From Marivirga tractuosa DSM 4126 (GTDB taxonomy: Bacteria > Bacteroidota > Bacteroidia > Cytophagales > Cyclobacteriaceae), in assembly GCF_000183425.1 (NCBI RefSeq), contig NC_014759.1:2325001-2389000 (forward strand): a stretch of 64,000 nt of DNA. Direction: 5' to 3'. Shown here in pieces: positions 1-64,000 of this stretch (position 1 is the first letter of the stretch; each line of letters starts with the position of its first letter). Below the pieces are notes generated by a model. The model did no database searches, had not been told where the DNA came from, and saw only the letters and a list, made by a program, of their open reading frames with translations. Made by a program: the position numbers and the translations under genes.

Positions 1-676
1 AATCCCTATTGGCGGCCCGGAAGCAAAAAATGGTTACAGATTGAAAGGAGAAGACTCTTTAGGGCCAATAGCATGCGAATTGGAATTGAATGAAGAAAAT
101 CAAACCTTCTATAAATTCGGAAGAGGAATTGACAGAGGTGCCAGTCTAACTTTTGACTGTGATTTCAGGGAAACGGAAGATTATGTTCAATCTTGCTACC
201 TGGATAACAGGCTAGGAGTTTTTAATTGCCTCAAATTGGCTGAAACCTTAGAAAATGGCATGATTGTGTTTTCAGCTTATGAAGAACATGGTGGTGGCAC
301 TGTTCCTTTTTTAGCCAAATTTATGGTTGAACAATACGGCATTCATCAAGCCTTAATTTCAGATATCACTTGGGTGACTGAAGGAGTTCAGCATGGAAAA
401 GGAGTAGCTATTTCAATGCGAGATCGAAATGTTCCCCGTCAATCCTTCGTACAAATGATTCAGAACTTGGCAGAGAATTCAAACATCCCTTATCAATTGG
501 AAGTTGAAGCAAGTGGTGGAAGTGATGGCCGGGAATTACAAGAATCGCCTTACCCCATTGATTGGTGCTTTATTGGTGCTCCAGAAGATAATGTACATTC
601 CCCTGATGAAAAAGTGCATAAGAAAGATATTGAGGCTATGATAGCCATGTATGAATTCTTAATGAAGGAATTATAA
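1..676 (+). CDS. M42-family aminopeptidase, C-terminal part (5' end outside window)
   Basis: C-terminal portion of a cytosolic metallo-aminopeptidase of family M42 (FrvX/YsdC, glutamyl aminopeptidase type). The frame is open to the left edge (first codon at base 2), so the gene starts outside the window. The metal-site signatures are visible: YLDNRLG (Asp ligand), SAYEEHGGG (catalytic and ligand Glu) and a late HSPDEKVHKKD segment with the last His. M42 enzymes are binuclear-metal peptidases that form large tetrahedral particles and trim peptides in the cytosol. The stop is 1 nt from the start of hpt, so the two are probably co-transcribed. The family call is secure; substrate preference is not visible. 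Confidence 0.88.
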   Translation, partial: IPIGGPEAKNGYRLKGEDSLGPIACELELNEENQTFYKFGRGIDRGASLTFDCDFRETEDYVQSCYLDNRLGVFNCLKLAETLENGMIVFSAYEEHGGGTVPFLAKFMVEQYGIHQALISDITWVTEGVQHGKGVAISMRDRNVPRQSFVQMIQNLAENSNIPYQLEVEASGGSDGRELQESPYPIDWCFIGAPEDNVHSPDEKVHKKDIEAMIAMYEFLMKEL

Positions 677-677
677 G

Positions 678-1205
678 ATGATCAAAATTATTGATAAGGA
701 TTTCACGCCCTATATTTCTGCTGAAGAAATAAGCAAAAGGATTAATGAGCTTGGCGCTGAAATCAGTAAAGTTTATGAAGGTGAAAAACCGCTTTTAGTA
801 AGTGTATTAAATGGCTCATTTATTTTCACAGCTGATTTGATAAGAACAATTGATACTCCCATAGAGGTAACTTTTATTAGAGTAGCTTCCTACGACGCTT
901 TAAAATCAAGCGGGAAAGTAAGAGAAATTTTAGGTCTGAAAGAAAACGTTTTCGGAAGAGATATTTTAATCTTAGAAGATATTGTAGATACAGGAACCAC
1001 TTTGGAGCATCTGATGGAAGCTTTTCAAGATTTGGGAACAAAGTCCATAAAAGTGGCTACATTATTACATAAACCGGAGGCTCAGGAAAAAGCAAGTAAG
1101 CCTGATTTTGTAGGTTTCGAAATTCCCAATAAATTCGTTGTCGGTTTTGGTCTAGATTACGAAGGCTTTGGAAGAGAATTAAAAGAAATTTATCAATTAG
1201 TGTGA
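678..1205 (+). CDS. hpt: Hypoxanthine phosphoribosyltransferase
   Basis: Type I phosphoribosyltransferase of 175 aa, the usual size for purine-salvage HPRT. It converts hypoxanthine or guanine plus PRPP to IMP or GMP. The PRPP-binding loop reads LEDIVDTGTTLEHL near residues 98-111, and the C-terminal GFGLDYEG matches the HPRT base/metal-binding region. It starts 1 nt after the M42 peptidase stop, indicating one operon. The 284 bp that follow, up to adk, are AT-rich and show no gene or tRNA. The symbol hpt is by family; base preference cannot be read from sequence. Confidence 0.9.
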   Translation: MIKIIDKDFTPYISAEEISKRINELGAEISKVYEGEKPLLVSVLNGSFIFTADLIRTIDTPIEVTFIRVASYDALKSSGKVREILGLKENVFGRDILILEDIVDTGTTLEHLMEAFQDLGTKSIKVATLLHKPEAQEKASKPDFVGFEIPNKFVVGFGLDYEGFGRELKEIYQLV

Positions 1206-1489
1206 GCTAGACCATATCAGCCCATTAAAAAAGAGTTGGTTATCTTGGTAACGATTGAGCTGAATTAATTTTTCTATCAAAATAAAATTATCCGCGATCT
1301 CTTTCTTAGAAGTTAAGAGAGATAGAAGATAAATTTGACAATTTTAAACATAAAACTTTTATATTTGATTTTCTATTAAACAGAAACTAATCATTAATTT
1401 CACAAAAATTGATGACAAAGTACTGAAAATAAAATAGTTGTAGATTTTACTCATGTAATAGCTCAAGAGGCTTTATTTAAATTACAATC

Positions 1490-2068
1490 ATGTTAAATAT
1501 TATATTATTTGGCCCTCCCGGAGCGGGAAAAGGCACACAAAGCGAAAAAATAATTGATCAATATAAATTAACCCATATTGCCACGGGCGATTTATTCAGA
1601 AAGCATTTGGGTGAAGGAACAGATTTAGGGAAATTAGCTCAAAAATACATGGATGAAGGCAATTTAGTGCCTGATGAAGTGGTAATTGGCATGGTAGATG
1701 AAAAAATCAAAGAAACTAAAGCCAATAGCAGCGGCTATATTTTTGATGGTTTCCCAAGGACAGTACCGCAGGCAAAAGCTTTAGACACCTTGCTTAAAGA
1801 AAAAGGAGAAAAAATTGCTGGAATGATTGCTTTGGATGTCCCTGAAGAAGAATTGAAAAAGCGTATCAAAGAAAGAGGCAAGACTTCAGGTAGAACGGAT
1901 GATCAGGATGAAGCCAAAATTGAAAATAGAATTAAGGTATACCAAGAAGAAACTTTACCTGTAGCCAACTATTACGATGGCGAGGGTAAATTGGTAAAAA
2001 TCCATGGAGTAGGCTCAATAGATGAGATTTTCGGAAAAATTTCCAGCGAAATTGACAAATTAAAATAG
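1490..2068 (+). CDS. adk: Adenylate kinase
   Basis: Adenylate kinase (ATP + AMP to 2 ADP), 192 aa, the short form common in Bacteroidota. The P-loop GPPGAGKGTQ is at residues 8-17, the AMP-binding segment follows with TGDLFR, and DGFPRT is near residue 84. The LID region (GKTSGRTDD) is short and has no zinc-binding cysteines. A strong hairpin with a T-run follows at 2088-2120, so transcription probably ends there. The upstream gap of 284 bp from hpt suggests a separate promoter, although no clear -7 box was found. Confidence 0.95.
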   Translation: MLNIILFGPPGAGKGTQSEKIIDQYKLTHIATGDLFRKHLGEGTDLGKLAQKYMDEGNLVPDEVVIGMVDEKIKETKANSSGYIFDGFPRTVPQAKALDTLLKEKGEKIAGMIALDVPEEELKKRIKERGKTSGRTDDQDEAKIENRIKVYQEETLPVANYYDGEGKLVKIHGVGSIDEIFGKISSEIDKLK

Positions 2069-2087
2069 ATTAAAATCATTTCTACAG

Positions 2088-2120
2088 AAGCCGGCCTATT
2101 CAAAATAGGTCGGCTTTTTT
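2088..2120 (+). terminator. Rho-independent terminator after adk
   Basis: Inverted repeat AAGCCGGCCTATT / AATAGGTCGGCTT (13-bp arms with one G:T-type mismatch) around a 3-nt loop, followed by TTTTT. It lies 20 nt after the adk stop. Confidence 0.85.
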
Positions 2121-2140
2121 ATTTCCTGCTTAAATTAAAC

Positions 2141-2148
2141 TAAATTTG
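2141..2148 (+). promoter_or_regulatory. Putative Bacteroidota -7 promoter element for obg
   Basis: TAAATTTG matches the Bacteroidota -7 consensus TAnnTTTG and lies 20 nt upstream of the obg start codon, just after the adk terminator. A convincing -33 TTTG at the usual spacing is not visible, so this is a half-supported call. Confidence 0.45.
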
Positions 2149-2167
2149 CGCCTTAAAATTTAGTCTC

Positions 2168-3160
2168 ATGGCCAATCCCAATTTTATTGATTATGTTAAA
2201 TTCTGCTCTCGTTCCGGTAAAGGTGGCGCAGGTGCTGTTTCCATGCGCAGAGAAAAGCACGTTCCTAAAGGCGGACCCGATGGAGGAAATGGTGGCCGTG
2301 GTGGAAATATTATTCTAAAAGGCAGTACACAGCTCTGGACCCTTTTACATTTGAAATACAAAAAACATGTGATTGCGGATGGAGGAGAAAATGGTAGTGG
2401 TGCCAGAAGCTCAGGAGCTGATGGTAAAGACATCATTCTAGAAGTACCTTTAGGAACAGTTGCCAAAGATGCAGAAACTGGAGAAATCAGATTTGAAATA
2501 ACCGAAGAAGGTGAAGAGAAGATATTAACGGAAGGTGGCCGAGGCGGACTGGGGAATGCCAATTTCAAAACAGCCACTAATCAGACTCCGCGTTACGCTC
2601 AACCCGGTGAAGATGGAAAAGAAGAATGGATTATTCTAGAACTAAAGCTATTGGCTGATGTAGGTTTAGTAGGATTTCCAAATGCAGGTAAAAGCACCTT
2701 GCTTTCTGTGGTTTCAGCCGCCAAACCTGAAATTGCCGATTATGCCTTTACCACTCTAACCCCAAACCTAGGCGTGATTCCCTACCGAGATCATAGGTCT
2801 TTTGTAATGGCAGATATCCCTGGAATAATTGAAGGCGCTGCTGCTGGAAAAGGATTAGGCACCCGTTTTTTAAGGCACATCGAGAGAAATTCTATTTTGC
2901 TATTTATGATCCCCGCTGATAGCAAAGATGTTAAGAAGGAATATCAGATTTTAATTAATGAACTGAAGGAATACAATCCTGAATTACTGGATAAAAACCG
3001 ATTGTTGGCAATTACAAAATCAGATCTTTTGGATGAAGAGCTCATGCAAGAATTGAAAAAAGAATTGCCCAATGATTTACAGCATATTTTCATTTCATCT
3101 TTAACACAATACAATATAAACGAACTTAAAGACATGATTTGGAAGGCTTTGAATGCCTAA
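2168..3160 (+). CDS. obg: Obg/CgtA GTPase
   Basis: Essential ribosome-assembly GTPase of the Obg family, 330 aa. The glycine-rich Obg fold fills residues 1-158 (repeated GGxGG turns). The G domain follows, with P-loop GFPNAGKST near residue 168, G3 DIPGIIEGA and G4 TKSD. There is no C-terminal OCT domain, which fits the short Bacteroidota form. It is expected to associate with the 50S subunit. It sits between adk and the grpE-dnaJ chaperone genes and has its own candidate promoter. Confidence 0.95.
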
Positions 3161-3253
3161 GCAGTGTCAAATGTCATCTTGTCAGTGAACTATCATTTGG
3201 CAAACTCCTTGTTCCCCTATGCTGAAAATTAGATAGAATAACATCATACAGTT

Positions 3254-3865
3254 ATGGCTAAAGAAGAATTAGACGAAAAAGATTTGAATAAAGAAGCAGA
3301 AACTGCTGAAGATATAAAAGACGAGCATAATCCTGAAGAGGAAGCACAGGACAATAGATCGGAAGAGGAAAAGCAAGCCGAGGCAGAAGCTCAAGCTAAA
3401 GATGAAGAATTGTCAGATTTCGAGAAATTGGAGATAGAACTGGCAGAGTCAAAAGATAAATTCTTGAGGTTATATTCTGAATTTGAAAATTTCAGAAGAC
3501 GAAACGCCAAAGAGCGATTGGAATTAGTAAAAACTGCTTCCGAAGAAGTAATTTCTGATCTTTTGCCTGTTATGGATGATTTCGAAAGGGCAGAAAAGTC
3601 TTTCGAGGATCAAACTGACAATGAAGGTTTTAAAGAAGGTTTCAGCTTGATAAAAAATAAATTTGAAAAGACCTTAATTAATAAGGGATTGAAGGCTATG
3701 GACAGTGAAGCAGGAATCGAATTTGATCCTGAAATTCACGAAGCCATTACTAAAATACCGGCCCCAGATGAGAAATTGAAAGGCAAAGTGGTGGATGTAG
3801 TGGAAAAAGGATACTTATTAAACGATAAGGTTATTCGTTTTGCAAAAGTAGTTATAGGAGAATAA
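3254..3865 (+). CDS. grpE: Nucleotide exchange factor GrpE
   Basis: GrpE co-chaperone, 203 aa, which releases ADP from DnaK. The N-terminal 65 residues are very acidic and low-complexity. A long helical region follows with the YSEFENFRRRNAKER signature near residue 75. The C-terminal beta domain contains EAITKIPAPD and GYLLNDKVIRFAKV. The neighbouring gene 97 bp downstream is dnaJ, the standard heat-shock pairing; dnaK is not in this window. Confidence 0.95.
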   Translation: MAKEELDEKDLNKEAETAEDIKDEHNPEEEAQDNRSEEEKQAEAEAQAKDEELSDFEKLEIELAESKDKFLRLYSEFENFRRRNAKERLELVKTASEEVISDLLPVMDDFERAEKSFEDQTDNEGFKEGFSLIKNKFEKTLINKGLKAMDSEAGIEFDPEIHEAITKIPAPDEKLKGKVVDVVEKGYLLNDKVIRFAKVVIGE

Positions 3866-3962
3866 CTATAGCCTTAGAGGCAATAAATTAAATTCAATAA
3901 CTATTTGATATTCAGCATAAAACAAAAGCATTTGTGTTTTTAACTATAAGATTATAGATAAG

Positions 3963-5093
3963 ATGGCTAAAAGAGATTATTACGACATATTAGGTATAAG
4001 CAAAGGAGCTTCGGATGCAGAGATAAAGAAGGCTTACCGAAAAGTAGCCATCAAATATCATCCCGACAAAAACCCAGACAACCCAGAAGCAGAAGATAAA
4101 TTTAAGGAAGCAGCGGAAGCTTACGAAGTTCTTCGTGACCCGCAAAAACGCCAGCGTTATGATCAGTTTGGTCATGAAGGCATGAAAGGCGGAGCTGGTG
4201 GCTTCGGTGGAGGAGGTATGAACATGGAAGATATCTTCTCTCAATTTGGCGACATCTTCGGAGGTGGCGGAGGTGGCGGCTTCGAAAGTTTCTTTGGCGG
4301 AGGCGGTGGAGGCCGAAGAAGCAGAGGAAGAAGAGGCTCAAACCTTAGAATCAAACTAAAGCTTGACTTGAAAGAAATTGCCCACGGCAGTGAAAAGAAA
4401 ATCAAGGTCAACCGATTGGTATCTGCAGACGGGGTAACTTATAAAACATGTGATACTTGTGGTGGGTCTGGTCAAGTAAGACGCGTGACCAATACCATGT
4501 TAGGGCAAATGGTTTCAGCCAGCACCTGTCCTACTTGCCATGGATCTGGTAAATTTATTGACAAAAAACCACCTCATGTTGATAACACTGGTTTACAATC
4601 CAAAGAAGAAGTTATCAGTGTTAAAATTCCAGCTGGCGTAACGGATGGCATGCAATTATCCATGTCTGGAAAAGGAAATGAGGCTCCCATGGGAGGTCCT
4701 GCAGGAGATTTAATCATTTTGATTGAAGAAATCGAACATGATGTATTGAAGCGTGATGGCAACAATATTATTTATGATCTTTATGTAAACTTCGTGGATG
4801 CCGTTTTAGGAACTACAGTGGAAGTTCCGACCATAGACGGAAAAGTGAAAATTAAAATCGAGACTGGTACGCAATCAGGTAAGATTTTGAGGTTGAGAGG
4901 AAAAGGAGTTGGCGATGTAAACGGATATGGTAGAGGAGACCAGTTAATACATGTGAATGTTTGGACTCCAAAGAAAGTATCCGATGACGAAAAAGAAATG
5001 CTGGAAAGCATGAGGGCTTCGGACAACTTTAAACCGAATCCAACAAAAGCTGATAAAGGCTTTTTTGATAGAGTGAAAGAGTTTTTTAATTAA
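3963..5093 (+). CDS. dnaJ: Chaperone DnaJ with reduced zinc domain
   Basis: Hsp40 co-chaperone of 376 aa. The J domain (residues 1-70) carries the HPD tripeptide in YHPDKNPD. A Gly/Phe-rich linker (75-125) follows, then the cysteine-rich domain and the C-terminal substrate-binding domains. The cysteine-rich region holds only two CxxCxGxG repeats (CDTCGGSGQ and CPTCHGSGK) rather than the four of E. coli DnaJ, so at most one zinc site can form. I recall this reduced form from other Bacteroidota, so it is probably a lineage trait rather than damage. A hairpin terminator lies at 5154-5188. Confidence 0.93.
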
Positions 5094-5153
5094 AGCTTCA
5101 TTCTAAATAAAGCACAAGCTGAAGCTTGCGAAATCTGACATTACCATTAATCT

Positions 5154-5188
5154 AAACCACTATTCTAGAGAGAGTAGTGGTTTTTTTA
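5154..5188 (+). terminator. Rho-independent terminator after dnaJ
   Basis: Arms AACCACTA / TAGTGGTT flank a short purine-rich loop, followed by a run of seven T. It is 60 nt after the dnaJ stop. Confidence 0.85.
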
Positions 5189-5234
5189 TATAAAGCAACA
5201 ACCTATTGAACTATGTGATCGTAATAGGGTCATT

Positions 5235-6140
5235 ATGGCTAAGGCTTTACATCAAATACTACTTTTCACATCATTATCTTTAATTGCTTCGCCCTTAGTT
5301 GGGCAAGAATTACATAAGCATTTTGAACTTACGGAATCGAAGGGTATCGATAAAATTGAATTAAAAGTTTCCACTAAAGCTGGTAAGTCTTTTTTAAATG
5401 CGGTTGATGAAGATGAGCCCTTATTAATATTAGGAGCATCAGAAAATGATGTAGCAGCCAGCACATTCAAAATAGAGAAAACAAGTAACACACAAAAGGT
5501 TGATGCTGAGCTAACCTGCAAAAGCCATATGGGTTTAAATTTCACAGAATCAGTAGCCAATAACTTTTTTTCAACATCGGATCAGGTTCATGATATCTGG
5601 CAAATCAATTTATCGGAACATCAAGCATTTAACCTGAATTTAAACTATTTGATGGGTGAAGCCAATGTGGACTTGAGTAGACTAGCAATAGAAAGGCTAA
5701 AAATCAATTCAGCAAGTGCCGATGTTAAATTAACCTATAAAGAGGGCATCATGAATAGTGTTGCCATGGATACTTTTTTCGTGAAAGTGAATTTTGGCAA
5801 TATTGAAGTAATAGATTTAAATTATGCTTTGGCAAAAGAAATTATAGCAGAGGTTGGCTTTGGCACTTTATCCATTGATTGCGGCTCTGATTGGAAAATG
5901 AACAGCAGAGTTTCGGCCTCAGTTGGGGCAGGCACCTTAAATGTTGTACTTCCTCCTGCAGAGATACCTGTCCTTATCAGAATAAATAACTCTCCACTTT
6001 GCAACATAAAAATGGCCAAGGATTTCGAAAAAATAGGGCATAATACTTTCGGTAATCAAGCATACATCAATAACCCTGATGAAAGTATGGAATTCTTGTT
6101 GGATGTGGGGATGGGAAGTATAGCTTTTAAGAATCGATAG
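5235..6140 (+). CDS. Secreted beta-repeat protein (DUF4097/toast-rack-like)
   Basis: Protein of 301 aa with an N-terminal signal peptide (hydrophobic residues 8-22, ending near VGQE), so it is probably exported. The second half repeats short beta strands of the type 'NLNYLMGEANVDLS', 'INSASADVKLTYK' and 'VGFGTLSIDCGS', alternating small and polar residues. That is the pattern of right-handed beta-helix or DUF4097/toast-rack domains found in putative adhesins and envelope stress proteins. No catalytic motif is visible. It is the last core gene left of the mobile region. Function unknown; the fold assignment is an inference from the repeat pattern. Confidence 0.6.
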   Translation: MAKALHQILLFTSLSLIASPLVGQELHKHFELTESKGIDKIELKVSTKAGKSFLNAVDEDEPLLILGASENDVAASTFKIEKTSNTQKVDAELTCKSHMGLNFTESVANNFFSTSDQVHDIWQINLSEHQAFNLNLNYLMGEANVDLSRLAIERLKINSASADVKLTYKEGIMNSVAMDTFFVKVNFGNIEVIDLNYALAKEIIAEVGFGTLSIDCGSDWKMNSRVSASVGAGTLNVVLPPAEIPVLIRINNSPLCNIKMAKDFEKIGHNTFGNQAYINNPDESMEFLLDVGMGSIAFKNR

Positions 6141-6204
6141 GTGTCTATTTGTTTAACCGCATATTGGTAAAGTGTCTGCTCAGGCCAATCTAGAATTGCA
6201 AAAT

Positions 6205-6594
6205 TTAAGCTGAATTCATGTAAGCTTGCCACTGCACTAAAACAAAACGGTGAAGTTTTTTTCTTTTATCAAATTTCCTCAAGAAACCATATTCATAACA
6301 AAACAGATACACATCCCCTTTCTCATTTTTCCAATAGTTGGTAAAATATTTAGGATTGAAGCCTTCATCCAAAAGTGATTCTTCCCTCACTGTAGTAACT
6401 CCAATTTTGTTATGTTGCTTTAATATTTTCCTGTTCAGTTTTAATTGTTTGTCTACCTTTTCAAACAATGATTTAGGCTTTTCTTTCCTTTTTAGATATT
6501 GGAAGGCACTTTTGCAATAAGGGTCACAAAATATCTTATCAGCACGACCACTTAATGGTTCATTACAGTATTTGCAATTTAAAGTTGTTGTCAT
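6205..6594 (-). CDS. Small zinc-ribbon protein, divergent from the recombinase gene
   Basis: Basic 129-aa protein beginning with a zinc ribbon: CKYCNEPL near residue 8 and FCDPYCKSAF near residue 22, giving four Cys in two CxxC/CxxxC pairs. It has a lysine-rich middle, a probable helix, and a C-terminal aromatic stretch. There is no enzyme motif. It is transcribed away from the recombinase gene, and the two share a 100-bp AT-rich intergenic region, so co-regulation or a DNA-binding role is possible but unproven. Similar zinc-ribbon proteins are common conserved hypotheticals in Bacteroidota. It may equally be a host gene marking the left border of the array. Confidence 0.6.
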   Translation of the reverse strand: MTTTLNCKYCNEPLSGRADKIFCDPYCKSAFQYLKRKEKPKSLFEKVDKQLKLNRKILKQHNKIGVTTVREESLLDEGFNPKYFTNYWKNEKGDVYLFCYEYGFLRKFDKRKKLHRFVLVQWQAYMNSA

Positions 6595-6664
6595 AACAGA
6601 ATATTATACGAATAATATACATATAAATATACTAATAATATTGATTAAAGTAAATTTTAAATCC

Positions 6665-6692
6665 TTTTTAGCATTTGATAAAACGCTAAAAA
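6665..6692 (+). promoter_or_regulatory. Inverted repeat before the recombinase start codon (candidate operator)
   Basis: TTTTTAGC and GCTAAAAA form a perfect 8-bp inverted repeat with a 12-nt spacer, ending 2 nt before the ATG of the recombinase. The spacer contains ATTTGA, so the repeat would overlap a -7-like element. It could be an operator or an mRNA hairpin hiding the start. No regulator is identified. Confidence 0.4.
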
Positions 6693-6694
6693 AG

Positions 6695-7813
6695 ATGGAA
6701 TTACAGAAACAAATAACACTTAAGCATTTATTAATCGACAACCAAAAGAAAATCGGTATCCAATTCTATCCTGACAAAGTTATTCAAGCTTTGATTAAAT
6801 CCCTATCAGGTGTTAAATGGAGTGAGAAATTTCAAATGGTATATCTACCAAATAATCAACAGAATTTCTATACCATATTGAAGACATTTAAAGGGGTTGC
6901 ATGGGTAAACATGAAGTATTTCGCTCGAAATAAACCAGTAAACACTTATGGAGAAGAGTTAAAGATTGATGATTTAAGAAAGAAATACCCTAAGATTCCT
7001 GAGGCTTACTTTCAGAAACTGGAATTAAAGCGGTATGCCCTAAAAACAGCAGAAAATTATACAGCTTGCTTTGACCGCTTTAAAAGGCACTTTCCAACAA
7101 GAAAATTAATGAGTATAGACGAAACTGACATTAAAAATTACCTAAAAGGACTAGCGCAAAGAAAATACTCTGATTCTTTCGTCAATCTATCCATAAACAG
7201 TATCAAATTTTATTATGAAGTGGTGGAAGGAATGCCAAATCGATTTTATGATATTGAGCGTCCAATGAAAACCGAGCGTTTACCTGAAATTTTGAGCAAA
7301 GAGGAAGTCATAGCAATGATTAACAAAACCTTTAATATTAAACACCAATGCATAATTAGTATATTGTATTCTTCAGGACTAAGGAGAGGTGAATTATTAA
7401 ATTTAAAATTGAGTGATATAGATGGTAAGCGGATGACGATAAGAGTAGAACAAGGAAAAGGAAAAAAAGACAGATACAGTATATTGAGTGAAAAACTTCT
7501 TTTAAAATTACGATTATACTACAAACAGTATAAGCCAACTCATTACCTATTTGAAGGAAAAAAAGGACAGCCATATAGTGGCAGTAGCGTGAGGCAAATA
7601 GTTGCTAAAGCTGCAAAAAATGCCAATATAAACAAACCGGTAAGACCTCATATGCTCCGACATTCCTTTGCTACTCATTTACTTGAGGCTGGCACTGACT
7701 TACGCCACATTCAACTGCTCTTGGGACATAATTCAACAAAAACCACAGAGATTTACACTCACGTTGCAACTGACACTTTTAAAACAATTAAAAATCCACT
7801 AGATTGCCCATAA
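6695..7813 (+). CDS. Tyrosine recombinase of the cassette array (XerC/D-like, not IntI)
   Basis: Tyrosine site-specific recombinase, 372 aa from the ATG at 6695, chosen because the longer frame has no other Met in its first 41 codons and reads through the promoter region. Residues 1-100 form an N-terminal domain (…IQFYPDKVIQALIK…, …FKGVAWVNMKY…) typical of Bacteroidota integrases. A SAM-like core-binding domain follows (105-190), then the catalytic domain with Arg in SSGLRRGELL, Lys in GKGKKDRYS, HMLRHSFATHLLEAG, LLGHNSTKTTEIYTHV and the nucleophile Tyr in EIYTHV. Only about 60 residues separate GKGKKDR from LRHSFAT, so the extra IntI-specific domain is absent. The C-terminus KNPLDCP resembles the SPLD end of IntI. 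The gene points into the cassette array, whose first cassette begins 45 bp after the stop. Confidence 0.85.
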   Translation: MELQKQITLKHLLIDNQKKIGIQFYPDKVIQALIKSLSGVKWSEKFQMVYLPNNQQNFYTILKTFKGVAWVNMKYFARNKPVNTYGEELKIDDLRKKYPKIPEAYFQKLELKRYALKTAENYTACFDRFKRHFPTRKLMSIDETDIKNYLKGLAQRKYSDSFVNLSINSIKFYYEVVEGMPNRFYDIERPMKTERLPEILSKEEVIAMINKTFNIKHQCIISILYSSGLRRGELLNLKLSDIDGKRMTIRVEQGKGKKDRYSILSEKLLLKLRLYYKQYKPTHYLFEGKKGQPYSGSSVRQIVAKAAKNANINKPVRPHMLRHSFATHLLEAGTDLRHIQLLLGHNSTKTTEIYTHVATDTFKTIKNPLDCP

Positions 7814-7826
7814 AACTATAAAAGAT

Positions 7827-7858
7827 ATAGTGACAACTTTTATGTCACTATCGAAATG
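7827..7858 (+). other. Candidate primary recombination site (attI-like) next to the recombinase gene
   Basis: A perfect 9-bp inverted repeat (ATAGTGACA at 7827-7835, TGTCACTAT at 7843-7851) is followed 7 nt later by G at 7858 and the TTATCTTC start of cassette 1. In integrons the first cassette joins attI at such a G/TT point. There is no T-run, so it is not an obvious terminator. The role is inferred from position. Confidence 0.5.
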
Positions 7859-7878
7859 TTATCTTCAATAGAGTTCAA

Positions 7879-8517
7879 ATGAAACTAGTTCTGTTAATAA
7901 CCTTACTTATACCTCTGCACTTAAAAGCACAGTATGATTTTGAGCCTGATAGTATTAATCAGTTTAGAGCGAGTAAGTTAGGTCAACCTAACACAGATAG
8001 TATCAAATTCGAATTTAGACTTTGGAATAGCGGCACACATTTTTCAATATTTTCTCAGTTAACTTTAAACAAAACCGACAAATGGAACTATCGAACTGGA
8101 TTTGAAAATCATGATGGGGAATTCGTTTTCTTTGAAAATAATCCTGAAATCAATGTTAAGAAGATTTGGACTACCCTAGATTCGCTTGGAATTAGAAACT
8201 TGCCAAACCAATTTGATATCACAGCAAGTTTTGAAAAGAATGGATATGTTCATAAGCTATCAATTGAACAATTCGAGAAAATGATTGGAACAGATGGGTC
8301 TGCAATAACAATTGAGTTATTTAATGAGGGAAATTTCAGGACATATTCCTACATTAATCCCCTTTCTTTATCGGAGTCCTTTAAGAATTCGAAAGATAAA
8401 TGGATAGCACCCGAACATCATGCAATTGCAGAAATTGTCTATGTGGTTAACAGCAGGCTAAAAACTTTTGATGATTTCAATCAATATCTAGTTGACCAAA
8501 GAGATAAAAGAAGATAA
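7879..8517 (+). CDS. Cassette 1: secreted protein of unknown function
   Basis: Protein of 212 aa with a clear signal peptide (hydrophobic residues 2-14, LKAQ cleavage region), so it is probably periplasmic or surface-exposed. The mature part is mixed polar and aromatic, with no recognised domain. The ATG at 7879 is 20 nt into the cassette. The stop codon (8515-8517) lies inside the box that opens the cassette's attC, so gene and recombination site overlap by 8 nt. No promoter is obvious; readthrough from the upstream recombinase gene is possible. Confidence 0.65.
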   Translation: MKLVLLITLLIPLHLKAQYDFEPDSINQFRASKLGQPNTDSIKFEFRLWNSGTHFSIFSQLTLNKTDKWNYRTGFENHDGEFVFFENNPEINVKKIWTTLDSLGIRNLPNQFDITASFEKNGYVHKLSIEQFEKMIGTDGSAITIELFNEGNFRTYSYINPLSLSESFKNSKDKWIAPEHHAIAEIVYVVNSRLKTFDDFNQYLVDQRDKRR

Positions 8518-8699
8518 CACTCTGTATAAATCATGGCTGGTTAGTGCTTAACGAAACTTTGGCTCTACGTAGAAAGCCCGGCAATCCGCAGGATTGACTT
8601 ATTTGTGAAAATTAATTTAATAAGCCAATACTGCAGATTGCCTCGGTAATTAACTGAAAATTTTATACTTTTAATCAGCCACGAATTTATACAGTGGCG
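8510..8699 (+). other. attC-like site of cassette 1 (family I)
   Basis: Opens with GAAGATAAC, the exact reverse complement of the cassette start GTTATCTTC at 7858-7866, and ends ..GTGGCG before TTGGGC. The arms contain TATAAATCATGGCTG and CAGCCACGAATTTATAC. Same family as the sites at 15089, 15896, 21333 and 28516. Confidence 0.8.
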
Positions 8700-8716
8700 T
8701 TGGGCACAATAAACGC

Positions 8717-8750
8717 TACTCATAGTCTGTAGACTTATAGTCTTCTAAAC
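8717..8750 (+). promoter_or_regulatory. C-box-like operator of the restriction-modification controller
   Basis: The stretch ATAGTCTGTAGACTTATAG, followed by a further TCT, contains AGTCT/AGACT symmetry and a second ATAGTC half-site. It lies 8-40 nt upstream of the controller gene. This is the layout of C-boxes bound by controller proteins of type II restriction-modification systems (paired AGTC/GACT half-sites). Binding is inferred. Confidence 0.6.
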
Positions 8751-8757
8751 TTGATCT

Positions 8758-9003
8758 TTGAGAAAAAAAGATTTGTCACCTGAAGAAAAGTTTGGAGCAA
8801 CATTAAAAGCAATAAGGCTTTCAAAAGGGCTTTCGCAAGAAGAATTAGCATTTAGTGCTAATCTCCATAGAACTTATGTTGGAAGTGTAGAAAGAGGCGA
8901 ACGAAATGTATCAATTCGAAACATTTTTGTCTTATGCGAAGCTCTCGATATAAAGCCAAGTGATTTTTTCAGGGAAATCGAAAAAATCAAAGGCTCAAAA
9001 TGA
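8758..9003 (+). CDS. Cassette 2: XRE-family controller (C) protein
   Basis: Helix-turn-helix protein of 81 aa that closely fits controller (C) proteins of restriction-modification systems. LSKGLSQEELAFSANLHRTY covers the HTH, and YVGSVERGERNVSIRNIF is the signature segment after it. C proteins bind their own C-box and delay restriction-enzyme expression until methylation is complete. The start is TTG at 8758; no ATG is available in frame. The stop overlaps the next gene's ATG (ATGA), so the nuclease is translationally coupled. A C-box-like operator lies just upstream. Confidence 0.85.
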   Translation: MRKKDLSPEEKFGATLKAIRLSKGLSQEELAFSANLHRTYVGSVERGERNVSIRNIFVLCEALDIKPSDFFREIEKIKGSK

Positions 9004-9677
9004 AATATTGCGGTAAATCAATTCCTAGTAGGTCAAAATATGACAAAATCCAACCAAGAAAATGTCACCTTCCCGAAAACCATAAAGGAAAATGTGAAGA
9101 ATTTCCATTTCTAAAAGACTTAACGAAATCACATAAGAGAGTCTCAGACAAAATAAAAAGGGACTCCACTATGACCACAGGTGCTGCTTGGAAAAGTGAT
9201 GATGCAGGTCCCAACAGAATCCTTAGATGGGTAATGCTCTTAAATGATGAAGAGCTTCTCAAATATGGAATTGACATTAGTGCTTTAAAACCTCAAGTTG
9301 TTTCTAAAATCAAAGAAAAGGGTGCTGATTATGATTCTTGTATACAAGTAGCCATCAAATTAACATGGCTTGCTTATCAAATGCCAGGTGCTCCAGATTG
9401 CAGTCAAGCCATCAAAGAATATTTGATAGAACATTTTGGGGAGTTGAAAAATGAAACTGTATGTTCAATATGCCTTGATAACTTGCCATTTGATCTATTT
9501 CATTCTGCACAAAGAGGAAAAGCTAACATAGAAACTTGTCACTTAAACCCAAGAATTCACAATTCGGAAAATGTTGGATTTGCCCACAGAGAATGCAATA
9601 TTGCACAAGGAAACAAAACACTCGAAGAATTTTATGAGTGGATAGCAGGTATTCTTGATCGAGCCAATAAATCCTGA
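9000..9677 (+). CDS. Cassette 2: HNH-type nuclease, probable restriction endonuclease
   Basis: Protein of 225 aa. Its C-terminal third holds a zinc-finger HNH nuclease core: CSICLDNL (CxxC) near residue 154, then ETCHLNPRIHNSENVGFAHRECN with His/Asn and a second Cys, then IAQGNKTL. The N-terminal part has CGKSIPSR and PRKCHLPENHKGKCEE, a possible second metal-binding cluster, and TTGAAWKSDD. It overlaps the controller gene by 4 nt and ends exactly where the convergent methyltransferase ends (9677/9678). Context makes it the restriction enzyme of this cassette; specificity is unknown. It could also be a nicking or homing-type HNH enzyme, but the C-protein coupling argues for restriction. Confidence 0.75.
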   Translation: MKYCGKSIPSRSKYDKIQPRKCHLPENHKGKCEEFPFLKDLTKSHKRVSDKIKRDSTMTTGAAWKSDDAGPNRILRWVMLLNDEELLKYGIDISALKPQVVSKIKEKGADYDSCIQVAIKLTWLAYQMPGAPDCSQAIKEYLIEHFGELKNETVCSICLDNLPFDLFHSAQRGKANIETCHLNPRIHNSENVGFAHRECNIAQGNKTLEEFYEWIAGILDRANKS

Positions 9678-11540
9678 TTAATCTATTTCATCAAATGTGA
9701 AATTGTGAAGCTTTTGAAGGAGCCTATTTCTTTCAATTAGAGTTTGCTTAAACTCATTAATTCTTTCATTCCACTGCTGGTTTTTTAATGGAACAGGTAG
9801 TACAAGCTCGTTTAATCTATTCCCTACACTACCAAGCGTGGATTGAATAAAGATCAACCTTTTTATTTCATCAATAACTTCCTTTTGATTTAGTAAGTAT
9901 AACAGTTCAAAAGCATTAAGGTAATTGTTATCAAGGGTTCGTATTATTTTTAGATGACTTTGTACAACACATTTCGTCATTCCGTTTAAGATCATTGATG
10001 TTTTTCCAATTCTAAACCTACCATCTGCAACCATTAATATGTCAAATTCCTCAATTCGTTGAAGTTTCCTATATTTTTGATAAACCTCTTCACTTACTGA
10101 TTTAGTCGGATCATAATTGATTTCAAGGTTTATTATATCTGATGTTCTGACGAATGGAATCTGACCAGTACCGTATGCTTCTGAACCTACTTCGTTTCCC
10201 TTTTTAATAACAAGTTTTTTCTGGTCTACTAACTCCTTAATACTGATGTGCCCGGCTATTTCAAATTCATATGATTTATTCAGTTGATCGCGGCTTATGC
10301 AATATCTAGGTACTAAATAATAAGGATCTTGAACTGTCGCGTGTTTCCAGATTTGATTATCATCATTAAAAGAATTTTCTCCAATAAGAGTAAAATCGTC
10401 ATCAATTTTTTTCCCAGAGTTGTCCAGTTGGCGACCTCTTTTATCATGTCCGCAAGTCTCTGCAATTGCAACTTTAAATTTTGTAGAAGTATTAGAAGAC
10501 TTCTCGAAAAAGAGAATATTGGTTTTAACGTCTGTGCTAGGTTGAAATAATGTTCGGGGGCAATCAATCATACCCAATATTTTTCCATTGTTTCTTATAT
10601 AGTCCCATACATACCCTAAACTTTTATTTCCAAAAATCCCTTCTGGAAGAACAATCCCACACTTACCTCCTTTTTTCAGAAGCTTAAAACATAATTCAAG
10701 GAACAGAAGCTGAGGTGATTGCTCCTTTAGAATTTGACTAGTCTTTATCCACTGACTTTCCGTTTTTGAAAACATCCAGCTATGACCAAAATCGTATTGC
10801 TTCAAAATCTTCTTCTCTTTAACACCGATTTTTGCACCAAATGGTGGATTGGTAACAACCAAATCAATTTGACCCAATAGCTTTTTAAGTTTATCATTTT
10901 CTATGTCTAAGGAGTTCGAATTGATGACCTCAAAATTTGATTTTGAATAGATTTCCAAAATGGCATTTGCTGTATTGGCAAGAAAATCATCTTTCTCAAT
11001 TCCGATTAACCTTCCATTAAAACTAATATTCTTGGAAATCTGCGTGATACTTTCAATTAAAAATCCTGCGGTACCGCATGCTGGGTCACAAATTGTATGA
11101 TTTGCCTTTGGGCTCAATAATTTTACCATTGAACTTACAACTGATTTTGGAGTAAAGAACTGACCTTTATCCCCTCGTAAGTTTGGCCCAACCAGTGTTT
11201 GAAATGCGTCTCCAATAATATGTGCTGGAGAATTAGATATATCTATTTCTTGAAATTTATTCAAAGCATATAAAACGCTTATGTCATCAAGTTGAAATGA
11301 GCCGAAATGATCCTTTATATTGGGGTGCTGCTTGATTAAGCTCTCAAGGATTTTAGAAGGACTAACCTTTGTACCTCCACTATTTTCCGACAAACAATAC
11401 AGTAGTATTTTGCTTAAATCCTTAATCAAATCCTCGGCTCTACTAATGTTGCCGTTTGAATATAAGTGGTAATAAACATCTTTAAAAACTCTTAAATGCT
11501 CATCCTTACTTGTCACTGGAAATGCTAAATCTGCCTGCAT
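9678..11540 (-). CDS. Cassette 2: N6-adenine DNA methyltransferase with C-terminal target-recognition domain
   Basis: HsdM-like gamma-class methyltransferase of 620 aa. Residues 1-110 are the helical N-terminal domain. SAM-binding motif I DPACGTAGFLIES is near residue 149, and the catalytic NPPF is in VVTNPPFGAKIG near residue 230. From about residue 430 it continues into an HsdS-like target-recognition domain (QIPFVRTSDI, DILMVADGRFRIGK, GSVGNRLNELVLPVPL) and a final helix, so modification and specificity are fused in one chain. It is transcribed against the controller and nuclease genes, convergently and with no gap. Its own promoter must lie in 11541-11593. It should protect host DNA from the HNH enzyme. 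Confidence 0.85.
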   Translation of the reverse strand: MQADLAFPVTSKDEHLRVFKDVYYHLYSNGNISRAEDLIKDLSKILLYCLSENSGGTKVSPSKILESLIKQHPNIKDHFGSFQLDDISVLYALNKFQEIDISNSPAHIIGDAFQTLVGPNLRGDKGQFFTPKSVVSSMVKLLSPKANHTICDPACGTAGFLIESITQISKNISFNGRLIGIEKDDFLANTANAILEIYSKSNFEVINSNSLDIENDKLKKLLGQIDLVVTNPPFGAKIGVKEKKILKQYDFGHSWMFSKTESQWIKTSQILKEQSPQLLFLELCFKLLKKGGKCGIVLPEGIFGNKSLGYVWDYIRNNGKILGMIDCPRTLFQPSTDVKTNILFFEKSSNTSTKFKVAIAETCGHDKRGRQLDNSGKKIDDDFTLIGENSFNDDNQIWKHATVQDPYYLVPRYCISRDQLNKSYEFEIAGHISIKELVDQKKLVIKKGNEVGSEAYGTGQIPFVRTSDIINLEINYDPTKSVSEEVYQKYRKLQRIEEFDILMVADGRFRIGKTSMILNGMTKCVVQSHLKIIRTLDNNYLNAFELLYLLNQKEVIDEIKRLIFIQSTLGSVGNRLNELVLPVPLKNQQWNERINEFKQTLIERNRLLQKLHNFTFDEID

Positions 11541-11593
11541 AATTAGAATACTTTAAGTATCGTTTCACATCATGACAAAGATAAAAAAAATAC

Positions 11594-11709
11594 TGTGCCC
11601 AACAAATGATATGAACGCATGCCTTAATCTGCTATCTTGTAAGTCATGTGCAAATCCGATACTTTAGAGGAAATTTGATAAGTATACAGGCACGCGTCAT
11701 ATCTGGCCG
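11594..11709 (+). other. attC-like site of cassette 2
   Basis: Opens with TGTGCCCAAC, the exact complement of the cassette start GTTGGGCACA at 8699. The arms GATATGAACGCATGCC and GGCACGCGTCATATC pair with one extra A in the 5' arm. It ends GGCCG before TTGTGGGC. At 116 bp it is the shortest intact site here. Confidence 0.8.
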
Positions 11710-11754
11710 TTGTGGGCAATTGAAGACACGATACTGCAAACATAAAATTACATC

Positions 11755-12849
11755 ATGAAAAAACTGATTTTTATAATTGTGTTAATAATAAATTCAGGAT
11801 TATTACTCGCTACAGAACAAGAACCTGATTTTGTCCACTACAACGGAAAAAAATTGACCCTATCAACAGGATGGGGACACCCTTCTCCGCTTGAGACTTA
11901 TTATTCTCAAAATAATATTGAATATCCTTTTACAATGTTGCATACAGCCAATTATCGTGGACATGTAGCCATTTGGGAGATTTCCGATGATAAATTATTC
12001 TTGAATGAAATACAAATCGAAAAAGCAAAATATAAACCTGAGAAATTTGATGTAAAATCTCAATCAGATTCTTTATCGTCTAAAGATAAAGTATTCGCTG
12101 ATTGGTTTACTGGTGTTATTATTGGAGAAGAACGAAGTAAGAAAAACTATTGGGAAGTTGAAAAGTCCTATTATTTCTATGTCAAGTATGGTAAAGTAGT
12201 TGATACACAAGAGTTGACAGAAAAAGATTTTAAGCAAATTGAAAAAATTTCAGATAGAGATACTTCGGACCATGATTTAATGGCAAAATATTCAATGCTA
12301 TTTCTGAACAATAATTATATCTCATACTACTTTCGGATACATGGAAATGACACGATAAAATTTGATACTAAAGGTGGATATTTAAGTGGCAACTCTGATT
12401 TGAGTCCTATTTTGTCATATTTCGATAACGACCACCTGAAATGGCCATACAATTGGGAAAACTTTGAGAAAAGTGGAGCACCTTTCTGTACATGGATTAT
12501 TAACAACGATAGTTTAATGCTTTCAGATATAGAGTTACACACCGGTACAGGTTTTTACTCAATTGATAAATTCTCGGTTGATTTAGTGGATATTTTCCCA
12601 AACAAATTAAATGACAATAAAGTATTTGGTGATTGGATTTCTGGGATTTTTGTTGTTCGTCATGGTAAAAATGAGGAAGATGAAAATTTACCAGGATATT
12701 TCGAATTTAAAGTATCCGAACTAACATATTTGAGACTGAAAGATGGAATTGTATTAGAGAAATATACTGTTCCTGCAGATTTTGACTTTAAAAATATACC
12801 TGCAAATACTGATGAAGGATTAAAGAAAATATTAGAGGAACTAAAGTAA
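11755..12849 (+). CDS. Cassette 3: secreted protein with internal duplication
   Basis: Protein of 364 aa with a signal peptide (residues 1-19, ending LLATEQ). Two halves resemble each other: residues about 60-165 contain KVFADWFTGVIIGEE and YYFYVKYGKVVDTQELTEKDF, and residues about 235-350 contain KVFGDWISGIFVVRHG and TYLRLKDGIVLEKYTVPADF. This suggests an ancient tandem duplication of a domain of about 110 aa. Aromatic and acidic residues dominate and no catalytic motif is seen. It is the only gene in its cassette. Function unknown; probably periplasmic or surface. Confidence 0.6.
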   Translation: MKKLIFIIVLIINSGLLLATEQEPDFVHYNGKKLTLSTGWGHPSPLETYYSQNNIEYPFTMLHTANYRGHVAIWEISDDKLFLNEIQIEKAKYKPEKFDVKSQSDSLSSKDKVFADWFTGVIIGEERSKKNYWEVEKSYYFYVKYGKVVDTQELTEKDFKQIEKISDRDTSDHDLMAKYSMLFLNNNYISYYFRIHGNDTIKFDTKGGYLSGNSDLSPILSYFDNDHLKWPYNWENFEKSGAPFCTWIINNDSLMLSDIELHTGTGFYSIDKFSVDLVDIFPNKLNDNKVFGDWISGIFVVRHGKNEEDENLPGYFEFKVSELTYLRLKDGIVLEKYTVPADFDFKNIPANTDEGLKKILEELK

Positions 12850-12980
12850 CAACTGCCCACAACAATGTATATACAAAATAGGCGAAATAGTAGTAAATTC
12901 AACGGTTGCAGCCCGCTTCAACTTCATCTCGGTTTGATAAGTTTGAAGCCCGCAATCGCCTACTTTGCATATACTAAACG
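12850..12980 (+). other. attC-like site of cassette 3
   Basis: CAACTGCCCACAAC pairs with the cassette start GTTGTGGGCAATTG (13 of 14). The arms TGTATATACAAAATAGGCG and CGCCTACTTTGCATATACT close the palindrome. The site ends AAACG before TTAGTAGC. Confidence 0.78.
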
Positions 12981-13005
12981 TTAGTAGCAATTCCAGAACT
13001 TGCAA

Positions 13006-13524
13006 ATGAAATTCTTAACGGACAGATATATTAGATCCTTATTTTTGATCGGGTTGGGTATTTACTTTATCGTTGAACACGAGATACGGGAAAGACCGCA
13101 ATCAACGGAAGACCTAATCGACCTTCATGGGACAATTACTGATTATTCATTTAAGGATAATACAGGTTGGAGAGGAAACGGACGTCAGTATTATATATAT
13201 TTGGACGGTTATCCAACTAAATTTCAAGTAAAAGCAGACTATCTAAGATTTTTTAATAAACAACAATTTGAGTACAACTTTAAACGTGATAGTCGAGTAA
13301 AACTGAGCATCCCTAGGTATCAAGAGAGCTTAGTAGGAACAGACGAGAATGTTTTTTTGACATCAATTTCAGTTAACGGATTTGAATTTCTTTCAAAGGA
13401 TGAGACAATTAGTAGAGAAATTACCATGGCAACTTCAAATTCGGATTACATTTTGGGTGGCGTTTCTATTGTAATAGGAATATTGATTTTCCTATTCTAT
13501 GACAAAATTAAAAAAAGCTACTAA
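13006..13524 (+). CDS. Cassette 4: membrane protein with two TM segments (DUF3592-like layout)
   Basis: Protein of 172 aa counted from the ATG at 13006 (a TTG six nt earlier is also in frame). A hydrophobic helix at residues 8-24 and a second near the C-terminus (YILGGVSIVIGILIFLFY) bracket a soluble domain of about 110 residues containing GTITDYSFKDNTG and a WRGNGRQYYIYLDG strand pair. This layout resembles DUF3592-type envelope proteins, but the match is only by topology. The TAA stop lies inside the attC opening box GCTACTAAC. Function unknown. Confidence 0.55.
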   Translation: MKFLTDRYIRSLFLIGLGIYFIVEHEIRERPQSTEDLIDLHGTITDYSFKDNTGWRGNGRQYYIYLDGYPTKFQVKADYLRFFNKQQFEYNFKRDSRVKLSIPRYQESLVGTDENVFLTSISVNGFEFLSKDETISREITMATSNSDYILGGVSIVIGILIFLFYDKIKKSY

Positions 13525-13674
13525 CATCACCTATGAATGAATGGGGTTTCATCAGTCAGGAAATTTTGGCGGTACTTGGAAAGTCAGCCACAATGTGTAA
13601 ATTTATTAATTGCTGTGGCTGTGTGCAGATGGCAAGCTTAGTAGTTTCAAAGCCCCACTCATCATAGCTAGGCG
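13517..13674 (+). other. attC-like site of cassette 4 (family II)
   Basis: Opens with GCTACTAAC, the exact complement of the start GTTAGTAGC at 12980. The arms CTATGAATGAATGGGG and CCCCACTCATCATAG pair with one extra A in the 5' arm. Nearly identical to the site at 22480 and related to the one at 20630. Confidence 0.82.
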
Positions 13675-13723
13675 TTGGCAATAATATAAAAGTAGAAAAT
13701 CTCAATCAAAGTATTATCAAAAA

Positions 13724-14458
13724 ATGAAAAAATTCACCTTAATTCTATTGACTTTAATTACACTATCTTGCAGTGACGATGCTACCAATATCGAGCCTTC
13801 TACTATTTATGAAGGCAATTATGAAATCCGTTCAGAAACCGATTTAATATCTTTCTCGGAATCAGGATATACAGAAATTAATGGCAACCTTGTTATTAAC
13901 TACACCGAAGATATAGAAGACCTGAAAGGCTTAGAAACATTAAAAAAAGTCAATGGTATTCTCATAAGATACAACGATGAGTTAAAATCACTTGAAGGTC
14001 TTGAGGGCCTATCTCAAATTGAGTTTTTCACTCTTTCATATAATTTAAACCTTAATTCATTAAAAGGTCTTGATAATTTGACAAAAATAACGTCAAGCAT
14101 TATCATCGAGCAAAATGCAGATTTAAAAAATTTAAACGGCCTTGATCAACTAACAGAAGTAGGTGGCGATTTTTTTATTTCACATAATGACAGATTAGAA
14201 AATTTCAATGGTATAGAAAGTTTACAGAATGTCTCAAGGTTTTTAGTTTTAAATAATATCAACTTGATAGATTTGACTGGACTTAGAAATATTGTTTCCA
14301 CTAATCGACTTCAATTTGACTCAAACGACTTATTAAATGATTTTTGTATTTTAAGTAATTTTTTAGAACAAAATCCAGACCCTGAATTATTTGGAGCAAG
14401 ACAAAATGATTATAACCCAACAGTCGAGGATATTTTGAATGGAAACTGCACTGAATAA
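13724..14458 (+). CDS. Cassette 5: lipoprotein with receptor-L/leucine-rich-like repeats
   Basis: Lipoprotein of 244 aa: the signal peptide ends at a lipobox-type LSC followed by SDD. The body consists of about five repeats of 22-24 residues built on LKGLETL..VNG, LEGLEGLSQIEFF, LKGLDNLTKIT and LNGLDQLTEVGG, the pattern of receptor-L or leucine-rich solenoid domains common in Bacteroidota surface proteins. Such folds usually bind proteins or glycans. The ATG at 13724 lies about 50 nt inside the cassette. Exported and membrane-anchored by prediction; ligand unknown. Confidence 0.65.
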   Translation: MKKFTLILLTLITLSCSDDATNIEPSTIYEGNYEIRSETDLISFSESGYTEINGNLVINYTEDIEDLKGLETLKKVNGILIRYNDELKSLEGLEGLSQIEFFTLSYNLNLNSLKGLDNLTKITSSIIIEQNADLKNLNGLDQLTEVGGDFFISHNDRLENFNGIESLQNVSRFLVLNNINLIDLTGLRNIVSTNRLQFDSNDLLNDFCILSNFLEQNPDPELFGARQNDYNPTVEDILNGNCTE

Positions 14459-14464
14459 AATACT

Positions 14465-14592
14465 ATTGCCAACAATGTATAACCGCAATTACGGCGGATT
14501 CGACTACGTCCGAATCCACTCGGAATTGCAAAGTCAGTGCTAAACCGAAAATTAACGCATATTAACCCGTAACTGACGGTTATACGAGACCG
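14465..14592 (+). other. attC-like site of cassette 5
   Basis: Opens with ATTGCCAAC, the complement of the start GTTGGCAAT at 13674. The arms GTATAACCGCAATTACGG and CCGTAACTGACGGTTATAC pair with one extra base in the 3' arm. It ends GACCG before TTGTAGG. Confidence 0.78.
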
Positions 14593-14771
14593 TTGTAGGT
14601 AATCCTGTATATAGCCAAGCGATTTACTTTGAAAGTTACAGTTAGAGCCGAGACATTTAGAAAATTCATGAAAATCAGTTGAATGCAAATTATTGATATT
14701 CCAAACCTTATTCAGAATTATCACAGTAAGACAGAGTCAATTATGTCTATAGCATAAGATTTCCAAACACT

Positions 14772-15086
14772 ATGGGTTCACTTGATAAAAGATATTATGA
14801 GATTGGTCGAAAATATGAGAAAGTATCTGAGAATTACAGAAGACCGTATATTTTGGGTGTCGATATCAATGAGACTGAAAAACCATTTATAATGGTAGCA
14901 GGAGACCATCATTCAGACATTGGTGTAAAAGTAGTCTCGTTGGAGGAATTATTTTCAGGTAAATTGGATACTCATATAGCAAAAGCAGGTTGTATAGATT
15001 TTGTAAATAGATTAAAGAATTCTATTTCAGCAGGAGAATCATTCCCGCCAAGATTTTTAAAGAATTTAGTCAGTGTTGAAGAATAA
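14772..15086 (+). CDS. Cassette 6: small soluble protein of unknown function
   Basis: Protein of 104 aa with no signal peptide or TM helix. It is charged and carries a HHSDIGVK segment and a single Cys, with no recognised domain. The gene begins about 180 nt into the cassette, one of the longer leaders here, so the cassette may carry its own promoter in 14593-14771; no clear -7/-33 pair was found. The stop comes just before the attC opening box. The coding call rests on single-gene cassette context and plausible composition. Confidence 0.5.
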   Translation: MGSLDKRYYEIGRKYEKVSENYRRPYILGVDINETEKPFIMVAGDHHSDIGVKVVSLEELFSGKLDTHIAKAGCIDFVNRLKNSISAGESFPPRFLKNLVSVEE

Positions 15087-15088
15087 AC

Positions 15089-15281
15089 TACCTACAACAT
15101 TCTGTCATAAATCATGGCTGTTCAGTAGGTTATTGTAGCTTCGGCTCTTTGTAGATAGCCCGTCAATCCGCATGATTGACTTATTAGTCAAAATTAATTT
15201 AATAAGCCAATCCTGCGGATTGCCTCGGTAGTTAACTGAAAATTTTATACTTTTAATCAGCCACGAATTTATACAGTGGCG
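15089..15281 (+). other. attC-like site of cassette 6 (family I)
   Basis: TACCTACAAC is the exact 10-nt complement of the start GTTGTAGGTA at 14592. The arms CTGTCATAAATCATGGCTG and CAGCCACGAATTTATACAG pair with an extra C in the 5' arm. It ends GTGGCG before TTGTGC. Confidence 0.83.
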
Positions 15282-15301
15282 TTGTGCTTAATTACTTCAC
15301 T

Positions 15302-15892
15302 ATGAAGAAACTACTACTCATAATTTTCACTTTATCTTTTTTGACCAACTGTCAATCCATTGATCAATACGAACAAGAAGAATCTCGAGCTATTGAAGAT
15401 TTTGCAAATGATTTTCTAACTCACTATCCAAAATTAGCTCCATCAGGTCCAAATTATGACAGTTCCACTGATACTACGAATGATCATAAAATGAAGGTAT
15501 ATATTTCAGACGCACTGTTACCAATAGCTCAAATAAAAGAGGATAACGAATGGATGTTTGATGACAATTACTTTGGAACAGAAAATTCCTCTATTTTCAG
15601 AGAGATAGTTACTTCCAGAAAATTTGACGAGCTTGAATATAGGGAGTTTGACAAAGAGAAAATAAAACTTCTACAGCCATTCAAACAAATGCCAAATTCC
15701 AATACTGAATTAAAATCCGGAGAACAATATTCAATTATTAGCTTTTCTCGTGTATGCTTTGATGAGCCTAAAGAAAACGGAATAGTTGTTATTGACTACA
15801 GAATTGGTTCCAATGTCGGGACAATGGGTGGCTATAACATGGCTTTACTGATAAAGAAAGAAAATGGAAAATGGAGATACATTCCAAGATAA
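15302..15892 (+). CDS. Cassette 7: lipoprotein of unknown function
   Basis: Lipoprotein of 196 aa from the ATG at 15302 (a TTG 18 nt earlier is in frame but precedes the signal peptide). MKKLLLIIFTLSFLTNC is a typical lipoprotein signal with Cys as the lipidation site. The mature part is acidic and ends with KKENGKWRYIPR, reminiscent of small periplasmic NTF2-like or DUF-type lipoproteins, but without a diagnostic motif. Single gene in its cassette. Confidence 0.6.
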   Translation: MKKLLLIIFTLSFLTNCQSIDQYEQEESRAIEDFANDFLTHYPKLAPSGPNYDSSTDTTNDHKMKVYISDALLPIAQIKEDNEWMFDDNYFGTENSSIFREIVTSRKFDELEYREFDKEKIKLLQPFKQMPNSNTELKSGEQYSIISFSRVCFDEPKENGIVVIDYRIGSNVGTMGGYNMALLIKKENGKWRYIPR

Positions 15893-15895
15893 AAC

Positions 15896-16087
15896 TAAGC
15901 ACAACATTCTGTAATAAATCATGGCTGTGAGCAGGTTATTGTTCCTTTTGCTCTTTGTAGATAGTCCGGCAATCCGCAGGATTGCCTTATTGGTGAAAAT
16001 TAAATTAATAAGCCAATCCTGCGGATTGCCTCGGTAGTTAACGCAAATTTTTATACTTTTAATCAGCCACGAATTTATACAGTGGCG
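15896..16087 (+). other. attC-like site of cassette 7 (family I)
   Basis: TAAGCACAAC is the exact complement of the start GTTGTGCTTA at 15281. The arms CTGTAATAAATCATGGCTG and CAGCCACGAATTTATACAG pair with an extra A in the 5' arm. An inner stem pairs GGCAATCCGCAGGATTG with CAATCCTGCGGATTGCC. Confidence 0.83.
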
Positions 16088-16102
16088 TTGTAGCTCATAA
16101 CC

Positions 16103-16525
16103 ATGCAAAGTCTACTTGTAATTATAGCATTCATTATTTTAATAACTCTTCTTGTCTGGAGCTATGTAAATCCGTGGTTGCAATTCAAGAAAGTCGGTGT
16201 TTCACTGACTTTCAAGGAATTAATGAATCCTGCAATCAAAAAGGATTTGCCGCTTCATAGACAAACAAAGAGACTTATAAAATCTATGTCAATTGCACAG
16301 GACAATAACCTACCGATAAGACTCAAAGACCTGCTTGATGCAGAGATTGCAGGTGCAGATTCTCATTTACTTGTTGACGCTCAGCTTCTAATTTCGGAAC
16401 ACGGACTGCACATTGACAATGAAGACCTGCATACATTGATTTTAGCTGACATTGATTTTACCGATGTAGTTAAAAATAAAGTGCGAGGACAGAAAATATC
16501 TGCTGTTGAGGAACTTTCTAAATGA
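16103..16525 (+). CDS. Cassette 8: N-terminally anchored protein of unknown function
   Basis: Protein of 140 aa whose first 20 residues form one strong hydrophobic helix (LLVIIAFIILITLLVWSYV) followed by a soluble domain. The segments SMSIAQDNNLPIRLKDLLDAEIAG and LLVDAQLLISEHGLHIDNEDL are predicted helices. It is probably a bitopic inner-membrane protein with a cytosolic domain. It starts 15 nt inside the cassette, so it relies on an external promoter. No family recognised. Confidence 0.55.
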   Translation: MQSLLVIIAFIILITLLVWSYVNPWLQFKKVGVSLTFKELMNPAIKKDLPLHRQTKRLIKSMSIAQDNNLPIRLKDLLDAEIAGADSHLLVDAQLLISEHGLHIDNEDLHTLILADIDFTDVVKNKVRGQKISAVEELSK

Positions 16526-16533
16526 GTAAAGAC

Positions 16534-16775
16534 GAGCTACAACATTGTATAAAAACCCATTTGCTCACCACCTTGTAGCCAAGCGACTGCTAAATAGCCC
16601 GTAATTTATGCTTGCTTTTCTTAGCTGGCAACCAAAGATAGTGCGCTGGGCAAGTATGGTGCTTAATTATTCTAGGCTTTTGCAATTAATGAAGTGTATC
16701 AGTTTGTGGAGAAAGCATAAATTACTACTTTCAGTATTTTATAGCCTAGTGTAACAAACGGGTTTTATACAGGCG
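16534..16775 (+). other. attC-like site of cassette 8 (family III, 242 bp)
   Basis: GAGCTACAAC is the exact complement of the start GTTGTAGCTC at 16087. The outer arms TGTATAAAAACCCATTTG and CAAACGGGTTTTATACA pair with an extra A in the 5' arm. An inner perfect stem pairs GTAATTTATGCTT with AAGCATAAATTAC. It ends AGGCG before TTAGGC. Confidence 0.82.
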
Positions 16776-17009
16776 TTAGGCTTCATGCAGTTTATCATGT
16801 AGCCATTTATCAAAGTCCATTTCATCTACCTCGCACCATTTTTGCCAAACTTCTTGAAAGCACGAAAGCCTAACACGGGCTATATTCAATGCTCCATTTG
16901 CTGCATAAAAACCAGCTTTAAAATCCTCTGTGGTGCTTTCTTCTTCGATGGTTCCTTTTATCCCATGAGCTTCCATGTACTCATTTAGTTTGTATTTAAA
17001 TTCTTTCAT
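16776..17009 (-). CDS. Cassette 9: small reversed gene overlapping its own attC
   Basis: Minus-strand frame of 77 aa from the ATG at 17009: MKEFKYKLNEYMEAHG, then an acidic segment, then FKAGFYAANGALNIAR and a Trp-rich QEVWQKWCEVDEMDFDKW. The composition looks like a real small protein (AT-rich start region, varied aromatics), but no family is recognised. The stop codon (complement of TTA at 16776-16778) sits on the cassette junction, and most of the frame overlaps the attC palindrome at 16866-17058. Either the gene and the site are superimposed or the frame is fortuitous. Confidence 0.45.
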   Translation of the reverse strand: MKEFKYKLNEYMEAHGIKGTIEEESTTEDFKAGFYAANGALNIARVRLSCFQEVWQKWCEVDEMDFDKWLHDKLHEA

Positions 17010-17058
17010 TTTATTTAATTTATAGTTAATAATCCGCACTGAAATATAGCCGTAACCG
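16866..17058 (+). other. attC-like site of cassette 9, inside a reading frame
   Basis: AAGCCTAAC is the complement of the start GTTAGGCTT at 16775. The terminal arms CACGGGCTATATTCA and TGAAATATAGCCG pair. It ends ACCG before TTGTGTG. Only about 90 bp of the 283-bp cassette lie outside it. Confidence 0.6.
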
Positions 17059-17076
17059 TTGTGTGTAATTACGGGA

Positions 17077-17859
17077 ATGACAAATAAGTATCGGAAATAT
17101 CTCGACCAATTCTTTGAGAATCTTCTCTATAACCGACATATAAGCGGACGAATCACCAAAGTATTTCAAAAAGACATAAAGGAATACACTTCCGAAAAAG
17201 CCAAAATACATTTTGCCTCAGCTTTGGTCATCAGTGATTGGACTGGCCCGACTGACAATGGGTGGGAAATCAATTTTCATACTGGCATTGTTGCTGAAAC
17301 CACAAAGGACAATTACGAAACAGAAATTAATAGAATTTTATCAAGACAACTTTGTCTTCTCTATTCTCAATCTTTTGAGTCATTTGAAAGATTCTTAAAG
17401 GATTCTCTCTTTGAAAGAATGAGTCATGATGAAATTTTACGAGAATACACTATCTCACTTCTTCCAAAAAAACAAAAATCATCATTCTCAAGAACGAAAA
17501 TGCCAGGAGGTGCCAATCTTTTCAAAGTGCTCAAAAAAGCTGGTGGAGAATCCTTTAAAACTTTTACTTCGGAAAATAACTTGAAAATCAAATTCAGTGA
17601 ATTGTGGACAATCTTATCTGAAGTAAGGCATTCAATAACTCATAAAGAATCATTAATTGAATCAGAATTAATTAATAAATCAGAGCACCACTCTGGAATA
17701 TTTAAATTTTTATTCAATTCAAAACCCGTATTCGATGATTTATTGTTAATAGAACTGGATTACAAGAAGTTTGAAAAGCTTATTAAAAGATTTTCGGAAT
17801 TTGCTTTTCAAATTTTTAAGATTTTATCAATTGAAGAAAACTTAGGGTGGAAGAATTAA
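17077..17859 (+). CDS. Cassette 10, gene a: HEPN-like protein of unknown function
   Basis: Protein of 260 aa from the ATG at 17077 (the TTG at the exact cassette junction is in frame but an unlikely start). It is largely helical and charged, with no signal peptide. The segment LSEVRHSITHKESLI near residue 188 has an Arg-His pair followed by His, resembling the RxxxxH motif of HEPN nucleases and related helical RNases. The second gene begins 6 nt after its stop, so the two form a tight pair. The HEPN link is a motif-level inference; toxin-antitoxin or anti-phage roles are possible but unproven. Confidence 0.5.
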   Translation: MTNKYRKYLDQFFENLLYNRHISGRITKVFQKDIKEYTSEKAKIHFASALVISDWTGPTDNGWEINFHTGIVAETTKDNYETEINRILSRQLCLLYSQSFESFERFLKDSLFERMSHDEILREYTISLLPKKQKSSFSRTKMPGGANLFKVLKKAGGESFKTFTSENNLKIKFSELWTILSEVRHSITHKESLIESELINKSEHHSGIFKFLFNSKPVFDDLLLIELDYKKFEKLIKRFSEFAFQIFKILSIEENLGWKN

Positions 17860-17865
17860 AAGCTC

Positions 17866-18231
17866 ATGAACTTATTCTCGTCTGAACATCAACTTGAATC
17901 CAAGGAAAAATTTAGTGAGAAGATCCGCGAACATTTTCTCGAACTGACTGATGGAAAACTTCCGAACCTCTTATTTAATGATTTATGTGAACTGATAACC
18001 AATTATCAGTATGATCAGAACAAAAGATTTTGGAAGCAATACCCTAAGTCAAGAAAAAGATACTCACAACTCAAAATTGAAGATTTGAATCACCCTTTCA
18101 TTCAATATCTAATTATTGACTACCTCAAGCCAATGGCAGATTATCGAACTTTTGCGAAGATTCTACTTAATATGAACGATGAGGAGTTAAGCGCTCTGGA
18201 GGTAAGTAAGCACCAATACGAAACGAAGTAA
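17866..18231 (+). CDS. Cassette 10, gene b: small soluble protein
   Basis: Protein of 121 aa, charged, without signal peptide or membrane helix. Sequences such as RFWKQYPKSRKRYSQLK and a following hydrophobic IQYLIIDYLKPM suggest a helical protein. It follows the HEPN-like gene by 6 nt, so they are probably translated together, as in two-component cassette systems. No family recognised. The stop lies just before the attC opening box. Confidence 0.5.
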   Translation: MNLFSSEHQLESKEKFSEKIREHFLELTDGKLPNLLFNDLCELITNYQYDQNKRFWKQYPKSRKRYSQLKIEDLNHPFIQYLIIDYLKPMADYRTFAKILLNMNDEELSALEVSKHQYETK

Positions 18232-18237
18232 AAAAAC

Positions 18238-18309
18238 TACACACAACAACTAAGCATTCGTGTGGTCGGTACGACCCAACATGAATGTAATGTTGAGCGA
18301 ATCTTAGGC
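18238..18309 (+). other. attC-like site of cassette 10, broken by IS91-type element
   Basis: TACACACAAC is the complement of the start GTTGTGTGTA at 17058. The arms CTAAGCATTCG and CGAATCTTAG pair with one extra C in the 5' arm, as in classical attC sites. The expected GTT after GGC is missing; TGGCAAGAAC and the insertion sequence follow. Confidence 0.7.
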
Positions 18310-18529
18310 TGGCAAGAACTGCAAGCCCCTATGGGAAAACCGAAGTAGTGTTGGTGGATTTCAAGGCTCAAAAGCAGGTGCTTTTGAGCTGGAGAAAAGA
18401 TCAAATCAGGTTTTTCATTACTGTCGATTTGATCTTTTTGGTTTTGTAAGGTTAAAAAAGGCCATTTTTCGGGTCATTTGGTGCTTTTTGGGCATAGCTT
18501 TCCTGTGACGCCCACAGCCGTTTGGTTTT

Positions 18530-19645
18530 TTAATGTGACTTTAATCGAGTGAGCCAGTGCTTTGGTGGCCCTCTTTGGTCGAATACGGCCACCGTCTGCA
18601 GCCTTCCTTTTTTACAGGATGGACAGATACCTAGACATGTGTCCTTAAACTCGATGGCTACAATTTCCAGTTTGCCTATCTGTGCATCAATGATGGCTTT
18701 GCATTCCTTTTTGCATCCGCCCGATAAAATACCATAGTGCCTGATCCTGGTAAAGCCTTTGGGAAGGATATGCATGGCAAACCTTCTGATAAATTCCTTT
18801 GGCTGTAAGGTCACTACATGCTTTTTGCCCCCTTTTCGGTAATCTTTGGCAGAGAAGCTGATCCCGTCCTTGTCCACATCGATCAACCGGTGGTTACTAA
18901 TAGCAATCTTATGGGTATACCTGGCTAGGTATTCCACCACTTGGGCAGGTCCAAAAAATGGTTGCTTGCAATAGATCACCCAGTTCTTCTTGAACAGCTT
19001 TTGGCCTTCCTGCTTGGTCAGCAATTCTTCTTTTCTTAATGAGGCCACCATCTTTGCCCGGAATACCTTGCTCATGGCCTTTACAGGGAAAAGGAATTTG
19101 CCCTTTCCTTTGCCTTCTTTCCATTTTCCAGATTTGCCCAGTCCCCCGGCTGGAATAATGCAGTGCAAATGGGGATGCAGGCTCAAGTTCTGTCCCCAAG
19201 TATGCAGCACGGCAATCATGCCGTTGTGGGCTCCCATAAATTTAGGGTTGGCCGCAAAATCTCTAACCACTTGCCAAGCTGTTTTGAACAATAGTGCATA
19301 TAGCAATCTGGGCTCTCCCAAGGCTATTGGGTTAAGTGTGTCAGGTAAGGTGAATACAGTATGGAAATAAGAAGTGTTGAGCAGGTCCTTTTCCCTTTCC
19401 CGTACCCACTTTTGTTGCAGGTGACCCTGGCATTTTGGGCAGTGCCTGTTGCGGCAGCTGTTGTAGCTAAGGTGAAGTTTCTTGCATTTTGGATTGTCGC
19501 AACGGTCGATATGCCCTCCCATTGCAGAGGTCCGGCATTTTGCCAGGGCATACAACGTCCTTCGCTTCCAGCTGTTGTCAATCAGTACGGGCAGTTCGTG
19601 CAGCTGTTGTTGCAGGATTTGCTGTACTTCAAAAGCAGGCCTCAT
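18530..19645 (-). CDS. IS91-family HUH/Y2 transposase
   Basis: Rolling-circle transposase of 371 aa. An N-terminal zinc-finger region (CDNPKCKKLHLSYNSC, RHCPKC) spans residues about 48-78. The HUH motif is in LHPHLHCIIPAGG near residue 155, and the double-tyrosine motif YLARYTHK (Y-x3-Y) is near residue 238. This is the classic IS91/IS801 architecture, in which single-strand nicking and transfer proceed from an origin end. A C-terminal CPSCKKGRL could bind a second metal. The ATG overlaps the stop of the upstream recombinase gene (ATGA), so the two are translationally coupled. Length is complete for the family, so it may be active. Confidence 0.92.
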   Translation of the reverse strand: MRPAFEVQQILQQQLHELPVLIDNSWKRRTLYALAKCRTSAMGGHIDRCDNPKCKKLHLSYNSCRNRHCPKCQGHLQQKWVREREKDLLNTSYFHTVFTLPDTLNPIALGEPRLLYALLFKTAWQVVRDFAANPKFMGAHNGMIAVLHTWGQNLSLHPHLHCIIPAGGLGKSGKWKEGKGKGKFLFPVKAMSKVFRAKMVASLRKEELLTKQEGQKLFKKNWVIYCKQPFFGPAQVVEYLARYTHKIAISNHRLIDVDKDGISFSAKDYRKGGKKHVVTLQPKEFIRRFAMHILPKGFTRIRHYGILSGGCKKECKAIIDAQIGKLEIVAIEFKDTCLGICPSCKKGRLQTVAVFDQRGPPKHWLTRLKSH

Positions 19646-20502
19646 GACTGGTACAATTTCTCTAAAGGAGAAAAGGGCAATGCCCTGCCCACTCTTGCTA
19701 CATGCAGGTAACCTAAGGTAGTCTGAATATCCCCGTGACCGAGCAAATCCTTGAGCGTCATGATATCGGTGCCCATTTCCAACAAATGGGTCGCATAACT
19801 GTGCCGCAGGGTATGGGCGGTAATTTGCTTCTTGATGCCCGATTGTTGCCTAGCTTGCCGCATGACCCATTGCACTCCCCGTGTGGATAGTTGGGTATGT
19901 CCCCCATCTTCATCAGGTTGTCCGTTGAAAAGGTATTCCGTGGGTTTTTCAGCTTGGAGGTAAGTGTTCACGCCACGAACCAGCAAATCGCAAAGCGGAA
20001 CATACCGATCTTTCCTTCCTTTGCCCTGTTGGACATGAAGCTGTTTCCTTTCCAAGTCTAAGTGGACAATTTTAAGGTTGCAAAGCTCAAAATTCCTCAA
20101 TCCGCAACCATAAAGCAGGGCCATCATTAACCGATGCTTGAGCAGTTTGGGCGTCTTCAGAAGCAAGCGCACTTCCTGTTGGCTTAATACAACGGGTAGA
20201 GCCTTCTGTCTTTCAATGGAAGGCAATATCACCCTACTTTCCCTTTGCTCGAATATCCTATAGAGATAGCGGAGTCCGTAAACGGTATGCATGAAAAAGC
20301 TATCGGAAGGGGTCTTCCTTTTAGACTTCAGCATATACAAATAATCGAGGATCTGCTCGTCATCGAGTTCCAGCAAATCACATTCAAAATACAGGCCCAT
20401 GTGCGCCAAACATCTCCCATAGTTGGTCAAGGTACTTTGGCTCTTTCCAGCAATATCGATACTTCTTCTCAGCCTTTTGTACTGCAGGCCAAAGCCCGGC
20501 AC
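19642..20502 (-). CDS. Tyrosine recombinase of the IS91-type element
   Basis: XerC/D-like recombinase of 286 aa from GTG at 20502. The core-binding domain covers residues 10-95. The catalytic residues are visible: Arg in YGCGLRNFEL, Lys in GKGRKDRYV, HTLRHSYATHLLEMG, DLLGHGDIQTTLGYLHV with the Tyr nucleophile. Such recombinases often precede IS91-like transposases in Bacteroidota. It overlaps the transposase gene by 4 nt. It is shorter than, and clearly different from, the array recombinase at 6695-7813 and is the IS's own gene, not the cassette integrase. Its role in transposition is unknown. Confidence 0.88.
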   Translation of the reverse strand: MPGFGLQYKRLRRSIDIAGKSQSTLTNYGRCLAHMGLYFECDLLELDDEQILDYLYMLKSKRKTPSDSFFMHTVYGLRYLYRIFEQRESRVILPSIERQKALPVVLSQQEVRLLLKTPKLLKHRLMMALLYGCGLRNFELCNLKIVHLDLERKQLHVQQGKGRKDRYVPLCDLLVRGVNTYLQAEKPTEYLFNGQPDEDGGHTQLSTRGVQWVMRQARQQSGIKKQITAHTLRHSYATHLLEMGTDIMTLKDLLGHGDIQTTLGYLHVARVGRALPFSPLEKLYQS

Positions 20503-20629
20503 GTTTTCACAGGCTTTTTCAATAAGGGTTTTACTTTTTTTTCATAACTTAGAATTTAATGAATGAATAACTCAACCTAAGTTACGGAAGTCTGAACAAT
20601 ACGGCAGGCTTCCGCCCTTAGGCGGGTTC

Positions 20630-20785
20630 GTTCAACAAGTGCTATGAATGAATGGGGTTTTATAGGTCAGGACAGTTTTGTGGCGCTTGGAAAGTCCGCC
20701 ACAAGTTTTAAATTTAAATCAAGGCGTAGCTATGTGCGAGACGGAAGGTTAGTGCTTTCTAATCCCCACTCATCATAGCTGGCCG
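20630..20785 (+). other. Orphan attC-like site right of the IS91-type element (family II)
   Basis: Begins GTTCAAC (fits RYYYAAC) then CTATGAATGAATGGGG. The 3' arm CCCCACTCATCATAG is followed by CTGGCCG before TTGTGG. No cassette start complementary to GTTCAAC remains, so the cassette body was probably lost when or after the IS inserted. Confidence 0.7.
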
Positions 20786-20804
20786 TTGTGGTTAATTAGA
20801 GCAT

Positions 20805-21329
20805 ATGAAAATCAGGCTGATAGCATTGGTAATTATTGGATTCCTATTCATATTAGCGGAGAGGTGCTATTTTGGCCCGTCAGCCCGTGACCGAAAATTC
20901 TCGAACATCGAGTTACCAGAAGAACATGGCTTTAAAATAGCGCCAGAGAATCTTACTGCTGTTCAGACTGACTCCCTCGAGTCAATTCAAGCAAAGGACA
21001 GCAAAATTGAAATTATTGGTTCCGGCTACACTGGTTATGACTTCTACATGTGGCATCAACCGACAGAAAAAGGAGAGTTATACATTAAAGCCTTTGAAGT
21101 TACTACCAATGAGAGACTCTCTTCAGACGAACTTACCGAGAGGACAATGCATTCCATCAATGAATTTTCATCAAAGTATAAATTGTACAATGGACAATCA
21201 GTTATTTATGAGGGGACATTTGAAAAATATTATCCTGCAAGATTTGAGCTCTGGTTCAAATCTTCTGAGAATGGTAAAGAACAAAAACTGACCGAAAAGA
21301 CATATCTAATTGATGGCTGGGATAGATAA
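20805..21329 (+). CDS. Cassette 11: N-terminally anchored protein of unknown function
   Basis: Protein of 174 aa with a hydrophobic N-terminus (residues 4-17) followed by ERCYFGPSARD; a Cys just after the helix could be lipidated, but the lipobox is poor. The C-terminal domain (GELYIKAFEVTTNERLS, IYEGTFEKYYPARFELWF, EKTYLIDGW) reads as a beta-sandwich of about 110 residues. The gene starts 19 nt inside the cassette. Exported or periplasmic by prediction; function unknown. Confidence 0.55.
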   Translation: MKIRLIALVIIGFLFILAERCYFGPSARDRKFSNIELPEEHGFKIAPENLTAVQTDSLESIQAKDSKIEIIGSGYTGYDFYMWHQPTEKGELYIKAFEVTTNERLSSDELTERTMHSINEFSSKYKLYNGQSVIYEGTFEKYYPARFELWFKSSENGKEQKLTEKTYLIDGWDR

Positions 21330-21332
21330 ATA

Positions 21333-21524
21333 AACCACAACATCCTGTCATAAATCATGGCTGTTTGTAGGTTATTGTTCCTTTGGCTCTTCGTAGATAG
21401 TCCAGCAATCCGCAGGATTGCCTTATTGGTGAAAAGATAATTTAATAAGCCAATCCTGCGGATTGCCTCGGTAGTTAACGCAAATTTTTATACTTTTAAT
21501 CAGCCACGAATTTATACAGTGGCG
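21333..21524 (+). other. attC-like site of cassette 11 (family I)
   Basis: AACCACAAC is the complement of the start GTTGTGGTT at 20785. The arms CTGTCATAAATCATGGCTG and CAGCCACGAATTTATACAG pair with an extra C in the 5' arm. Nearly identical to the site at 15896. Confidence 0.82.
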
Positions 21525-21549
21525 TTACCCATAATAACTACTATATAAT

Positions 21550-22476
21550 TTGAGACTAATAATCACATTTATTCTATTCGTGCTTTTGGGCTGTCAGACT
21601 AAAACAAGTTCTGAGGAAAACGAGACGAAAGCTGTTATTAAAGACTATGATTCGTTAGAAAATAAAAACACTGTAGCTAATCTAGACTCTGTTAAATCCA
21701 ATCAAGACAAAAAATCAAAGTCTCAAAAATCTAAACTTCCTGTAACCTTATTAACACTCACAAACTTCGAACAGAATGGTGATAACCGCTCTTCCAAGAT
21801 AAATGATAGTTTATTTGCTGAATTTTTGAAATCTTTCACGGCCTATCAAGACAATATGAATACACTTCTATTTGATAATCCTAAATATGACACATACAAC
21901 ACTTTAATTTATGCAGATAAAGACCAAATTGATACAGAGGCGAAAGAATTTAAAGATAGCATTCAAAATATAGGTTTTTATATATCAATTTCCGAGGGAA
22001 TGATTTTTCTAGAAAAAGACCCTGAGTTTTTGAAAAAATTCTCCCCTTACCTGAGCGAACGGATGAATACATTTAGGATTCAATATTCAAAAGAAATTAA
22101 AAATCCACTAGCAGAAGATGGCGGAATTATTATATCCACCTCCGAACTAATTCAGAGAATGCTGTTTTGGGAACAATTCGCTAGTAATCATAAAGGTTTT
22201 GAGCTACCAAATTATGCGAATGACCAATTTAAAATGCATTTATTTTATTTGATGTTTGGAATGGACAATACCCCAATTCATAATTGGAGCGACTCCTTAA
22301 ATATCAGACCAGAATTAATAAAAGCATACAAAGATATTATTGATAAACATCCAAATTCTAAATCTGCTATCTATCTGTCAGACTACCTATCCTACCTCGA
22401 AAAGAAGAACTATCAATATGATAACTCATTCCATAAATACGGAAGAGATAAGTTTCCTGACATGTATAATAACTAA
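21550..22476 (+). CDS. Cassette 12: lipoprotein of unknown function
   Basis: Lipoprotein of 308 aa; the signal peptide ends FVLLGCQTKTSSEE with a good lipobox. A low-complexity Lys/Ser-rich linker runs to about residue 60, then a helical domain begins with LPVTLLTLTNFEQNG. The start is TTG at 21550 because no ATG is available before the signal peptide. The late segment (DIIDKHPNSKSAIYLSDYL) resembles a single TPR-like helix pair. Function unknown; probably outer-membrane attached and facing the periplasm. Confidence 0.58.
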   Translation: MRLIITFILFVLLGCQTKTSSEENETKAVIKDYDSLENKNTVANLDSVKSNQDKKSKSQKSKLPVTLLTLTNFEQNGDNRSSKINDSLFAEFLKSFTAYQDNMNTLLFDNPKYDTYNTLIYADKDQIDTEAKEFKDSIQNIGFYISISEGMIFLEKDPEFLKKFSPYLSERMNTFRIQYSKEIKNPLAEDGGIIISTSELIQRMLFWEQFASNHKGFELPNYANDQFKMHLFYLMFGMDNTPIHNWSDSLNIRPELIKAYKDIIDKHPNSKSAIYLSDYLSYLEKKNYQYDNSFHKYGRDKFPDMYNN

Positions 22477-22479
22477 ACT

Positions 22480-22638
22480 ATGGGTAACACTAGCTATGAA
22501 TGAATGGGGTTTCATCAGTCAGGAAACTTTGATGGTGCTTGGAAAGTCAGCCACAATTTGTAATTTTATTAAATGCTGTGGCTGTGTGCAGATGGCAAGC
22601 TTAGTGGTTTTTAAGCCCCACTCATCATAGCCTTAGCG
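22480..22638 (+). other. attC-like site of cassette 12 (family II)
   Basis: ATGGGTAAC is the exact complement of the start GTTACCCAT at 21524. The body is almost the same as the site at 13517 (CTATGAATGAATGGGG, CTTGGAAAGTCAGCCACAAT, CCCCACTCATCATAG). It ends TTAGCG before TTAGGT. Confidence 0.83.
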
Positions 22639-22701
22639 TTAGGTTTAATTTCTCCCTGCTCAAAATGATCTTTATAACTTATAATTACGAAATTCAAAAC
22701 T

Positions 22702-24561
22702 ATGCGAACAAAGGATTTGGATATAAGTAAGTTTACAAGCCTAACTGACGTTCACAGTTATTTGGATGAAAACGCATCAAAACTGAGCAGTAATTGGGAT
22801 ATCACAGATCTTTTCGTCAAATATCGAGATCAGACTGTAATCAGTAAGGAAAAACAAAAAGCTCAATGGGAATTGGAGTGCTTCCTTTTTGAATTTAGAG
22901 GCTTAGAGTTAATGGTATTCTCGTATTCTTTCAATGAGGAAAAAGATGAATTTCCAAAATATCCAAACTTGGATGAATTCCAGTCTGAAGCTTTTGAATA
23001 CATCAAAAAACGTGCACAAGAAGCTAAGAATGCTTTACTTATCGCTAGGTACAACCACATTCTTTGGAAGGGGCCAAAAGGAATTAAGAATAAGAAATAT
23101 GCTCAAGTTGCAATAGTCAACTATTTAAATGCTGTTAGGAATTTCATCGAATTATCCAAGCAAAAACCTGATGGGAAGTATCTCTATCAAGCAGTTACAA
23201 AATATGAACTGACTTGTAGCCTTATTTCTGAATGTAAGGAGGAAGTCAAATCACTTAAGTTGCTAACCTCCGAACTTTTGAATGACTCTGAAGTCTCATT
23301 TTGGGCGAAGCATTCGATATTGGATGATATGATCAAACATCCCAAGATATTCAAAGCTGAAGATTTTAAAGGGTCTCTTAATTTATTTAAAAAAGAACTA
23401 GATGGAGCAAATAAACGGACTGACCATTTTCTACTGGTCAATAATTATTTACCAACAGCATTAAGAATTGCTTCGAAAACAAAATCTGACAATAAGTATT
23501 GGTATGATCAAATTGGTGAGTGCTATGTGCAGATGGCAAATGATGAAGAAAGTCCTGACCGATTATGGATAAAACAAGATAATTATGCCAATGCAATTGA
23601 TGCTTTCGGGAATTCAGGAAACATTCAAAGGCGAAAGGAAATAGAACAAGCCTATTATGAACTAAAACCAAATGTAAAACTCCCTTCTCATAGAATAGAG
23701 GTTAAGTTATCAGAAGAAGAATCAAAGCTTTTTAAAGCATATGAGGAGGAAACTAGGCAAAAAATAGAATGGCTTCTGACCTTAGATCCATCTAAAATTT
23801 ACATGTACTTGAGCAGTAGTGTCTATTTTCCAAAGTTTGCCACCATCAAAGAAGCTGTTAGCAATCAGAAGGAAAAATGGATGGACATGTCAAGAACCAT
23901 TGAATTTGATTCAAACAAGAACATACGAAGTTTTCAAGGAGGAGGATCGGATAAAATGTATCAAGAATACACCCTTAGAATTCAATTAAGTGTTCTACCA
24001 TTCTTGAGACAGATTTTTGCAAAAGGAATCAAAGAACGAGTTTTAACATTTGAAAATTATTTGGAGTTTTTGAAAAATTCTTGGTTAGGGAAACCTTATA
24101 CGGAAATTGACCTTGGCGGAGATTTGGTTGAAACCAATTGGATAGGTCTTATAGCCCCTTCTGTAGTCGAATACTTTGTTCAAAGTGAAAGCTCATTAAA
24201 TGCAAAATACTACAAACCGAATTATGTTCTATGCATAGATAGTTTGACCTTGAAGTTTGAAGGATTATTAAGAGACTTCAGCAGTAGGTTGAACATTTCA
24301 ACAAGCACTAGAGGAAAGAAAGGAATGCAAGAAAACTATGCACATGACATTTTAGGAAATGAGATTATAAAAAAGTACTTCGATGAAGATGACAGACTAC
24401 TTTTCGAATACCTATTTCTAAATGAAGGGCTAAACATTAGGAATAATGTGGCGCATTGTTTTTACAACGAAAAGGAATACGACTTGAACAAGATCAATCT
24501 TTTACTTGTGACTTTATTGAGGATTTCCAAATATGATTTTACGTTAAATAAAAATGACTAA
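22702..24561 (+). CDS. Cassette 13: large helical protein, DUF4209-like
   Basis: Soluble protein of 619 aa, the largest single-gene cassette product here. Most of it is predicted helical. The C-terminus carries LNEGLNIRNNVAHCFYNEKEYD, an RNxxAH motif preceded by a Leu-rich helix, as in DUF4209 proteins and HEPN-type domains. DUF4209 genes turn up in defence islands, but no mechanism is established to my knowledge. No signal peptide, TM helix or ATPase motif. The gene starts about 60 nt into the cassette. The family call rests on the C-terminal motif only. Confidence 0.6.
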   Translation: MRTKDLDISKFTSLTDVHSYLDENASKLSSNWDITDLFVKYRDQTVISKEKQKAQWELECFLFEFRGLELMVFSYSFNEEKDEFPKYPNLDEFQSEAFEYIKKRAQEAKNALLIARYNHILWKGPKGIKNKKYAQVAIVNYLNAVRNFIELSKQKPDGKYLYQAVTKYELTCSLISECKEEVKSLKLLTSELLNDSEVSFWAKHSILDDMIKHPKIFKAEDFKGSLNLFKKELDGANKRTDHFLLVNNYLPTALRIASKTKSDNKYWYDQIGECYVQMANDEESPDRLWIKQDNYANAIDAFGNSGNIQRRKEIEQAYYELKPNVKLPSHRIEVKLSEEESKLFKAYEEETRQKIEWLLTLDPSKIYMYLSSSVYFPKFATIKEAVSNQKEKWMDMSRTIEFDSNKNIRSFQGGGSDKMYQEYTLRIQLSVLPFLRQIFAKGIKERVLTFENYLEFLKNSWLGKPYTEIDLGGDLVETNWIGLIAPSVVEYFVQSESSLNAKYYKPNYVLCIDSLTLKFEGLLRDFSSRLNISTSTRGKKGMQENYAHDILGNEIIKKYFDEDDRLLFEYLFLNEGLNIRNNVAHCFYNEKEYDLNKINLLLVTLLRISKYDFTLNKND

Positions 24562-24686
24562 ACCTAACACTAAATATAGATCATTGGGCAAGTAGTGCTA
24601 AAGTTGAAAATGATTACATTTAAGAAAATATGTAGGGAATTGGTAGTTTTGAGCCTTGAATTCCCCAACGCCCCATATTCTTAACG
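24559..24686 (+). other. attC-like site of cassette 13
   Basis: TAAACCTAAC is the exact 10-nt complement of the start GTTAGGTTTA at 22638. The arms TAAATATAGATCATTGGGC and GCCCCATATTCTTAA pair loosely. It ends AACG before TTAGGAGC. Confidence 0.75.
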
Positions 24687-24699
24687 TTAGGAGCAACAA

Positions 24700-25179
24700 A
24701 TGGTAGGAGAGTATTATATCGATCAAAATAAAGTTCGTGACTATTACAAAAAAGGATTAATCTCATTTTCACTGATTCACGTCTATGCATCATTATTTTT
24801 AATTTCTGTTTTCTTTATCCAAATTCGGTCATTTACACTGATTGGTGCAGGTATAGTGATCGCTGTATCATTAGTACGAATTGGAGTATGGATGGCAAGA
24901 ACGGGCGAGAAAACTTATGAAAAGACACAAATCATTATCGAAAATAATAGAATTATTAGAAAAGGAGAAGGCCTTATTACTGTAAGAATTCCGTTTTCCC
25001 AAATAGGCAGAATTAAATCTCATAGAAATGCAATAGTGGTTGTAAGAAAGGGAGTATTACCAGTAATACAGTATTATTTTGATAGATTTTGTTTTATATC
25101 CAATCAGGATATTTTATATATACCTAGTATGTTAGAGAACTTTAATGAAATAAAAAAACATTTAAAGTATCAAAAATGA
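24700..25179 (+). CDS. Cassette 14, gene a: membrane protein with PH-like domain
   Basis: Protein of 159 aa with two adjacent membrane helices (residues 21-41 and 45-66) followed by a soluble domain: TQIIIENNRIIRKGEGLITVRIPFSQIGRIKSH fits a bacterial PH-like domain of the kind found in small two-TM proteins. It starts 13 nt inside the cassette, so an external promoter is needed. The stop overlaps the next gene (ATGA), so the two are co-translated. Function unknown. Confidence 0.58.
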   Translation: MVGEYYIDQNKVRDYYKKGLISFSLIHVYASLFLISVFFIQIRSFTLIGAGIVIAVSLVRIGVWMARTGEKTYEKTQIIIENNRIIRKGEGLITVRIPFSQIGRIKSHRNAIVVVRKGVLPVIQYYFDRFCFISNQDILYIPSMLENFNEIKKHLKYQK

Positions 25180-25388
25180 TTGAAAGAATATACGCATTTA
25201 TACCACTAGTAATTTCGCTAAGTTTCCTTTATTCTGCTTTAAGATTGAGTAGAATCATTAAACATCCCGATAAAGAAAGGCAGGCTGATTATGAGGAATA
25301 CCATCAATCAAATAATAATTCATTAAGAATAATTGGAAGTGTTTTAGGTGGAATTATTTTCTTTTTATACTTTCTAATGAGTTACTAG
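25176..25388 (+). CDS. Cassette 14, gene b: small membrane protein
   Basis: Protein of 70 aa with a TM helix at each end (IPLVISLSFLYSALRL and VLGGIIFFLYFLMSY) and a charged loop between (IIKHPDKERQADYEEYHQ). Translationally coupled to the PH-like gene by an ATGA overlap, so the products may form a complex. No family recognised. Confidence 0.5.
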   Translation: MIERIYAFIPLVISLSFLYSALRLSRIIKHPDKERQADYEEYHQSNNNSLRIIGSVLGGIIFFLYFLMSY

Positions 25389-25392
25389 AACA

Positions 25393-25632
25393 GCTCCTAA
25401 CAAGGTATAAAACCCATTTGCTAACCACCTTGTAGCAAATTAACTGCTAAATAGCCCGTAATTTATGCTTGCTTTTCATAGCTGGCAACCAAGGATATTG
25501 CTTTACTCAAGTATGGTGCTTAATTATTCTAAGCTTTGGCAATTAATGAAGTGTATCAGTTTGCGGAGAAAGCATAAATTACTACTTTCAGTATTTCATA
25601 GCCTAGTATAGCAAACGGGTTTTATACAGGCG
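25393..25632 (+). other. attC-like site of cassette 14 (family III, 240 bp)
   Basis: GCTCCTAAC is the exact complement of the start GTTAGGAGC at 24686. The arms GTATAAAACCCATTTGC and GCAAACGGGTTTTATAC pair without a bulge. The inner stem pairs GTAATTTATGCTT with AAGCATAAATTAC. It ends AGGCG before TTAGCGG. Confidence 0.82.
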
Positions 25633-25775
25633 TTAGCGGTAATTCCACATATAGGTAAGCCATCGACTTTGCGAGCTAACGGTAGAGCATAGAAATGGAA
25701 AGAATTAATAAAAATATAATGATTGTAAAATAATCGATTTTCAATACATTAATTAAATCCTAGTCAAAATTAGAG

Positions 25776-26188
25776 ATGATCAAAAATTTTTTAACCTTTT
25801 TTATATAAAACTTTACTCAACCTTAAAGCAAAAAATACCGAGTGCCTTAGGAGTTGAAGGCTCAGCCTCAGCATTTATATCATCATTACTTTTCTTCTTC
25901 AATTTTATAGTAATCTATTATGTTGTATTCTTCCTGATGTTCAATTTTAATCTTTCCTCCATAAACTGGCTCCCTTTATTAACCTATTTCATAGTTCCAG
26001 TATCATATTTCACAATCATAATTTTCGGTTTCTTTTATTTCAAAGAGCATCATCAGAAATTATACTCTCAGTATAAGAACCAAAAAATTAGCATTAGCTT
26101 TCCCCCTGTTTTATATATAATCTACTGTTTAGCTACCTTGGGGGTATTCATGCTCTCAACTTATTACTTCTTTTCATCTTTGAAATAA
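25776..26188 (+). pseudogene. Cassette 15: membrane-protein gene broken by a frameshift
   Basis: An ATG at 25776 opens MIKNFLTFF and stops at 25806, but the neighbouring frame continues directly as YIKLYSTLKQKIPSALG… through a hydrophobic segment (SSLLFFFNFIVIYYVVFF) into MFNFNLSS at 25937 and on to 26188. Joining the frames across the T-rich runs at about 25785-25802 gives one protein of about 137 aa with three TM helices, so a one-base indel in a T6 run probably broke it. The intact downstream part (25937-26188, 83 aa) could still be translated. The cassette's attC is also truncated. A sequencing error cannot be excluded. Confidence 0.6.
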
Positions 26189-26193
26189 AAAAA

Positions 26194-26377
26194 ACCGCCA
26201 ACATTCCATAAAACCTATTTTCTCAGCAACTTATAGTAAACATGCTGTGAATAAGCCAGCAATTTATTCTTTCACTTTGTAACAACTGTTCTGTTTTCAA
26301 GGGGACTCTACGGTAATCAATAGTGAGCCTTGGTAGAAACCGCATAAATTGCTTAGTTTAGCTTTTCATAGCTTACA
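26194..26377 (+). other. Truncated attC-like site of cassette 15
   Basis: ACCGCCAAC pairs with the start GTTAGCGGT at 25632 (one G:T). It has the 5' arm ATAAAACCTATTTTCTC, but the matching 3' arm (as in the site at 27624, GGTTTTATGTAGGCG) is missing: GCTTACA runs straight into TTAGCGG. Cassettes 15 and 16 can therefore no longer separate normally. Confidence 0.65.
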
Positions 26378-26462
26378 TTAGCGGTAATGTGAGTGCAAAA
26401 TGGAAGTAAATTTAAACATTTAAGAAAAATCGTTTTCAATAATTTAGACTTTGAAAATACCG

Positions 26463-26840
26463 ATGAATATGACAAATATTAATTACGTAGACATCATGAT
26501 AATACTTTGCTGTATTTCTATTTTTGTTCTAGCTATTGTGAAAACTATTAAAATATCAAAGACTGATAAACCTGATACTGTTGGACTATTTAGTATATGG
26601 TTATTTGGATTATTTGCTTTCTTGCTTGGTCTGATTGAACAGACACTCAATATGATATCAGTATTTGATGCTGTGGCAGCTTCTGGCGACATAAATCCAT
26701 CAATAATTGCTGAAGGTGCTAGCGATTCTACAAAAGGAGCGGTTACAGGAATTTGGATTCTGATAGTCTCTCTAATCCTTTGGGGTACAGTTAAAGGATT
26801 AAAAAATTGGAAAATTAGAAAGTCAAAGTCAGCACACTAG
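26463..26840 (+). CDS. Cassette 16: MotA/TolQ-like small membrane protein of unknown function
   Basis: Protein of 125 aa from the ATG at 26463. Three hydrophobic helices (residues 8-24, 38-58 and 92-112) frame a loop with ASGDINPSIIAEGASDSTKGAVTG. The Pro/Gly/Ser-rich stretch between helices 2 and 3 resembles the corresponding loop of small MotA/TolQ/ExbB-type proteins in Bacteroidota, but the similarity is weak. Function unknown. It starts 85 nt into the cassette. Confidence 0.5.
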   Translation: MNMTNINYVDIMIILCCISIFVLAIVKTIKISKTDKPDTVGLFSIWLFGLFAFLLGLIEQTLNMISVFDAVAASGDINPSIIAEGASDSTKGAVTGIWILIVSLILWGTVKGLKNWKIRKSKSAH

Positions 26841-26880
26841 AGAAACTCACAGTTAAGACCAAGATTTATATAATAGAAAA

Positions 26881-27091
26881 TACCGCTAACATTACCTAAA
26901 AATGCATTTGCTCACTGCTTCTAGCAAATTGAGCTGGTAATTCTCCACAAAGCCAAACATTTATTTTCATTTATAGAGAAGAGAGATAAACTGCTCCGCT
27001 CTTTTTACTGCTCCGCAATTGTAGTTATGGTTTGGCTTTGCTACTTTAGTGCTTCGTCAGCGAAGTGTAGCAAACGCATTTTAGCTAGGCG
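26881..27091 (+). other. attC-like site of cassette 16 (family IV, 211 bp)
   Basis: TACCGCTAAC is the complement of the cassette start TTAGCGGTA at 26378. The arms CTAAAAATGCATTTGC and GCAAACGCATTTTAG pair with an extra A in the 5' arm. It ends TAGGCG before TTACCTG. A decayed relative lies near 31815. Confidence 0.8.
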
Positions 27092-27117
27092 TTACCTGTA
27101 ATGAACGTTAAATTCAA

Positions 27118-27642
27118 ATGATAATCAATAGAAAGAAGGGTAAAAGTATAGCCATGTTTATTTTTTTGGTTCCTGTTTTACTGATGTTCTTTTTCGGGGG
27201 CATTTATGCAGTTTTTGAAGGAGAAATAGCTATAGGCATTATTTTCATTGTAATAACAGTAGTTGGTCTTTCAGGTGTTCCAAAATCTATGATGAAAATC
27301 ATTTCAGCTAATCCAGAATTTGAAATAACGGATAATGATTTATTTATTTATGACAATCCTCAATACGAATGCATTTCTATCCAAGACATGGTAGAATGCA
27401 ACATTTATAGTGGTTTATACAACGATTATCTATTAGGAATTTCTTTAAAAAAAGATTCGCAGATAAGGAGTAATTTAAAAGAATGGAAGAAAACGTTTTT
27501 AAATATTCCAGAGGAAAAATCTAAAATAGTATTCATTAATTTAGAGCATTCAGATATCAAACCTACCGAATTGGCTAATATTCTAAATAAGAAAATCTCA
27601 AAAATTAACTCTCATTCTAAAAATACAGGTAACAACACATAA
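27118..27642 (+). CDS. Cassette 17: two-TM protein with PH-like domain (STM3941-like layout)
   Basis: Protein of 174 aa. Two membrane helices (residues 10-31 and 38-54) are followed by a soluble domain with FEITDNDLFIYDNPQYECISIQD and VFINLEHSDIKPTELANILN, the layout of STM3941-type PH-like proteins. The last six codons and stop run through the attC opening box TACAGGTAAC, so the C-terminus (NTGNNT) is partly dictated by the recombination site. Function unknown. Confidence 0.55.
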   Translation: MIINRKKGKSIAMFIFLVPVLLMFFFGGIYAVFEGEIAIGIIFIVITVVGLSGVPKSMMKIISANPEFEITDNDLFIYDNPQYECISIQDMVECNIYSGLYNDYLLGISLKKDSQIRSNLKEWKKTFLNIPEEKSKIVFINLEHSDIKPTELANILNKKISKINSHSKNTGNNT

Positions 27643-27832
27643 AACCAATTTGCTCACCACCTTGTAGCAAAGTCAGTAGTAAAAGCCAGCAATTTATGCT
27701 TGCACTTTGTGGCAGCATTCCTGAGCTAACAGGTACTCGTCACTAATCAATAGGGAGCCTTGGTGAAAATAGCATAAATTGCTTAGTTTAGCTTTTCATA
27801 GCTTACACTGGCAAACAGGTTTTATGTAGGCG
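27624..27832 (+). other. attC-like site of cassette 17 (family III variant)
   Basis: TACAGGTAAC is the exact 10-nt complement of the start GTTACCTGTA at 27091. The arms ACATAAAACCAATTTGC and GCAAACAGGTTTTATGT pair without a bulge. It ends AGGCG before TTGTGTG. Confidence 0.83.
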
Positions 27833-27965
27833 TTGTGTGTAATTTTCGGTACAATTAGGATTGGTTTACAAAGCCAATTCAAGAAGTTTTTACTCATACA
27901 AAGAAGTAAAAGATTACAGCTACCTGTGATTTATATTCTTTAAAAAATATTGAAAGATATATAAA

Positions 27966-28499
27966 ATGAAAAAGCTACTCAAAATAGTATTTATCATAAC
28001 GAGTATATTCATTGTATTAAAAATCTTTTTTCAAATATCATTTTCATATGACTTAATAAATGAAATCATACTCACTGCATTTGGACTATCTGGGGCAGTT
28101 TATTTGACAATATTATTTCCTGAAACTTGGGTTAAAATATTATTTGTGTGCGTCATTGCAGGAGTAGTTATAATTGGCTGGTATAGTAATTTGATCTTCG
28201 GGTATGAATCTCAAATACATAAAAAATGGAACTTTGACAATTATAATATTCAGCTGGAAAACCGAATTCAAATAGCTGGACCAGGTTGCTTTTGGTTTTT
28301 AGTAAATAAGAAAATCCTGGGTGGCGTATTGGAGAGAAGAATTGAAACTAGAAAATACCAAGCAGTACTACCTGATCCTCCCCAAATATTTGAGTTTGCA
28401 ACCAAAAATGATCCACTGAAAGTCGAATGCTGTAAAAACAATTTAATAATATTACCTGACAGTATGTCTTTGGAAGAAAAGTTAGATTACATCAAATAA
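27966..28499 (+). CDS. Cassette 18: membrane protein with C-terminal soluble domain
   Basis: Protein of 177 aa with three hydrophobic helices in the first 80 residues (IVFIITSIFIVLKIFF; ILTAFGLSGAVYLTILF; ILFVCVIAGVVIIGWY) and a soluble C-terminal part of about 95 residues containing GPGCFWFLVNKKILGG. Four Cys in the protein have no clear metal-binding spacing. The gene starts about 130 nt into the cassette, leaving room for a promoter. No family recognised. Confidence 0.52.
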   Translation: MKKLLKIVFIITSIFIVLKIFFQISFSYDLINEIILTAFGLSGAVYLTILFPETWVKILFVCVIAGVVIIGWYSNLIFGYESQIHKKWNFDNYNIQLENRIQIAGPGCFWFLVNKKILGGVLERRIETRKYQAVLPDPPQIFEFATKNDPLKVECCKNNLIILPDSMSLEEKLDYIK

Positions 28500-28515
28500 A
28501 TGAATAATTGAAACC

Positions 28516-28706
28516 ACACACAACATTCTGTATGAAATCATGGCTGGACGGTAGGTAATTGACACTTTGGCTCTTCGTAGGAAGCCCGTCAACCCGCAGG
28601 ATTGACTTACTGTGTTGAAATAATTTAGTAAGCAATCCTGCGGATTGCCTAGTTAGTAACTTGAAACTTTTGTACATTTAAATCAGCCACGCTTCATACA
28701 GTGTCG
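28516..28706 (+). other. attC-like site of cassette 18 (family I variant)
   Basis: ACACACAAC is the complement of the start GTTGTGTGT at 27832. The arms CTGTATGAAATCATGGCTG and CAGCCACGCTTCATACAG pair. Note the compensated change (ATGAA/TTCAT) relative to other family I sites. It ends GTGTCG before TTAGGC. Confidence 0.8.
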
Positions 28707-28753
28707 TTAGGCATAATAAAGCTTTATATTTCTAATTATTTAACTTTGTATCT

Positions 28754-29002
28754 ATGACATTTATGAGTCACATGAAGAAGGAATCAACCAGAAAAGCCTT
28801 CGATAAACAATCAAAGGTTAATGGTACTAGTAGATATGAAGGTTATGATCCTAGCAAAGTAAAAACGGATTTTGAAGAACTAAAAAGACTTAGAAATAAA
28901 AAGAAAAACAGAACCTGGAATCTTTTAAAGGCTATATTTTTAAGCTTAGCTTTTATTTTAGTTATATTTATGCTCCTCAACTTATTTATTGGCATACTTT
29001 AA
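28754..29002 (+). CDS. Cassette 19: small single-TM protein
   Basis: Protein of 82 aa (Met also at residues 4 and 7). A charged, Lys-rich N-terminal half (KKESTRKAFDKQSKVNG, FEELKRLRNKKKNRTW) is followed by one C-terminal membrane helix (AIFLSLAFILVIFMLLNLF). This tail-anchored layout is common among small cassette products. Function unknown. Confidence 0.5.
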   Translation: MTFMSHMKKESTRKAFDKQSKVNGTSRYEGYDPSKVKTDFEELKRLRNKKKNRTWNLLKAIFLSLAFILVIFMLLNLFIGIL

Positions 29003-29029
29003 ATACGAGTATCAGAACATATACAAACA

Positions 29030-29268
29030 ATGCCTAACAATGAACTGTGCTAAAATCCAACCTTTCGTAGTGAATTTTTCTTTTGGACAGCCCGTAATTT
29101 ATGCTTGCTTTTCATAGCTAGCAACCAAAGATAGTGCTTTGGTCAAGTGTAGGGCTTAATTATTCTAAGCTTTTGCAATTAATGAAGGTCATCAGTTTGT
29201 GGAGAAAGCATAAATTACTACTTTCAGTATTTCATAGCCTAGCATAGCAAACGGGGTTTATACAGGCG
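29030..29268 (+). other. attC-like site of cassette 19 (family III, 239 bp)
   Basis: ATGCCTAAC is the exact complement of the start GTTAGGCAT at 28706. The inner part matches the sites at 16534 and 25393 (GTAATTTATGCTT / AAGCATAAATTAC), but the outer 5' arm has diverged (GAACTGTGCTAAAATCC). It ends AGGCG before TTGTGGG. Confidence 0.72.
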
Positions 29269-29324
29269 TTGTGGGTAATAGTTTGTGCCGTTCAGATTGG
29301 CATTAATTTGTATATTTGTTTCGA

Positions 29325-29900
29325 ATGAAAAAACCATACGTCATAGCTGGATGCAATGGTGCAGGTAAAACAACTGCTTCTTATACAATTCTGCCAGAAA
29401 TACTTGATTGCAAGGAGTTTGTCAATGCAGATGAAATTGCTAAGGGCATTTCACCTTTTCAGCCAGAAAAAGTGGGGATAGAAGCAGGTAGAATGATGTT
29501 GAAAAGAATTAAAAGCCTCTTGGAAGCAGGTGAAAGTTTCGCATTCGAAACTACATTATCGACCAGAAGCTATGTTGCATTTATTGAGAAAGCTAAGCAA
29601 TTAGGTTATCAAGTAACCTGTTTGTTCTTTCTGCTGGACTCGGAAGAATTGGCTATATCCAGAGTAGCTACTAGAGTAAAAGAAGGAGGGCATCATATTC
29701 CAGAGGAAGTGATAAGAAGAAGATATAAAAGTGGATTAAAGAACTTCTTTAATCTATTTCTTCCAAGAGTGGACAATTGGCTATTTGTAAATAACTCTGG
29801 AGATAGCTATGAAATTATTGCAGAAGGGTCGATGAATGAAATTACAGTCAACAATGTTTTGCAATGGAAGGAGTTAAAAGAAAAATATTATGGGAACTAA
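29325..29900 (+). CDS. Cassette 20, gene a: Zeta-toxin-family kinase
   Basis: Zeta-like P-loop kinase of 191 aa from the ATG at 29325. The Walker A motif GCNGAGKTTAS is near residue 8, followed by FVNADEIAKGISPF and the catalytic region SFAFETTLSTRSY; RVKEGGHHIPEEVIRRRYKSGL is the Arg-rich LID. Zeta toxins phosphorylate UDP-N-acetylglucosamine and block wall synthesis when not neutralised. The next gene overlaps by 11 nt and is probably the antitoxin. A TATATTTG element at 29311-29318, a fair -7 match, suggests that this cassette has its own promoter, as toxin-antitoxin cassettes usually do. Confidence 0.85.
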   Translation: MKKPYVIAGCNGAGKTTASYTILPEILDCKEFVNADEIAKGISPFQPEKVGIEAGRMMLKRIKSLLEAGESFAFETTLSTRSYVAFIEKAKQLGYQVTCLFFLLDSEELAISRVATRVKEGGHHIPEEVIRRRYKSGLKNFFNLFLPRVDNWLFVNNSGDSYEIIAEGSMNEITVNNVLQWKELKEKYYGN

Positions 29901-30081
29901 AGAGCAATTAAAAGAAGAACGCGACAAAATTGTAAAAGGACTTGAAGAGACTTACAGAAAGCTAGTTCGCTTCAAAAGAGAAAAGAATAGTCCGATGATT
30001 GTATTGAGAGAAGGGAAAATTACTGAAGTAGACCCGAACGATATACTACCCACAACATTGTATAAGCGTAATGCGGGTTAA
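29890..30081 (+). CDS. Cassette 20, gene b: probable Zeta antitoxin with attC-encoded tail
   Basis: Protein of 63 aa beginning MGTKEQLKEERDKIVKGLEETYRKL, a charged coiled helix, then REKNSPMIVLREGKITEV. It overlaps the Zeta gene by 11 nt, matching the small downstream partners of Zeta toxins in Bacteroidota. The last residues (LPTTLYKRNAG) are translated from the attC opening box and 5' arm, so the site supplies the stop codon. Neutralisation of the toxin is inferred from context. Confidence 0.6.
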   Translation: MGTKEQLKEERDKIVKGLEETYRKLVRFKREKNSPMIVLREGKITEVDPNDILPTTLYKRNAG

Positions 30082-30172
30082 ACAGTAAAATTGAGCATTT
30101 TTGCTACTAAGAAACTTAGCGCTAGGCGAAAAATGAATCGCTCTAAAAGCCGCGCTTCGCTTATACTAATCG
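30044..30172 (+). other. attC-like site of cassette 20, right end of the regular array
   Basis: TACTACCCACAAC pairs with the start GTTGTGGGTAATA (12 of 13). The arms GTATAAGCG and CGCTTATAC pair, flanked by TAATGCGGG and CCGCGCTT. It ends AATCG, then TGACA instead of TTGACA, so the junction has lost a T or is atypical. Confidence 0.7.
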
Positions 30173-30306
30173 TGACAAAATCTGCAATTTGAAATACCCC
30201 CATTAAGTTATACTCTTACTACTCTGTATTTCGTGAACATACGAAGCTAATTGTATTCAATTCAGTTTTCAAAAAATGTACTGCTTCTCAAAATCCTTTA
30301 ATAAAA

Positions 30307-30340
30307 AGTTCTCTTTTTAAGAACTAAATTTATATCTTTG
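30307..30340 (+). promoter_or_regulatory. Operator and -7 element before higBA
   Basis: The inverted repeat AGTTCT / AGAACT (7-nt spacer, 30307-30325) lies just upstream of TATCTTTG (30333-30340), a good match to the -7 consensus TAnnTTTG, 23 nt before the HigB start. It fits autoregulation by the HigA repressor. Confidence 0.55.
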
Positions 30341-30361
30341 TTGTAATTTTGAAGCTTTTAC

Positions 30362-30658
30362 ATGGATAGAATATTTGCTAAAAGAATCTTAAGAGAATTT
30401 TGGGAAAAACATGCTGACTCTGAACAATATCTCAAAACATGGTATGATACAGCTATTAACAGTCAGTGGAAAACCCCGAATGACGTGAAAAACACTTATG
30501 CAAATGCTAGTATACTAAAAGACGAACGAGTTGTATTTAACATCAAAGGAAATTCATACCGACTTGTAGTAAAGTTCAATTTTGAAAAGCAGTGGATATT
30601 TATCCGCTTTATTCGGACGCATGCCGAATACGATAAAATTGATGCCAACAACATTTAA
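30362..30658 (+). CDS. higB: HigB-family mRNA interferase toxin
   Basis: Toxin of 98 aa of the HigB type (RelE superfamily): ILREFWEKHADSEQYLKTWYDTA, WKTPNDVKNTYANASIL and FNIKGNSYRLVVKFNF, ending IRFIRTHAEYDKIDANNI, are all hallmarks of this family. It cleaves mRNA at the ribosome when free of antitoxin. It precedes higA by 10 nt, the toxin-first order typical of hig operons. It lies beyond the last regular attC, so it may be a former cassette whose site decayed, or an independent insertion. Confidence 0.9.
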   Translation: MDRIFAKRILREFWEKHADSEQYLKTWYDTAINSQWKTPNDVKNTYANASILKDERVVFNIKGNSYRLVVKFNFEKQWIFIRFIRTHAEYDKIDANNI

Positions 30659-30668
30659 ATAAATAATT

Positions 30669-31037
30669 ATGACACTAAAGCTTATAAAAACAGATGTCGA
30701 ATATCAAGAGGCCCTCAACAGACTTGAAGAAATCTTTGATGCTAAAATTGGAACTCCAGAAAGTGATGAAGCTGATATTCTAGGACTTCTTATTGATGAA
30801 TACGAAAAAGAGCATTACCCGATAGATGCCCCAGACCCCATTGAAGCAATTAAAATTAGAATGGAGGAGATGGATTTGAAACAGAAGGATTTAGTCGGTG
30901 TAATTGGTGGCAAAAGTAGGGTGTCTGAAATTCTTAATCGAAAGAAAAAGTTGACTGTTGGTATGGTTCGCAGCTTGGCTTTAAGATTAAATCTATCAGC
31001 GCAAATTCTAATAAACGACTACAAGCTATTAAAATAA
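30669..31037 (+). CDS. higA: HigA-family antitoxin
   Basis: Antitoxin of 122 aa. The N-terminal half (EALNRLEEIFDAKIGTPESDEADIL) wraps the toxin in this family. The C-terminal half is an XRE helix-turn-helix (MEEMDLKQKDLVGVIGGKSRVSEILNRKKKLT) that binds the operon's operator. It forms an operon with higB. An inverted repeat (AGCTAA / TTAGCT) lies about 15-40 nt downstream without a T-run. Confidence 0.9.
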   Translation: MTLKLIKTDVEYQEALNRLEEIFDAKIGTPESDEADILGLLIDEYEKEHYPIDAPDPIEAIKIRMEEMDLKQKDLVGVIGGKSRVSEILNRKKKLTVGMVRSLALRLNLSAQILINDYKLLK

Positions 31038-31214
31038 TAAAGTTGGCAAGATTAGCTAAAAACAATGGCGGTTAGCTGGTAATTTAAATATTCTCAATAT
31101 TTGCTACCTTTATCTGAGATTGAATGTGAGTGCTTTTATTCCGACAAAGTTTTTTAGCCATATCTTTGACGGACATAGGCGAACGAAGAAATAAGAAATT
31201 TCGTACCTTTAAAT

Positions 31215-31442
31215 ATGGAATGGAGAAAACACATAATAGCTGATGAAACTGTACTACTTGGAAAACCTACAGTAAAAGGAACTCGTGTATCTGTTGAGCA
31301 TATCATTGGGCTACTTGCTCAAGGGTGGACAGAACAACAGATTCTTGAAAATTATCCTCGAGTGAATCAGGAATCACTACAAGCTGTTTTCTCTTACATC
31401 CAAGAATGCTTAAAGGACGGACTTTTATACACTAATTCTTAA
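31215..31442 (+). CDS. DUF433 antitoxin-like protein
   Basis: DUF433 protein of 75 aa: GKPTVKGTRVSVEHIIGLLAQGWTEQQILENYPRVNQESLQAV is the full signature of this winged-HTH antitoxin family. It precedes a DUF5615 PIN-like gene by 11 nt, the standard antitoxin-toxin pair. A TACCTTTA element about 10 nt upstream is a fair -7 match. Confidence 0.88.
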   Translation: MEWRKHIIADETVLLGKPTVKGTRVSVEHIIGLLAQGWTEQQILENYPRVNQESLQAVFSYIQECLKDGLLYTNS

Positions 31443-31453
31443 ATTCAACCACC

Positions 31454-31807
31454 TTGAAGTATCTAGCTAATGAGAATGTACCATTCTCCAGTATCACCTA
31501 TCTCAAATCAAAAGCTTACGACATTAAGGCGATTGGAGTTGACGACCCTAGTATTACGGATGAACAGGTTATGCAGATTGCTATTGATGAGAACAGGACT
31601 ATTATAACTTATGACAGCGATTATGGCGAATTAATATTCAAGCATGGATACAAACCGCAAGCAGGTGTCATTTTCATCAGGACTCAGCCAACTGAACCAT
31701 TAGAGACAGCAAAGATTTTAGAAGAGCTCCTTACTAAAAAAGCTATTTCATTTGAACACAATTTGACTGTTATCGATTCCAACACGATTAGACAGAAAAA
31801 TAATTAA
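31454..31807 (+). CDS. DUF5615 PIN-like toxin
   Basis: PIN-like nuclease of 117 aa (DUF5615, Mut7-C-like group). It starts with TTG at 31454: KYLANENVPFSSITYLKSK has the first acidic site, then DIKAIGVDDPSITDEQV, TIITYDSDYGELIF and a conserved GVIFIRT strand. Paired with DUF433, this is a VapBC-like toxin-antitoxin module. The stop lies at the edge of a decayed attC-like sequence, so the pair was probably a cassette. Confidence 0.85.
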   Translation: MKYLANENVPFSSITYLKSKAYDIKAIGVDDPSITDEQVMQIAIDENRTIITYDSDYGELIFKHGYKPQAGVIFIRTQPTEPLETAKILEELLTKKAISFEHNLTVIDSNTIRQKNN

Positions 31808-32334
31808 CGCTTACCATCATTTGCTAAAAATGCATTTGCTTATTGCATCTAGCAAAGTGAAGAGGTAATCTGCCACAAAGCCAAACCGATGATTTCATTT
31901 AGATTTAGGCTAAGTATTCGGCAAGGTTCCCTTATTTGTGAAAAAAGCAGTATAAATTTATTCAAAGCACTAAAGAATAACGAGTCCCTTAAACCGAATA
32001 TTTGGGTTAAGACAAATACGATTCAATTAATTTTCATAATACGATAGGGTTTTGAACTTGCAACGACTTTTCCGGAAGGACTCGACTATGTTTGAGAGAT
32101 GATGACTTGTGGAAATGTTATTCTCATGTTTCAAACATTCGAGAGTTTGGGTACAGAACTAAATGAAATAGCTAGAAAATTGGGAGCTTCGCTATTGGCG
32201 AATAGCCAACTAAATGAACCAAAAAAATAAGTAGAAAGCAACAATCCAAATCAAATTAAACCAGACTTATTATTAATTGAGCTCATAATTTTCACTAAAT
32301 TGACTGATAAATTACCTTTGGGGGGAGGTATATT
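31808..32334 (+). other. Eroded right border of the array, with half an attC and an inverted repeat
   Basis: No gene seen. Bases 31815-31893 resemble the 5' half of the family IV attC at 26881 (CTAAAAATGCATTTGCT, GCCACAAAGCCAAAC), but no 3' arm follows. Further on, CTCGACTATGTTTGA (32081) and TCAAACATTCGAG (32131) form an inverted repeat with a 2-nt bulge. The -7-like TACCTTTG at 32313-32320 probably serves the kinase gene. Confidence 0.55.
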
Positions 32335-33558
32335 ATGGAAAATTTTGCAACAATTAACATTCGAGAAACAAATGAATCAAAAAAAGTAAAAATTGCTTCT
32401 GATTCAAAACCTGAGCTTGTTGATGCAACACTCAAAAAATGGCAGGTATTAATTGACACACTCGCTAGCATTGTAAATGTCCCTTCTGCTTTGATCATGC
32501 GATTAAATAAGGACAATATCGAAGTATTTCTTAAGAGTAATACAAAGGGCAATCCCTATAAAGAAAATGAAAAGGTTGACTTGGTATATGGATTATATTG
32601 CGAGAATGTTATCGGAAAACAGGAGCAATTAATTGTACCGAATGCCAAGAAAAGCAAGGTATGGAGAAAGAATAACCCCGATGTTGATATTAATATGATT
32701 TCCTACCTGGGAGTACCGATAAACTGGCCTGATGGAGAGTGCTTTGGAACAGTCTGTGTTCTAGATAATAAAGAGAATAAATACAGTAAGGATTTTGCAG
32801 ATTTAATAAATCAAATGAAGCTTCATATTGAGCTTGATTTGCAGACGCTTTTACAGAATCTGGAGCTCCATGAACTAAATGAAGTCAAATCAAAGTTTTT
32901 ATCATTGATTTCTCACGATATCAGAGGGAGCATAAGCAGTTCAGATGAATTTTTAAAGCTACTCATTAAGCAGCCCAAAAATAAAGATTACGATGATATG
33001 CTCAAGATGTTAGATCATCTGAGTGTCAATTTATCGCAATCAAGGATAGCATTGGACAACCTATTAGGATGGTCGAAAAGTGTGGTGAAAAACATCAAAC
33101 CTGAAAAAAGTAGCTTTGATTTAGTTATTGTAATGGATGAGTTGATAAAATTTTTCTCTTTGCCAGTAAAAATAAAAGAATTAAAGATAGAGAAGAGCTA
33201 TTCTGCTAATCCGTGCCAAATTTTTTCAGATAAAAATATGCTCACCATGAGCATTCGTAACATTTTGTCAAATGCTATCAAATACTCTTTTAAAGGTGGT
33301 TTAGTAAAAATTAATATAAGTAAATCCAACGAAGATAGAGTGATTATCGAAATAATAGACTCAGGTATAGGGATGAATAATAAAACAAAAAATAGATTGT
33401 TTCATTATGCCGATTCTCATCAACAGCAAGGAACTGAGGGAGAGTCTAGTGCAGGAATTGGCTTAATGTTAACCAAAGAATTTTTGGATAAAATAGGAGC
33501 TAATGTAAGCGTTGATAGCGAAATTGACAAGGGGAGCACATTTACAGTTTGTATTTAA
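32335..33558 (+). CDS. Soluble GAF-domain sensor histidine kinase
   Basis: Cytosolic histidine kinase of 407 aa with no TM helix. A GAF domain (residues about 40-175; GLYCENVIG, SYLGVPINWPDGECFGTVCVLD) is followed by the phosphoacceptor helix LISHDIRGSISSSDEF near residue 192 and an ATPase domain with NAIKYSFKGG, IIDSGIGMNN and AGIGLMLTKEF. There is no receiver domain, and no response-regulator gene is adjacent, so the partner is elsewhere. Related GAF kinases in Bacteroidota sense light, redox state or small ligands; the ligand is not readable here. It is the first intact gene right of the array. Confidence 0.85.
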   Translation: MENFATINIRETNESKKVKIASDSKPELVDATLKKWQVLIDTLASIVNVPSALIMRLNKDNIEVFLKSNTKGNPYKENEKVDLVYGLYCENVIGKQEQLIVPNAKKSKVWRKNNPDVDINMISYLGVPINWPDGECFGTVCVLDNKENKYSKDFADLINQMKLHIELDLQTLLQNLELHELNEVKSKFLSLISHDIRGSISSSDEFLKLLIKQPKNKDYDDMLKMLDHLSVNLSQSRIALDNLLGWSKSVVKNIKPEKSSFDLVIVMDELIKFFSLPVKIKELKIEKSYSANPCQIFSDKNMLTMSIRNILSNAIKYSFKGGLVKINISKSNEDRVIIEIIDSGIGMNNKTKNRLFHYADSHQQQGTEGESSAGIGLMLTKEFLDKIGANVSVDSEIDKGSTFTVCI

Positions 33559-33778
33559 TTTTCATATTAGATTTGGAACTAAGCTTGTGAAATTTTAAAG
33601 TAGGTCCAAAGACGGGGAAGTTCAATACGGTATTCAGATCAACACTCAAAAAACACTACTCTTATGTTAGTTAAAACTTTAGAATAAGATTGCTGTTTTA
33701 CTTTTACCAATTCCTTGTGCAATGATTCTATAAAATCAACAAATCAAGCTAAATTGGCAATCTCGAATAAAATATTTC

Positions 33779-35245
33779 ATGAACGCAATTATTATAGGAG
33801 CTGGAATTGGGGGCATAGCCACCTCTATTCGTTTGGCGAAGAATGGTTACAAAGTAGATGTGTACGAGCAGAATAGTTACCCAGGTGGGAAACTTTCTCT
33901 TATAGAGCAAGATGGATTTAGGTTCGATGCAGGCCCTTCCTTATTTACTTTACCAGAATTGGTGGATGATTTGGTCAAGTTGCAAAATGAAAACAGTAAT
34001 ATTGAATTCCCCTATAAAAAATTAGATGAATCTTGTCGCTATTTCTGGGAAGACGGAAAAAGAATAACTGCTTATACCGAACCTAAGAAATTTGGGGCTG
34101 AAGTGGAAAAAGTTTTCAAAGTTCCAGCAAAAACTATAACCGATTACATCAAAAATGCCGAATTCAAATATGAAAAATCTGCTCGGATATTTTTGGAAAA
34201 ATCGCTTCACAAAACCTCCACTTTTCTATCGAAAGAAATACTTCCTGCCTTATTGAATATCTATAAGTTTGGCTTGTTTGAAAGCATGAACCAAGTCAAT
34301 CAAAGGAAGTTAAAAGACCCAAAATTGGTACAGCTTTTTAACCGATTCGCCACGTATAATGGTTCTGATCCTTATCAAGCGCCAGGAATTTTGACCTCAA
34401 TTGCTAATCTAGAATTAAACAAAGGCACTTTTTATCCTAAAAACGGGATGTACCAGATTACGGACACGCTGGTGAAAGTAGCGGAAAGTTTAGGCGTGAA
34501 ATTTCATTATAATGCTGCTGTAGAAAATATTAAAGTAGAAGATAAAGAGGCCAAGGGCGTGGTGGCAAATGGTGAATTTATCTCTGCAGATTTAGTGGTG
34601 AGCAATATGGATATCTACCCTACCTATAAGAAATTACTAAGTAAAGAAAAGCAACCCGAGCCTATTCTAAATCAGGAAAGAAGCAGTTCTGCCTTGATTT
34701 TTTATTGGGGTATTGCTAGAGAATTTGAGGAGTTGGGATTGCACAATATTTTCTTCAGTGAAGATTATCGCAAAGAATTCGATCACATTTTCAAAAAGAA
34801 AGCAGTAGCTCCAGATCCTACAGTCTACGTAAATATCACTTCTAAGCATTCCCCTGAAGATGCGCCAGAGGGAATGGAAAACTGGTTTGTGATGGTGAAT
34901 GTGCCAGCCAATAATGGACAAGATTGGGACAAGTTAATTCCAGAAATTAAAGAATCGGTACTGCAGAAATTAGAGCGGATGCTGAAAACTGATATCAGCA
35001 GACATATCAAAACAGAAAGCATTTTGGAACCCCGGACGATTGAAAGCAAAACCTCCTCTTACCAAGGAGCTCTTTATGGAAGCAGTTCGAATAATCGATA
35101 TGCTGCTTTTTTGCGTCATCCTAATTTCCATCAAAAGATAAAAAATCTGTACTTTTCAGGCGGAAGTGTTCATCCTGGTGGCGGAATTCCATTATGTTTG
35201 TTGTCAGCCAAGATTATTGATGATTTAAGTCCTTCGGCAAAATGA
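33779..35245 (+). CDS. crtD: CrtI/CrtD-family carotenoid desaturase
   Basis: FAD-dependent carotenoid desaturase of 488 aa. The N-terminal dinucleotide motif IIGAGIGGIATSIRLAKNG and YEQNSYPGGKLS are followed by the C-terminal FAD segment NLYFSGGSVHPGGGIPLCLLSAK. It could be phytoene desaturase (CrtI) or the 1'-hydroxy-carotenoid 3',4'-desaturase (CrtD). The 4-nt overlap with a CruF-type hydratase gene favours CrtD, because those two enzymes act in sequence in making myxol- or saproxanthin-type carotenoids in Bacteroidota. The symbol is therefore tentative. Membrane-associated. Confidence 0.75.
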   Translation: MNAIIIGAGIGGIATSIRLAKNGYKVDVYEQNSYPGGKLSLIEQDGFRFDAGPSLFTLPELVDDLVKLQNENSNIEFPYKKLDESCRYFWEDGKRITAYTEPKKFGAEVEKVFKVPAKTITDYIKNAEFKYEKSARIFLEKSLHKTSTFLSKEILPALLNIYKFGLFESMNQVNQRKLKDPKLVQLFNRFATYNGSDPYQAPGILTSIANLELNKGTFYPKNGMYQITDTLVKVAESLGVKFHYNAAVENIKVEDKEAKGVVANGEFISADLVVSNMDIYPTYKKLLSKEKQPEPILNQERSSSALIFYWGIAREFEELGLHNIFFSEDYRKEFDHIFKKKAVAPDPTVYVNITSKHSPEDAPEGMENWFVMVNVPANNGQDWDKLIPEIKESVLQKLERMLKTDISRHIKTESILEPRTIESKTSSYQGALYGSSSNNRYAAFLRHPNFHQKIKNLYFSGGSVHPGGGIPLCLLSAKIIDDLSPSAK

Positions 35246-35910
35246 ACAAAACACATGCGTTGACTATTATTCAAAAGATAAAATCCCGTCCGCTCATTGG
35301 TGGAATAATCATTACGGCCTTTTATTTTTTCGGAATACTCGGGATTCTTTCAGAAAGTAAAGATTGGTTTATTGAAAAAACAGCTTTCAACCTGTCCTTA
35401 TCATTCTTAATCTTGGTTTTCTATCAAAAAAACTATAGCCTAAGCTTACTTTGGGGATTCCTGTTTTGCTACTTGATTGGTTTTACGGCAGAATATCTAG
35501 GGGTAAATTTTGGATTGATTTTCGGTGATTATATCTATCCTGAAACACTAGGGCTGCAACTTGGAGGAGTTCCGATGATTATTGGTATCAATTGGTTTTT
35601 GATCACCTTCTGCGTTGCTGCTATCATTTTTCCTCTTAAGCTGAATATCATGCTAAAAATATTTATAGCTACGCTTTTAACTGTTCTAATTGATTTTTTG
35701 ATTGAACCAGTGGCCATGGAATTGAATTTCTGGAATTGGGAAACCAATGAAATCCCCATTCAAAATTATGTGGGCTGGGCTATTATTTCTTTTTTAATTT
35801 ACAGCTTCTATGCCATCATTAAATTACCGCTGGAAAATAAGATTTCATTAGTTCTATTAATTTGGCAAATAATATTCTTTGCTTGTTTGAATTTATTTTT
35901 GGTAAGTTAA
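35242..35910 (+). CDS. cruF: CruF-type carotenoid 1',2'-hydratase
   Basis: Integral membrane protein of 222 aa with about seven TM helices, of the carotenoid-biosynthesis DUF422/CruF family. The family signature is clear: GFTAEYLGVNFGLIFGDYIY, GGVPMIIGINW and DFLIEPVAMELNFWNW, with the conserved Glu and Asp residues thought to be catalytic. It adds water to the terminal double bond of psi-end carotenoids. It overlaps the desaturase gene by 4 nt, so the two are co-translated. Confidence 0.85.
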   Translation: MNKTHALTIIQKIKSRPLIGGIIITAFYFFGILGILSESKDWFIEKTAFNLSLSFLILVFYQKNYSLSLLWGFLFCYLIGFTAEYLGVNFGLIFGDYIYPETLGLQLGGVPMIIGINWFLITFCVAAIIFPLKLNIMLKIFIATLLTVLIDFLIEPVAMELNFWNWETNEIPIQNYVGWAIISFLIYSFYAIIKLPLENKISLVLLIWQIIFFACLNLFLVS

Positions 35911-36072
35911 TTTAACTTTTAGATCAATTAAATCAAAATCAGACACTATTAATGAATTGCCATAAACACCCCTATGATCCCCTCAAGGGGATAGTTCTCG
36001 CAGATTTGCTGTTTCAGAAAACAAAAAGTTTTATTAGTATTTTGCTCAATAATCCAGGTGGCTAGGGAATCT

Positions 36073-38841
36073 TTAATCTACCAAAAACTTCTTACTTACC
36101 ACTTGCCTCCCATTTCTTAACTGTAAAAAGTAAAGCCCTTCGGACAGACTTTGAACATTAATCAAGGACTGCTGATTTTCAAATTGACCTTCCAATTTGA
36201 CTCTCCCTTTAACATCCAAAATTTTATAACTGACTATTTCAGCTGTTTGATCTTCCCATTTTATAAAAATGCTTTCCTGGGCAGGATTAGGATAAATTTG
36301 AAATTCATTTCTAGGATTGAAGGCTGAATCAATAGCTGTAATTGGACTACCCAACTGATTATAAGTGTTTAAAACTTGATTCTCACCTTCCTTCAATCGG
36401 TAAGTGCGAAGTTTATCACTATTTGGAAATTCTTCTCTTCCATTCTCAACTTCATTAATACCAAACTTAAACTCAATGGCTGAACCAATAGTAATATCTG
36501 CTAAAGAACTTGTATAAATTCCATCCCCATTTTCATCATTTAAAGACTGTTCTTCAGCTCCCGTTTCGTTTTCACTTGAAATCAAAATCACCGATTCTGA
36601 ATCAGGATCAAAGCCTCCATCTTCAATTAAATCATTCATATCTACCATTAATTCAACTGATGTGGTGGTTTCCTCGGCTGTCATCAACTTATAAATATGA
36701 GTTGAATGAGCTTCCATTTCAGCTATATCCAAGTTGAAACTACCACCAGAATTAATGGTCAAATCCACTTGATTTCCACTGAGCAAATCCACTAATTGGT
36801 AACTTCCCGCAATTAAGCTGGAACTGTTTAAATTTATCGCAATATTGCTTTTGCTACTACTTGTTAAATTAGCCACCACAATAATTTGCTCTTCATTTTC
36901 TTGTCTGATAAAGCTGAATATAGAATTGTCAGATGAAGAAATAGAGCTGTAATTTCCTGTTCTCAAAGCTTGCTGGCTATTTCTTGTTGAAATCGCATCT
37001 TGATAGACTCGCCAGAGCGATTCGGGTGCTGTCTGTTGCTCAGCTACATTTTTATCTGGATAATCTGATTCTGGTGCTCTCCATGGGCTTCCAGTAGTGA
37101 ATCCAGCATTAGAAGCATCACTCCATTGCATGGGCAATCGGATATCTTCATCAGGTTTTTGCCCTAACATCCCGATTTCTTCTCCATAGTAAAGATACGG
37201 TATACCTGGCAAGGTCATTAATAATTCAGCTACTTGCTTGGCTTTGGCTTTATCGCTTCCTAAAACATTCATCACCCGATCCATATCATGATTGGTTAGG
37301 AAGGTGCCAAACTGAAGATAAGGATAGCTGCCCATCACTTCCTGTGATTTTGCCACTAAACCATCTGCATTTCCATTGATTACAGCACCAATAATAGCAT
37401 TGGCTAAATCAAATTCAAATACATAATCTAAGCCATCCTTACCAACATACTCTCTTGCTTTATTTGTCGAAGTCCATGCTTCACCAACTGAAAATGAATT
37501 TGGATTTATGGACTTATAATGCGTTCGGAAATCTTTCCAAAACTGAAAGGTTTCTTCCACGTCTTCCAAGCCTTCCTCTGTTTCATAAATATATTTTACT
37601 GCATCCAATCGGAACCCATCAACATTCATTTCTTCTAGCCAGAAAGTAGAAATATCAAACATTTCTTCTTTTACGCCTGGCGTTTCATAATTAATGTCAG
37701 GCATTCCTCCCCAAAAAAGACCGTAATAATAATCTCCATTGCTTTGATGCCAAACATTTTGTCCCCAAGGACCACTTCCTCCTGGATTGCTGTCTTCCCA
37801 AACGTACCAATCTCTTTTTTCATCAGCAGGATTTTTGGAATCTCGGAACCATGGATGTTCACTGGAACTATGGTTCATCACATAATCAATGATAACTTTT
37901 ATACCGCGTTCGTGAGCTGCAGCTATAAATTCCTTAAAATCTTCATTAGTACCGTAATCACTTTCTAGCTCACGATAATCGGTTACATCATAGCCATGAT
38001 AGCTGGGTGACTGATGAATGGGCATTAACCAAATGCCTTTAACGCCCAAATCATGATGCGTTGCAGGATTCCCATCATTAAGGTAATCTAATTTTTGAAT
38101 GAGCCCTTGAAAATCCCCAATTCCATCGCCATCAGAATCGTAAAAACTGCGAACAAATATTTCATAAAATACCGTTTCATTCCACCAGTAAGTATCGGTG
38201 TTTCCTATGGTGACAAAATTTTCAAAGACTTTAGTCTCACTTTCCCCATCTGCATTTTGAATGCTTAGACTCACATCAAAACTTCCTTCATTGGCATAAC
38301 TGACAACTGGATATTGTTCTGCACTAGAACTGGGTGTTCCACCAGCAAAGCTCCATTCCCAGCTGGCAGGGTTTCCATTTGATAAATCTGTAAACTGAAT
38401 CACTTCTCCAGGGATAGCAAAATTTGAAGAGGCAGAAATATTGACTTGGAGGACATCATTTGGGACTTCATCATTATACCAAAATGCTATCACATCATTT
38501 TCTTCAATCGTGAAACTACGATTAGCTCCACCTCCAGGGAACTCTTCAGTTCCATCCCAGCTGCCATTGATTCGGGCTTTTAATTCAATTTGTTGTCCAA
38601 TATTAAATGTTTCTTCAGCTACATAAATCCCATCTGAATTATCATCACTTAAAACTAAAGCAGGGCTTCCCCAATCGTTGAATGAACCTGCTATATCAAC
38701 AAAATCAGCATTGGGATTAAAATTTCCTTGAGTGATTTGCTCCTTCATATTCACCTGAAATTCGACAGTAGTGGACTGAGACAACGCAGCCGAAGGAAGA
38801 ATGACTAAAAAGAATAATAGAGTAGATTTTAAAAATGTCAT
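36073..38841 (-). CDS. Secreted GH13 alpha-amylase with PKD domain and T9SS tail
   Basis: Multidomain starch hydrolase of 922 aa. Signal peptide (1-21); a beta-sandwich starch-binding-like domain (24-130); a PKD domain (about 135-210, FTDLSNGNPASWEWSFAGGTPS); a GH13 TIM barrel (about 215-700) with nucleophile Asp in DGFRLDAVKYIY, acid Glu in SVGEAWTS and FLTNHDMDR; a second sandwich domain; and a C-terminal type IX sorting domain (FQIYPNPAQESIFIKW…). It should be exported across the outer membrane by T9SS and degrade alpha-glucans. No SusC/D genes are adjacent. Confidence 0.9.
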   Translation of the reverse strand: MTFLKSTLLFFLVILPSAALSQSTTVEFQVNMKEQITQGNFNPNADFVDIAGSFNDWGSPALVLSDDNSDGIYVAEETFNIGQQIELKARINGSWDGTEEFPGGGANRSFTIEENDVIAFWYNDEVPNDVLQVNISASSNFAIPGEVIQFTDLSNGNPASWEWSFAGGTPSSSAEQYPVVSYANEGSFDVSLSIQNADGESETKVFENFVTIGNTDTYWWNETVFYEIFVRSFYDSDGDGIGDFQGLIQKLDYLNDGNPATHHDLGVKGIWLMPIHQSPSYHGYDVTDYRELESDYGTNEDFKEFIAAAHERGIKVIIDYVMNHSSSEHPWFRDSKNPADEKRDWYVWEDSNPGGSGPWGQNVWHQSNGDYYYGLFWGGMPDINYETPGVKEEMFDISTFWLEEMNVDGFRLDAVKYIYETEEGLEDVEETFQFWKDFRTHYKSINPNSFSVGEAWTSTNKAREYVGKDGLDYVFEFDLANAIIGAVINGNADGLVAKSQEVMGSYPYLQFGTFLTNHDMDRVMNVLGSDKAKAKQVAELLMTLPGIPYLYYGEEIGMLGQKPDEDIRLPMQWSDASNAGFTTGSPWRAPESDYPDKNVAEQQTAPESLWRVYQDAISTRNSQQALRTGNYSSISSSDNSIFSFIRQENEEQIIVVANLTSSSKSNIAINLNSSSLIAGSYQLVDLLSGNQVDLTINSGGSFNLDIAEMEAHSTHIYKLMTAEETTTSVELMVDMNDLIEDGGFDPDSESVILISSENETGAEEQSLNDENGDGIYTSSLADITIGSAIEFKFGINEVENGREEFPNSDKLRTYRLKEGENQVLNTYNQLGSPITAIDSAFNPRNEFQIYPNPAQESIFIKWEDQTAEIVSYKILDVKGRVKLEGQFENQQSLINVQSLSEGLYFLQLRNGRQVVSKKFLVD

Positions 38842-38885
38842 AACTCAAATTTACTAAAATATAGTGAGATTGATTATTGATTAAA

Positions 38886-39944
38886 TCAAAATAGTGGGAA
38901 CGCACCGCCTCTTCTAAAGGCAGAAGTATCTAGCTGAATCTTTTGACCGCCTTTCATATATTTCTTCTTAGCCATATGAAAGAGTTGATTGATCATATCA
39001 GCTTCAGCGCCATTCCCTCTCATTCTATGCCCCCAATTGGAATCATTTACTTTTCCTTGATGAAGGTTTTCAATTTGATGCCAGACTTTTTCAAATCGAT
39101 CAGGAAAATAATTTTCTAGCCATTTCTTAAAAATTTCAGCTATTCTGCCGTTCAATCGAACAACTGTATAACCTGCGTCCGCAGCTCCATTTTCAGCTGC
39201 TTTTTTTATGATTTCAGGAATCTCACTATGGTTTAAGCCGGGAATGATTGGGGCATTCATAATGGAAACAGGAATTCCTTTTTCACCCAAAATTTTGATG
39301 GCTTGTAGCTTTTTTATAGAAGAAGCAGTTCTGGGTTCCAAAACTGACCTTAACTTTTCATCCAAGCTGGTGATGGATAAAATAACTCGAACTAAGTTAT
39401 CTTTTGCCAAATCTTCCAGAATATCCATATCCTCCAAAAAGCCTGTGTTTTTGGTGATGATTCCCACGGGATGTCGATATTTCGCCATTACCTTTAATAG
39501 ACTTCTAGTAATTCTGAGCTTTCTTTCCAGTGGTTGATAACAATCTGTATTCCCGGAAAGCACAATAGGCTTAACTTTCCATTTAGGGTTTAAAAGCTCT
39601 TTTTCAAGTAGTTCAGCAGCATTCTTTTTGACAATAATTTTGGATTCAAAATCTAGGCCTGCATCCCAGCCCCAATATTCGTGGGAATTTCGAGCATAAC
39701 AATAAACACAACCATGTTCGCATCCTTGGTAGGGGTTTATAGAGTAATCCATACCAACATCCGGACTGCTCACTTTATTAATGATTTTTTTCGGGTGTTC
39801 GTAAAATATTTGAGTGCTTGGCTTATCTAAATGCGTATATTCATCAATCCCCTCGTCCCACTCTGTGCTAAATTCTTGTTTGGAAAATGAGTTGGACAAT
39901 CGTTGCTGCGCGCCTCTTCCTTTTATGTTTTGCGATGGATTCAC
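38886..39944 (-). CDS. Radical SAM protein (PA0069 / SplB-like group)
   Basis: Radical SAM enzyme of 352 aa. The [4Fe-4S] motif is CEHGCVYC (C-x3-C-x2-C) near residue 74, in the context NPYQGCEHGCVYCYARNSHEYWG, which is characteristic of the PA0069 family, relatives of spore photoproduct lyase. SIMNAPIIPGLN and the C-terminal GNGAEADMINQLF are also conserved. The reaction is unknown for this subgroup. It starts at 39944, with a divergent 124-bp gap to the TPM gene. Confidence 0.85.
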   Translation of the reverse strand: MNPSQNIKGRGAQQRLSNSFSKQEFSTEWDEGIDEYTHLDKPSTQIFYEHPKKIINKVSSPDVGMDYSINPYQGCEHGCVYCYARNSHEYWGWDAGLDFESKIIVKKNAAELLEKELLNPKWKVKPIVLSGNTDCYQPLERKLRITRSLLKVMAKYRHPVGIITKNTGFLEDMDILEDLAKDNLVRVILSITSLDEKLRSVLEPRTASSIKKLQAIKILGEKGIPVSIMNAPIIPGLNHSEIPEIIKKAAENGAADAGYTVVRLNGRIAEIFKKWLENYFPDRFEKVWHQIENLHQGKVNDSNWGHRMRGNGAEADMINQLFHMAKKKYMKGGQKIQLDTSAFRRGGAFPLF

Positions 39945-40068
39945 TTAGCAAAAATACTAATATTTTTAGCTTTATACTAAATATTGAATCATTAAATTTA
40001 TAGGAAATATTATCTAAAACAATTCATCAATTGTAACTTAGAGGCTCTAAATTCAGTAAACTTACAGC

Positions 40069-40854
40069 ATGAAAAATATTTACCTAATCTTTGTAGCGCT
40101 ATTTATTTCCACTTCGGTTTTTGCACAGGATGAAATCCCGCCAAGACCCAATCCTCCGAAGTTGGTGAATGATTTAACAAATACCTTGAGCAAAGGGGAA
40201 CAACAACAATTAGAACGTAAACTTGTAGCTTATAACGACAGTACTTCAACTCAAGTGGTGATTTTGATTGTTCCGACTTATGGCCAATACGATCCTAATC
40301 AATTTGGAGTGGCCGTATTTGATAAATGGAAGATCGGTCAGGCTGACAAAGACAATGGCTTACTGATTACTGTTGCGATGCAAGATCGCAAAATGTTTAT
40401 CAACACAGGCTATGGATTGGAAGATGTGGTTCCTGATGGCGCAGCAAGTACTATTATCAACGAATACATGAAACCAGCTTTCCGAAATAATAATTATTAC
40501 AAAGGGTTGGATGATGCTACCAGTATTGTTTTTGATTTAGCTTCTGGAAAATATACCGCAGACAAATTAGCAGATAATGATGCCGGTAAAGGCATTGGCC
40601 TTGGGGCATTTTTAATATTTTTCTTTATTATCATCACCATTATCTCCCGAATAAGAAGAGTTAGAAAACATCACATGGGCGGAGGAAGTTTAGATATGAT
40701 CACCTTAATGATGCTATTAGGTAATAGTGGAAGAAGTCATGGTGGAACTTTTGGAGATTTTAACTCAGGTGGAGGAGGCTTCGGTGGAGGCGGTGGTTTT
40801 GGCGGCTTCGGTGGCGGAATGACCGGAGGTGGTGGTGCTGGAGGAAGCTGGTAA
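40069..40854 (+). CDS. TPM-domain membrane protein with Gly-rich tail
   Basis: YgcG-type protein of 261 aa. A signal peptide (1-19) is followed by a TPM (DUF477) domain, residues about 30-165 (VNDLTNTLSKGEQQQLERKL, STSTQVVILIVPTYGQYDPNQF, MFINTGYGLEDVVPDGAA), one TM helix (GLGAFLIFFFIIITIISRI) and a glycine-rich end (SGGGGFGGGGGFGG…GGAGGSW). The TPM domain faces the periplasm. Relatives often pair with LemA, which is not next to it here. Some members have phosphatase activity or aid photosystem repair; the role here is unknown. Confidence 0.85.
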   Translation: MKNIYLIFVALFISTSVFAQDEIPPRPNPPKLVNDLTNTLSKGEQQQLERKLVAYNDSTSTQVVILIVPTYGQYDPNQFGVAVFDKWKIGQADKDNGLLITVAMQDRKMFINTGYGLEDVVPDGAASTIINEYMKPAFRNNNYYKGLDDATSIVFDLASGKYTADKLADNDAGKGIGLGAFLIFFFIIITIISRIRRVRKHHMGGGSLDMITLMMLLGNSGRSHGGTFGDFNSGGGGFGGGGGFGGFGGGMTGGGGAGGSW

Positions 40855-40923
40855 ATTAGCTCTTATAAACCCTTTTCTTTTGGCACTGTTATAGTATAAT
40901 CACAGCCTATACTTCAATTTTTT

Positions 40924-42951
40924 ATGTACAGATTCTTAATTTTTCTCATCTGTTTTTGTGCCCTTATGGGTTCAGTTCATGCACAAGAAATCAGAAACGA
41001 CTCCATCCTAGAAGTGGTAACAGTAACGGGTTTTAGTAAAGGAGAGCAAATCAATAAACAATCTGCCCCGATTGCTTACTTAAGTCCAAAGGAATTGGAT
41101 AACTTTTCTCCACACAATCCAGTGATGGCCTGGAATACATTGCCTGGGGTTAATTTAGAGCAAAGAGCTATTTCAAGTTACCGAGTCAGCATAAGAGGAA
41201 GTTCTATTCGTTCGCCCTTTGGTGTTCGAGACGTGAAAGTCTATTGGAATGGCTTACCTTTTACTGAAGCTAATGGATCAACGGCATTAAACTTATTTAG
41301 CAACACCCAAATGCAAGAGTTAGAAGTAGTGAAAGGTCCTGCAGGAAGTTTATTTGGCGCAGGTTTGGGAGGCGTCATGCAAATAAACAATTTTCCTTCT
41401 CAGCAAGAAAGCCCGCTCCAAATTCAAGTTTCAGGAGGAAGTTTTAATCAATTGAATGCTGGTGTAAAAGGACAAATTGAATCTGGAAAATGGTCGACTT
41501 TTTATGCGGTAGACCACCAACAAAATGATGGATATAGGGATCATAATGCTTTGGATCGGCAAAATTATCAAATTTCTTCTCGCTATCAAATCAATGACAA
41601 TCACCAACTGGATTTCCATCTTTTGTATAATGATTTGTTTTATGAAATACCAGGAGGTTTAACAGCTGAGCAGTTTGCAGAGGATCCCTCGCAAGCCAGA
41701 GCGGGCAGTGCACCTCAAAATTCTTCAATTGATCAAAGAACCGTTTTTTATGGAGTGGGCTATACCAGTTTTTTTGGTGACAATTTAAGTCAATCTACTC
41801 ATATTGCTGGAACTTACACCTCGTTTCAAAATCCATTTATTTTGGATTATAAAGAAGACCAAAACAGAGAAGTTGCTTTGCGCCATCAGTGGACTTATGA
41901 TATGAATTTCCAGAATGTAGATTGGAAGTGGGATGCTGGTTTAGAATGGCAATATGCCGATAATTCGGCCAATAATTACGGAAATGTAAACGGTAGAAAA
42001 GATACCATTCGCTTTGCAGATGATTTGAATATCGACAGGAAATTATTTTTCCTGCAAACTCAGATTGGCTTTGAAAAATGGCAATTAACTTTAGGCTTGA
42101 GTAGTAATTTATTGGAATATAAAGTTGATAGAAAGGTAAATGCTTTTGCCGAACCATTCGAATTCAATAGAAATTTTGATAATGAAGTTATTCCAAGAGT
42201 AGCATTACAATATCAATGGACAACCCAAAACATGACCTTTGCTTCCTTAAGCGAAGGCTTTTCAAGTCCGACTTTGGATGAAATAAGGACTAATGAAGGT
42301 AGTATCAACAGAAATTTGCAGGCAGAAAGAGGAAGGACGTATGAATTGGGACATAAATATTATGGGAACAGGATACAACTAGACGCTACAGTTTTCTATT
42401 CGGCCTTAAGAGAAACGATCACAACTTATACCAATCAAGACGGAGTGGTGCTTTTTCAAAATGCAGGCGCCACCAATCAATTGGGCACGGAATGGGGCTT
42501 GAATGTGAATTGGCTTGATAATCAAGCAGGTGTCCTCAATCAAATAAATAGCAGAACGAGCTATAATTTTTACGAATTTACATTTGATGATTACCAAAAA
42601 AGAGAAGAAGATTTTTCAGGTAATTTATTGACGGGTGTTCCCCAGCACACTTTCAATCAGACAGTAGCAATTGGATTGTTGAAAAGCGTAAAGCTCAATT
42701 TGCACTTCCGCTATGTAAGCGAAACTCCCCTCACTGATGATAATGAAATATTGGCCGATCCCTATCATTTGCTAAACGCCAACATTGATTATCAACTACC
42801 TATTGAGCAAAAAGTCAATTTATTTGGTGGGATGGAGAATATTTTCAATACTACCTACAGTTTAGGCAATGATCTCAATGCTTTTGGCGGAAGATTTTAT
42901 CAGCCAGCTCCTGGACGGAATTTTTATATGGGGGTGAAATGGAAGTTGTGA
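40924..42951 (+). CDS. TonB-dependent outer-membrane receptor
   Basis: Outer-membrane receptor of 675 aa. A signal peptide (1-20, ending VHAQE) is followed by a plug domain (SILEVVTVTGFSKGEQINKQ, RVSIRGSSIRSPFGVRDVKVYWNG, LEVVKGPAGSLFGAGLGG) and a 22-strand barrel typical of FecA/FhuA-like receptors, ending in an aromatic strand GRNFYMGVKWKL. It has no N-terminal carboxypeptidase-like domain, unlike SusC proteins, which favours iron or cofactor uptake over glycans. No siderophore genes are adjacent, so the ligand is unknown. Confidence 0.88.
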   Translation: MYRFLIFLICFCALMGSVHAQEIRNDSILEVVTVTGFSKGEQINKQSAPIAYLSPKELDNFSPHNPVMAWNTLPGVNLEQRAISSYRVSIRGSSIRSPFGVRDVKVYWNGLPFTEANGSTALNLFSNTQMQELEVVKGPAGSLFGAGLGGVMQINNFPSQQESPLQIQVSGGSFNQLNAGVKGQIESGKWSTFYAVDHQQNDGYRDHNALDRQNYQISSRYQINDNHQLDFHLLYNDLFYEIPGGLTAEQFAEDPSQARAGSAPQNSSIDQRTVFYGVGYTSFFGDNLSQSTHIAGTYTSFQNPFILDYKEDQNREVALRHQWTYDMNFQNVDWKWDAGLEWQYADNSANNYGNVNGRKDTIRFADDLNIDRKLFFLQTQIGFEKWQLTLGLSSNLLEYKVDRKVNAFAEPFEFNRNFDNEVIPRVALQYQWTTQNMTFASLSEGFSSPTLDEIRTNEGSINRNLQAERGRTYELGHKYYGNRIQLDATVFYSALRETITTYTNQDGVVLFQNAGATNQLGTEWGLNVNWLDNQAGVLNQINSRTSYNFYEFTFDDYQKREEDFSGNLLTGVPQHTFNQTVAIGLLKSVKLNLHFRYVSETPLTDDNEILADPYHLLNANIDYQLPIEQKVNLFGGMENIFNTTYSLGNDLNAFGGRFYQPAPGRNFYMGVKWKL

Positions 42952-42959
42952 ACCAGAAT

Positions 42960-43502
42960 TTATTCTCTACTTAACTCCCAAAGCTTCAAAACCGTCTTCC
43001 AATTTCTTGTGGTGGCTTTTACTTTTAGTTTCTTTTCGAAAAAGGCATTGGTCAGTTTGGATTTATGATAGCTGCCTTCGCAATAAATGAAGACATTTTT
43101 CCCCATTATTTTAAATTGGTCAGGCTTATAATTTACAGTTTCCAGTTGCTCCTGTTTGTCTTGTTCGGGTATTTTATTTAAAAAAGTAAGGTGCAATTTA
43201 TTGATATCAGCATCTGCAGTATAAAATGGATTGTTGGCTATAGCACTTTCAATTTCATTTTTTGACAGTACAATTACTGGCACTTGAAAATCAAATTGTT
43301 TTAAAATAGCAGACTCAATATTTTCAGCTAATTGGTCATTTTGCTGCCTTTCACCTGCTTCGAAAATCAAATTTCCACTTTGGATATAAGTTTGGATATT
43401 TTCATAGCCCAGATTCTGCATCAATGTTTTCAAATCTGCCATGAGGATTTTTCTTTTACCGCCAACATTTATTCCTCTCAGAATTGCAATTTTTGTTTCC
43501 AT
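42960..43502 (-). CDS. DUF1697 family protein
   Basis: Protein of 180 aa from the ATG at 43502; METKIAILRGINVGGKRKILMADLK is the family's conserved start, and 20 further codons upstream lack family similarity. YENIQTYIQSGNLIFEA and the following helices complete the DUF1697 ferredoxin-like fold. The function of the family is unknown. It converges with the TonB receptor gene (8-nt gap). Confidence 0.85.
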   Translation of the reverse strand: METKIAILRGINVGGKRKILMADLKTLMQNLGYENIQTYIQSGNLIFEAGERQQNDQLAENIESAILKQFDFQVPVIVLSKNEIESAIANNPFYTADADINKLHLTFLNKIPEQDKQEQLETVNYKPDQFKIMGKNVFIYCEGSYHKSKLTNAFFEKKLKVKATTRNWKTVLKLWELSRE

Positions 43503-43645
43503 ATTTGCGAACTTAAACATTATAATAGTGACATGCATGCTTCTGTAGGAAGATTTAGACAATGCTCACATAAGTAAGTAAATCTCATTTCTTGCTATTG
43601 TTTTTATTAAGAAATCCTTACCTTCTAAAAAATAAATGAAAGACT

Positions 43646-44290
43646 ATGCACTTTTCCTATTTTGTCCAACAAAAACTTAAATTAGCCTCAGCTTTAGCCA
43701 TCATTTTAATCATTGTCTTGGTTAACAACAGATTGCAAAATAATAATCTTACAGAGTTAGGAGAGACATTTGGCTCCGTGTATAAAGACCGTCTGCTTGT
43801 GGAGAATTACATTTTTAAGATGGCAAATGCCACCCATGAAAAAAAGTATTTGCTAACACAAATTGATAGAAGAAAGGATCAAGCCATTAAAGAGGAAATC
43901 AATTCCATTAACCAAAAAATGGATTCCATAATTTCCGATTACCAAAAAACCTACCTTACAATTAATGAAAACAAGATTTTCAAAGATTATCTCAAAAACA
44001 ATACTCGACTTAGGGTATTGGAGCAAAATCCAGAATCTCAAATTTTTCAACTGAATGATTTGTATAATAGAAATGTGGCAATGTTGACAGAATTATCCAA
44101 AATTCAGATGATAGAAGGAGAAGCATTGTACAATAATTCTCAATCAATAGTCACGAGCAATGCCAGCATTTCCTATTTGGAATTGGGTTTATTAATCATA
44201 TTGGGCCTTATATCACAAGCATTGATTTTTAATTCAAAATCCCTCAATAATAGGTTGAGAAAAGATCAAAATAACCTGCCTTTAAATTAA
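43646..44290 (+). CDS. Stand-alone four-helix-bundle (4HB_MCP-like) sensor domain protein
   Basis: Protein of 214 aa with TM helices at both ends (LASALAIILIIVLVNN and LELGLLIILGLISQALIF) and a periplasmic helical bundle of about 145 residues between them (ELGETFGSVYKDRLLVENYIFKMANATHEKKYLL…), the 4HB_MCP ligand-binding fold of chemoreceptors. No kinase, HAMP or methyl-accepting domain follows, so any output would need a partner. A terminator hairpin follows at 44417-44452. Confidence 0.7.
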   Translation: MHFSYFVQQKLKLASALAIILIIVLVNNRLQNNNLTELGETFGSVYKDRLLVENYIFKMANATHEKKYLLTQIDRRKDQAIKEEINSINQKMDSIISDYQKTYLTINENKIFKDYLKNNTRLRVLEQNPESQIFQLNDLYNRNVAMLTELSKIQMIEGEALYNNSQSIVTSNASISYLELGLLIILGLISQALIFNSKSLNNRLRKDQNNLPLN

Positions 44291-44416
44291 CTCTTCATAA
44301 AGTTTTTGATAGCATTCCAACCCTTTCTGTAGTTTGGTTGTCTTTGATATAGAAGGTTTTGGTTGAAATCTTTCTGTGGATGGCTGGTTACCGTTCATAG
44401 TTTTATGGTTGTAGGC

Positions 44417-44452
44417 GAAAAGGGTAGTAGCAATACTGCCCTTTTCTATTTT
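44417..44452 (+). terminator. Hairpin between the 4HB protein and pirin genes
   Basis: GAAAAGGGTAGTA / TACTGCCCTTTTC arms with a short loop, followed by TATTTTT. The pirin gene ends at 44468 from the other side, so the hairpin may serve both strands. Confidence 0.7.
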
Positions 44453-44467
44453 TCCAACTATTTGCTT

Positions 44468-45181
44468 TTACCATTCCATTGGAACTTCCATCAGCAGCAT
44501 TTCAGAATCTTCGTTTGCTTTTATATTTACTTCGTCCAGATTTAACAAACCGATTCCATCGCGCTTTTCAAGCTTTTCACCTTCAATTTCAATTTCGCCC
44601 TCAAGCAAGAATACAAACAATCCGTTATCCTTTTTTTTCAATTCATAGCTTTTTTCAAATCCCTTTTCAAAATCAGCTAAGTGAAACCACGCATCTTGTT
44701 GAATCCAAGTATCTAATCCTGCTTCTTTTGGTGAAACCACCATTTGGAAACTGTTTTTTCTCTCTGCCACAGCATAGTGCACTTGGCCATATCTAGGTTC
44801 GATATTTTCTTTATTTGGGAAAACCCAGATTTGCAAAAATTCCGTTCCAATATCTTTATTCGGATTAAATTCTGAATGTGTGACTCCAGTACCGGCTGAC
44901 ATTACCTGCACATCCCCTTGCTTAATAGTCGCCTGATTTCCCATACTATCTTCATGAGCCAAATCACCTCTTAATGGGATAGAAATAATTTCCATATTTT
45001 CGTGTGGGTGCTTTGGAAAACCTGTTCCACTTGTAATTTTATCATCATTCAATACCCGTAGTGCCCCAAAATGAATTCTATCCGGATTGTAATAGGATGC
45101 AAAACTGAAGGTATGATGCGTATCTAGCCATCCATGATTAGCGTGGCCTCTTGAATCTGATTTATACAGTATTTTTTTCAT
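44468..45181 (-). CDS. Pirin-family bicupin protein
   Basis: Pirin of 237 aa (YhhW/quercetinase type). The N-terminal cupin has the metal ligands in FPKHPHENMEIISIPL and QVMSAGTGVTHSE; SFASYYNPDRIHFGALRVLNDD is the family signature. The C-terminal cupin is shorter. Metal-dependent; some pirins oxidise quercetin, others bind regulators. It stands alone on the minus strand. Confidence 0.88.
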   Translation of the reverse strand: MKKILYKSDSRGHANHGWLDTHHTFSFASYYNPDRIHFGALRVLNDDKITSGTGFPKHPHENMEIISIPLRGDLAHEDSMGNQATIKQGDVQVMSAGTGVTHSEFNPNKDIGTEFLQIWVFPNKENIEPRYGQVHYAVAERKNSFQMVVSPKEAGLDTWIQQDAWFHLADFEKGFEKSYELKKKDNGLFVFLLEGEIEIEGEKLEKRDGIGLLNLDEVNIKANEDSEMLLMEVPMEW

Positions 45182-45290
45182 TGTTTTAAAATTATATGTA
45201 GATACATGTAATTACGAGACAACAGAAAAGTTGTGTCATTTTTGAGGGAAATAATTTTTTAATTATCATTCCGACTTAAAGTTCGTAGAA

Positions 45291-45893
45291 ATGAATCTGA
45301 AATTAAGGAATAAATACAAAAGCGTTAGGCTGGCAATTTTTTCAGGTACTATAACCAGAATTGAATACCCATATTGCTTGGATTTTGACGGTCATGAACC
45401 GATTCAATATGCTGGTTTTAATAGTCCCAATAATATTGTATTCCATTTACAAGCAAAAGACGATACTTTAAAAGAATTTCAATTTCATAATTCCTGCTTC
45501 GATTTTAGAGAAGGTCATAGTATTAGTGTCATTACATCGGTCAAAACTTCTCTTCACAGGCTTGTAATTAACCATAATACGCAAAGATATTGGTTAACAA
45601 ATACCGAATCTTTATCATCTGAATTGCTGTGGGAAAAATATGTTCTTGCTTTCACACTGCTTTTCTTCTACTTAGCATTTTTCGTTTCAGCATATTTCAT
45701 AATTATTCCATTTTTTGACAAGACCAATGTTGCATTAATGGTATTGACAGGAGTTGCAGTGCTAACTGCTACATTTATTCTACCTAAAATTTACCGACTT
45801 ATTAAAATCAGTAGAAATCAATTTTTATTTGAAAAGAGGTTTCGTCCGCAGTTGCAGACCATTGCAAGAAATCTTTTAAATGATGAACAATAA
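45291..45893 (+). CDS. Two-TM protein of unknown function
   Basis: Protein of 200 aa. The first 120 residues are soluble beta-rich sequence (RLAIFSGTITRIEYPYCLDFDGHEPIQY), followed by two TM helices (LAFTLLFFYLAFFVSAYFIIIPFF and VALMVLTGVAVLTATFIL) and a basic tail. No family recognised. Flanking gaps of about 110 and 200 bp contain no other gene. The 110 bp upstream, shared with divergent pirin, should hold promoters for both. Confidence 0.55.
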   Translation: MNLKLRNKYKSVRLAIFSGTITRIEYPYCLDFDGHEPIQYAGFNSPNNIVFHLQAKDDTLKEFQFHNSCFDFREGHSISVITSVKTSLHRLVINHNTQRYWLTNTESLSSELLWEKYVLAFTLLFFYLAFFVSAYFIIIPFFDKTNVALMVLTGVAVLTATFILPKIYRLIKISRNQFLFEKRFRPQLQTIARNLLNDEQ

Positions 45894-46096
45894 ATTTTTA
45901 GCTACATCAAAAACATTCACTTTGGTAAGTTTTCAGGTTCAAATTAGAAATAACACACTTATTGGACTTTAATTAGTATCTTCAAAAGGCCTAATATTGC
46001 TGCCTTATATCAAATTTTAAAAATCCACTTAGCAAAACTATATTATTTATTCATATTATTTTATAATTTTAATCATTCGCACAAAAACCATAAATA

Positions 46097-46975
46097 ATGA
46101 AAATGTATTTAAGATCGATAGTATTTGTAGCCTTATTGGCAGTTGTGGCATGTAGCCCACAAAAAAAAGAAAAAGAAAGCAGTAATTCAGAAGCATTTGA
46201 AAAAGCTCAAGAGGAAGTAAAAGAGCAAATTTCTGGTGTGGTGAAAGAAATGCCAGCTCCTTCTGAAATCCCTTACTTATTAATGGAAACAGGCGCAGAC
46301 TTCAATGAAAGTTTACTTCACAATGTAAAAAGCGTTGGAAATTACAGTCAGAATAATGAAGCTGCTGTTAACTTAGGCGTTTATGCAACTGATGTGGCTT
46401 ATTTAAGTGCCTATGAGAAATCACAAAAGGCATTAAACTATATCACCGAAATAAGACCATTAGCAGATCAATTAGCACTATCAGGTTCGTTTGATCCCAA
46501 AACTGTTGAGCGATTTGAAGCTAATCTATCTAACACCGATTCATTGGCAATGATTGTAAATGAAGCTATTAACAATGCAGATGATCATTTAAGAAAAACA
46601 GATCGTCCTAAGGTTGCCGCTTTATTATTGGCAGGTTCATTTATTGAAGGCTTATACATTGCTACTGCATTAGTTGAAAATTATCCTAATGAACTTCCTG
46701 ATGAGGCAAGATCATTAATTTTGATTCCTTTGGTTGACGTTATTATCAAGCAAGAAGAGCCATTGATTGATTTAATTGAATTGTTAAAAGGCGTAGATCA
46801 GGATGACTATATTTCAACCTTAATTACAGATTTGGAAGTACTTAAAGCTGAATACAAAAAATTAAACGTTCAGAAGTTGATGGATGAAGGCAGAGGAAAC
46901 GAACTATTAAAAGATGAAGCTTTAGACAATATAACCAATCAAATGGGTAAAATCAGAGATGATGTAACCGGATGA
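46097..46975 (+). CDS. Helical lipoprotein of unknown function
   Basis: Lipoprotein of 292 aa: the signal ends VVACSPQKKEKE, with Cys as the lipidation site. The rest is acidic and almost wholly helical, with repeated segments such as ATDVAYLSAYEKSQKALNYI and AALLLAGSFIEGLYIATALVENYP. It looks like a periplasmic helical bundle. A strong terminator follows at 46998-47050, separating it from the transporter gene. Confidence 0.65.
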   Translation: MKMYLRSIVFVALLAVVACSPQKKEKESSNSEAFEKAQEEVKEQISGVVKEMPAPSEIPYLLMETGADFNESLLHNVKSVGNYSQNNEAAVNLGVYATDVAYLSAYEKSQKALNYITEIRPLADQLALSGSFDPKTVERFEANLSNTDSLAMIVNEAINNADDHLRKTDRPKVAALLLAGSFIEGLYIATALVENYPNELPDEARSLILIPLVDVIIKQEEPLIDLIELLKGVDQDDYISTLITDLEVLKAEYKKLNVQKLMDEGRGNELLKDEALDNITNQMGKIRDDVTG

Positions 46976-46997
46976 TAACTATTTAAAACAAAAAATT

Positions 46998-47050
46998 AAG
47001 AAGGGCTGATTATCAGAGGCATTGCCTTTAAAATCGCCCTTCTTTTGTTT
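46998..47050 (+). terminator. Rho-independent terminator
   Basis: AAGAAGGGC and GCCCTTCTT arms close a loop of about 29 nt and are followed by TTGTTT, 23 nt after the lipoprotein gene. Confidence 0.7.
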
Positions 47051-47100
47051 AATTCGATCCTTACATTCTCATAAATTACACTAATATTCTTAGCTAAGCC

Positions 47101-50100
47101 ATGAGTGAAAATCTACTAAAAGCCTTACTCGAGTTATTTGCCATCATTGCCAAGGAGGGCACTGTTACCGAAGATGAGCGAAATAATGTGAAGAAGTTTC
47201 TTACTGATACCCTTTCAGAAGAATCTGCAGCACATCATCTTACAATGTTTGATCAATATGCACAATCAATTGAAGGCAATGATAAGAATGAAAAAATCGC
47301 TCGTATCTGTAAAAAAATTAATGAAGAGTTTACCTACCCTCAAAAAATCATATTGGCTCTCCAATTGATTGAACTGATTCTAGCTGATGGCGAAATTGCT
47401 GAAGAAGAAACCAAAATACTTGACGATGTCAGTGGAAAAATCAGGCTCTCTCCTGAACTTATTGCATACATTCAAGCCTTTGCGCTAGCCAAAAACATTG
47501 AAGACTTTGAGTCTGACAAATTTCTAATAGTAGCAGAAAATAATCATAAAGTTCCCGCCCCTACTTATTTTATCCAAGAAGATCATTTGGATGGCTTTTT
47601 GGCAGTGTTGAAGCTTTCAGGAACTGAAATGTACTTTGTAAAATATCTGGGGAATACTCAACTCAGCATGAACGGTATTCCACTTAGAAAAAATGCCATT
47701 ACCCTCTTCCCTTCTGGGAGCACAATAAAAGGTGAAAAATCACAAACCGTATTCTATAGCGATGTAGCGAGCCATTATAAAACCGATAGCAGTTCGTCAA
47801 ACATATCGTTTGTGGCTGAAAATATTAGTTTCACATTTCCAAATGGGCATAAAGGTCTTCATAATGTAAACATTGCAGAGGATACAGGTAGATTAGTAGG
47901 ACTAATGGGTGCATCAGGTTCAGGTAAATCTACTTTGTTGAATGTCCTGAACGGAAATGAAAAGCCTACGGAAGGCAAAGTAGAAATCAATGGAATTAAC
48001 ATCCATGAAAATCCAGATGCTATTAAAGGAACAATCGGTTATGTACCCCAAGATGATCTATTGATAGAGGAGTTAACCGTTTATGAAAACCTGTACTACG
48101 CTTCTAAACTGTGCTTTGACGATAAAACAGAAGCTGAAATTGAAGAATTAGTATCCAATACTTTAGCTTCATTGGGACTATCAGAAACCAAACATTTGAA
48201 AGTTGGATCCCCTTTGGACAAAACCATCAGTGGTGGACAAAGAAAAAGACTGAATATTGGACTTGAATTATTGAGAGAACCATCCGTTCTTTTTGTAGAT
48301 GAACCCACCTCTGGATTATCTTCCAGAGATTCAGAAAATATCATGGATTTGCTGAAAGAGCTAAGCTTGAAAGGCAAAATGGTTTTTGTGGTAATCCATC
48401 AACCTTCTTCTGATATTTTCCGCATGTTTGATAAGCTCGTGATTTTAGATGTTGGAGGCTTCCAAATCTATTATGGTAATCCGGTTGAAGCCGTTTTATA
48501 TTTCAAAAACCAGATCAATACCATTGATAAAGATCAGGCGGCATGTATTGAATGTGGAAATGTAAATCCTGAGCAGATTTTCAATATCATTGAAACCAAG
48601 GTGGTGAATGAATATGGAAAAGCTACCGATGAAAGAAAAATCAGTCCAAAAAAGTGGTTTAGCCTGTTTGAAAATCAACTTAACATCCCAAAAGTTGAGA
48701 ATCCAGATCCATTGCCAGAACCCGAACTAAGAATACCAAGTTGGGCAAAACAAGTTGGCCTATTTTTCCGAAGAGATTTTAAATCCAAATTAGCCAATAA
48801 ACAATATTTGCTAATTAACTTATTGGAAGCTCCAATTTTAGCAATGCTATTGGCGTACATCATTCGATACTATCCTGAGAATGAAAATAATGAGTATTTA
48901 TTTATAGACAATCTAAATATTCCAGCCTTTTTCTTCATGAGCATAATTGTAGCCTTATTTATGGGGCTAACTGTCAGTGCGGAAGAAATTATCAAGGACC
49001 GAAAAATATTAAAGCGAGAATCCTTTTTGCACTTGAGTAGAAGCAGCTATTTATTCTCTAAAATTGGGATTTTATTTCTTTTTTCTGCTGTTCAAACTTT
49101 CACCTACGTAATAATAGGAGACCTAATATTGGAGGTTGATGGCATGAGTTTAACGTATTGGGCGATTCTATTCTCTACTGCTTGCTTTGCTAATATGTTA
49201 GGATTGAATATTTCTGCAGCCTTTAATTCAGCCATTACAATTTATATTTTAATCCCCATTTTGCTGATTCCACAACTAATTTTGAGTGGTGTGGTGGTGA
49301 AATTTGATAATCTTAATCCACAAATCACCACCCCCGATCAAGTGCCGCTAGTTGGTGAACTGATGGCTTCTCGATGGGCATTTGAAGCTTCAATGGTAGC
49401 TCAGTTTAAATCAAATGAATATACCAAGCCTTTTTTCGAATTAGAAAAGCAAATGGCTCAATCGGAATATAAAACGGTTTACTACTTGCCAAAACTGAAA
49501 TCAAAATTAGATTTCCTGAAAAATAATATTGAAAAGCGGGATAACCCTGAATTTGAAAATGCATTAAACCTTTTAAGACGAGAAATCGGTTTAGAACTCG
49601 AAATTGTTGGAGAAGATAAATTCGATGCCTTCCATAAATTGACGATTGAAAAATTTGATAGCTGGACAGCTGATAAGACAGAAGTATTTTTAAATACTTT
49701 AGGTAGATTTTACAATAACTTCTTTAACGAAGCGAATACCAAAAAAGAGAAAGCAATTTTTATGCTTACTCAAAGCCCAGAAAAGAAAAAGCAATTCGAA
49801 TATCTAAGGGATAATTACTACAATAAAACAGTTGCCAATTTGGTGAAAAACACAAATGACCCTAATAGAATTATAGAATATGATGGCAGATTAATTCAGA
49901 AGATCTATCCTGTATTTATGGAGCCACAGCCTGACCATGCACTGGATTTCAGAACACAGTTCTACGCAGGGGAAAAATATTTCGGAGGTTATATTTTCAA
50001 TACTTTGCAATTTAACTTGGCTGTCATTTGGCTGATGAGTATTATTTTATTTGTAATGCTTTACTATGATGTGCTTAGGAAAATAGTGGCTTTTAAAAAG

Positions 50101-50109
50101 CCATTTTGA
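47101..50109 (+). CDS. ABCG-type ABC transporter fused to a TerB-like domain
   Basis: Half-transporter-like protein of 1002 aa. Residues 1-140 are a helical TerB-like domain (KALLELFAIIAKEGTVTEDE, IELILADGEIAEEE). A linking beta domain (about 150-235) resembles FHA. The ATPase has Walker A GASGSGKST near residue 270, signature ISGGQRKRLNIG and Walker B VLFVDEPTSG. The ABC2 membrane domain follows (about 550-760), then a long insert and a last TM pair (FNLAVIWLMSIILFVMLYY). The ATPase-then-membrane order is that of ABCG/White exporters. Substrate unknown. Confidence 0.82.
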   Translation: MSENLLKALLELFAIIAKEGTVTEDERNNVKKFLTDTLSEESAAHHLTMFDQYAQSIEGNDKNEKIARICKKINEEFTYPQKIILALQLIELILADGEIAEEETKILDDVSGKIRLSPELIAYIQAFALAKNIEDFESDKFLIVAENNHKVPAPTYFIQEDHLDGFLAVLKLSGTEMYFVKYLGNTQLSMNGIPLRKNAITLFPSGSTIKGEKSQTVFYSDVASHYKTDSSSSNISFVAENISFTFPNGHKGLHNVNIAEDTGRLVGLMGASGSGKSTLLNVLNGNEKPTEGKVEINGINIHENPDAIKGTIGYVPQDDLLIEELTVYENLYYASKLCFDDKTEAEIEELVSNTLASLGLSETKHLKVGSPLDKTISGGQRKRLNIGLELLREPSVLFVDEPTSGLSSRDSENIMDLLKELSLKGKMVFVVIHQPSSDIFRMFDKLVILDVGGFQIYYGNPVEAVLYFKNQINTIDKDQAACIECGNVNPEQIFNIIETKVVNEYGKATDERKISPKKWFSLFENQLNIPKVENPDPLPEPELRIPSWAKQVGLFFRRDFKSKLANKQYLLINLLEAPILAMLLAYIIRYYPENENNEYLFIDNLNIPAFFFMSIIVALFMGLTVSAEEIIKDRKILKRESFLHLSRSSYLFSKIGILFLFSAVQTFTYVIIGDLILEVDGMSLTYWAILFSTACFANMLGLNISAAFNSAITIYILIPILLIPQLILSGVVVKFDNLNPQITTPDQVPLVGELMASRWAFEASMVAQFKSNEYTKPFFELEKQMAQSEYKTVYYLPKLKSKLDFLKNNIEKRDNPEFENALNLLRREIGLELEIVGEDKFDAFHKLTIEKFDSWTADKTEVFLNTLGRFYNNFFNEANTKKEKAIFMLTQSPEKKKQFEYLRDNYYNKTVANLVKNTNDPNRIIEYDGRLIQKIYPVFMEPQPDHALDFRTQFYAGEKYFGGYIFNTLQFNLAVIWLMSIILFVMLYYDVLRKIVAFKKPF

Positions 50110-50193
50110 TTTAACCACAAAGTTAGACTAAGATTTCACTAAGTTTCACAAAGGAGAATTAAAACAATTTAGTTTAAAATCAATTTACAGATT

Positions 50194-50958
50194 ATGAAAA
50201 ATATACTACTGCTTAACGCATTAATCCTTACAATTCTTGCTTGTCAGCCAACCGAAAAAACGGCAGAACAGCAAGAAACAAAAAAAGAAGATTCTGCTTC
50301 TTTCGATGAAAGTAATTCAGATCGAAAGGCAGTTGAGCTTGCTGATAAGGTCATAGCTGCTCATGGAGGAGAAGAAAATTGGAATAATACTCGTTATATT
50401 TCATGGAATTTTCTGGGTGCCCGTGATTTGGTTTGGGATAAATATACAGGCAATGTTCGAATTGATTTTCCTTCTGAGAGATCTACTTATTTGATTAATA
50501 TCAATCAGGATACAGGAAGAGTTAAAATCAGTGATAGAGAATTAACAAAAGCTGATTCTTTAGACAAATACATTGAAAGAGGAAAGCAAATTTGGGTAAA
50601 TGATTCTTATTGGTTGGTATTCCCTTTTAAGTTGAAAGATCCGGGTGTACAATTAAAATATGTGGGACAAGACACTACCAAAAATGGCGAAGAAGCTGAA
50701 GTGATCAGCTTAACTTTTGAAAAAGTAGGATTTACACCACAGAATAAATACAAAGCTTATATTGATCCTCAATCTCATTTGATCCTGCAATGGGATTTTT
50801 ACAGAAATGCATCAGACAGTGCTGCTAGTTTTCAAAATGTATGGACTGATTATCAACAATATGACCAGATCATGCTTTCTTCTGGAAGGGATGAAAGAGA
50901 ATTGGGAAATATTAAAGTAGCGCAGGAATGGGATGACAGCGCTTTTGAAGAGTTTTAA
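50194..50958 (+). CDS. Lipoprotein of the outer-membrane lipid/sterol-carrier type (unknown function)
   Basis: Lipoprotein of 254 aa: ILACQPTEKT gives the lipobox. The mature sequence ADKVIAAHGGEENWNNTRYISWNFLGARDLVWDKYTG matches a LolA-like fold found in many Bacteroidota secreted proteins that start with 'HGG..W..'. Its last codons overlap the 3' end of the next, convergent gene by 4 nt. Function unknown. Confidence 0.65.
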   Translation: MKNILLLNALILTILACQPTEKTAEQQETKKEDSASFDESNSDRKAVELADKVIAAHGGEENWNNTRYISWNFLGARDLVWDKYTGNVRIDFPSERSTYLININQDTGRVKISDRELTKADSLDKYIERGKQIWVNDSYWLVFPFKLKDPGVQLKYVGQDTTKNGEEAEVISLTFEKVGFTPQNKYKAYIDPQSHLILQWDFYRNASDSAASFQNVWTDYQQYDQIMLSSGRDERELGNIKVAQEWDDSAFEEF

Positions 50959-51497
50959 AGTAGTCCCGTCATTCTATAGAAATCATACAAGCTAACACGA
51001 AAAGCTTCCTTTTGATCTGCATCCGGAAATAGAGGGAGCTTTTTATCTCTGTAGATCATATACATTTCTACCTCCTCAGTCATCTTGTTGTAGAGTTTGG
51101 TTGTAAAAATCATTTCATCCCTACGCTTTTCGCCTTTCATAGCAATGCTGCCTGTTTCATTAGATTCAATTGCTTCCCAATACACTTTGAAATTTTCTTT
51201 TTCAATACGTTTAGTCATTTCTACCATTGGATAGACCTTATTTGCCCTCCAATTGACTACTAATGAAATATTGAAATAAAAATCGGTGCTATCTTTTTTT
51301 CGATCTTCATGACGGTAAATGCGCCAACCACCTTCTTCCATCACCTCAAGGTCATAATTAGTTTGACGCATATTTCGAAAAAAGATATAGGCATCATCAG
51401 TATAACTGAACTTTAGCTTTTCCAGCTCCACTTTTTTGGAAGTGTTAACCGAGCAAGCGAAGATTGCTAAGACAAAAAGTAAAAGAAAATTCTTCAT
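50955..51497 (-). CDS. Lipoprotein of unknown function
   Basis: Lipoprotein of 180 aa (signal ending LAIFACSVNTS). The body (YIFFRNMRQTNYDLEVMEEGGWRIYRHEDRKKD) is a mixed alpha/beta domain without a recognised motif. It is followed, 5' to 3' on the minus strand, by nothing but the convergent gene. It lies downstream of two related-context minus-strand genes and may belong to their operon. Confidence 0.55.
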   Translation of the reverse strand: MKNFLLLFVLAIFACSVNTSKKVELEKLKFSYTDDAYIFFRNMRQTNYDLEVMEEGGWRIYRHEDRKKDSTDFYFNISLVVNWRANKVYPMVEMTKRIEKENFKVYWEAIESNETGSIAMKGEKRRDEMIFTTKLYNKMTEEVEMYMIYRDKKLPLFPDADQKEAFRVSLYDFYRMTGLL

Positions 51498-51539
51498 GCT
51501 TATTAAAACTGAAAAGGACTCTTCAAGTTTGAATTTTGA

Positions 51540-52043
51540 TCATTTCTTAGCCCGATAGCCTTTAGGTACCATAGGTTGCCCCTGGTCATAAGCATTAATA
51601 TATAAGGTATCCGCCTCTTCTTTTTTGCCTTTAGGATAAACAATCCATACATCCAACAGTCCGAATTTTTGATCGGCCCCTATGGTTTTGCTGTTTAATG
51701 TCTTAAACGGACAACAACTTCTTACTCTTTCATATTCTACCGGAGTACCGTCCTCCATTTCAAGAGCATTTAAAAATCTCATTCGGTTTTTACCGCCTTC
51801 ATGGTGATTGGTAACGCCTACAAAAATGGGGTTTTTCTCGCTTCTTCCGTAGGATTTATCATTTGTAGAAATTCCCAAATAGATGGTAGAGTCATTCAGC
51901 ATTTCATAGCTTTCCACTGTGTTTTTCTTCTCAGTATATTCAGGATAATCACGATCAAATTTGCTTGGAGGTGGTTTGCAAGCAAAAGCTAAAATCCATA
52001 AAAATAAAATGGAGGCAGTTCTATTGTTCTGTAAATAGCTCAT
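51540..52043 (-). CDS. Lipoprotein of unknown function
   Basis: Lipoprotein of 167 aa: LFLWILAFACKPPPSKF gives the lipidation site. SYEMLNDSTIYLGISTNDKSYG and RVRSCCPFKTLNSKTIGADQKFGLLDVWIVYPKGK show a possible beta-sandwich with a vicinal Cys pair. Its start overlaps the 3' end of the upstream gene (52021-53388) by 23 nt, so the two are co-transcribed. Function unknown. Confidence 0.6.
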   Translation of the reverse strand: MSYLQNNRTASILFLWILAFACKPPPSKFDRDYPEYTEKKNTVESYEMLNDSTIYLGISTNDKSYGRSEKNPIFVGVTNHHEGGKNRMRFLNALEMEDGTPVEYERVRSCCPFKTLNSKTIGADQKFGLLDVWIVYPKGKKEEADTLYINAYDQGQPMVPKGYRAKK

Positions 52044-53388
52044 CTATAGAATTGTTTTTGGTTAAATCGTTTAACATTTTTTGATTGATCGGATTAACAG
52101 GCATGGAATTAACATCATCAAAAGTAATCCCTAACCTTTTGGTAGGTTCAAGCTCATATATATCATAATCATGTGCAGCACCATCTCGCCAACTGATTTT
52201 TTCATAATCCTTGTTTTCAATGACATACCATTCGTTGACTTGTTTGACAAAGCCAGTTTTTCCTCCTGTGTCATACATCTCTTTCATATTTGCAACCCCA
52301 AAGATCCGACTGGCATTATTGCCAACCGCTGCATCACGAATATACTGAACATAATATTTTCCATCATTGGGATTTTGTTTCCATTGAATCAGATAATGTG
52401 AGCGAATGCCCTCGCTGACTGTTTGCCCTGTGAAAATGTTTCTTTCTTTTCCCTCCACTAATTCCTGAATCTTTTCAAACTGTACTATTGCATAATCATC
52501 TTTACAAATGACCATTTTTGCAACTGGTTTGATTTGCTGCCATAAATATAATCGTGATGTATCTTCGATTATGGTTTTGATTTCCACATAATCTTTCCCT
52601 TCGCTTTTATATTGATTTATGATTTCAAAATAATTCTCTTGTATAAATCCATCATAAAGTAATCTTTGAGGGTGCTCTCTTCTTTCATCTGAGATAGCAT
52701 TGCATAATAGATAATCATTTAAATCAGAATTTTTGGTTCCTTTTGGTTTTGTAGGATTTGCTTTATTAACTATGTAAGGCCCTAAATCCTGGTAAAGCCA
52801 GTTTTGAAGGGATCGATGCCAGCTAATATTTCTATTGTCCTTGGTCTGACGTTTTCTTAAGATTTCGTAGCGTGTATCTTCGGATTTTCTATTAATGCCC
52901 CGCTCGCTCAAGAACACAATAGCATCCAACATTCGGGCATAAGTAGTATCTCGAATAGTTGCTTCTCTATAAAAAGCAATTTGGGAGTGTTTTCTTCTAG
53001 GATAATTCTTTCGAATATTCTTAATCGCTTTTTCTACATACCAGCTAGCAGAATCAAAAGTGCCTTTCACTAAAACTTCATCCATTGAAATTTTACTACT
53101 CTTCAAAATGAAGGTCTGCATCCCATCAAAATTCAATTCTTGTATGCTTATGCTCTTGCTTTCATAGCCAATCGAGCTAATGTTTAAATTTTTATACCCT
53201 TTTTTAATTTTTAGATGAAAAAATCCAGAATCATTCGTGATGGTGCCATAAGAACTATTGTCTAATTGTATATGAGCATAGGGAATGGGTTCTTGATTTT
53301 CATTTAACAGCCTACCCGATAAATTTTGAGCTGAAATGGCATAAGTGTTGATGAAAAACAACAGACAGAAAAATAATTTGTGGTTCAT
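52021..53388 (-). CDS. Exported protein with carboxypeptidase-like regulatory domain
   Basis: Protein of 455 aa. A signal peptide is followed by a carboxypeptidase-D regulatory-like (CarbopepD_reg_2) domain at residues 22-105 (SGRLLNENQEPIPYAHIQLDN, GTITNDSGFFHLKI), then a long domain (SASWYVEKAIKNIRKNYPRR, SQIAFYREATIRD) seen in many Bacteroidota surface proteins of unknown function. No TonB barrel follows, so it is not a SusC receptor. It forms an operon with the downstream lipoprotein gene. Confidence 0.7.
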   Translation of the reverse strand: MNHKLFFCLLFFINTYAISAQNLSGRLLNENQEPIPYAHIQLDNSSYGTITNDSGFFHLKIKKGYKNLNISSIGYESKSISIQELNFDGMQTFILKSSKISMDEVLVKGTFDSASWYVEKAIKNIRKNYPRRKHSQIAFYREATIRDTTYARMLDAIVFLSERGINRKSEDTRYEILRKRQTKDNRNISWHRSLQNWLYQDLGPYIVNKANPTKPKGTKNSDLNDYLLCNAISDERREHPQRLLYDGFIQENYFEIINQYKSEGKDYVEIKTIIEDTSRLYLWQQIKPVAKMVICKDDYAIVQFEKIQELVEGKERNIFTGQTVSEGIRSHYLIQWKQNPNDGKYYVQYIRDAAVGNNASRIFGVANMKEMYDTGGKTGFVKQVNEWYVIENKDYEKISWRDGAAHDYDIYELEPTKRLGITFDDVNSMPVNPINQKMLNDLTKNNSIDELFTEQ

Positions 53389-53445
53389 TTTAAGATTGAT
53401 TTAGAACCCAAACATATTGTTAATTTCTTAAGGTGACAAAAATCT

Positions 53446-54849
53446 TTAAGTCATTTCCTTAATCAACTCCCATGCCCGTTCCAAATGATCTTTTTTCAAC
53501 TCAGGATGTCCGCCTACTAACCTCAAGGTATATTTTCCATCTAGTTTGGTGTGGGTGATGAAGATTTTGCCTGTTGCATTAATGCTTTTTAATAATTTTT
53601 CATTGAAGGCATTTAGTTCTTGCTCATTCATTTTGCCATCATTATATCGGAAGCAAAGCAAATTAACGGATACTGGGGCCAACATTTCAAAATCTTCAGA
53701 TGCTTCAATTTCACTTTTCAACCATTGCGCCCATTCGCAATGGTTTCGGATTATAGTCCTTAAGTTTTCCGCTCCAAAGCTTCGCAACATAAACCATAAT
53801 TTCAAGGCTCTGAATCTTCTACCTAATTGAATATGCCAGTCACGATAGTTATTGACTTCATGATCGGTATCCGTTTTTAAATATTCTGGAGTTATGCTGT
53901 AAGCCTGAGTTAAGGATTTTGGATCTTTAACATAATAGAGGCTACAATCAAAATTTACAAATAACCATTTATGCGGATTGAATACCATACTATCAGCCAA
54001 CTCCATTCCCTTACTCATCCATCGCATTTCAGGGCAAATCAATGCGGCACCTGAATAGGCAGCATCAACATGAAACCAAATTTTATGCTTTTGGGCAATT
54101 GTCCCAATTTCATCTAATGGATCTACAGCAGTTGTACCTGTAGTGCCCATAGCTCCTAAAATAAATAAAGGCTTATAGCCAGCTGCAAGATCACTTTCAA
54201 TGGCTTTTTCCAGTTCTGAAGATATCATGGCAAAATTTTTATCCACAGGGATTTTAACCAGGTTTTCATAGCCAAAGCCCGCTATTTTCACATTCTTATC
54301 TATAGAACTATGCGCTTGCTCAGAAGCATAAATCCGATATCGCGGCATTCCTGCAAATCCTTTTTCATTGATCTGAAAATCAGAAGCTTTTTCTCTGGCA
54401 GTTATTAGCGCATTGAAAGTACCAGTGGAGGCAGTATCTTGAATGGAGCCAGTCCAGTCCGTTGATAAACCTAACAAATCACGCATCCATTCCATCATTC
54501 GATCTTCAAGTTCAGTAGCCGCTGGAGAGGTAAGCCAAACCATTCCTTGTGTGCCTAAAGCACTCATCAGCATTTCTCCTAAAATGGAAGGCTTGCTTTT
54601 AGATGCAGGGAAATAGGCAAAGAAATTTGGGCTCTCCCAATGAGTTATGCCTGGCATGATTTTATTCTCAAAGTCTTTAAAAATAGCTTCGAATGCTTCA
54701 GGTTTTTCAGAAAAGCTTTTGGGTATTTGAGCTTTAATTTCTCCTGGCTTTACCTGAGCCATCACTGGATATTTTTCTACATTATCTAAATAATCCGCCA
54801 TCCAATCAACCATGGAATGCGCATGCTTTCTAAATTCTTCTGAGGTCAT
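53446..54849 (-). CDS. PLP-dependent group II amino acid decarboxylase
   Basis: Enzyme of 467 aa of the aromatic-L-amino-acid decarboxylase family (group II, DDC/TyDC-like). Conserved: HWESPNFFAYFPASKSKPSILGEM, HVDAAYSGAALICPE (PLP-binding Asp) and DSMVFNPHKWLFVNFDCS with the Schiff-base Lys near residue 294. It decarboxylates Trp, Tyr, DOPA or a related amino acid; specificity is not readable. Full length. It stands alone, divergent from gldD. Confidence 0.88.
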   Translation of the reverse strand: MTSEEFRKHAHSMVDWMADYLDNVEKYPVMAQVKPGEIKAQIPKSFSEKPEAFEAIFKDFENKIMPGITHWESPNFFAYFPASKSKPSILGEMLMSALGTQGMVWLTSPAATELEDRMMEWMRDLLGLSTDWTGSIQDTASTGTFNALITAREKASDFQINEKGFAGMPRYRIYASEQAHSSIDKNVKIAGFGYENLVKIPVDKNFAMISSELEKAIESDLAAGYKPLFILGAMGTTGTTAVDPLDEIGTIAQKHKIWFHVDAAYSGAALICPEMRWMSKGMELADSMVFNPHKWLFVNFDCSLYYVKDPKSLTQAYSITPEYLKTDTDHEVNNYRDWHIQLGRRFRALKLWFMLRSFGAENLRTIIRNHCEWAQWLKSEIEASEDFEMLAPVSVNLLCFRYNDGKMNEQELNAFNEKLLKSINATGKIFITHTKLDGKYTLRLVGGHPELKKDHLERAWELIKEMT

Positions 54850-54987
54850 AATGAAACTTGCTGTTAACGGGCTAAATTTAAAGAAAAACGAACTTGCTTA
54901 AGCCACTCATCCTCAAAAATAAGCTCATTATTCAAATTCTTTCCTCTATTTATATTTATGATTAACTTAAGCCGTTAAATTTGTTCT

Positions 54988-55569
54988 ATGAGTTTATTCA
55001 AAAGTATTATTCTGTCAATTGTAGTATCAATTTTATTTTTAGCCTGTGAAGCGGATTATTATCCTAAACCCAATGGCTTCAACAGAATTGATTTGCCCGA
55101 TCATGAATATAAAGCCTTACCCGATTCTTTTCCTTATAGTTTTGAATATTCTACTCATGCAAAAATATTACCTGATTCCTCTTATATCCGAGAGCGATAT
55201 TGGTTTGCTTTGTTCTATCCAAAATTTGTCGCTGAGGTTCACATCACTTACAAATCATTGAATAATAATCGCGATAGTTTAAGAGCCAATATTGACGATG
55301 CTTATAAATTAACAACAAAACATCAAATAAAAGCCAGTTCAATCCAAGAAACTATTTTGATGACCCCTACTGGAAAAAAAGTATCAATAGCCGAATTAAA
55401 AGGAGATGTTCCGAGTCAGTTTCAATTTTACACTACGGATTCCACCGAGCATTTTTTAAGAGGAGCGCTTTATTTCCGAACCGCTACAGAAAATGATTCT
55501 CTGGCACCTGTAATTGAATATGTCAAAAAGGATATCATTCATAGTTTGAATACTCTAGAGTGGGATTAA
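54988..55569 (+). CDS. gldD: Gliding-motility lipoprotein GldD
   Basis: GldD of 193 aa: the lipoprotein signal ends [22 protein letters not shown], the family's hallmark start. The middle has [12 protein letters not shown] and [11 protein letters not shown], and the end has [21 protein letters not shown]. GldD is required for Bacteroidota gliding and associates with the GldKLMN/T9SS machinery in the envelope. It is followed after 1 nt by recG, so the two are an operon here. The secreted amylase in this window fits an active T9SS. Confidence 0.93.
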
Positions 55570-55570
55570 A

Positions 55571-57664
55571 ATGACCTCCTTTTTTAAAACACCCATAGAA
55601 TTTCTGAAAGGATTGGGGCCACAAAAGGCAGCCCACATCAATAAAGAGCTAGGAATCTTCACTTATGCCGATTTATTACAGCATTATCCTTTTCGGTACG
55701 AGGACCGAACTAAATTTTATAAAGTAAGAGAGCTGAACGCAGAAATGTCCAATGTGCAAGTGAAAGGACAAATCCGTTCGAAGCAACTGATTGGTGCTGG
55801 TCGAAAACAGCGATTAGCCGTGCAATTCGCTGATGAAACGGGCATTATGGAATTAGTTTGGTTCAGTGGCATTAATTGGATCAGTCCAAAATTAAGAACT
55901 GGGGTGGATTATGTGGTTTATGGTCAGCCCAAGCGTTTCGGAAGCAAATACACCATGGCGCATCCGGAATTGGAAATTTTAACTCCTGCTGTCTCACAAA
56001 ATGAATTTCTACAACCAGTTTATTCTACTACTGAAACTTTAAGAAAAAGATATTTAGACAGCAAAGCGATTTTCAAGTTTCAAAAAACATTGCTGAAAGA
56101 AGCTTACAATCGAATACCTGAAACACTTCCCCCTCATATTTTGCAGCAATATGGCTTTTTGGCAAAGAGAGATGCCGTGGTTCAAATTCATGTACCCAAA
56201 AATCAGCAACTGCTTCAAAAAGCACGCTTCAGAATGAAGTTTGATGAATTCTTTTTTATGCAGCTTCGATTGTTGATGCAAAAGAAAGTCAGACTTGAAA
56301 AATTCAAAGGGCAACTGCTTCAAAAAACAGACCTGCTTACTGAATTTTACCAATCGCATTTGCCATTTGATTTAACTGGGGCTCAAAAAAAAGTAATCAA
56401 AGAGATCTTCAGTGATTTTAAGAGTGGCAAACAAATGAATCGCCTCCTGCAAGGCGATGTAGGAAGTGGAAAAACCATTGTAGCTTTTATTTCTGCACTT
56501 ATTGCTATTGACAGTGGCGCTCAAGTTGCTTTAATGGCCCCCACTCAAATTTTAGCTAATCAACATTATGAAGGTTTAAAAGAATTTGCGGACAAAATTG
56601 GGGTGACCATTGCTTTACTAACAGGATCTACAAAAACCAAAGCCAGAAGAGAAATTCATGAAAATTTGAAATCTGGAGAATTGAAAATTTTGGTAGGAAC
56701 CCATGCGCTACTAGAAGAAGTGGTGCAGTTTCAAAATTTAGGTTTAGCCATTGTGGACGAACAACACCGCTATGGGGTGGCTCAAAGGGCTCGTTTATGG
56801 AAAAAGAATGAAAATTTCGTGCCTCATGTATTAATTATGACGGCAACACCTATTCCCCGAACCTTGTCCATGTCTGTCTATGGAGATTTAGATATTTCGA
56901 TAATAGATGAATTGCCAAAAGGTCGGAAACCCATTAAAACTATTCATCAATACGATGCGAATCGACTGAAGTTAAATGGCTTTTTAAAAAAGGAAATAGA
57001 AAAAGGTCGGCAAGTTTATGTAGTTTATCCACTGATTGAAGAATCTGAAAAGTTGGATTTGAAAGATTTGATGGATGGCTATGAAAGTATTGCAAGGTCA
57101 TTTCCAGAATATCCGATCAGCATTGTACATGGCAAAATGAAGGCAGCCGATAAGGATTTTGAAATGGCTCGATTCGTAAAAGGTGAGACTAAATTAATGG
57201 TGGCTACTACTGTGATTGAAGTAGGCGTTAATGTGCCAAATGCCTCAGTAATGGTAATAGAAAATGCTGAGCGTTTTGGTTTGGCGCAGTTGCATCAGCT
57301 GCGAGGAAGAGTTGGACGTGGAGCTGAGCAATCCTACTGCGTTTTAGTAACGAGTTATAAATTAAGTAAAGAAGCCCGCACAAGAGTTGAGACCATGGTT
57401 CGTACCACTGATGGTTTTGAAATAGCGCAAGTGGATATGAATTTGAGAGGTCCAGGAGATATGATGGGCACTCAACAAAGCGGCCAATTGGATTTATTAA
57501 TTGGAGATTTGAGAGAAGATGAACCCATTTTATCTATTGCACGGCAAAGTGCACAAGCTATTATAGCTAAAGATCCCAATCTTGAATCAGAAGAAAATGC
57601 CCTCATTAGACGACAAGTGGAAAACCAGAAAAAGAAAAATCTTAATTGGAGCAGGATATCATGA
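55571..57664 (+). CDS. recG: ATP-dependent DNA helicase RecG
   Basis: RecG branch-migration helicase of 697 aa. The N-terminal wedge/OB domain (residues 1-160; LKGLGPQKAAHINKELGI) is followed by the two RecA-like domains: Walker A GDVGSGKT near residue 297, DEQHRYG (motif II), MTATPIPRTL, and motif VI LHQLRGRVGRG. It remodels stalled forks and Holliday junctions. It lies 1 nt after gldD; the 640 bp after it hold no gene, only repeats. Confidence 0.95.
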   Translation: MTSFFKTPIEFLKGLGPQKAAHINKELGIFTYADLLQHYPFRYEDRTKFYKVRELNAEMSNVQVKGQIRSKQLIGAGRKQRLAVQFADETGIMELVWFSGINWISPKLRTGVDYVVYGQPKRFGSKYTMAHPELEILTPAVSQNEFLQPVYSTTETLRKRYLDSKAIFKFQKTLLKEAYNRIPETLPPHILQQYGFLAKRDAVVQIHVPKNQQLLQKARFRMKFDEFFFMQLRLLMQKKVRLEKFKGQLLQKTDLLTEFYQSHLPFDLTGAQKKVIKEIFSDFKSGKQMNRLLQGDVGSGKTIVAFISALIAIDSGAQVALMAPTQILANQHYEGLKEFADKIGVTIALLTGSTKTKARREIHENLKSGELKILVGTHALLEEVVQFQNLGLAIVDEQHRYGVAQRARLWKKNENFVPHVLIMTATPIPRTLSMSVYGDLDISIIDELPKGRKPIKTIHQYDANRLKLNGFLKKEIEKGRQVYVVYPLIEESEKLDLKDLMDGYESIARSFPEYPISIVHGKMKAADKDFEMARFVKGETKLMVATTVIEVGVNVPNASVMVIENAERFGLAQLHQLRGRVGRGAEQSYCVLVTSYKLSKEARTRVETMVRTTDGFEIAQVDMNLRGPGDMMGTQQSGQLDLLIGDLREDEPILSIARQSAQAIIAKDPNLESEENALIRRQVENQKKKNLNWSRIS

Positions 57665-58307
57665 AATGAACATAGATTTTCGAGAAGCAAAAGGAAAGCC
57701 TAAGGCTTTTTCTATTAACCACAAAGAACAAAGAATTCGCAAAGAACACAAGGCAACAGCTAAAGCTGTTTTTTGATTCTTTTCGTACCAAATTGTCCAA
57801 TCAAAATCATTTGAATCATTAATATCTATGAAAATAAAAAATCAAAAACTTTATTTGATTTTGCTTTCCCGATGAATACGGGACAAGTTGTGAAGCTTAG
57901 TGTAAGCCTCTGTGCAACTCAGTGGTTAAAGCAATAGTAGCCTTTGGCTACTGGAAAGCCTAAGGTTTTTTCCTTTAACCACAAAACTGCTCTAAGCATT
58001 TCACAGAGGAACACTAAGGAATAGATATAGCTGTTGTTAAGCACTCAAAGAATACCAAATTGCTTAATTAAACATTATTAAAATATGTTTGATTCCTTTT
58101 TAGATAGGAAGTCATGGTAAAGAAATTCAGCTTTTTCTGATTATACCTTTGTGTTACTTTGTGAAAGCCTCTGTGCAACTTCGTGGTTAAAATACAAGTA
58201 GCCTTTGGCTACCTAATGTTTTCTCCTGAACTTTTGTGGTCGAAAGTGATCAGTTTATCTTTTTATATTGAATTTCCTGATTTTTAATTACATTTGCATC
58301 CCAAAGA
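57665..58307 (+). repeat. Gene-free stretch with several copies of a short dispersed repeat
   Basis: Four or so copies of an AACCACAAA…CACAGAGG-type repeat occur in both orientations (around 57717, 57910, 57975 and 58165, e.g. TTAACCACAAA and CTCTGTGCAACT..GTGGTTAAA). A separate GTAGCCTTTGGCTAC palindrome appears twice (about 57945 and 58198). A weaker copy of the first repeat lies at 50113-50155. No gene or RNA recognised. Confidence 0.6.
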
Positions 58308-58658
58308 ATGAAAAGAAAAAATAACATACAATCAGTTAAGCGATCAGGCAGTCTAATTTTTGGACTGGCTATGGCTGTTTTGTTGTTTTTTCAGCAACCT
58401 TACGTAACTGATATTTCTGATAAGGTTGAGAAAACGGAGCAAAGCGAAAAAGAAAAGCCTCAAGCTGAATACAGGATGCTGGCTTATGATGTGCTTTTAC
58501 CTGTTATGCAATTCAATTTATTTCATTCTTTTGATCTATTGTTAGAAATTCCAAATCTCAACACAGAGGATTTTACAATACTTGAATCTGTAGAAAAAGC
58601 TTATCATAATTACTTTCACACACTATTTAGGCTTATTATATCACCAAATGCGCCCTAA
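58308..58658 (+). CDS. Small protein of unknown function
   Basis: Protein of 116 aa with one hydrophobic helix (SLIFGLAMAVLLFFQQPYV), a charged linker (KVEKTEQSEKEKPQAEYR) and a C-terminal segment of mixed character. It may be a signal-anchored periplasmic protein. An AT-rich 138-bp gap separates it from secDF. No family recognised. Confidence 0.5.
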   Translation: MKRKNNIQSVKRSGSLIFGLAMAVLLFFQQPYVTDISDKVEKTEQSEKEKPQAEYRMLAYDVLLPVMQFNLFHSFDLLLEIPNLNTEDFTILESVEKAYHNYFHTLFRLIISPNAP

Positions 58659-58796
58659 TAGCATAGACTAGTCAATTCAAGATATTGATCTAAGCAGATC
58701 ATTTCATACAACAATTCGATAACTAATTTCTAATTAATCAAAATATAAAACTGTGAAATTCCATGGTTTTATAAAATCATTTCAAATAATATACAC

Positions 58797-61790
58797 ATGA
58801 AAAACAGAGGATTTATCGTGTTCATGACCGTTATAGTTACATTATTATGTATCTATTATTTGTCATTTACATTTGTTTCGAACGGCATAAAAGATGATGC
58901 TACTGCCTACGCTACAGATCAGGCAGGAAATATTGATTATTCAAAAAGACAGAATTACCTAGATTCAGTTTACAATATTCCTGTTTATAACCTTTTAGGT
59001 GTTGAGTTTACTTATAAGGAAGTTCAAGACATGGAATTGAACCTAGGACTTGATTTACAAGGTGGTATGCATGTTACTTTAGAAGTATCACCAGTGGATA
59101 TCATCAAAGGACTTAGTGGAAATAATGAAGATGAAGCGTTGATTAATGCTTTAGAGACTGCAAGAGAAAGACAGAAAACTAGTCAAGGCTCTTTTGTGGA
59201 TCTCTTTTACCAAGCTTTTAAGGAACAAAATCCTGATAAAAAATTAAGTGAATTCTTTGCTACCTCTGCTAACAGAGATAGAATAAGTTTTGAAACAGAA
59301 GATAGCGAAGTATTAAGAATCATTCGAACTGAAGTGGATGATGCAATAGATCGTTCTTTCAATATCCTAAGAACGAGAATTGACCGTTTTGGTACTTCTC
59401 AGCCAAATATTCAGAAATTGGAGAACACAGGTAGAATTCAAATTGAATTGCCAGGTGTTGACAATCCTGAAAGAGTGAGAAAATTATTGCAGGGTGTTGC
59501 AAAGTTAGAATTCTTGCAAGTTGTAGCGATCAATGAAGTATCTGATGCACTTGCAGCAGCAAACGAGATTTTAGTTGCAGAACAAAAAGCCAATCAGAAA
59601 AATGAACTAGGCTCTGATGATTCTACTGAAACATCAGAAGAAAGTGGCAATCTAGCAGATTTATTGCAAGACGAAGAAGCTGACACTACAGCAACTGAAG
59701 GACAAGAAGCCGATTCTGCGGATGCAAATCTAGATTCTTTAGAAAATGCTCAGAATGTATCACCACTATTCAGCTTGACTAGAAGTCAATATGGATTAGT
59801 TTATGAAGTTACAGATACTGCAAAGATCAATGATATCATACAAAGAGAAGATATTCAAGCGTTGTTCCCTAGAAACACAAGACTTTTATGGGATGTGAAG
59901 CCAAGAAAATTGGATGATGGAACAGAGCTTTTAGAGCTTTATGTAGTGAGGACTCAAAGAGGTAACCAAGCTTTATTAACTGGTGAAGTGGTTAATGATG
60001 CAAGACAAACATTTGATGAAGTTGGACAACCTGCTGTTGACATGAGCATGGATCCTACAGGAGCCAGAAAATGGGCGAAAATCACTAGAGAAAATATCAA
60101 CAACAGAATTGCAATTGTTTTAGATAACTATGTGTATTCTGCACCGAATGTAACGCAAGAAATTCCTAATGGTAAATCAATCATTTCGGGTAATTTCACC
60201 ATGGAAGAGGCTAAAGATTTAGCCAATATCCTAAAAGCGGGTTCTTTGCCAGCCCCAACCAGAATTGTGGAAGAAGCCATCATTGGTCCAACTTTGGGTA
60301 AAGAAGCTAGAGCACAAGGTATTATTTCTATTGTAGCTGGTTTGGCTATGGTATTGATTTTCATGGTTGGTTATTACTCTAAAGGTGGTTTTATTGCCAA
60401 CATCGCTTTAGTATTTAATATATTCTTTATTTTAGGAATTTTAGCGCAGTTGAATGCAGCACTGACCTTACCTGGTATTGCAGGTATCGTATTGACAATT
60501 GGTATGTCCATTGATGCCAACGTACTAATTTTTGAACGTATCAGGGAGGAAATGCGAGCTGGTTCGCCATTATTGAAAGCCATTTCATCTGGTTATTCTA
60601 AAGCTTACAGCTCAATTGTAGATGCTAACGTAACCACTTTCTTAACTGGTGCTATTTTATATTGGTTAGGCCAAGGTCCTGTTAAAGGTTTTGCTATTAC
60701 TTTAATGATAGGTATTGCATGTTCCTTCTTCTCAGCGGTATTTATCACTAGAGTTATTGTAAGTTGGATGAGCAAAAAAGGCGATCAAAGCAAAATTTCT
60801 TTTGCTACGCCATTCTCTAAGAACTTATTGAACAATATTAGTTTCAATTTTATGAGCAAAAGAAAAATGGCTTATATCGGTTCAGGAATCGTTATTGTAA
60901 TTGGTATTGTACTAATGGTGACTAAAGGATTAACTTTAGGTGTTGATTTCACGGGTGGTCGTTCTTATGTAGTGAGGTTTGCTGAGCAAGTTGAAACTAC
61001 TAGCCTTAAAGTTGCTTTAGATGGCAAATTAGAAGATGCTGGAACTGAAGTAAAGACTTATGGTGCTAATAACATCCTTAAAGTCACGACTTCATACTTA
61101 GTAAATGAAGAATCAACAGAAGCAGATAATACGGTTAAGACTAAAATCATTGATGGTATTGCGGAAGCAACTGGAATGAGCTATGTGGAAACGGAATCTG
61201 CCATGGGAGATAATGATTTCACAATCAGTGGTTCTTCGAAAGTGGGAGCCACCATTGCCGATGATATCAGAAACTCATCTCAGGAATCTGTGATATTTGC
61301 TTTGATTGCAATTTTCATCTATATCTTAATCCGATTTAGAAGATGGCAGTTTGGTTTAGGTGCAGTTGTGGCCTTGTTCCACGATACTCTATTTGTATTG
61401 TCAGCATTTGCGATAGCCAAATTACTAGGTTTCTCATTCGAAATAGATCAGGTATTTATTGCGGCAATCTTAACAGTAATTGGTTATTCCATTAACGATA
61501 CTGTGGTTGTGTTTGATAGAATCAGAGAAACTTTAGGTATTAAATCAAAAGCAACTAATGAAGAAACCTTCAATACTGCGATTAATAATACTATAAGTAG
61601 AACTGTAATGACCTCATTAACTACTTTACTGGTTATCTTAATTCTATTTATTTTCGGTGGAGAAGTATTGAGAGGATTCTCTTTTGCTTTATTGGTTGGT
61701 ATCTTAGTGGGTACCTATTCTTCAATCTTTATTGCAACTCCAGTAGTATTGGATTTAGCGAAGAGAAAAAAGAAAGCAGTAGAAGCTTAA
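58797..61790 (+). CDS. secDF: Fused protein-export subunit SecDF
   Basis: SecD-SecF fusion of 997 aa, the normal form in Bacteroidota. The SecD half: a TM helix, the NLGLDLQGGMHVTLEV signature near residue 82, the P1 periplasmic domain with an acidic insert (about residues 265-320), and TMs with GMSIDANVLIFERIREEMRAG. The SecF half begins about residue 680: GLTLGVDFTGGRSYVVRF and YSINDTVVVFDRIRE with the conserved proton-relay Asp. It uses the proton gradient to pull exported proteins through SecYEG. A terminator follows at 61809. Confidence 0.95.
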   Translation: MKNRGFIVFMTVIVTLLCIYYLSFTFVSNGIKDDATAYATDQAGNIDYSKRQNYLDSVYNIPVYNLLGVEFTYKEVQDMELNLGLDLQGGMHVTLEVSPVDIIKGLSGNNEDEALINALETARERQKTSQGSFVDLFYQAFKEQNPDKKLSEFFATSANRDRISFETEDSEVLRIIRTEVDDAIDRSFNILRTRIDRFGTSQPNIQKLENTGRIQIELPGVDNPERVRKLLQGVAKLEFLQVVAINEVSDALAAANEILVAEQKANQKNELGSDDSTETSEESGNLADLLQDEEADTTATEGQEADSADANLDSLENAQNVSPLFSLTRSQYGLVYEVTDTAKINDIIQREDIQALFPRNTRLLWDVKPRKLDDGTELLELYVVRTQRGNQALLTGEVVNDARQTFDEVGQPAVDMSMDPTGARKWAKITRENINNRIAIVLDNYVYSAPNVTQEIPNGKSIISGNFTMEEAKDLANILKAGSLPAPTRIVEEAIIGPTLGKEARAQGIISIVAGLAMVLIFMVGYYSKGGFIANIALVFNIFFILGILAQLNAALTLPGIAGIVLTIGMSIDANVLIFERIREEMRAGSPLLKAISSGYSKAYSSIVDANVTTFLTGAILYWLGQGPVKGFAITLMIGIACSFFSAVFITRVIVSWMSKKGDQSKISFATPFSKNLLNNISFNFMSKRKMAYIGSGIVIVIGIVLMVTKGLTLGVDFTGGRSYVVRFAEQVETTSLKVALDGKLEDAGTEVKTYGANNILKVTTSYLVNEESTEADNTVKTKIIDGIAEATGMSYVETESAMGDNDFTISGSSKVGATIADDIRNSSQESVIFALIAIFIYILIRFRRWQFGLGAVVALFHDTLFVLSAFAIAKLLGFSFEIDQVFIAAILTVIGYSINDTVVVFDRIRETLGIKSKATNEETFNTAINNTISRTVMTSLTTLLVILILFIFGGEVLRGFSFALLVGILVGTYSSIFIATPVVLDLAKRKKKAVEA

Positions 61791-61808
61791 AATTAAATTA
61801 CACATCAT

Positions 61809-61847
61809 AAAAAAGCCTTTCAGAATCTAATCTGAAAGGCTTTTTTG
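61809..61847 (+). terminator. Rho-independent terminator after secDF
   Basis: AAAAAGCCTTTCAGA / TCTGAAAGGCTTTTTT: a 14-bp stem with a 6-nt loop and a T-run, 20 nt after secDF. Confidence 0.9.
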
Positions 61848-62022
61848 ATTTTAACACTAGAGCCAGAATATATCGTCACTACGAGCAAAGCGAAGTACTC
61901 TAAAGCTTGCTTGTTTCTGCCATAATAGTTTCGGAATTACGGTAGTTGTATTTCCATCGCAAGGATGCACAGGTTGAGAAGGTATGCTTTATAGTGGACA
62001 GCGTATAATTACAGTATATTGC

Positions 62023-62057
62023 AAAAAAAATAGCACCAGATGACTATCTGATGCTAT
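62023..62057 (-). terminator. Rho-independent terminator of gcvP (minus strand)
   Basis: Read on the minus strand: TAGCATCAGATAG / CTATCTGGTGCTA-type arms followed by eight T, 27 nt after the gcvP stop. The 62-bp stretch and the preceding 170 bp (from 61848) contain no gene. Confidence 0.85.
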
Positions 62058-62083
62058 CTATTCTCTAAACAGAAATTCTATTT

Positions 62084-64000
62084 CTAAGCCATAGCCTCTT
62101 CCGGTTTATCTTCGTATTCAGATACCGGAATACAGCTGCACATTAAGTTTCTATCACCATAAGCACTGTCAATTCGGCTCACACTTGGCCAGAATTTGCT
62201 TTGACGAACTGATTCTAATGGGAAAACTGCTTTCTCTCTTGAGTAAGGTAACTCCCATTTCTCAGCTAAAGCTACCGACATAGTATGCGGTGCATTTTTC
62301 AACACGTTTTGCTGCGTATCTGCTTTTCCATCAGCTATTTCTTGTATTTCTTTTCTAATTGAAATCATAGCTGTGCAAAATTTATCCAACTCCATTTTAC
62401 TCTCACTTTCAGTAGGCTCAATCATCATTGTGCCTGGCACCGGAAATGAAACGGTAGGAGAATGATATCCATAATCCATTAGTCTTTTAGCGATATCTTC
62501 TACTTCCACACCAAATTCTTTAAACGCTCGGCAATCGATGATCATTTCATGAGCAGCACGTCCTTTCTGATTAGTGTAAAGTACAGGATAGCTTCCCGCT
62601 AATTTCTCTTTAATGTAATTAGCATTTAAAATCGCTAGCTGGGTAGCTTTTTTAAGGCCTTGGCTTCCCATCATAGAGATATAAGCGTAACTTATAGCCA
62701 AGATGCTTGCACTGCCCCAAGGAGCAGCTGAAATAGCTGTAATAGCCTGATTCCCTCCTGTTGGCACCAACGGATTGCCCGGTAAGAAATCTTCTAAGTG
62801 TTCTGCCACACAAATTGGTCCCATCCCTGGTCCGCCACCACCATGTGGAATACAAAACGTTTTATGTAAATTCAAATGGCAAACATCAGCTCCAATATTA
62901 GCTGGAGATGTTAAACCTACTTGAGCATTCATGTTGGCACCGTCCATATAAACTTGACCGCCATTATCATGAACTATTTGACAGATTTCTTGAATACTTT
63001 CTTCAAATACTCCGTGGGTAGAAGGATAAGTTACCATTAAAGCAGCCAAATTATTTTTATACTCTTCAGCCTTTTCCTTTAGGTCCTCTAGATCAATATT
63101 CCCTTGATCATCACATTTTGTGATCACCACTTTCATTCCAGCCATTACCGCACTTGCAGGATTAGTACCATGCGCTGATGAAGGAACTATGGTTACGTTT
63201 CTGTGTTCATCTCCTCTACTTTGGTGATATGCTCTGATCACCATTAAACCGGCATACTCACCTTGAGCACCTGAATTAGGCTGCAATGAAGTAGCGGCAA
63301 ATCCAGTGATTTCAGTTAGCATATTCTCCAACTTGATGAACATTTCTCTATATCCTAAAGCTTGTTCTTTTGGTGCATAAGGATGGATATGTGCCATTTC
63401 AGGCCAAGTGATTGGAATCATTTCAGCCGTTGCATTCAATTTCATAGTGCATGATCCTAAAGAAATCATAGAATGAACCAATGATAGATCTTTATTCTCC
63501 AGCCTTTTGATATATCGCAACATTTCATGCTCAGCATGGAACTGATTGAAAATTGGGTGCTCCATGAATCTGCTTTCACGAATCAACTGTTTTGGCCAGT
63601 CCAACTCTAATGAATCAACTTTATCCTCTACCGAATATTTATTAGCATCTTCATCTACTACCAAAGCGAAGATTTCAATTAATTCTTTTATATCATGAAT
63701 ACGAGTAGTCTCATTTAAAGCAATCGATACAGTATGAGTACCCGTTAAATTTAGATTGATCTTTCTTTCATATAAAATTGAATGAAGTTTCTCTCTCAAT
63801 TTTTCAGATTCAAGTTGAACTGTAATCGTATCGAAGAAATTTTTATTAGTCACTTCATACCCTAAAGTAGTAAGACCATTCGCTAATAACTTTGTCAGGG
63901 AATGAGTTCTTACTGCAATTTTTTTCAAGCCAACAGGGCCGTGATAAACACCGAACATACCTGACATAATTGCCAACAAGACTTGAGCAGTACAAATATT
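62084..64000 (-). CDS. gcvP: Glycine dehydrogenase (P protein), C-terminal two thirds; runs off right edge
   Basis: P protein of the glycine cleavage system, at least 638 aa here; the frame is open to the right edge (it begins with [13 protein letters not shown]), so the N-terminal part is outside. The C-terminal PLP half is complete: [22 protein letters not shown] carries the Schiff-base Lys, and [15 protein letters not shown] and [22 protein letters not shown] are standard. It decarboxylates glycine and passes the methylamine to the H protein lipoyl arm. A single chain as in most Bacteroidota. A terminator lies downstream at 62023-62057. Confidence 0.95.

Follow-up and report, generated by a model that had tools for sequence, protein, structure and literature searches.

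The locus raises the question of whether a chromosome in the Bacteroidota can carry a gene-cassette array of the integron kind that is served by a recombinase other than an integron integrase. Reviews list this phylum among those that bear integrons (PMC8618304), and a passage on IntegronFinder 2.0 gives a single complete integron for the Bacteroidetes proper, that of Salinibacter ruber M1, besides those of Chlorobi and Ignavibacteriae (PMC9024848). What counts as an integron in such work depends on the integrase: passages of two papers define integrons by an IntI with an additional domain in its catalytic part (PMC9668308, PMC9024848), and excerpts of surveys likewise rely on the IntI domain (PMC9668308, PMC2426708). 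The present system is one of cassettes whose recombinase lacks this domain, and it is widespread in the class of Marivirga.

The window, a stretch of 64,000 nucleotides from Marivirga tractuosa DSM 4126, contains at 7858-30172 a tandem array of 21 units, 283 to 3,010 bp long, downstream of a tyrosine recombinase gene. An earlier note, made from the letters alone, had placed an integron-like tandem array of about 20 units at 7859..30172; its coordinates prove nearly base-exact, and the count becomes 21. Position 7858/7859 holds the first G|TT junction; the G at 30172 closes the last site, and there GTT is altered to GTG. The variable core (the 7 nt behind GTT) at the start of a unit reappears inverted at the unit's own end with at least 6 of 7 bases in 20 of the 21 units, a match beaten or equalled in 0 of 100,000 permutations; other start/end pairings reach this level in 12/420. 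G|TT junctions with an inverse core at the own end are a feature of integron cassettes, and the five canonical IntI arrays inspected from this phylum likewise show the own-end match, so this signature tracks known integron cassettes. As had been noticed, some cores keep only the GTT: 5/21 in the window and 16/169 across 34 loci fit GTTRRRY, so the GTTRRRY / RYYYAAC consensus of integrons is not followed. Inside the array, the two core boxes of one site pair no better than random (0/20 at 6/7). The long imperfect palindromes described at the unit ends measure 122 to 248 bp in script-scored sites, and that of unit 10 is short (approximately 50 to 60 bp by eye).

The cargo mostly lacks a Pfam match and is mostly co-oriented, in agreement with the earlier description, the exceptions in orientation being in units 2, 9 and 11. 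Plus-strand ORFs without a Pfam match occupy units 1 (7859..8699; ORF 7879-8517, palindrome about 8509-8705), 3 (11710..12980; 11755-12849), 6 (14593..15281; 14772-15086), 7 (15282..16087; 15284-15892), 8 (16088..16775; 16103-16525), 10 (17059..18292; 17059-17859 and 17866-18231) and 13 (21525..22638; 21550-22476). Unit 9 (16776..17058), with no strand assigned, is 283 bp long and palindrome for the most part, with an 87-aa ORF, also lacking a Pfam match, on the minus strand. Recognisable plus-strand genes are present in unit 2 (8700..11709; HTH regulator 8758-9003 and DraIII-like endonuclease 9000-9677, followed by an N6 methylase on the minus strand, 9678-11540), unit 5 (13675..14592; receptor L / LRR-like ORF 13724-14458), unit 14 (22639..24686; DUF4209 ORF 22702-24561) and unit 21 (29269..30172; zeta-toxin-like ORF 29316-29900), the last palindrome of which has its final G followed by TGA. 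Unit 11 (18293..20785) lies on the minus strand; its ends match each other at 6/7, and the same strand encodes an IS91-family transposase (18530-19645) together with a second tyrosine recombinase (19642-20502). The remaining units, all on the plus strand, are 4 (12981..13674; ORF 13000-13524), 12 (20786..21524; 20805-21329), 15 (24687..25632; 24700-25179 and 25176-25388), 16 (25633..26377; 25937-26188), the sole unit with an own-end match below 6 (5/7), 17 (26378..27091; 26451-26840), which has a start junction mutated to ATT and an own-end match of 7/7, 18 (27092..27832; 27118-27642), 19 (27833..28706; 27966-28499) and 20 (28707..29268; 28754-29002).

The recombinase next to the array (372 aa; 6695..7813, plus strand) is encoded by a gene that is directed towards the array and ends 45 bp upstream of it. 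An N-terminal domain of approximately 80 residues precedes the core-binding and catalytic domains. A candidate likeness for the N-terminal domain is the HARP / XPB damage-recognition fold, which is a structure-specific DNA-binding fold. The recombinase gene, the attI-like repeat and the decayed continuation of the array had gone unmentioned in the earlier note.

Could this be an ordinary chromosomal integron, with a canonical IntI, attI and attC sites, in an unusual host? Sedentary chromosomal integrons with IntI (TIGR02249) share with the locus the G|TT-bounded cassettes, the variable core inverted at the own end, the palindromic attC, the attI beside the recombinase (next to the integrase in canonical integrons, according to a passage in PMC9024848) and the tandem arrays of mostly unknown genes. 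The protein itself scores 187 bits against TIGR02249 (integron integrase), has NF040815 (XerA_Arch; named tyrosine recombinase/integron integrase) as its best NCBIfam match, at the cut-off of that model, and in Foldseek hits XerA (5hxy) best with IntI4 (2a3v) nearly tied. However, 187 bits is below the 265-bit cut-off, and the IntI additional domain is absent from 16/16 aligned family members: the loop between landmarks has 77 to 78 residues in all 16, compared to 119 in 6/6 IntI and 82 to 84 in Xer, and in the IntI4 alignment chain residues 179-246 stand opposite just 25 query residues. In a tree rooted on 8 Xer, with archaeal XerA left out, 24 family members form one clade (support 94/88) and 5 IntI another (100/99), placing the recombinase outside the IntI clade. 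In addition, the recombinase has an extra N-terminal domain, its gene is aimed at the array, unlike intI, which has each of the five canonical arrays on its 5' side, and the box consensus differs. An ordinary integron is therefore unlikely, being already contradicted by the loop-length alignment and the tree. Of the earlier reading as a chromosomal integron, the cassette array with its G|TT junctions stands, and units have moved between species, but a standard chromosomal integron it is not, since its recombinase has no IntI additional domain and falls outside the IntI clade. If the domain proved dispensable by function, the choice between ordinary integron and integron-like would be a matter of naming.

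The chromosome-dimer recombinases XerA, XerC and XerD have the same two-domain core, but the family is a clade apart from the genome's own XerC/D-like proteins and, unlike Xer recombinases, the enzyme here adjoins a cassette array. The two recombinases of IS91-type elements that we examined group with IntI at moderate support (90/82) on a long separate branch; the window's copy, inside unit 11, is also without the IntI domain.

Between the recombinase gene and the first unit lies an attI-like site (7827..7860, plus strand), in which an inverted repeat (7827-7835 / 7843-7851) is followed by the first crossover GTT at 7858. This DNA is common to genomes G000 and G001 (L040) and identical up to G|TT, beyond which the first units differ. 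In 49/74 and 28/39 loci of two samples an L-box-plus-core pattern lies no more than 250 bp from the recombinase stop (it was missed in 25 and 11, respectively), compared to frequencies of 4.7% and 7.7% in random pieces taken upstream. As in integrons, a putative attI is thus present next to the recombinase, predicted from these patterns to be the entry point of cassettes.

Of 395 species sampled from the class, Bacteroidia, 123 have close kin of the recombinase and 1 has a canonical IntI. Among 80 loci examined, 22 of the 35 with room (at least 3 kb) have linked units downstream of the recombinase, and 0/77 have them upstream; block shuffles gave 0/105. A second sample gave 13/27 downstream, and linked units were found in 10/19 stretches around the second own copy of the recombinase and the copies in relatives. 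The loci with room in which the finder detected no linked units (13/35 and 14/27) may reflect decay, the finder's limits or another function. The finder also fires on the opposite strand in 20 of the same 35 loci, and orientation was read from the recombinase gene because the signature is nearly symmetric.

Another possibility is that the palindromes are dispersed repeats between ordinary genes, that genes are exchanged by homologous recombination and that the recombinase is a bystander. Homologous recombination is conceivable since many palindromes are similar copies, and the same genome has one palindrome family at four further sites away from the array. The earlier note had named fixed array content and palindromes scattered singly outside arrays as signs of such repeats. 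The content is not fixed: besides the first units, which differ between G000 and G001, unit 4 has a counterpart of 99.2% identity among the cassettes of the G004 array and unit 12 one of 90.6% in G003, each match stopping at G|TT at either end, while the recombinase regions of these same-genus species have 76% (G004) and 80% (G003) DNA identity. As regards scattering, three of the four outlying copies lie in small clusters of 2 to 3 cassettes that share the array's end signature; the fourth, a partial copy, has no detectable cassette. Such clusters resemble CALIN (a term used in a passage of PMC9024848) in that no recombinase was seen nearby, but they carry the array's own type of sites. Moreover, at the left end of unit 4 the genomes have different adjoining palindromes, and even so the match breaks off at G|TT; stationary repeats give no reason for the own-end match; and in the 80 loci units lie downstream only of the recombinase. 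Repeats with a bystander recombinase are thus very improbable. By comparison of genomes, units 4 and 12 appear to have moved as cassettes, and the recombinase system likely captures and shuffles genes.

The palindromes have a strand bias. Of 90 non-redundant sites, 83 have the more stable hairpin stem on the bottom strand and 6 on the top (46/41 and 47/42 in random pieces); in a second sample the split is 38 versus 8 of 46 sites, or 19 versus 4 of the 23 new non-redundant ones, although the sites, being related by descent, are not wholly independent. The difference arises mainly because what is an A.C mismatch in the top strand is a T.G wobble in the bottom one, and it suggests recombination of the folded bottom strand. 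With the same script, canonical IntI sites are without this bias (12 versus 15 of 31; non-redundant, 7 versus 8 of 16), so it does not mark integron sites in general; it may also have another cause, e.g., avoidance of hairpins in mRNA. That the palindromes serve cassette transcripts as RNA hairpins, either terminators or stabilisers, as strong inverted repeats at gene ends could suggest, is scarcely credible given the A.C mismatches of the sense strand, its less stable stems when folded as DNA (83/90 sites), the lack of an Rfam match at the gathering cut-off and the unexplained own-end match.

We consider it very probable that the locus is an integron-like array whose adjoining recombinase would insert and excise circular cassettes at G|TT, likely on a folded bottom strand and without the extra domain of IntI. 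The enzyme encoded at 6695-7813 would cut at the G|TT junctions, its substrate would, judging by stem stability, be the single-stranded, folded bottom strand of the cassette palindrome, and the N-terminal domain would aid recognition of the folded DNA. This proposal draws on sequence comparisons: the own-end cores in 20/21 units, two units with G|TT breaks elsewhere, the adjoining inverted-repeat site and the downstream-only runs of units. Speaking against it is that the recombinase lacks a domain reported, in a passage of PMC9668308, as necessary for integron recombination. A bolder reading, possible but rather doubtful, is a second, anciently separate kind of integron in Bacteroidia, a lineage that never had the IntI domain, in which an N-terminal structure-sensing module would read the folded bottom-strand attC, T.G wobble asymmetry would pick the strand, and cassettes would be exchanged on chromosomes and plasmids in approximately one third of the class; it would have escaped notice since searches for integrons depend on the IntI domain. 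If the integron-like system is active, the IntI domain is not needed for hairpin-cassette recombination, the family offers a natural outgroup for the evolution of integrons from Xer-like enzymes, and a large pool of unknown cassette genes is opened.

Beyond the last unit, a decayed continuation of the array reaches approximately 31.9 kb. It includes a former cassette (31174..31923, plus strand) with DUF433 and DUF5615 ORFs, which is 94.5% identical to DNA inside a run of units in G006.

The window (G000:C2:2325001-2389000) belongs to a genome of 4.5 Mb that is probably a Marivirga (class Bacteroidia, phylum Bacteroidota), the genus with the closest named matches to the recombinase. The array (window 7858-30172) is made up of 21 units in head-to-tail order, 283-3,010 bp in length, in good agreement with the approximately 20 tandem units claimed in the earlier note. 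As that note had also described, each unit opens at a G|TT junction and is closed by an imperfect palindrome; one of the junctions is mutated to ATT. An inverted copy of the variable core behind each unit's GTT sits at the unit's own far end, directly before the palindrome. In 20 of the 21 units, 6 or 7 of the seven variable bases match (mean 6.5), versus 12 of 420 non-own core pairings within the array (mean 2.8), and none of 100,000 permutations attained the observed total. Stationary DNA would have no reason for complementarity between positions 0.1-3 kb apart, whereas a unit that is at times circular, the two ends meeting at G|TT, would maintain it. An inverted core at the cassette's own end is a known mark of integron cassettes. 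For arrays driven by the canonical integron integrase IntI in other classes of the same phylum, our finder script detected linked units in 8 of 14 loci, counting either strand, and the 5 canonical arrays inspected have own-end matches of 6-7 of 7.

Array content is not fixed between related genomes. Unit 4 (12981-13674) matches array DNA of G004, a congener, along 718 bp with 99.2% identity; for the recombinase region, DNA identity to that genome is 76%. Unit 12 (20786-21524) has a 745-bp match of 90.6% identity in a second related genome, G003 (recombinase region 80%). Base-level alignment shows that both matches begin and end at G|TT on both sides, between unrelated neighbours, with break positions that are exact to within the bases shared by the junctions. 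We considered homologous recombination between palindromes as the source of the unit 4 exchange, but the neighbouring palindromes at the left end differ between the genomes, so that this process provides no explanation. G001, another relative, has the flank and attI-like sequence in common with the window, and divergence begins at G|TT. Behind the present array end, the DUF433/DUF5615 segment (31174-31923) is 94.5% identical to DNA within a run of units in G006 and is a decayed cassette.

The tyrosine recombinase gene (6695-7813; 372 residues) is transcribed towards the array, its stop codon lying 45 bp before the first junction. The protein has phage-integrase catalytic and SAM-like domains and scores 187 bits against TIGR02249 (integron integrase), below the cut-off of 265, and approximately 220 bits against NF040815 (cut-off 220), whose wording "site-specific tyrosine recombinase/integron integrase" is the name of the model and no functional proof. 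When aligned to the solved IntI4 structure, chain residues 179-246 are skipped opposite 25 residues of the recombinase. Between 2 landmarks, all 16 members compared of the family (this recombinase and its close kin) have 77-78 residues and all 6 IntI have 119; the same stretch is 82 and 84 residues long in 2 Xer proteins of the same genome and 82 in an IS91-type recombinase. In a tree of 39 proteins, rooted on 8 XerC/D-like proteins of which one is long-branched, the family (24 proteins) is a single clade (94/88) and the 5 IntI are another (100/99), with 2 IS91-type recombinases beside IntI (90/82). A larger tree, made quickly from 103 rows, likewise separates family and IntI (family 91, not starred); archaeal XerA is part of neither tree. 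The claim of an integron-like array holds for anatomy and comparative mobility, by which the array appears to work like an integron. By current definition, however, array and recombinase are not an integron, given that the family lies outside the IntI clade and lacks the IntI additional domain. According to Smyshlyaev et al. (PMC8138268), conservation of the IntI insertion is incomplete in their integron-like subgroup, to which the present family may have been assigned. By eye, several of 6 other stretches (L110, L113, L123, L124, L127, and L130) appear to contain tandem copies of the tryptophan-rich motif that the recombinase has at its N-terminus.

We drew a site consensus from 169 units at 34 loci, as picked by the finder. 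Behind its GTT, the core has A or G (98%), variable bases, an A in 97% at +10, and then mostly T; an A follows AAC in 95% and a C precedes GTT in 96%, and then comes an L box rich in TAT. Of the 169 cores, 16 fit GTTRRRY; the earlier note had described cores that fit this motif beside others that retain GTT only. Directly behind the recombinase gene, the attI-like site (7827-7860) has an inverted repeat, which is followed after a few bases by the crossover GTT. In 49 of 74 loci, an L box plus core is present no more than 250 bp from the stop codon of the recombinase gene, versus 4.7% of random upstream pieces (second sample: 28 of 39 versus 7.7%), and 30 of 46 attI-like repeats score at least 8, versus 3 of 138 random.

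When 90 non-redundant sites were folded using DNA energies, the bottom-strand stem was the more stable one at 83 and the top-strand stem at 6, versus 46/41 and 47/42 (bottom/top) in random-piece controls. Whole-hairpin stability gave 69/19 for the first site set; in a second sample, stem stability gave 38/8 of 46 sites, and 19/4 among those 23 of its sites that had no counterpart in the first set. The main source of the bias is a recurring left-arm A facing a right-arm C, i.e., A.C on top and T.G on the bottom. There are 148 such columns versus 46 of the reverse type, and by this measure the bottom strand is favoured at 64 sites, the top strand at 12, and neither at 14. Canonical IntI sites, which probably pick the strand via extrahelical bases, do not have this stem bias (12/15 of 31). 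From the stem bias at the window-type sites, we reason that recombination here may take place on the single-stranded bottom strand.

Among the best 80 recombinase loci of the matches listed, in named genomes, linked units lie downstream of the recombinase in 22 of 35 loci with at least 3 kb and in 17 of 23 with 8 kb. Upstream, none were found on either strand in 77 loci, nor in 105 shuffles. The signature is nearly symmetric, and the finder also responds on the opposite strand (20 of 35 loci), so orientation was read from the recombinase gene. Contigs end at most 700 bp downstream of the recombinase in 33 of 80 loci and never upstream, the pattern that assemblies broken at repeats would give. 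The 40 class-wide matches of a second sample, picked for contig room, gave linked units in 13 of 27 loci with 3 kb. Among 19 stretches comprising the genome's own second copy and relatives, 10 have linked units in recombinase orientation; of the other 9, 4 are short and L045 has no recombinase. The second platform, at 116-134 kb of G000:C2 (stretch L039, G000:C2:116264-136263), has a recombinase with 56% identity, followed by 2 detected cassettes. At E 1e-100 or better, the family is present in 123 of 395 sampled species of the class, in some with a match limited to the C-terminal two thirds, while canonical IntI exceeds the cut-off in 1 of 395 versus 105 of 395 in a phylum-wide sample, which other classes enter. 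The family is also plasmid-borne (97 records with a match). Of 5 plasmid stretches examined, Chryseobacterium (L256) has 3 linked units, and Rufibacter (L255) and Pontibacter (L257) have 1 and 2 under relaxed settings only, with sites of 57-77 bp; 2 Persicobacter stretches have none, and none lie upstream in any of the 5. Among the titles and abstract starts listed, none describes a Bacteroidia cassette array whose recombinase is without the IntI domain, with preprints and most subscription journals outside the scope; integron literature bearing on the system comprises PMC9668308, PMC9024848, PMC8618304, PMC2426708, PMC12690207, and PMC4792948. The system is widespread and, within the reach of these searches, overlooked. 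Acinetobacter plasmids encode a recombinase that matches 62% of the query at 53% identity and is named TnpF in one record of an uncultured bacterium. A contig labelled Rhodobacteraceae MAG (L104) holds a family member and one linked cassette pair, reflecting either transfer or misbinning. Stretch L055 of G009 contains a broken remnant of a recombinase of the same type as the window's, next to a gene similar to window 53456-54855, with no array detected there.

One palindrome family occurs at 4 further places in the genome outside the array. The single scattered copies that the earlier note had considered account for just 1 of them, a partial copy without a detected cassette; the other 3 lie in clusters of 2-3 cassettes with the same signature. 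Such 2-3-cassette clusters are L144, L145, and L146, with no family recombinase among the matches listed there. Within the array, unit 2 carries, at 8758-11540, a restriction-modification set of HTH regulator, DraIII-like endonuclease, and reversed N6 methylase. Unit 11 (18293-20785) encodes a minus-strand IS91-family transposase and a second tyrosine recombinase without the additional domain; its ends match at 6 of 7 bases, and it looks like a transposon carried as cassette cargo. Toxin-antitoxin-like genes (zeta toxin, HigB, and DUF433/DUF5615) cluster at the far array end (29316-31807), as toxin-antitoxin genes do in large chromosomal integrons.
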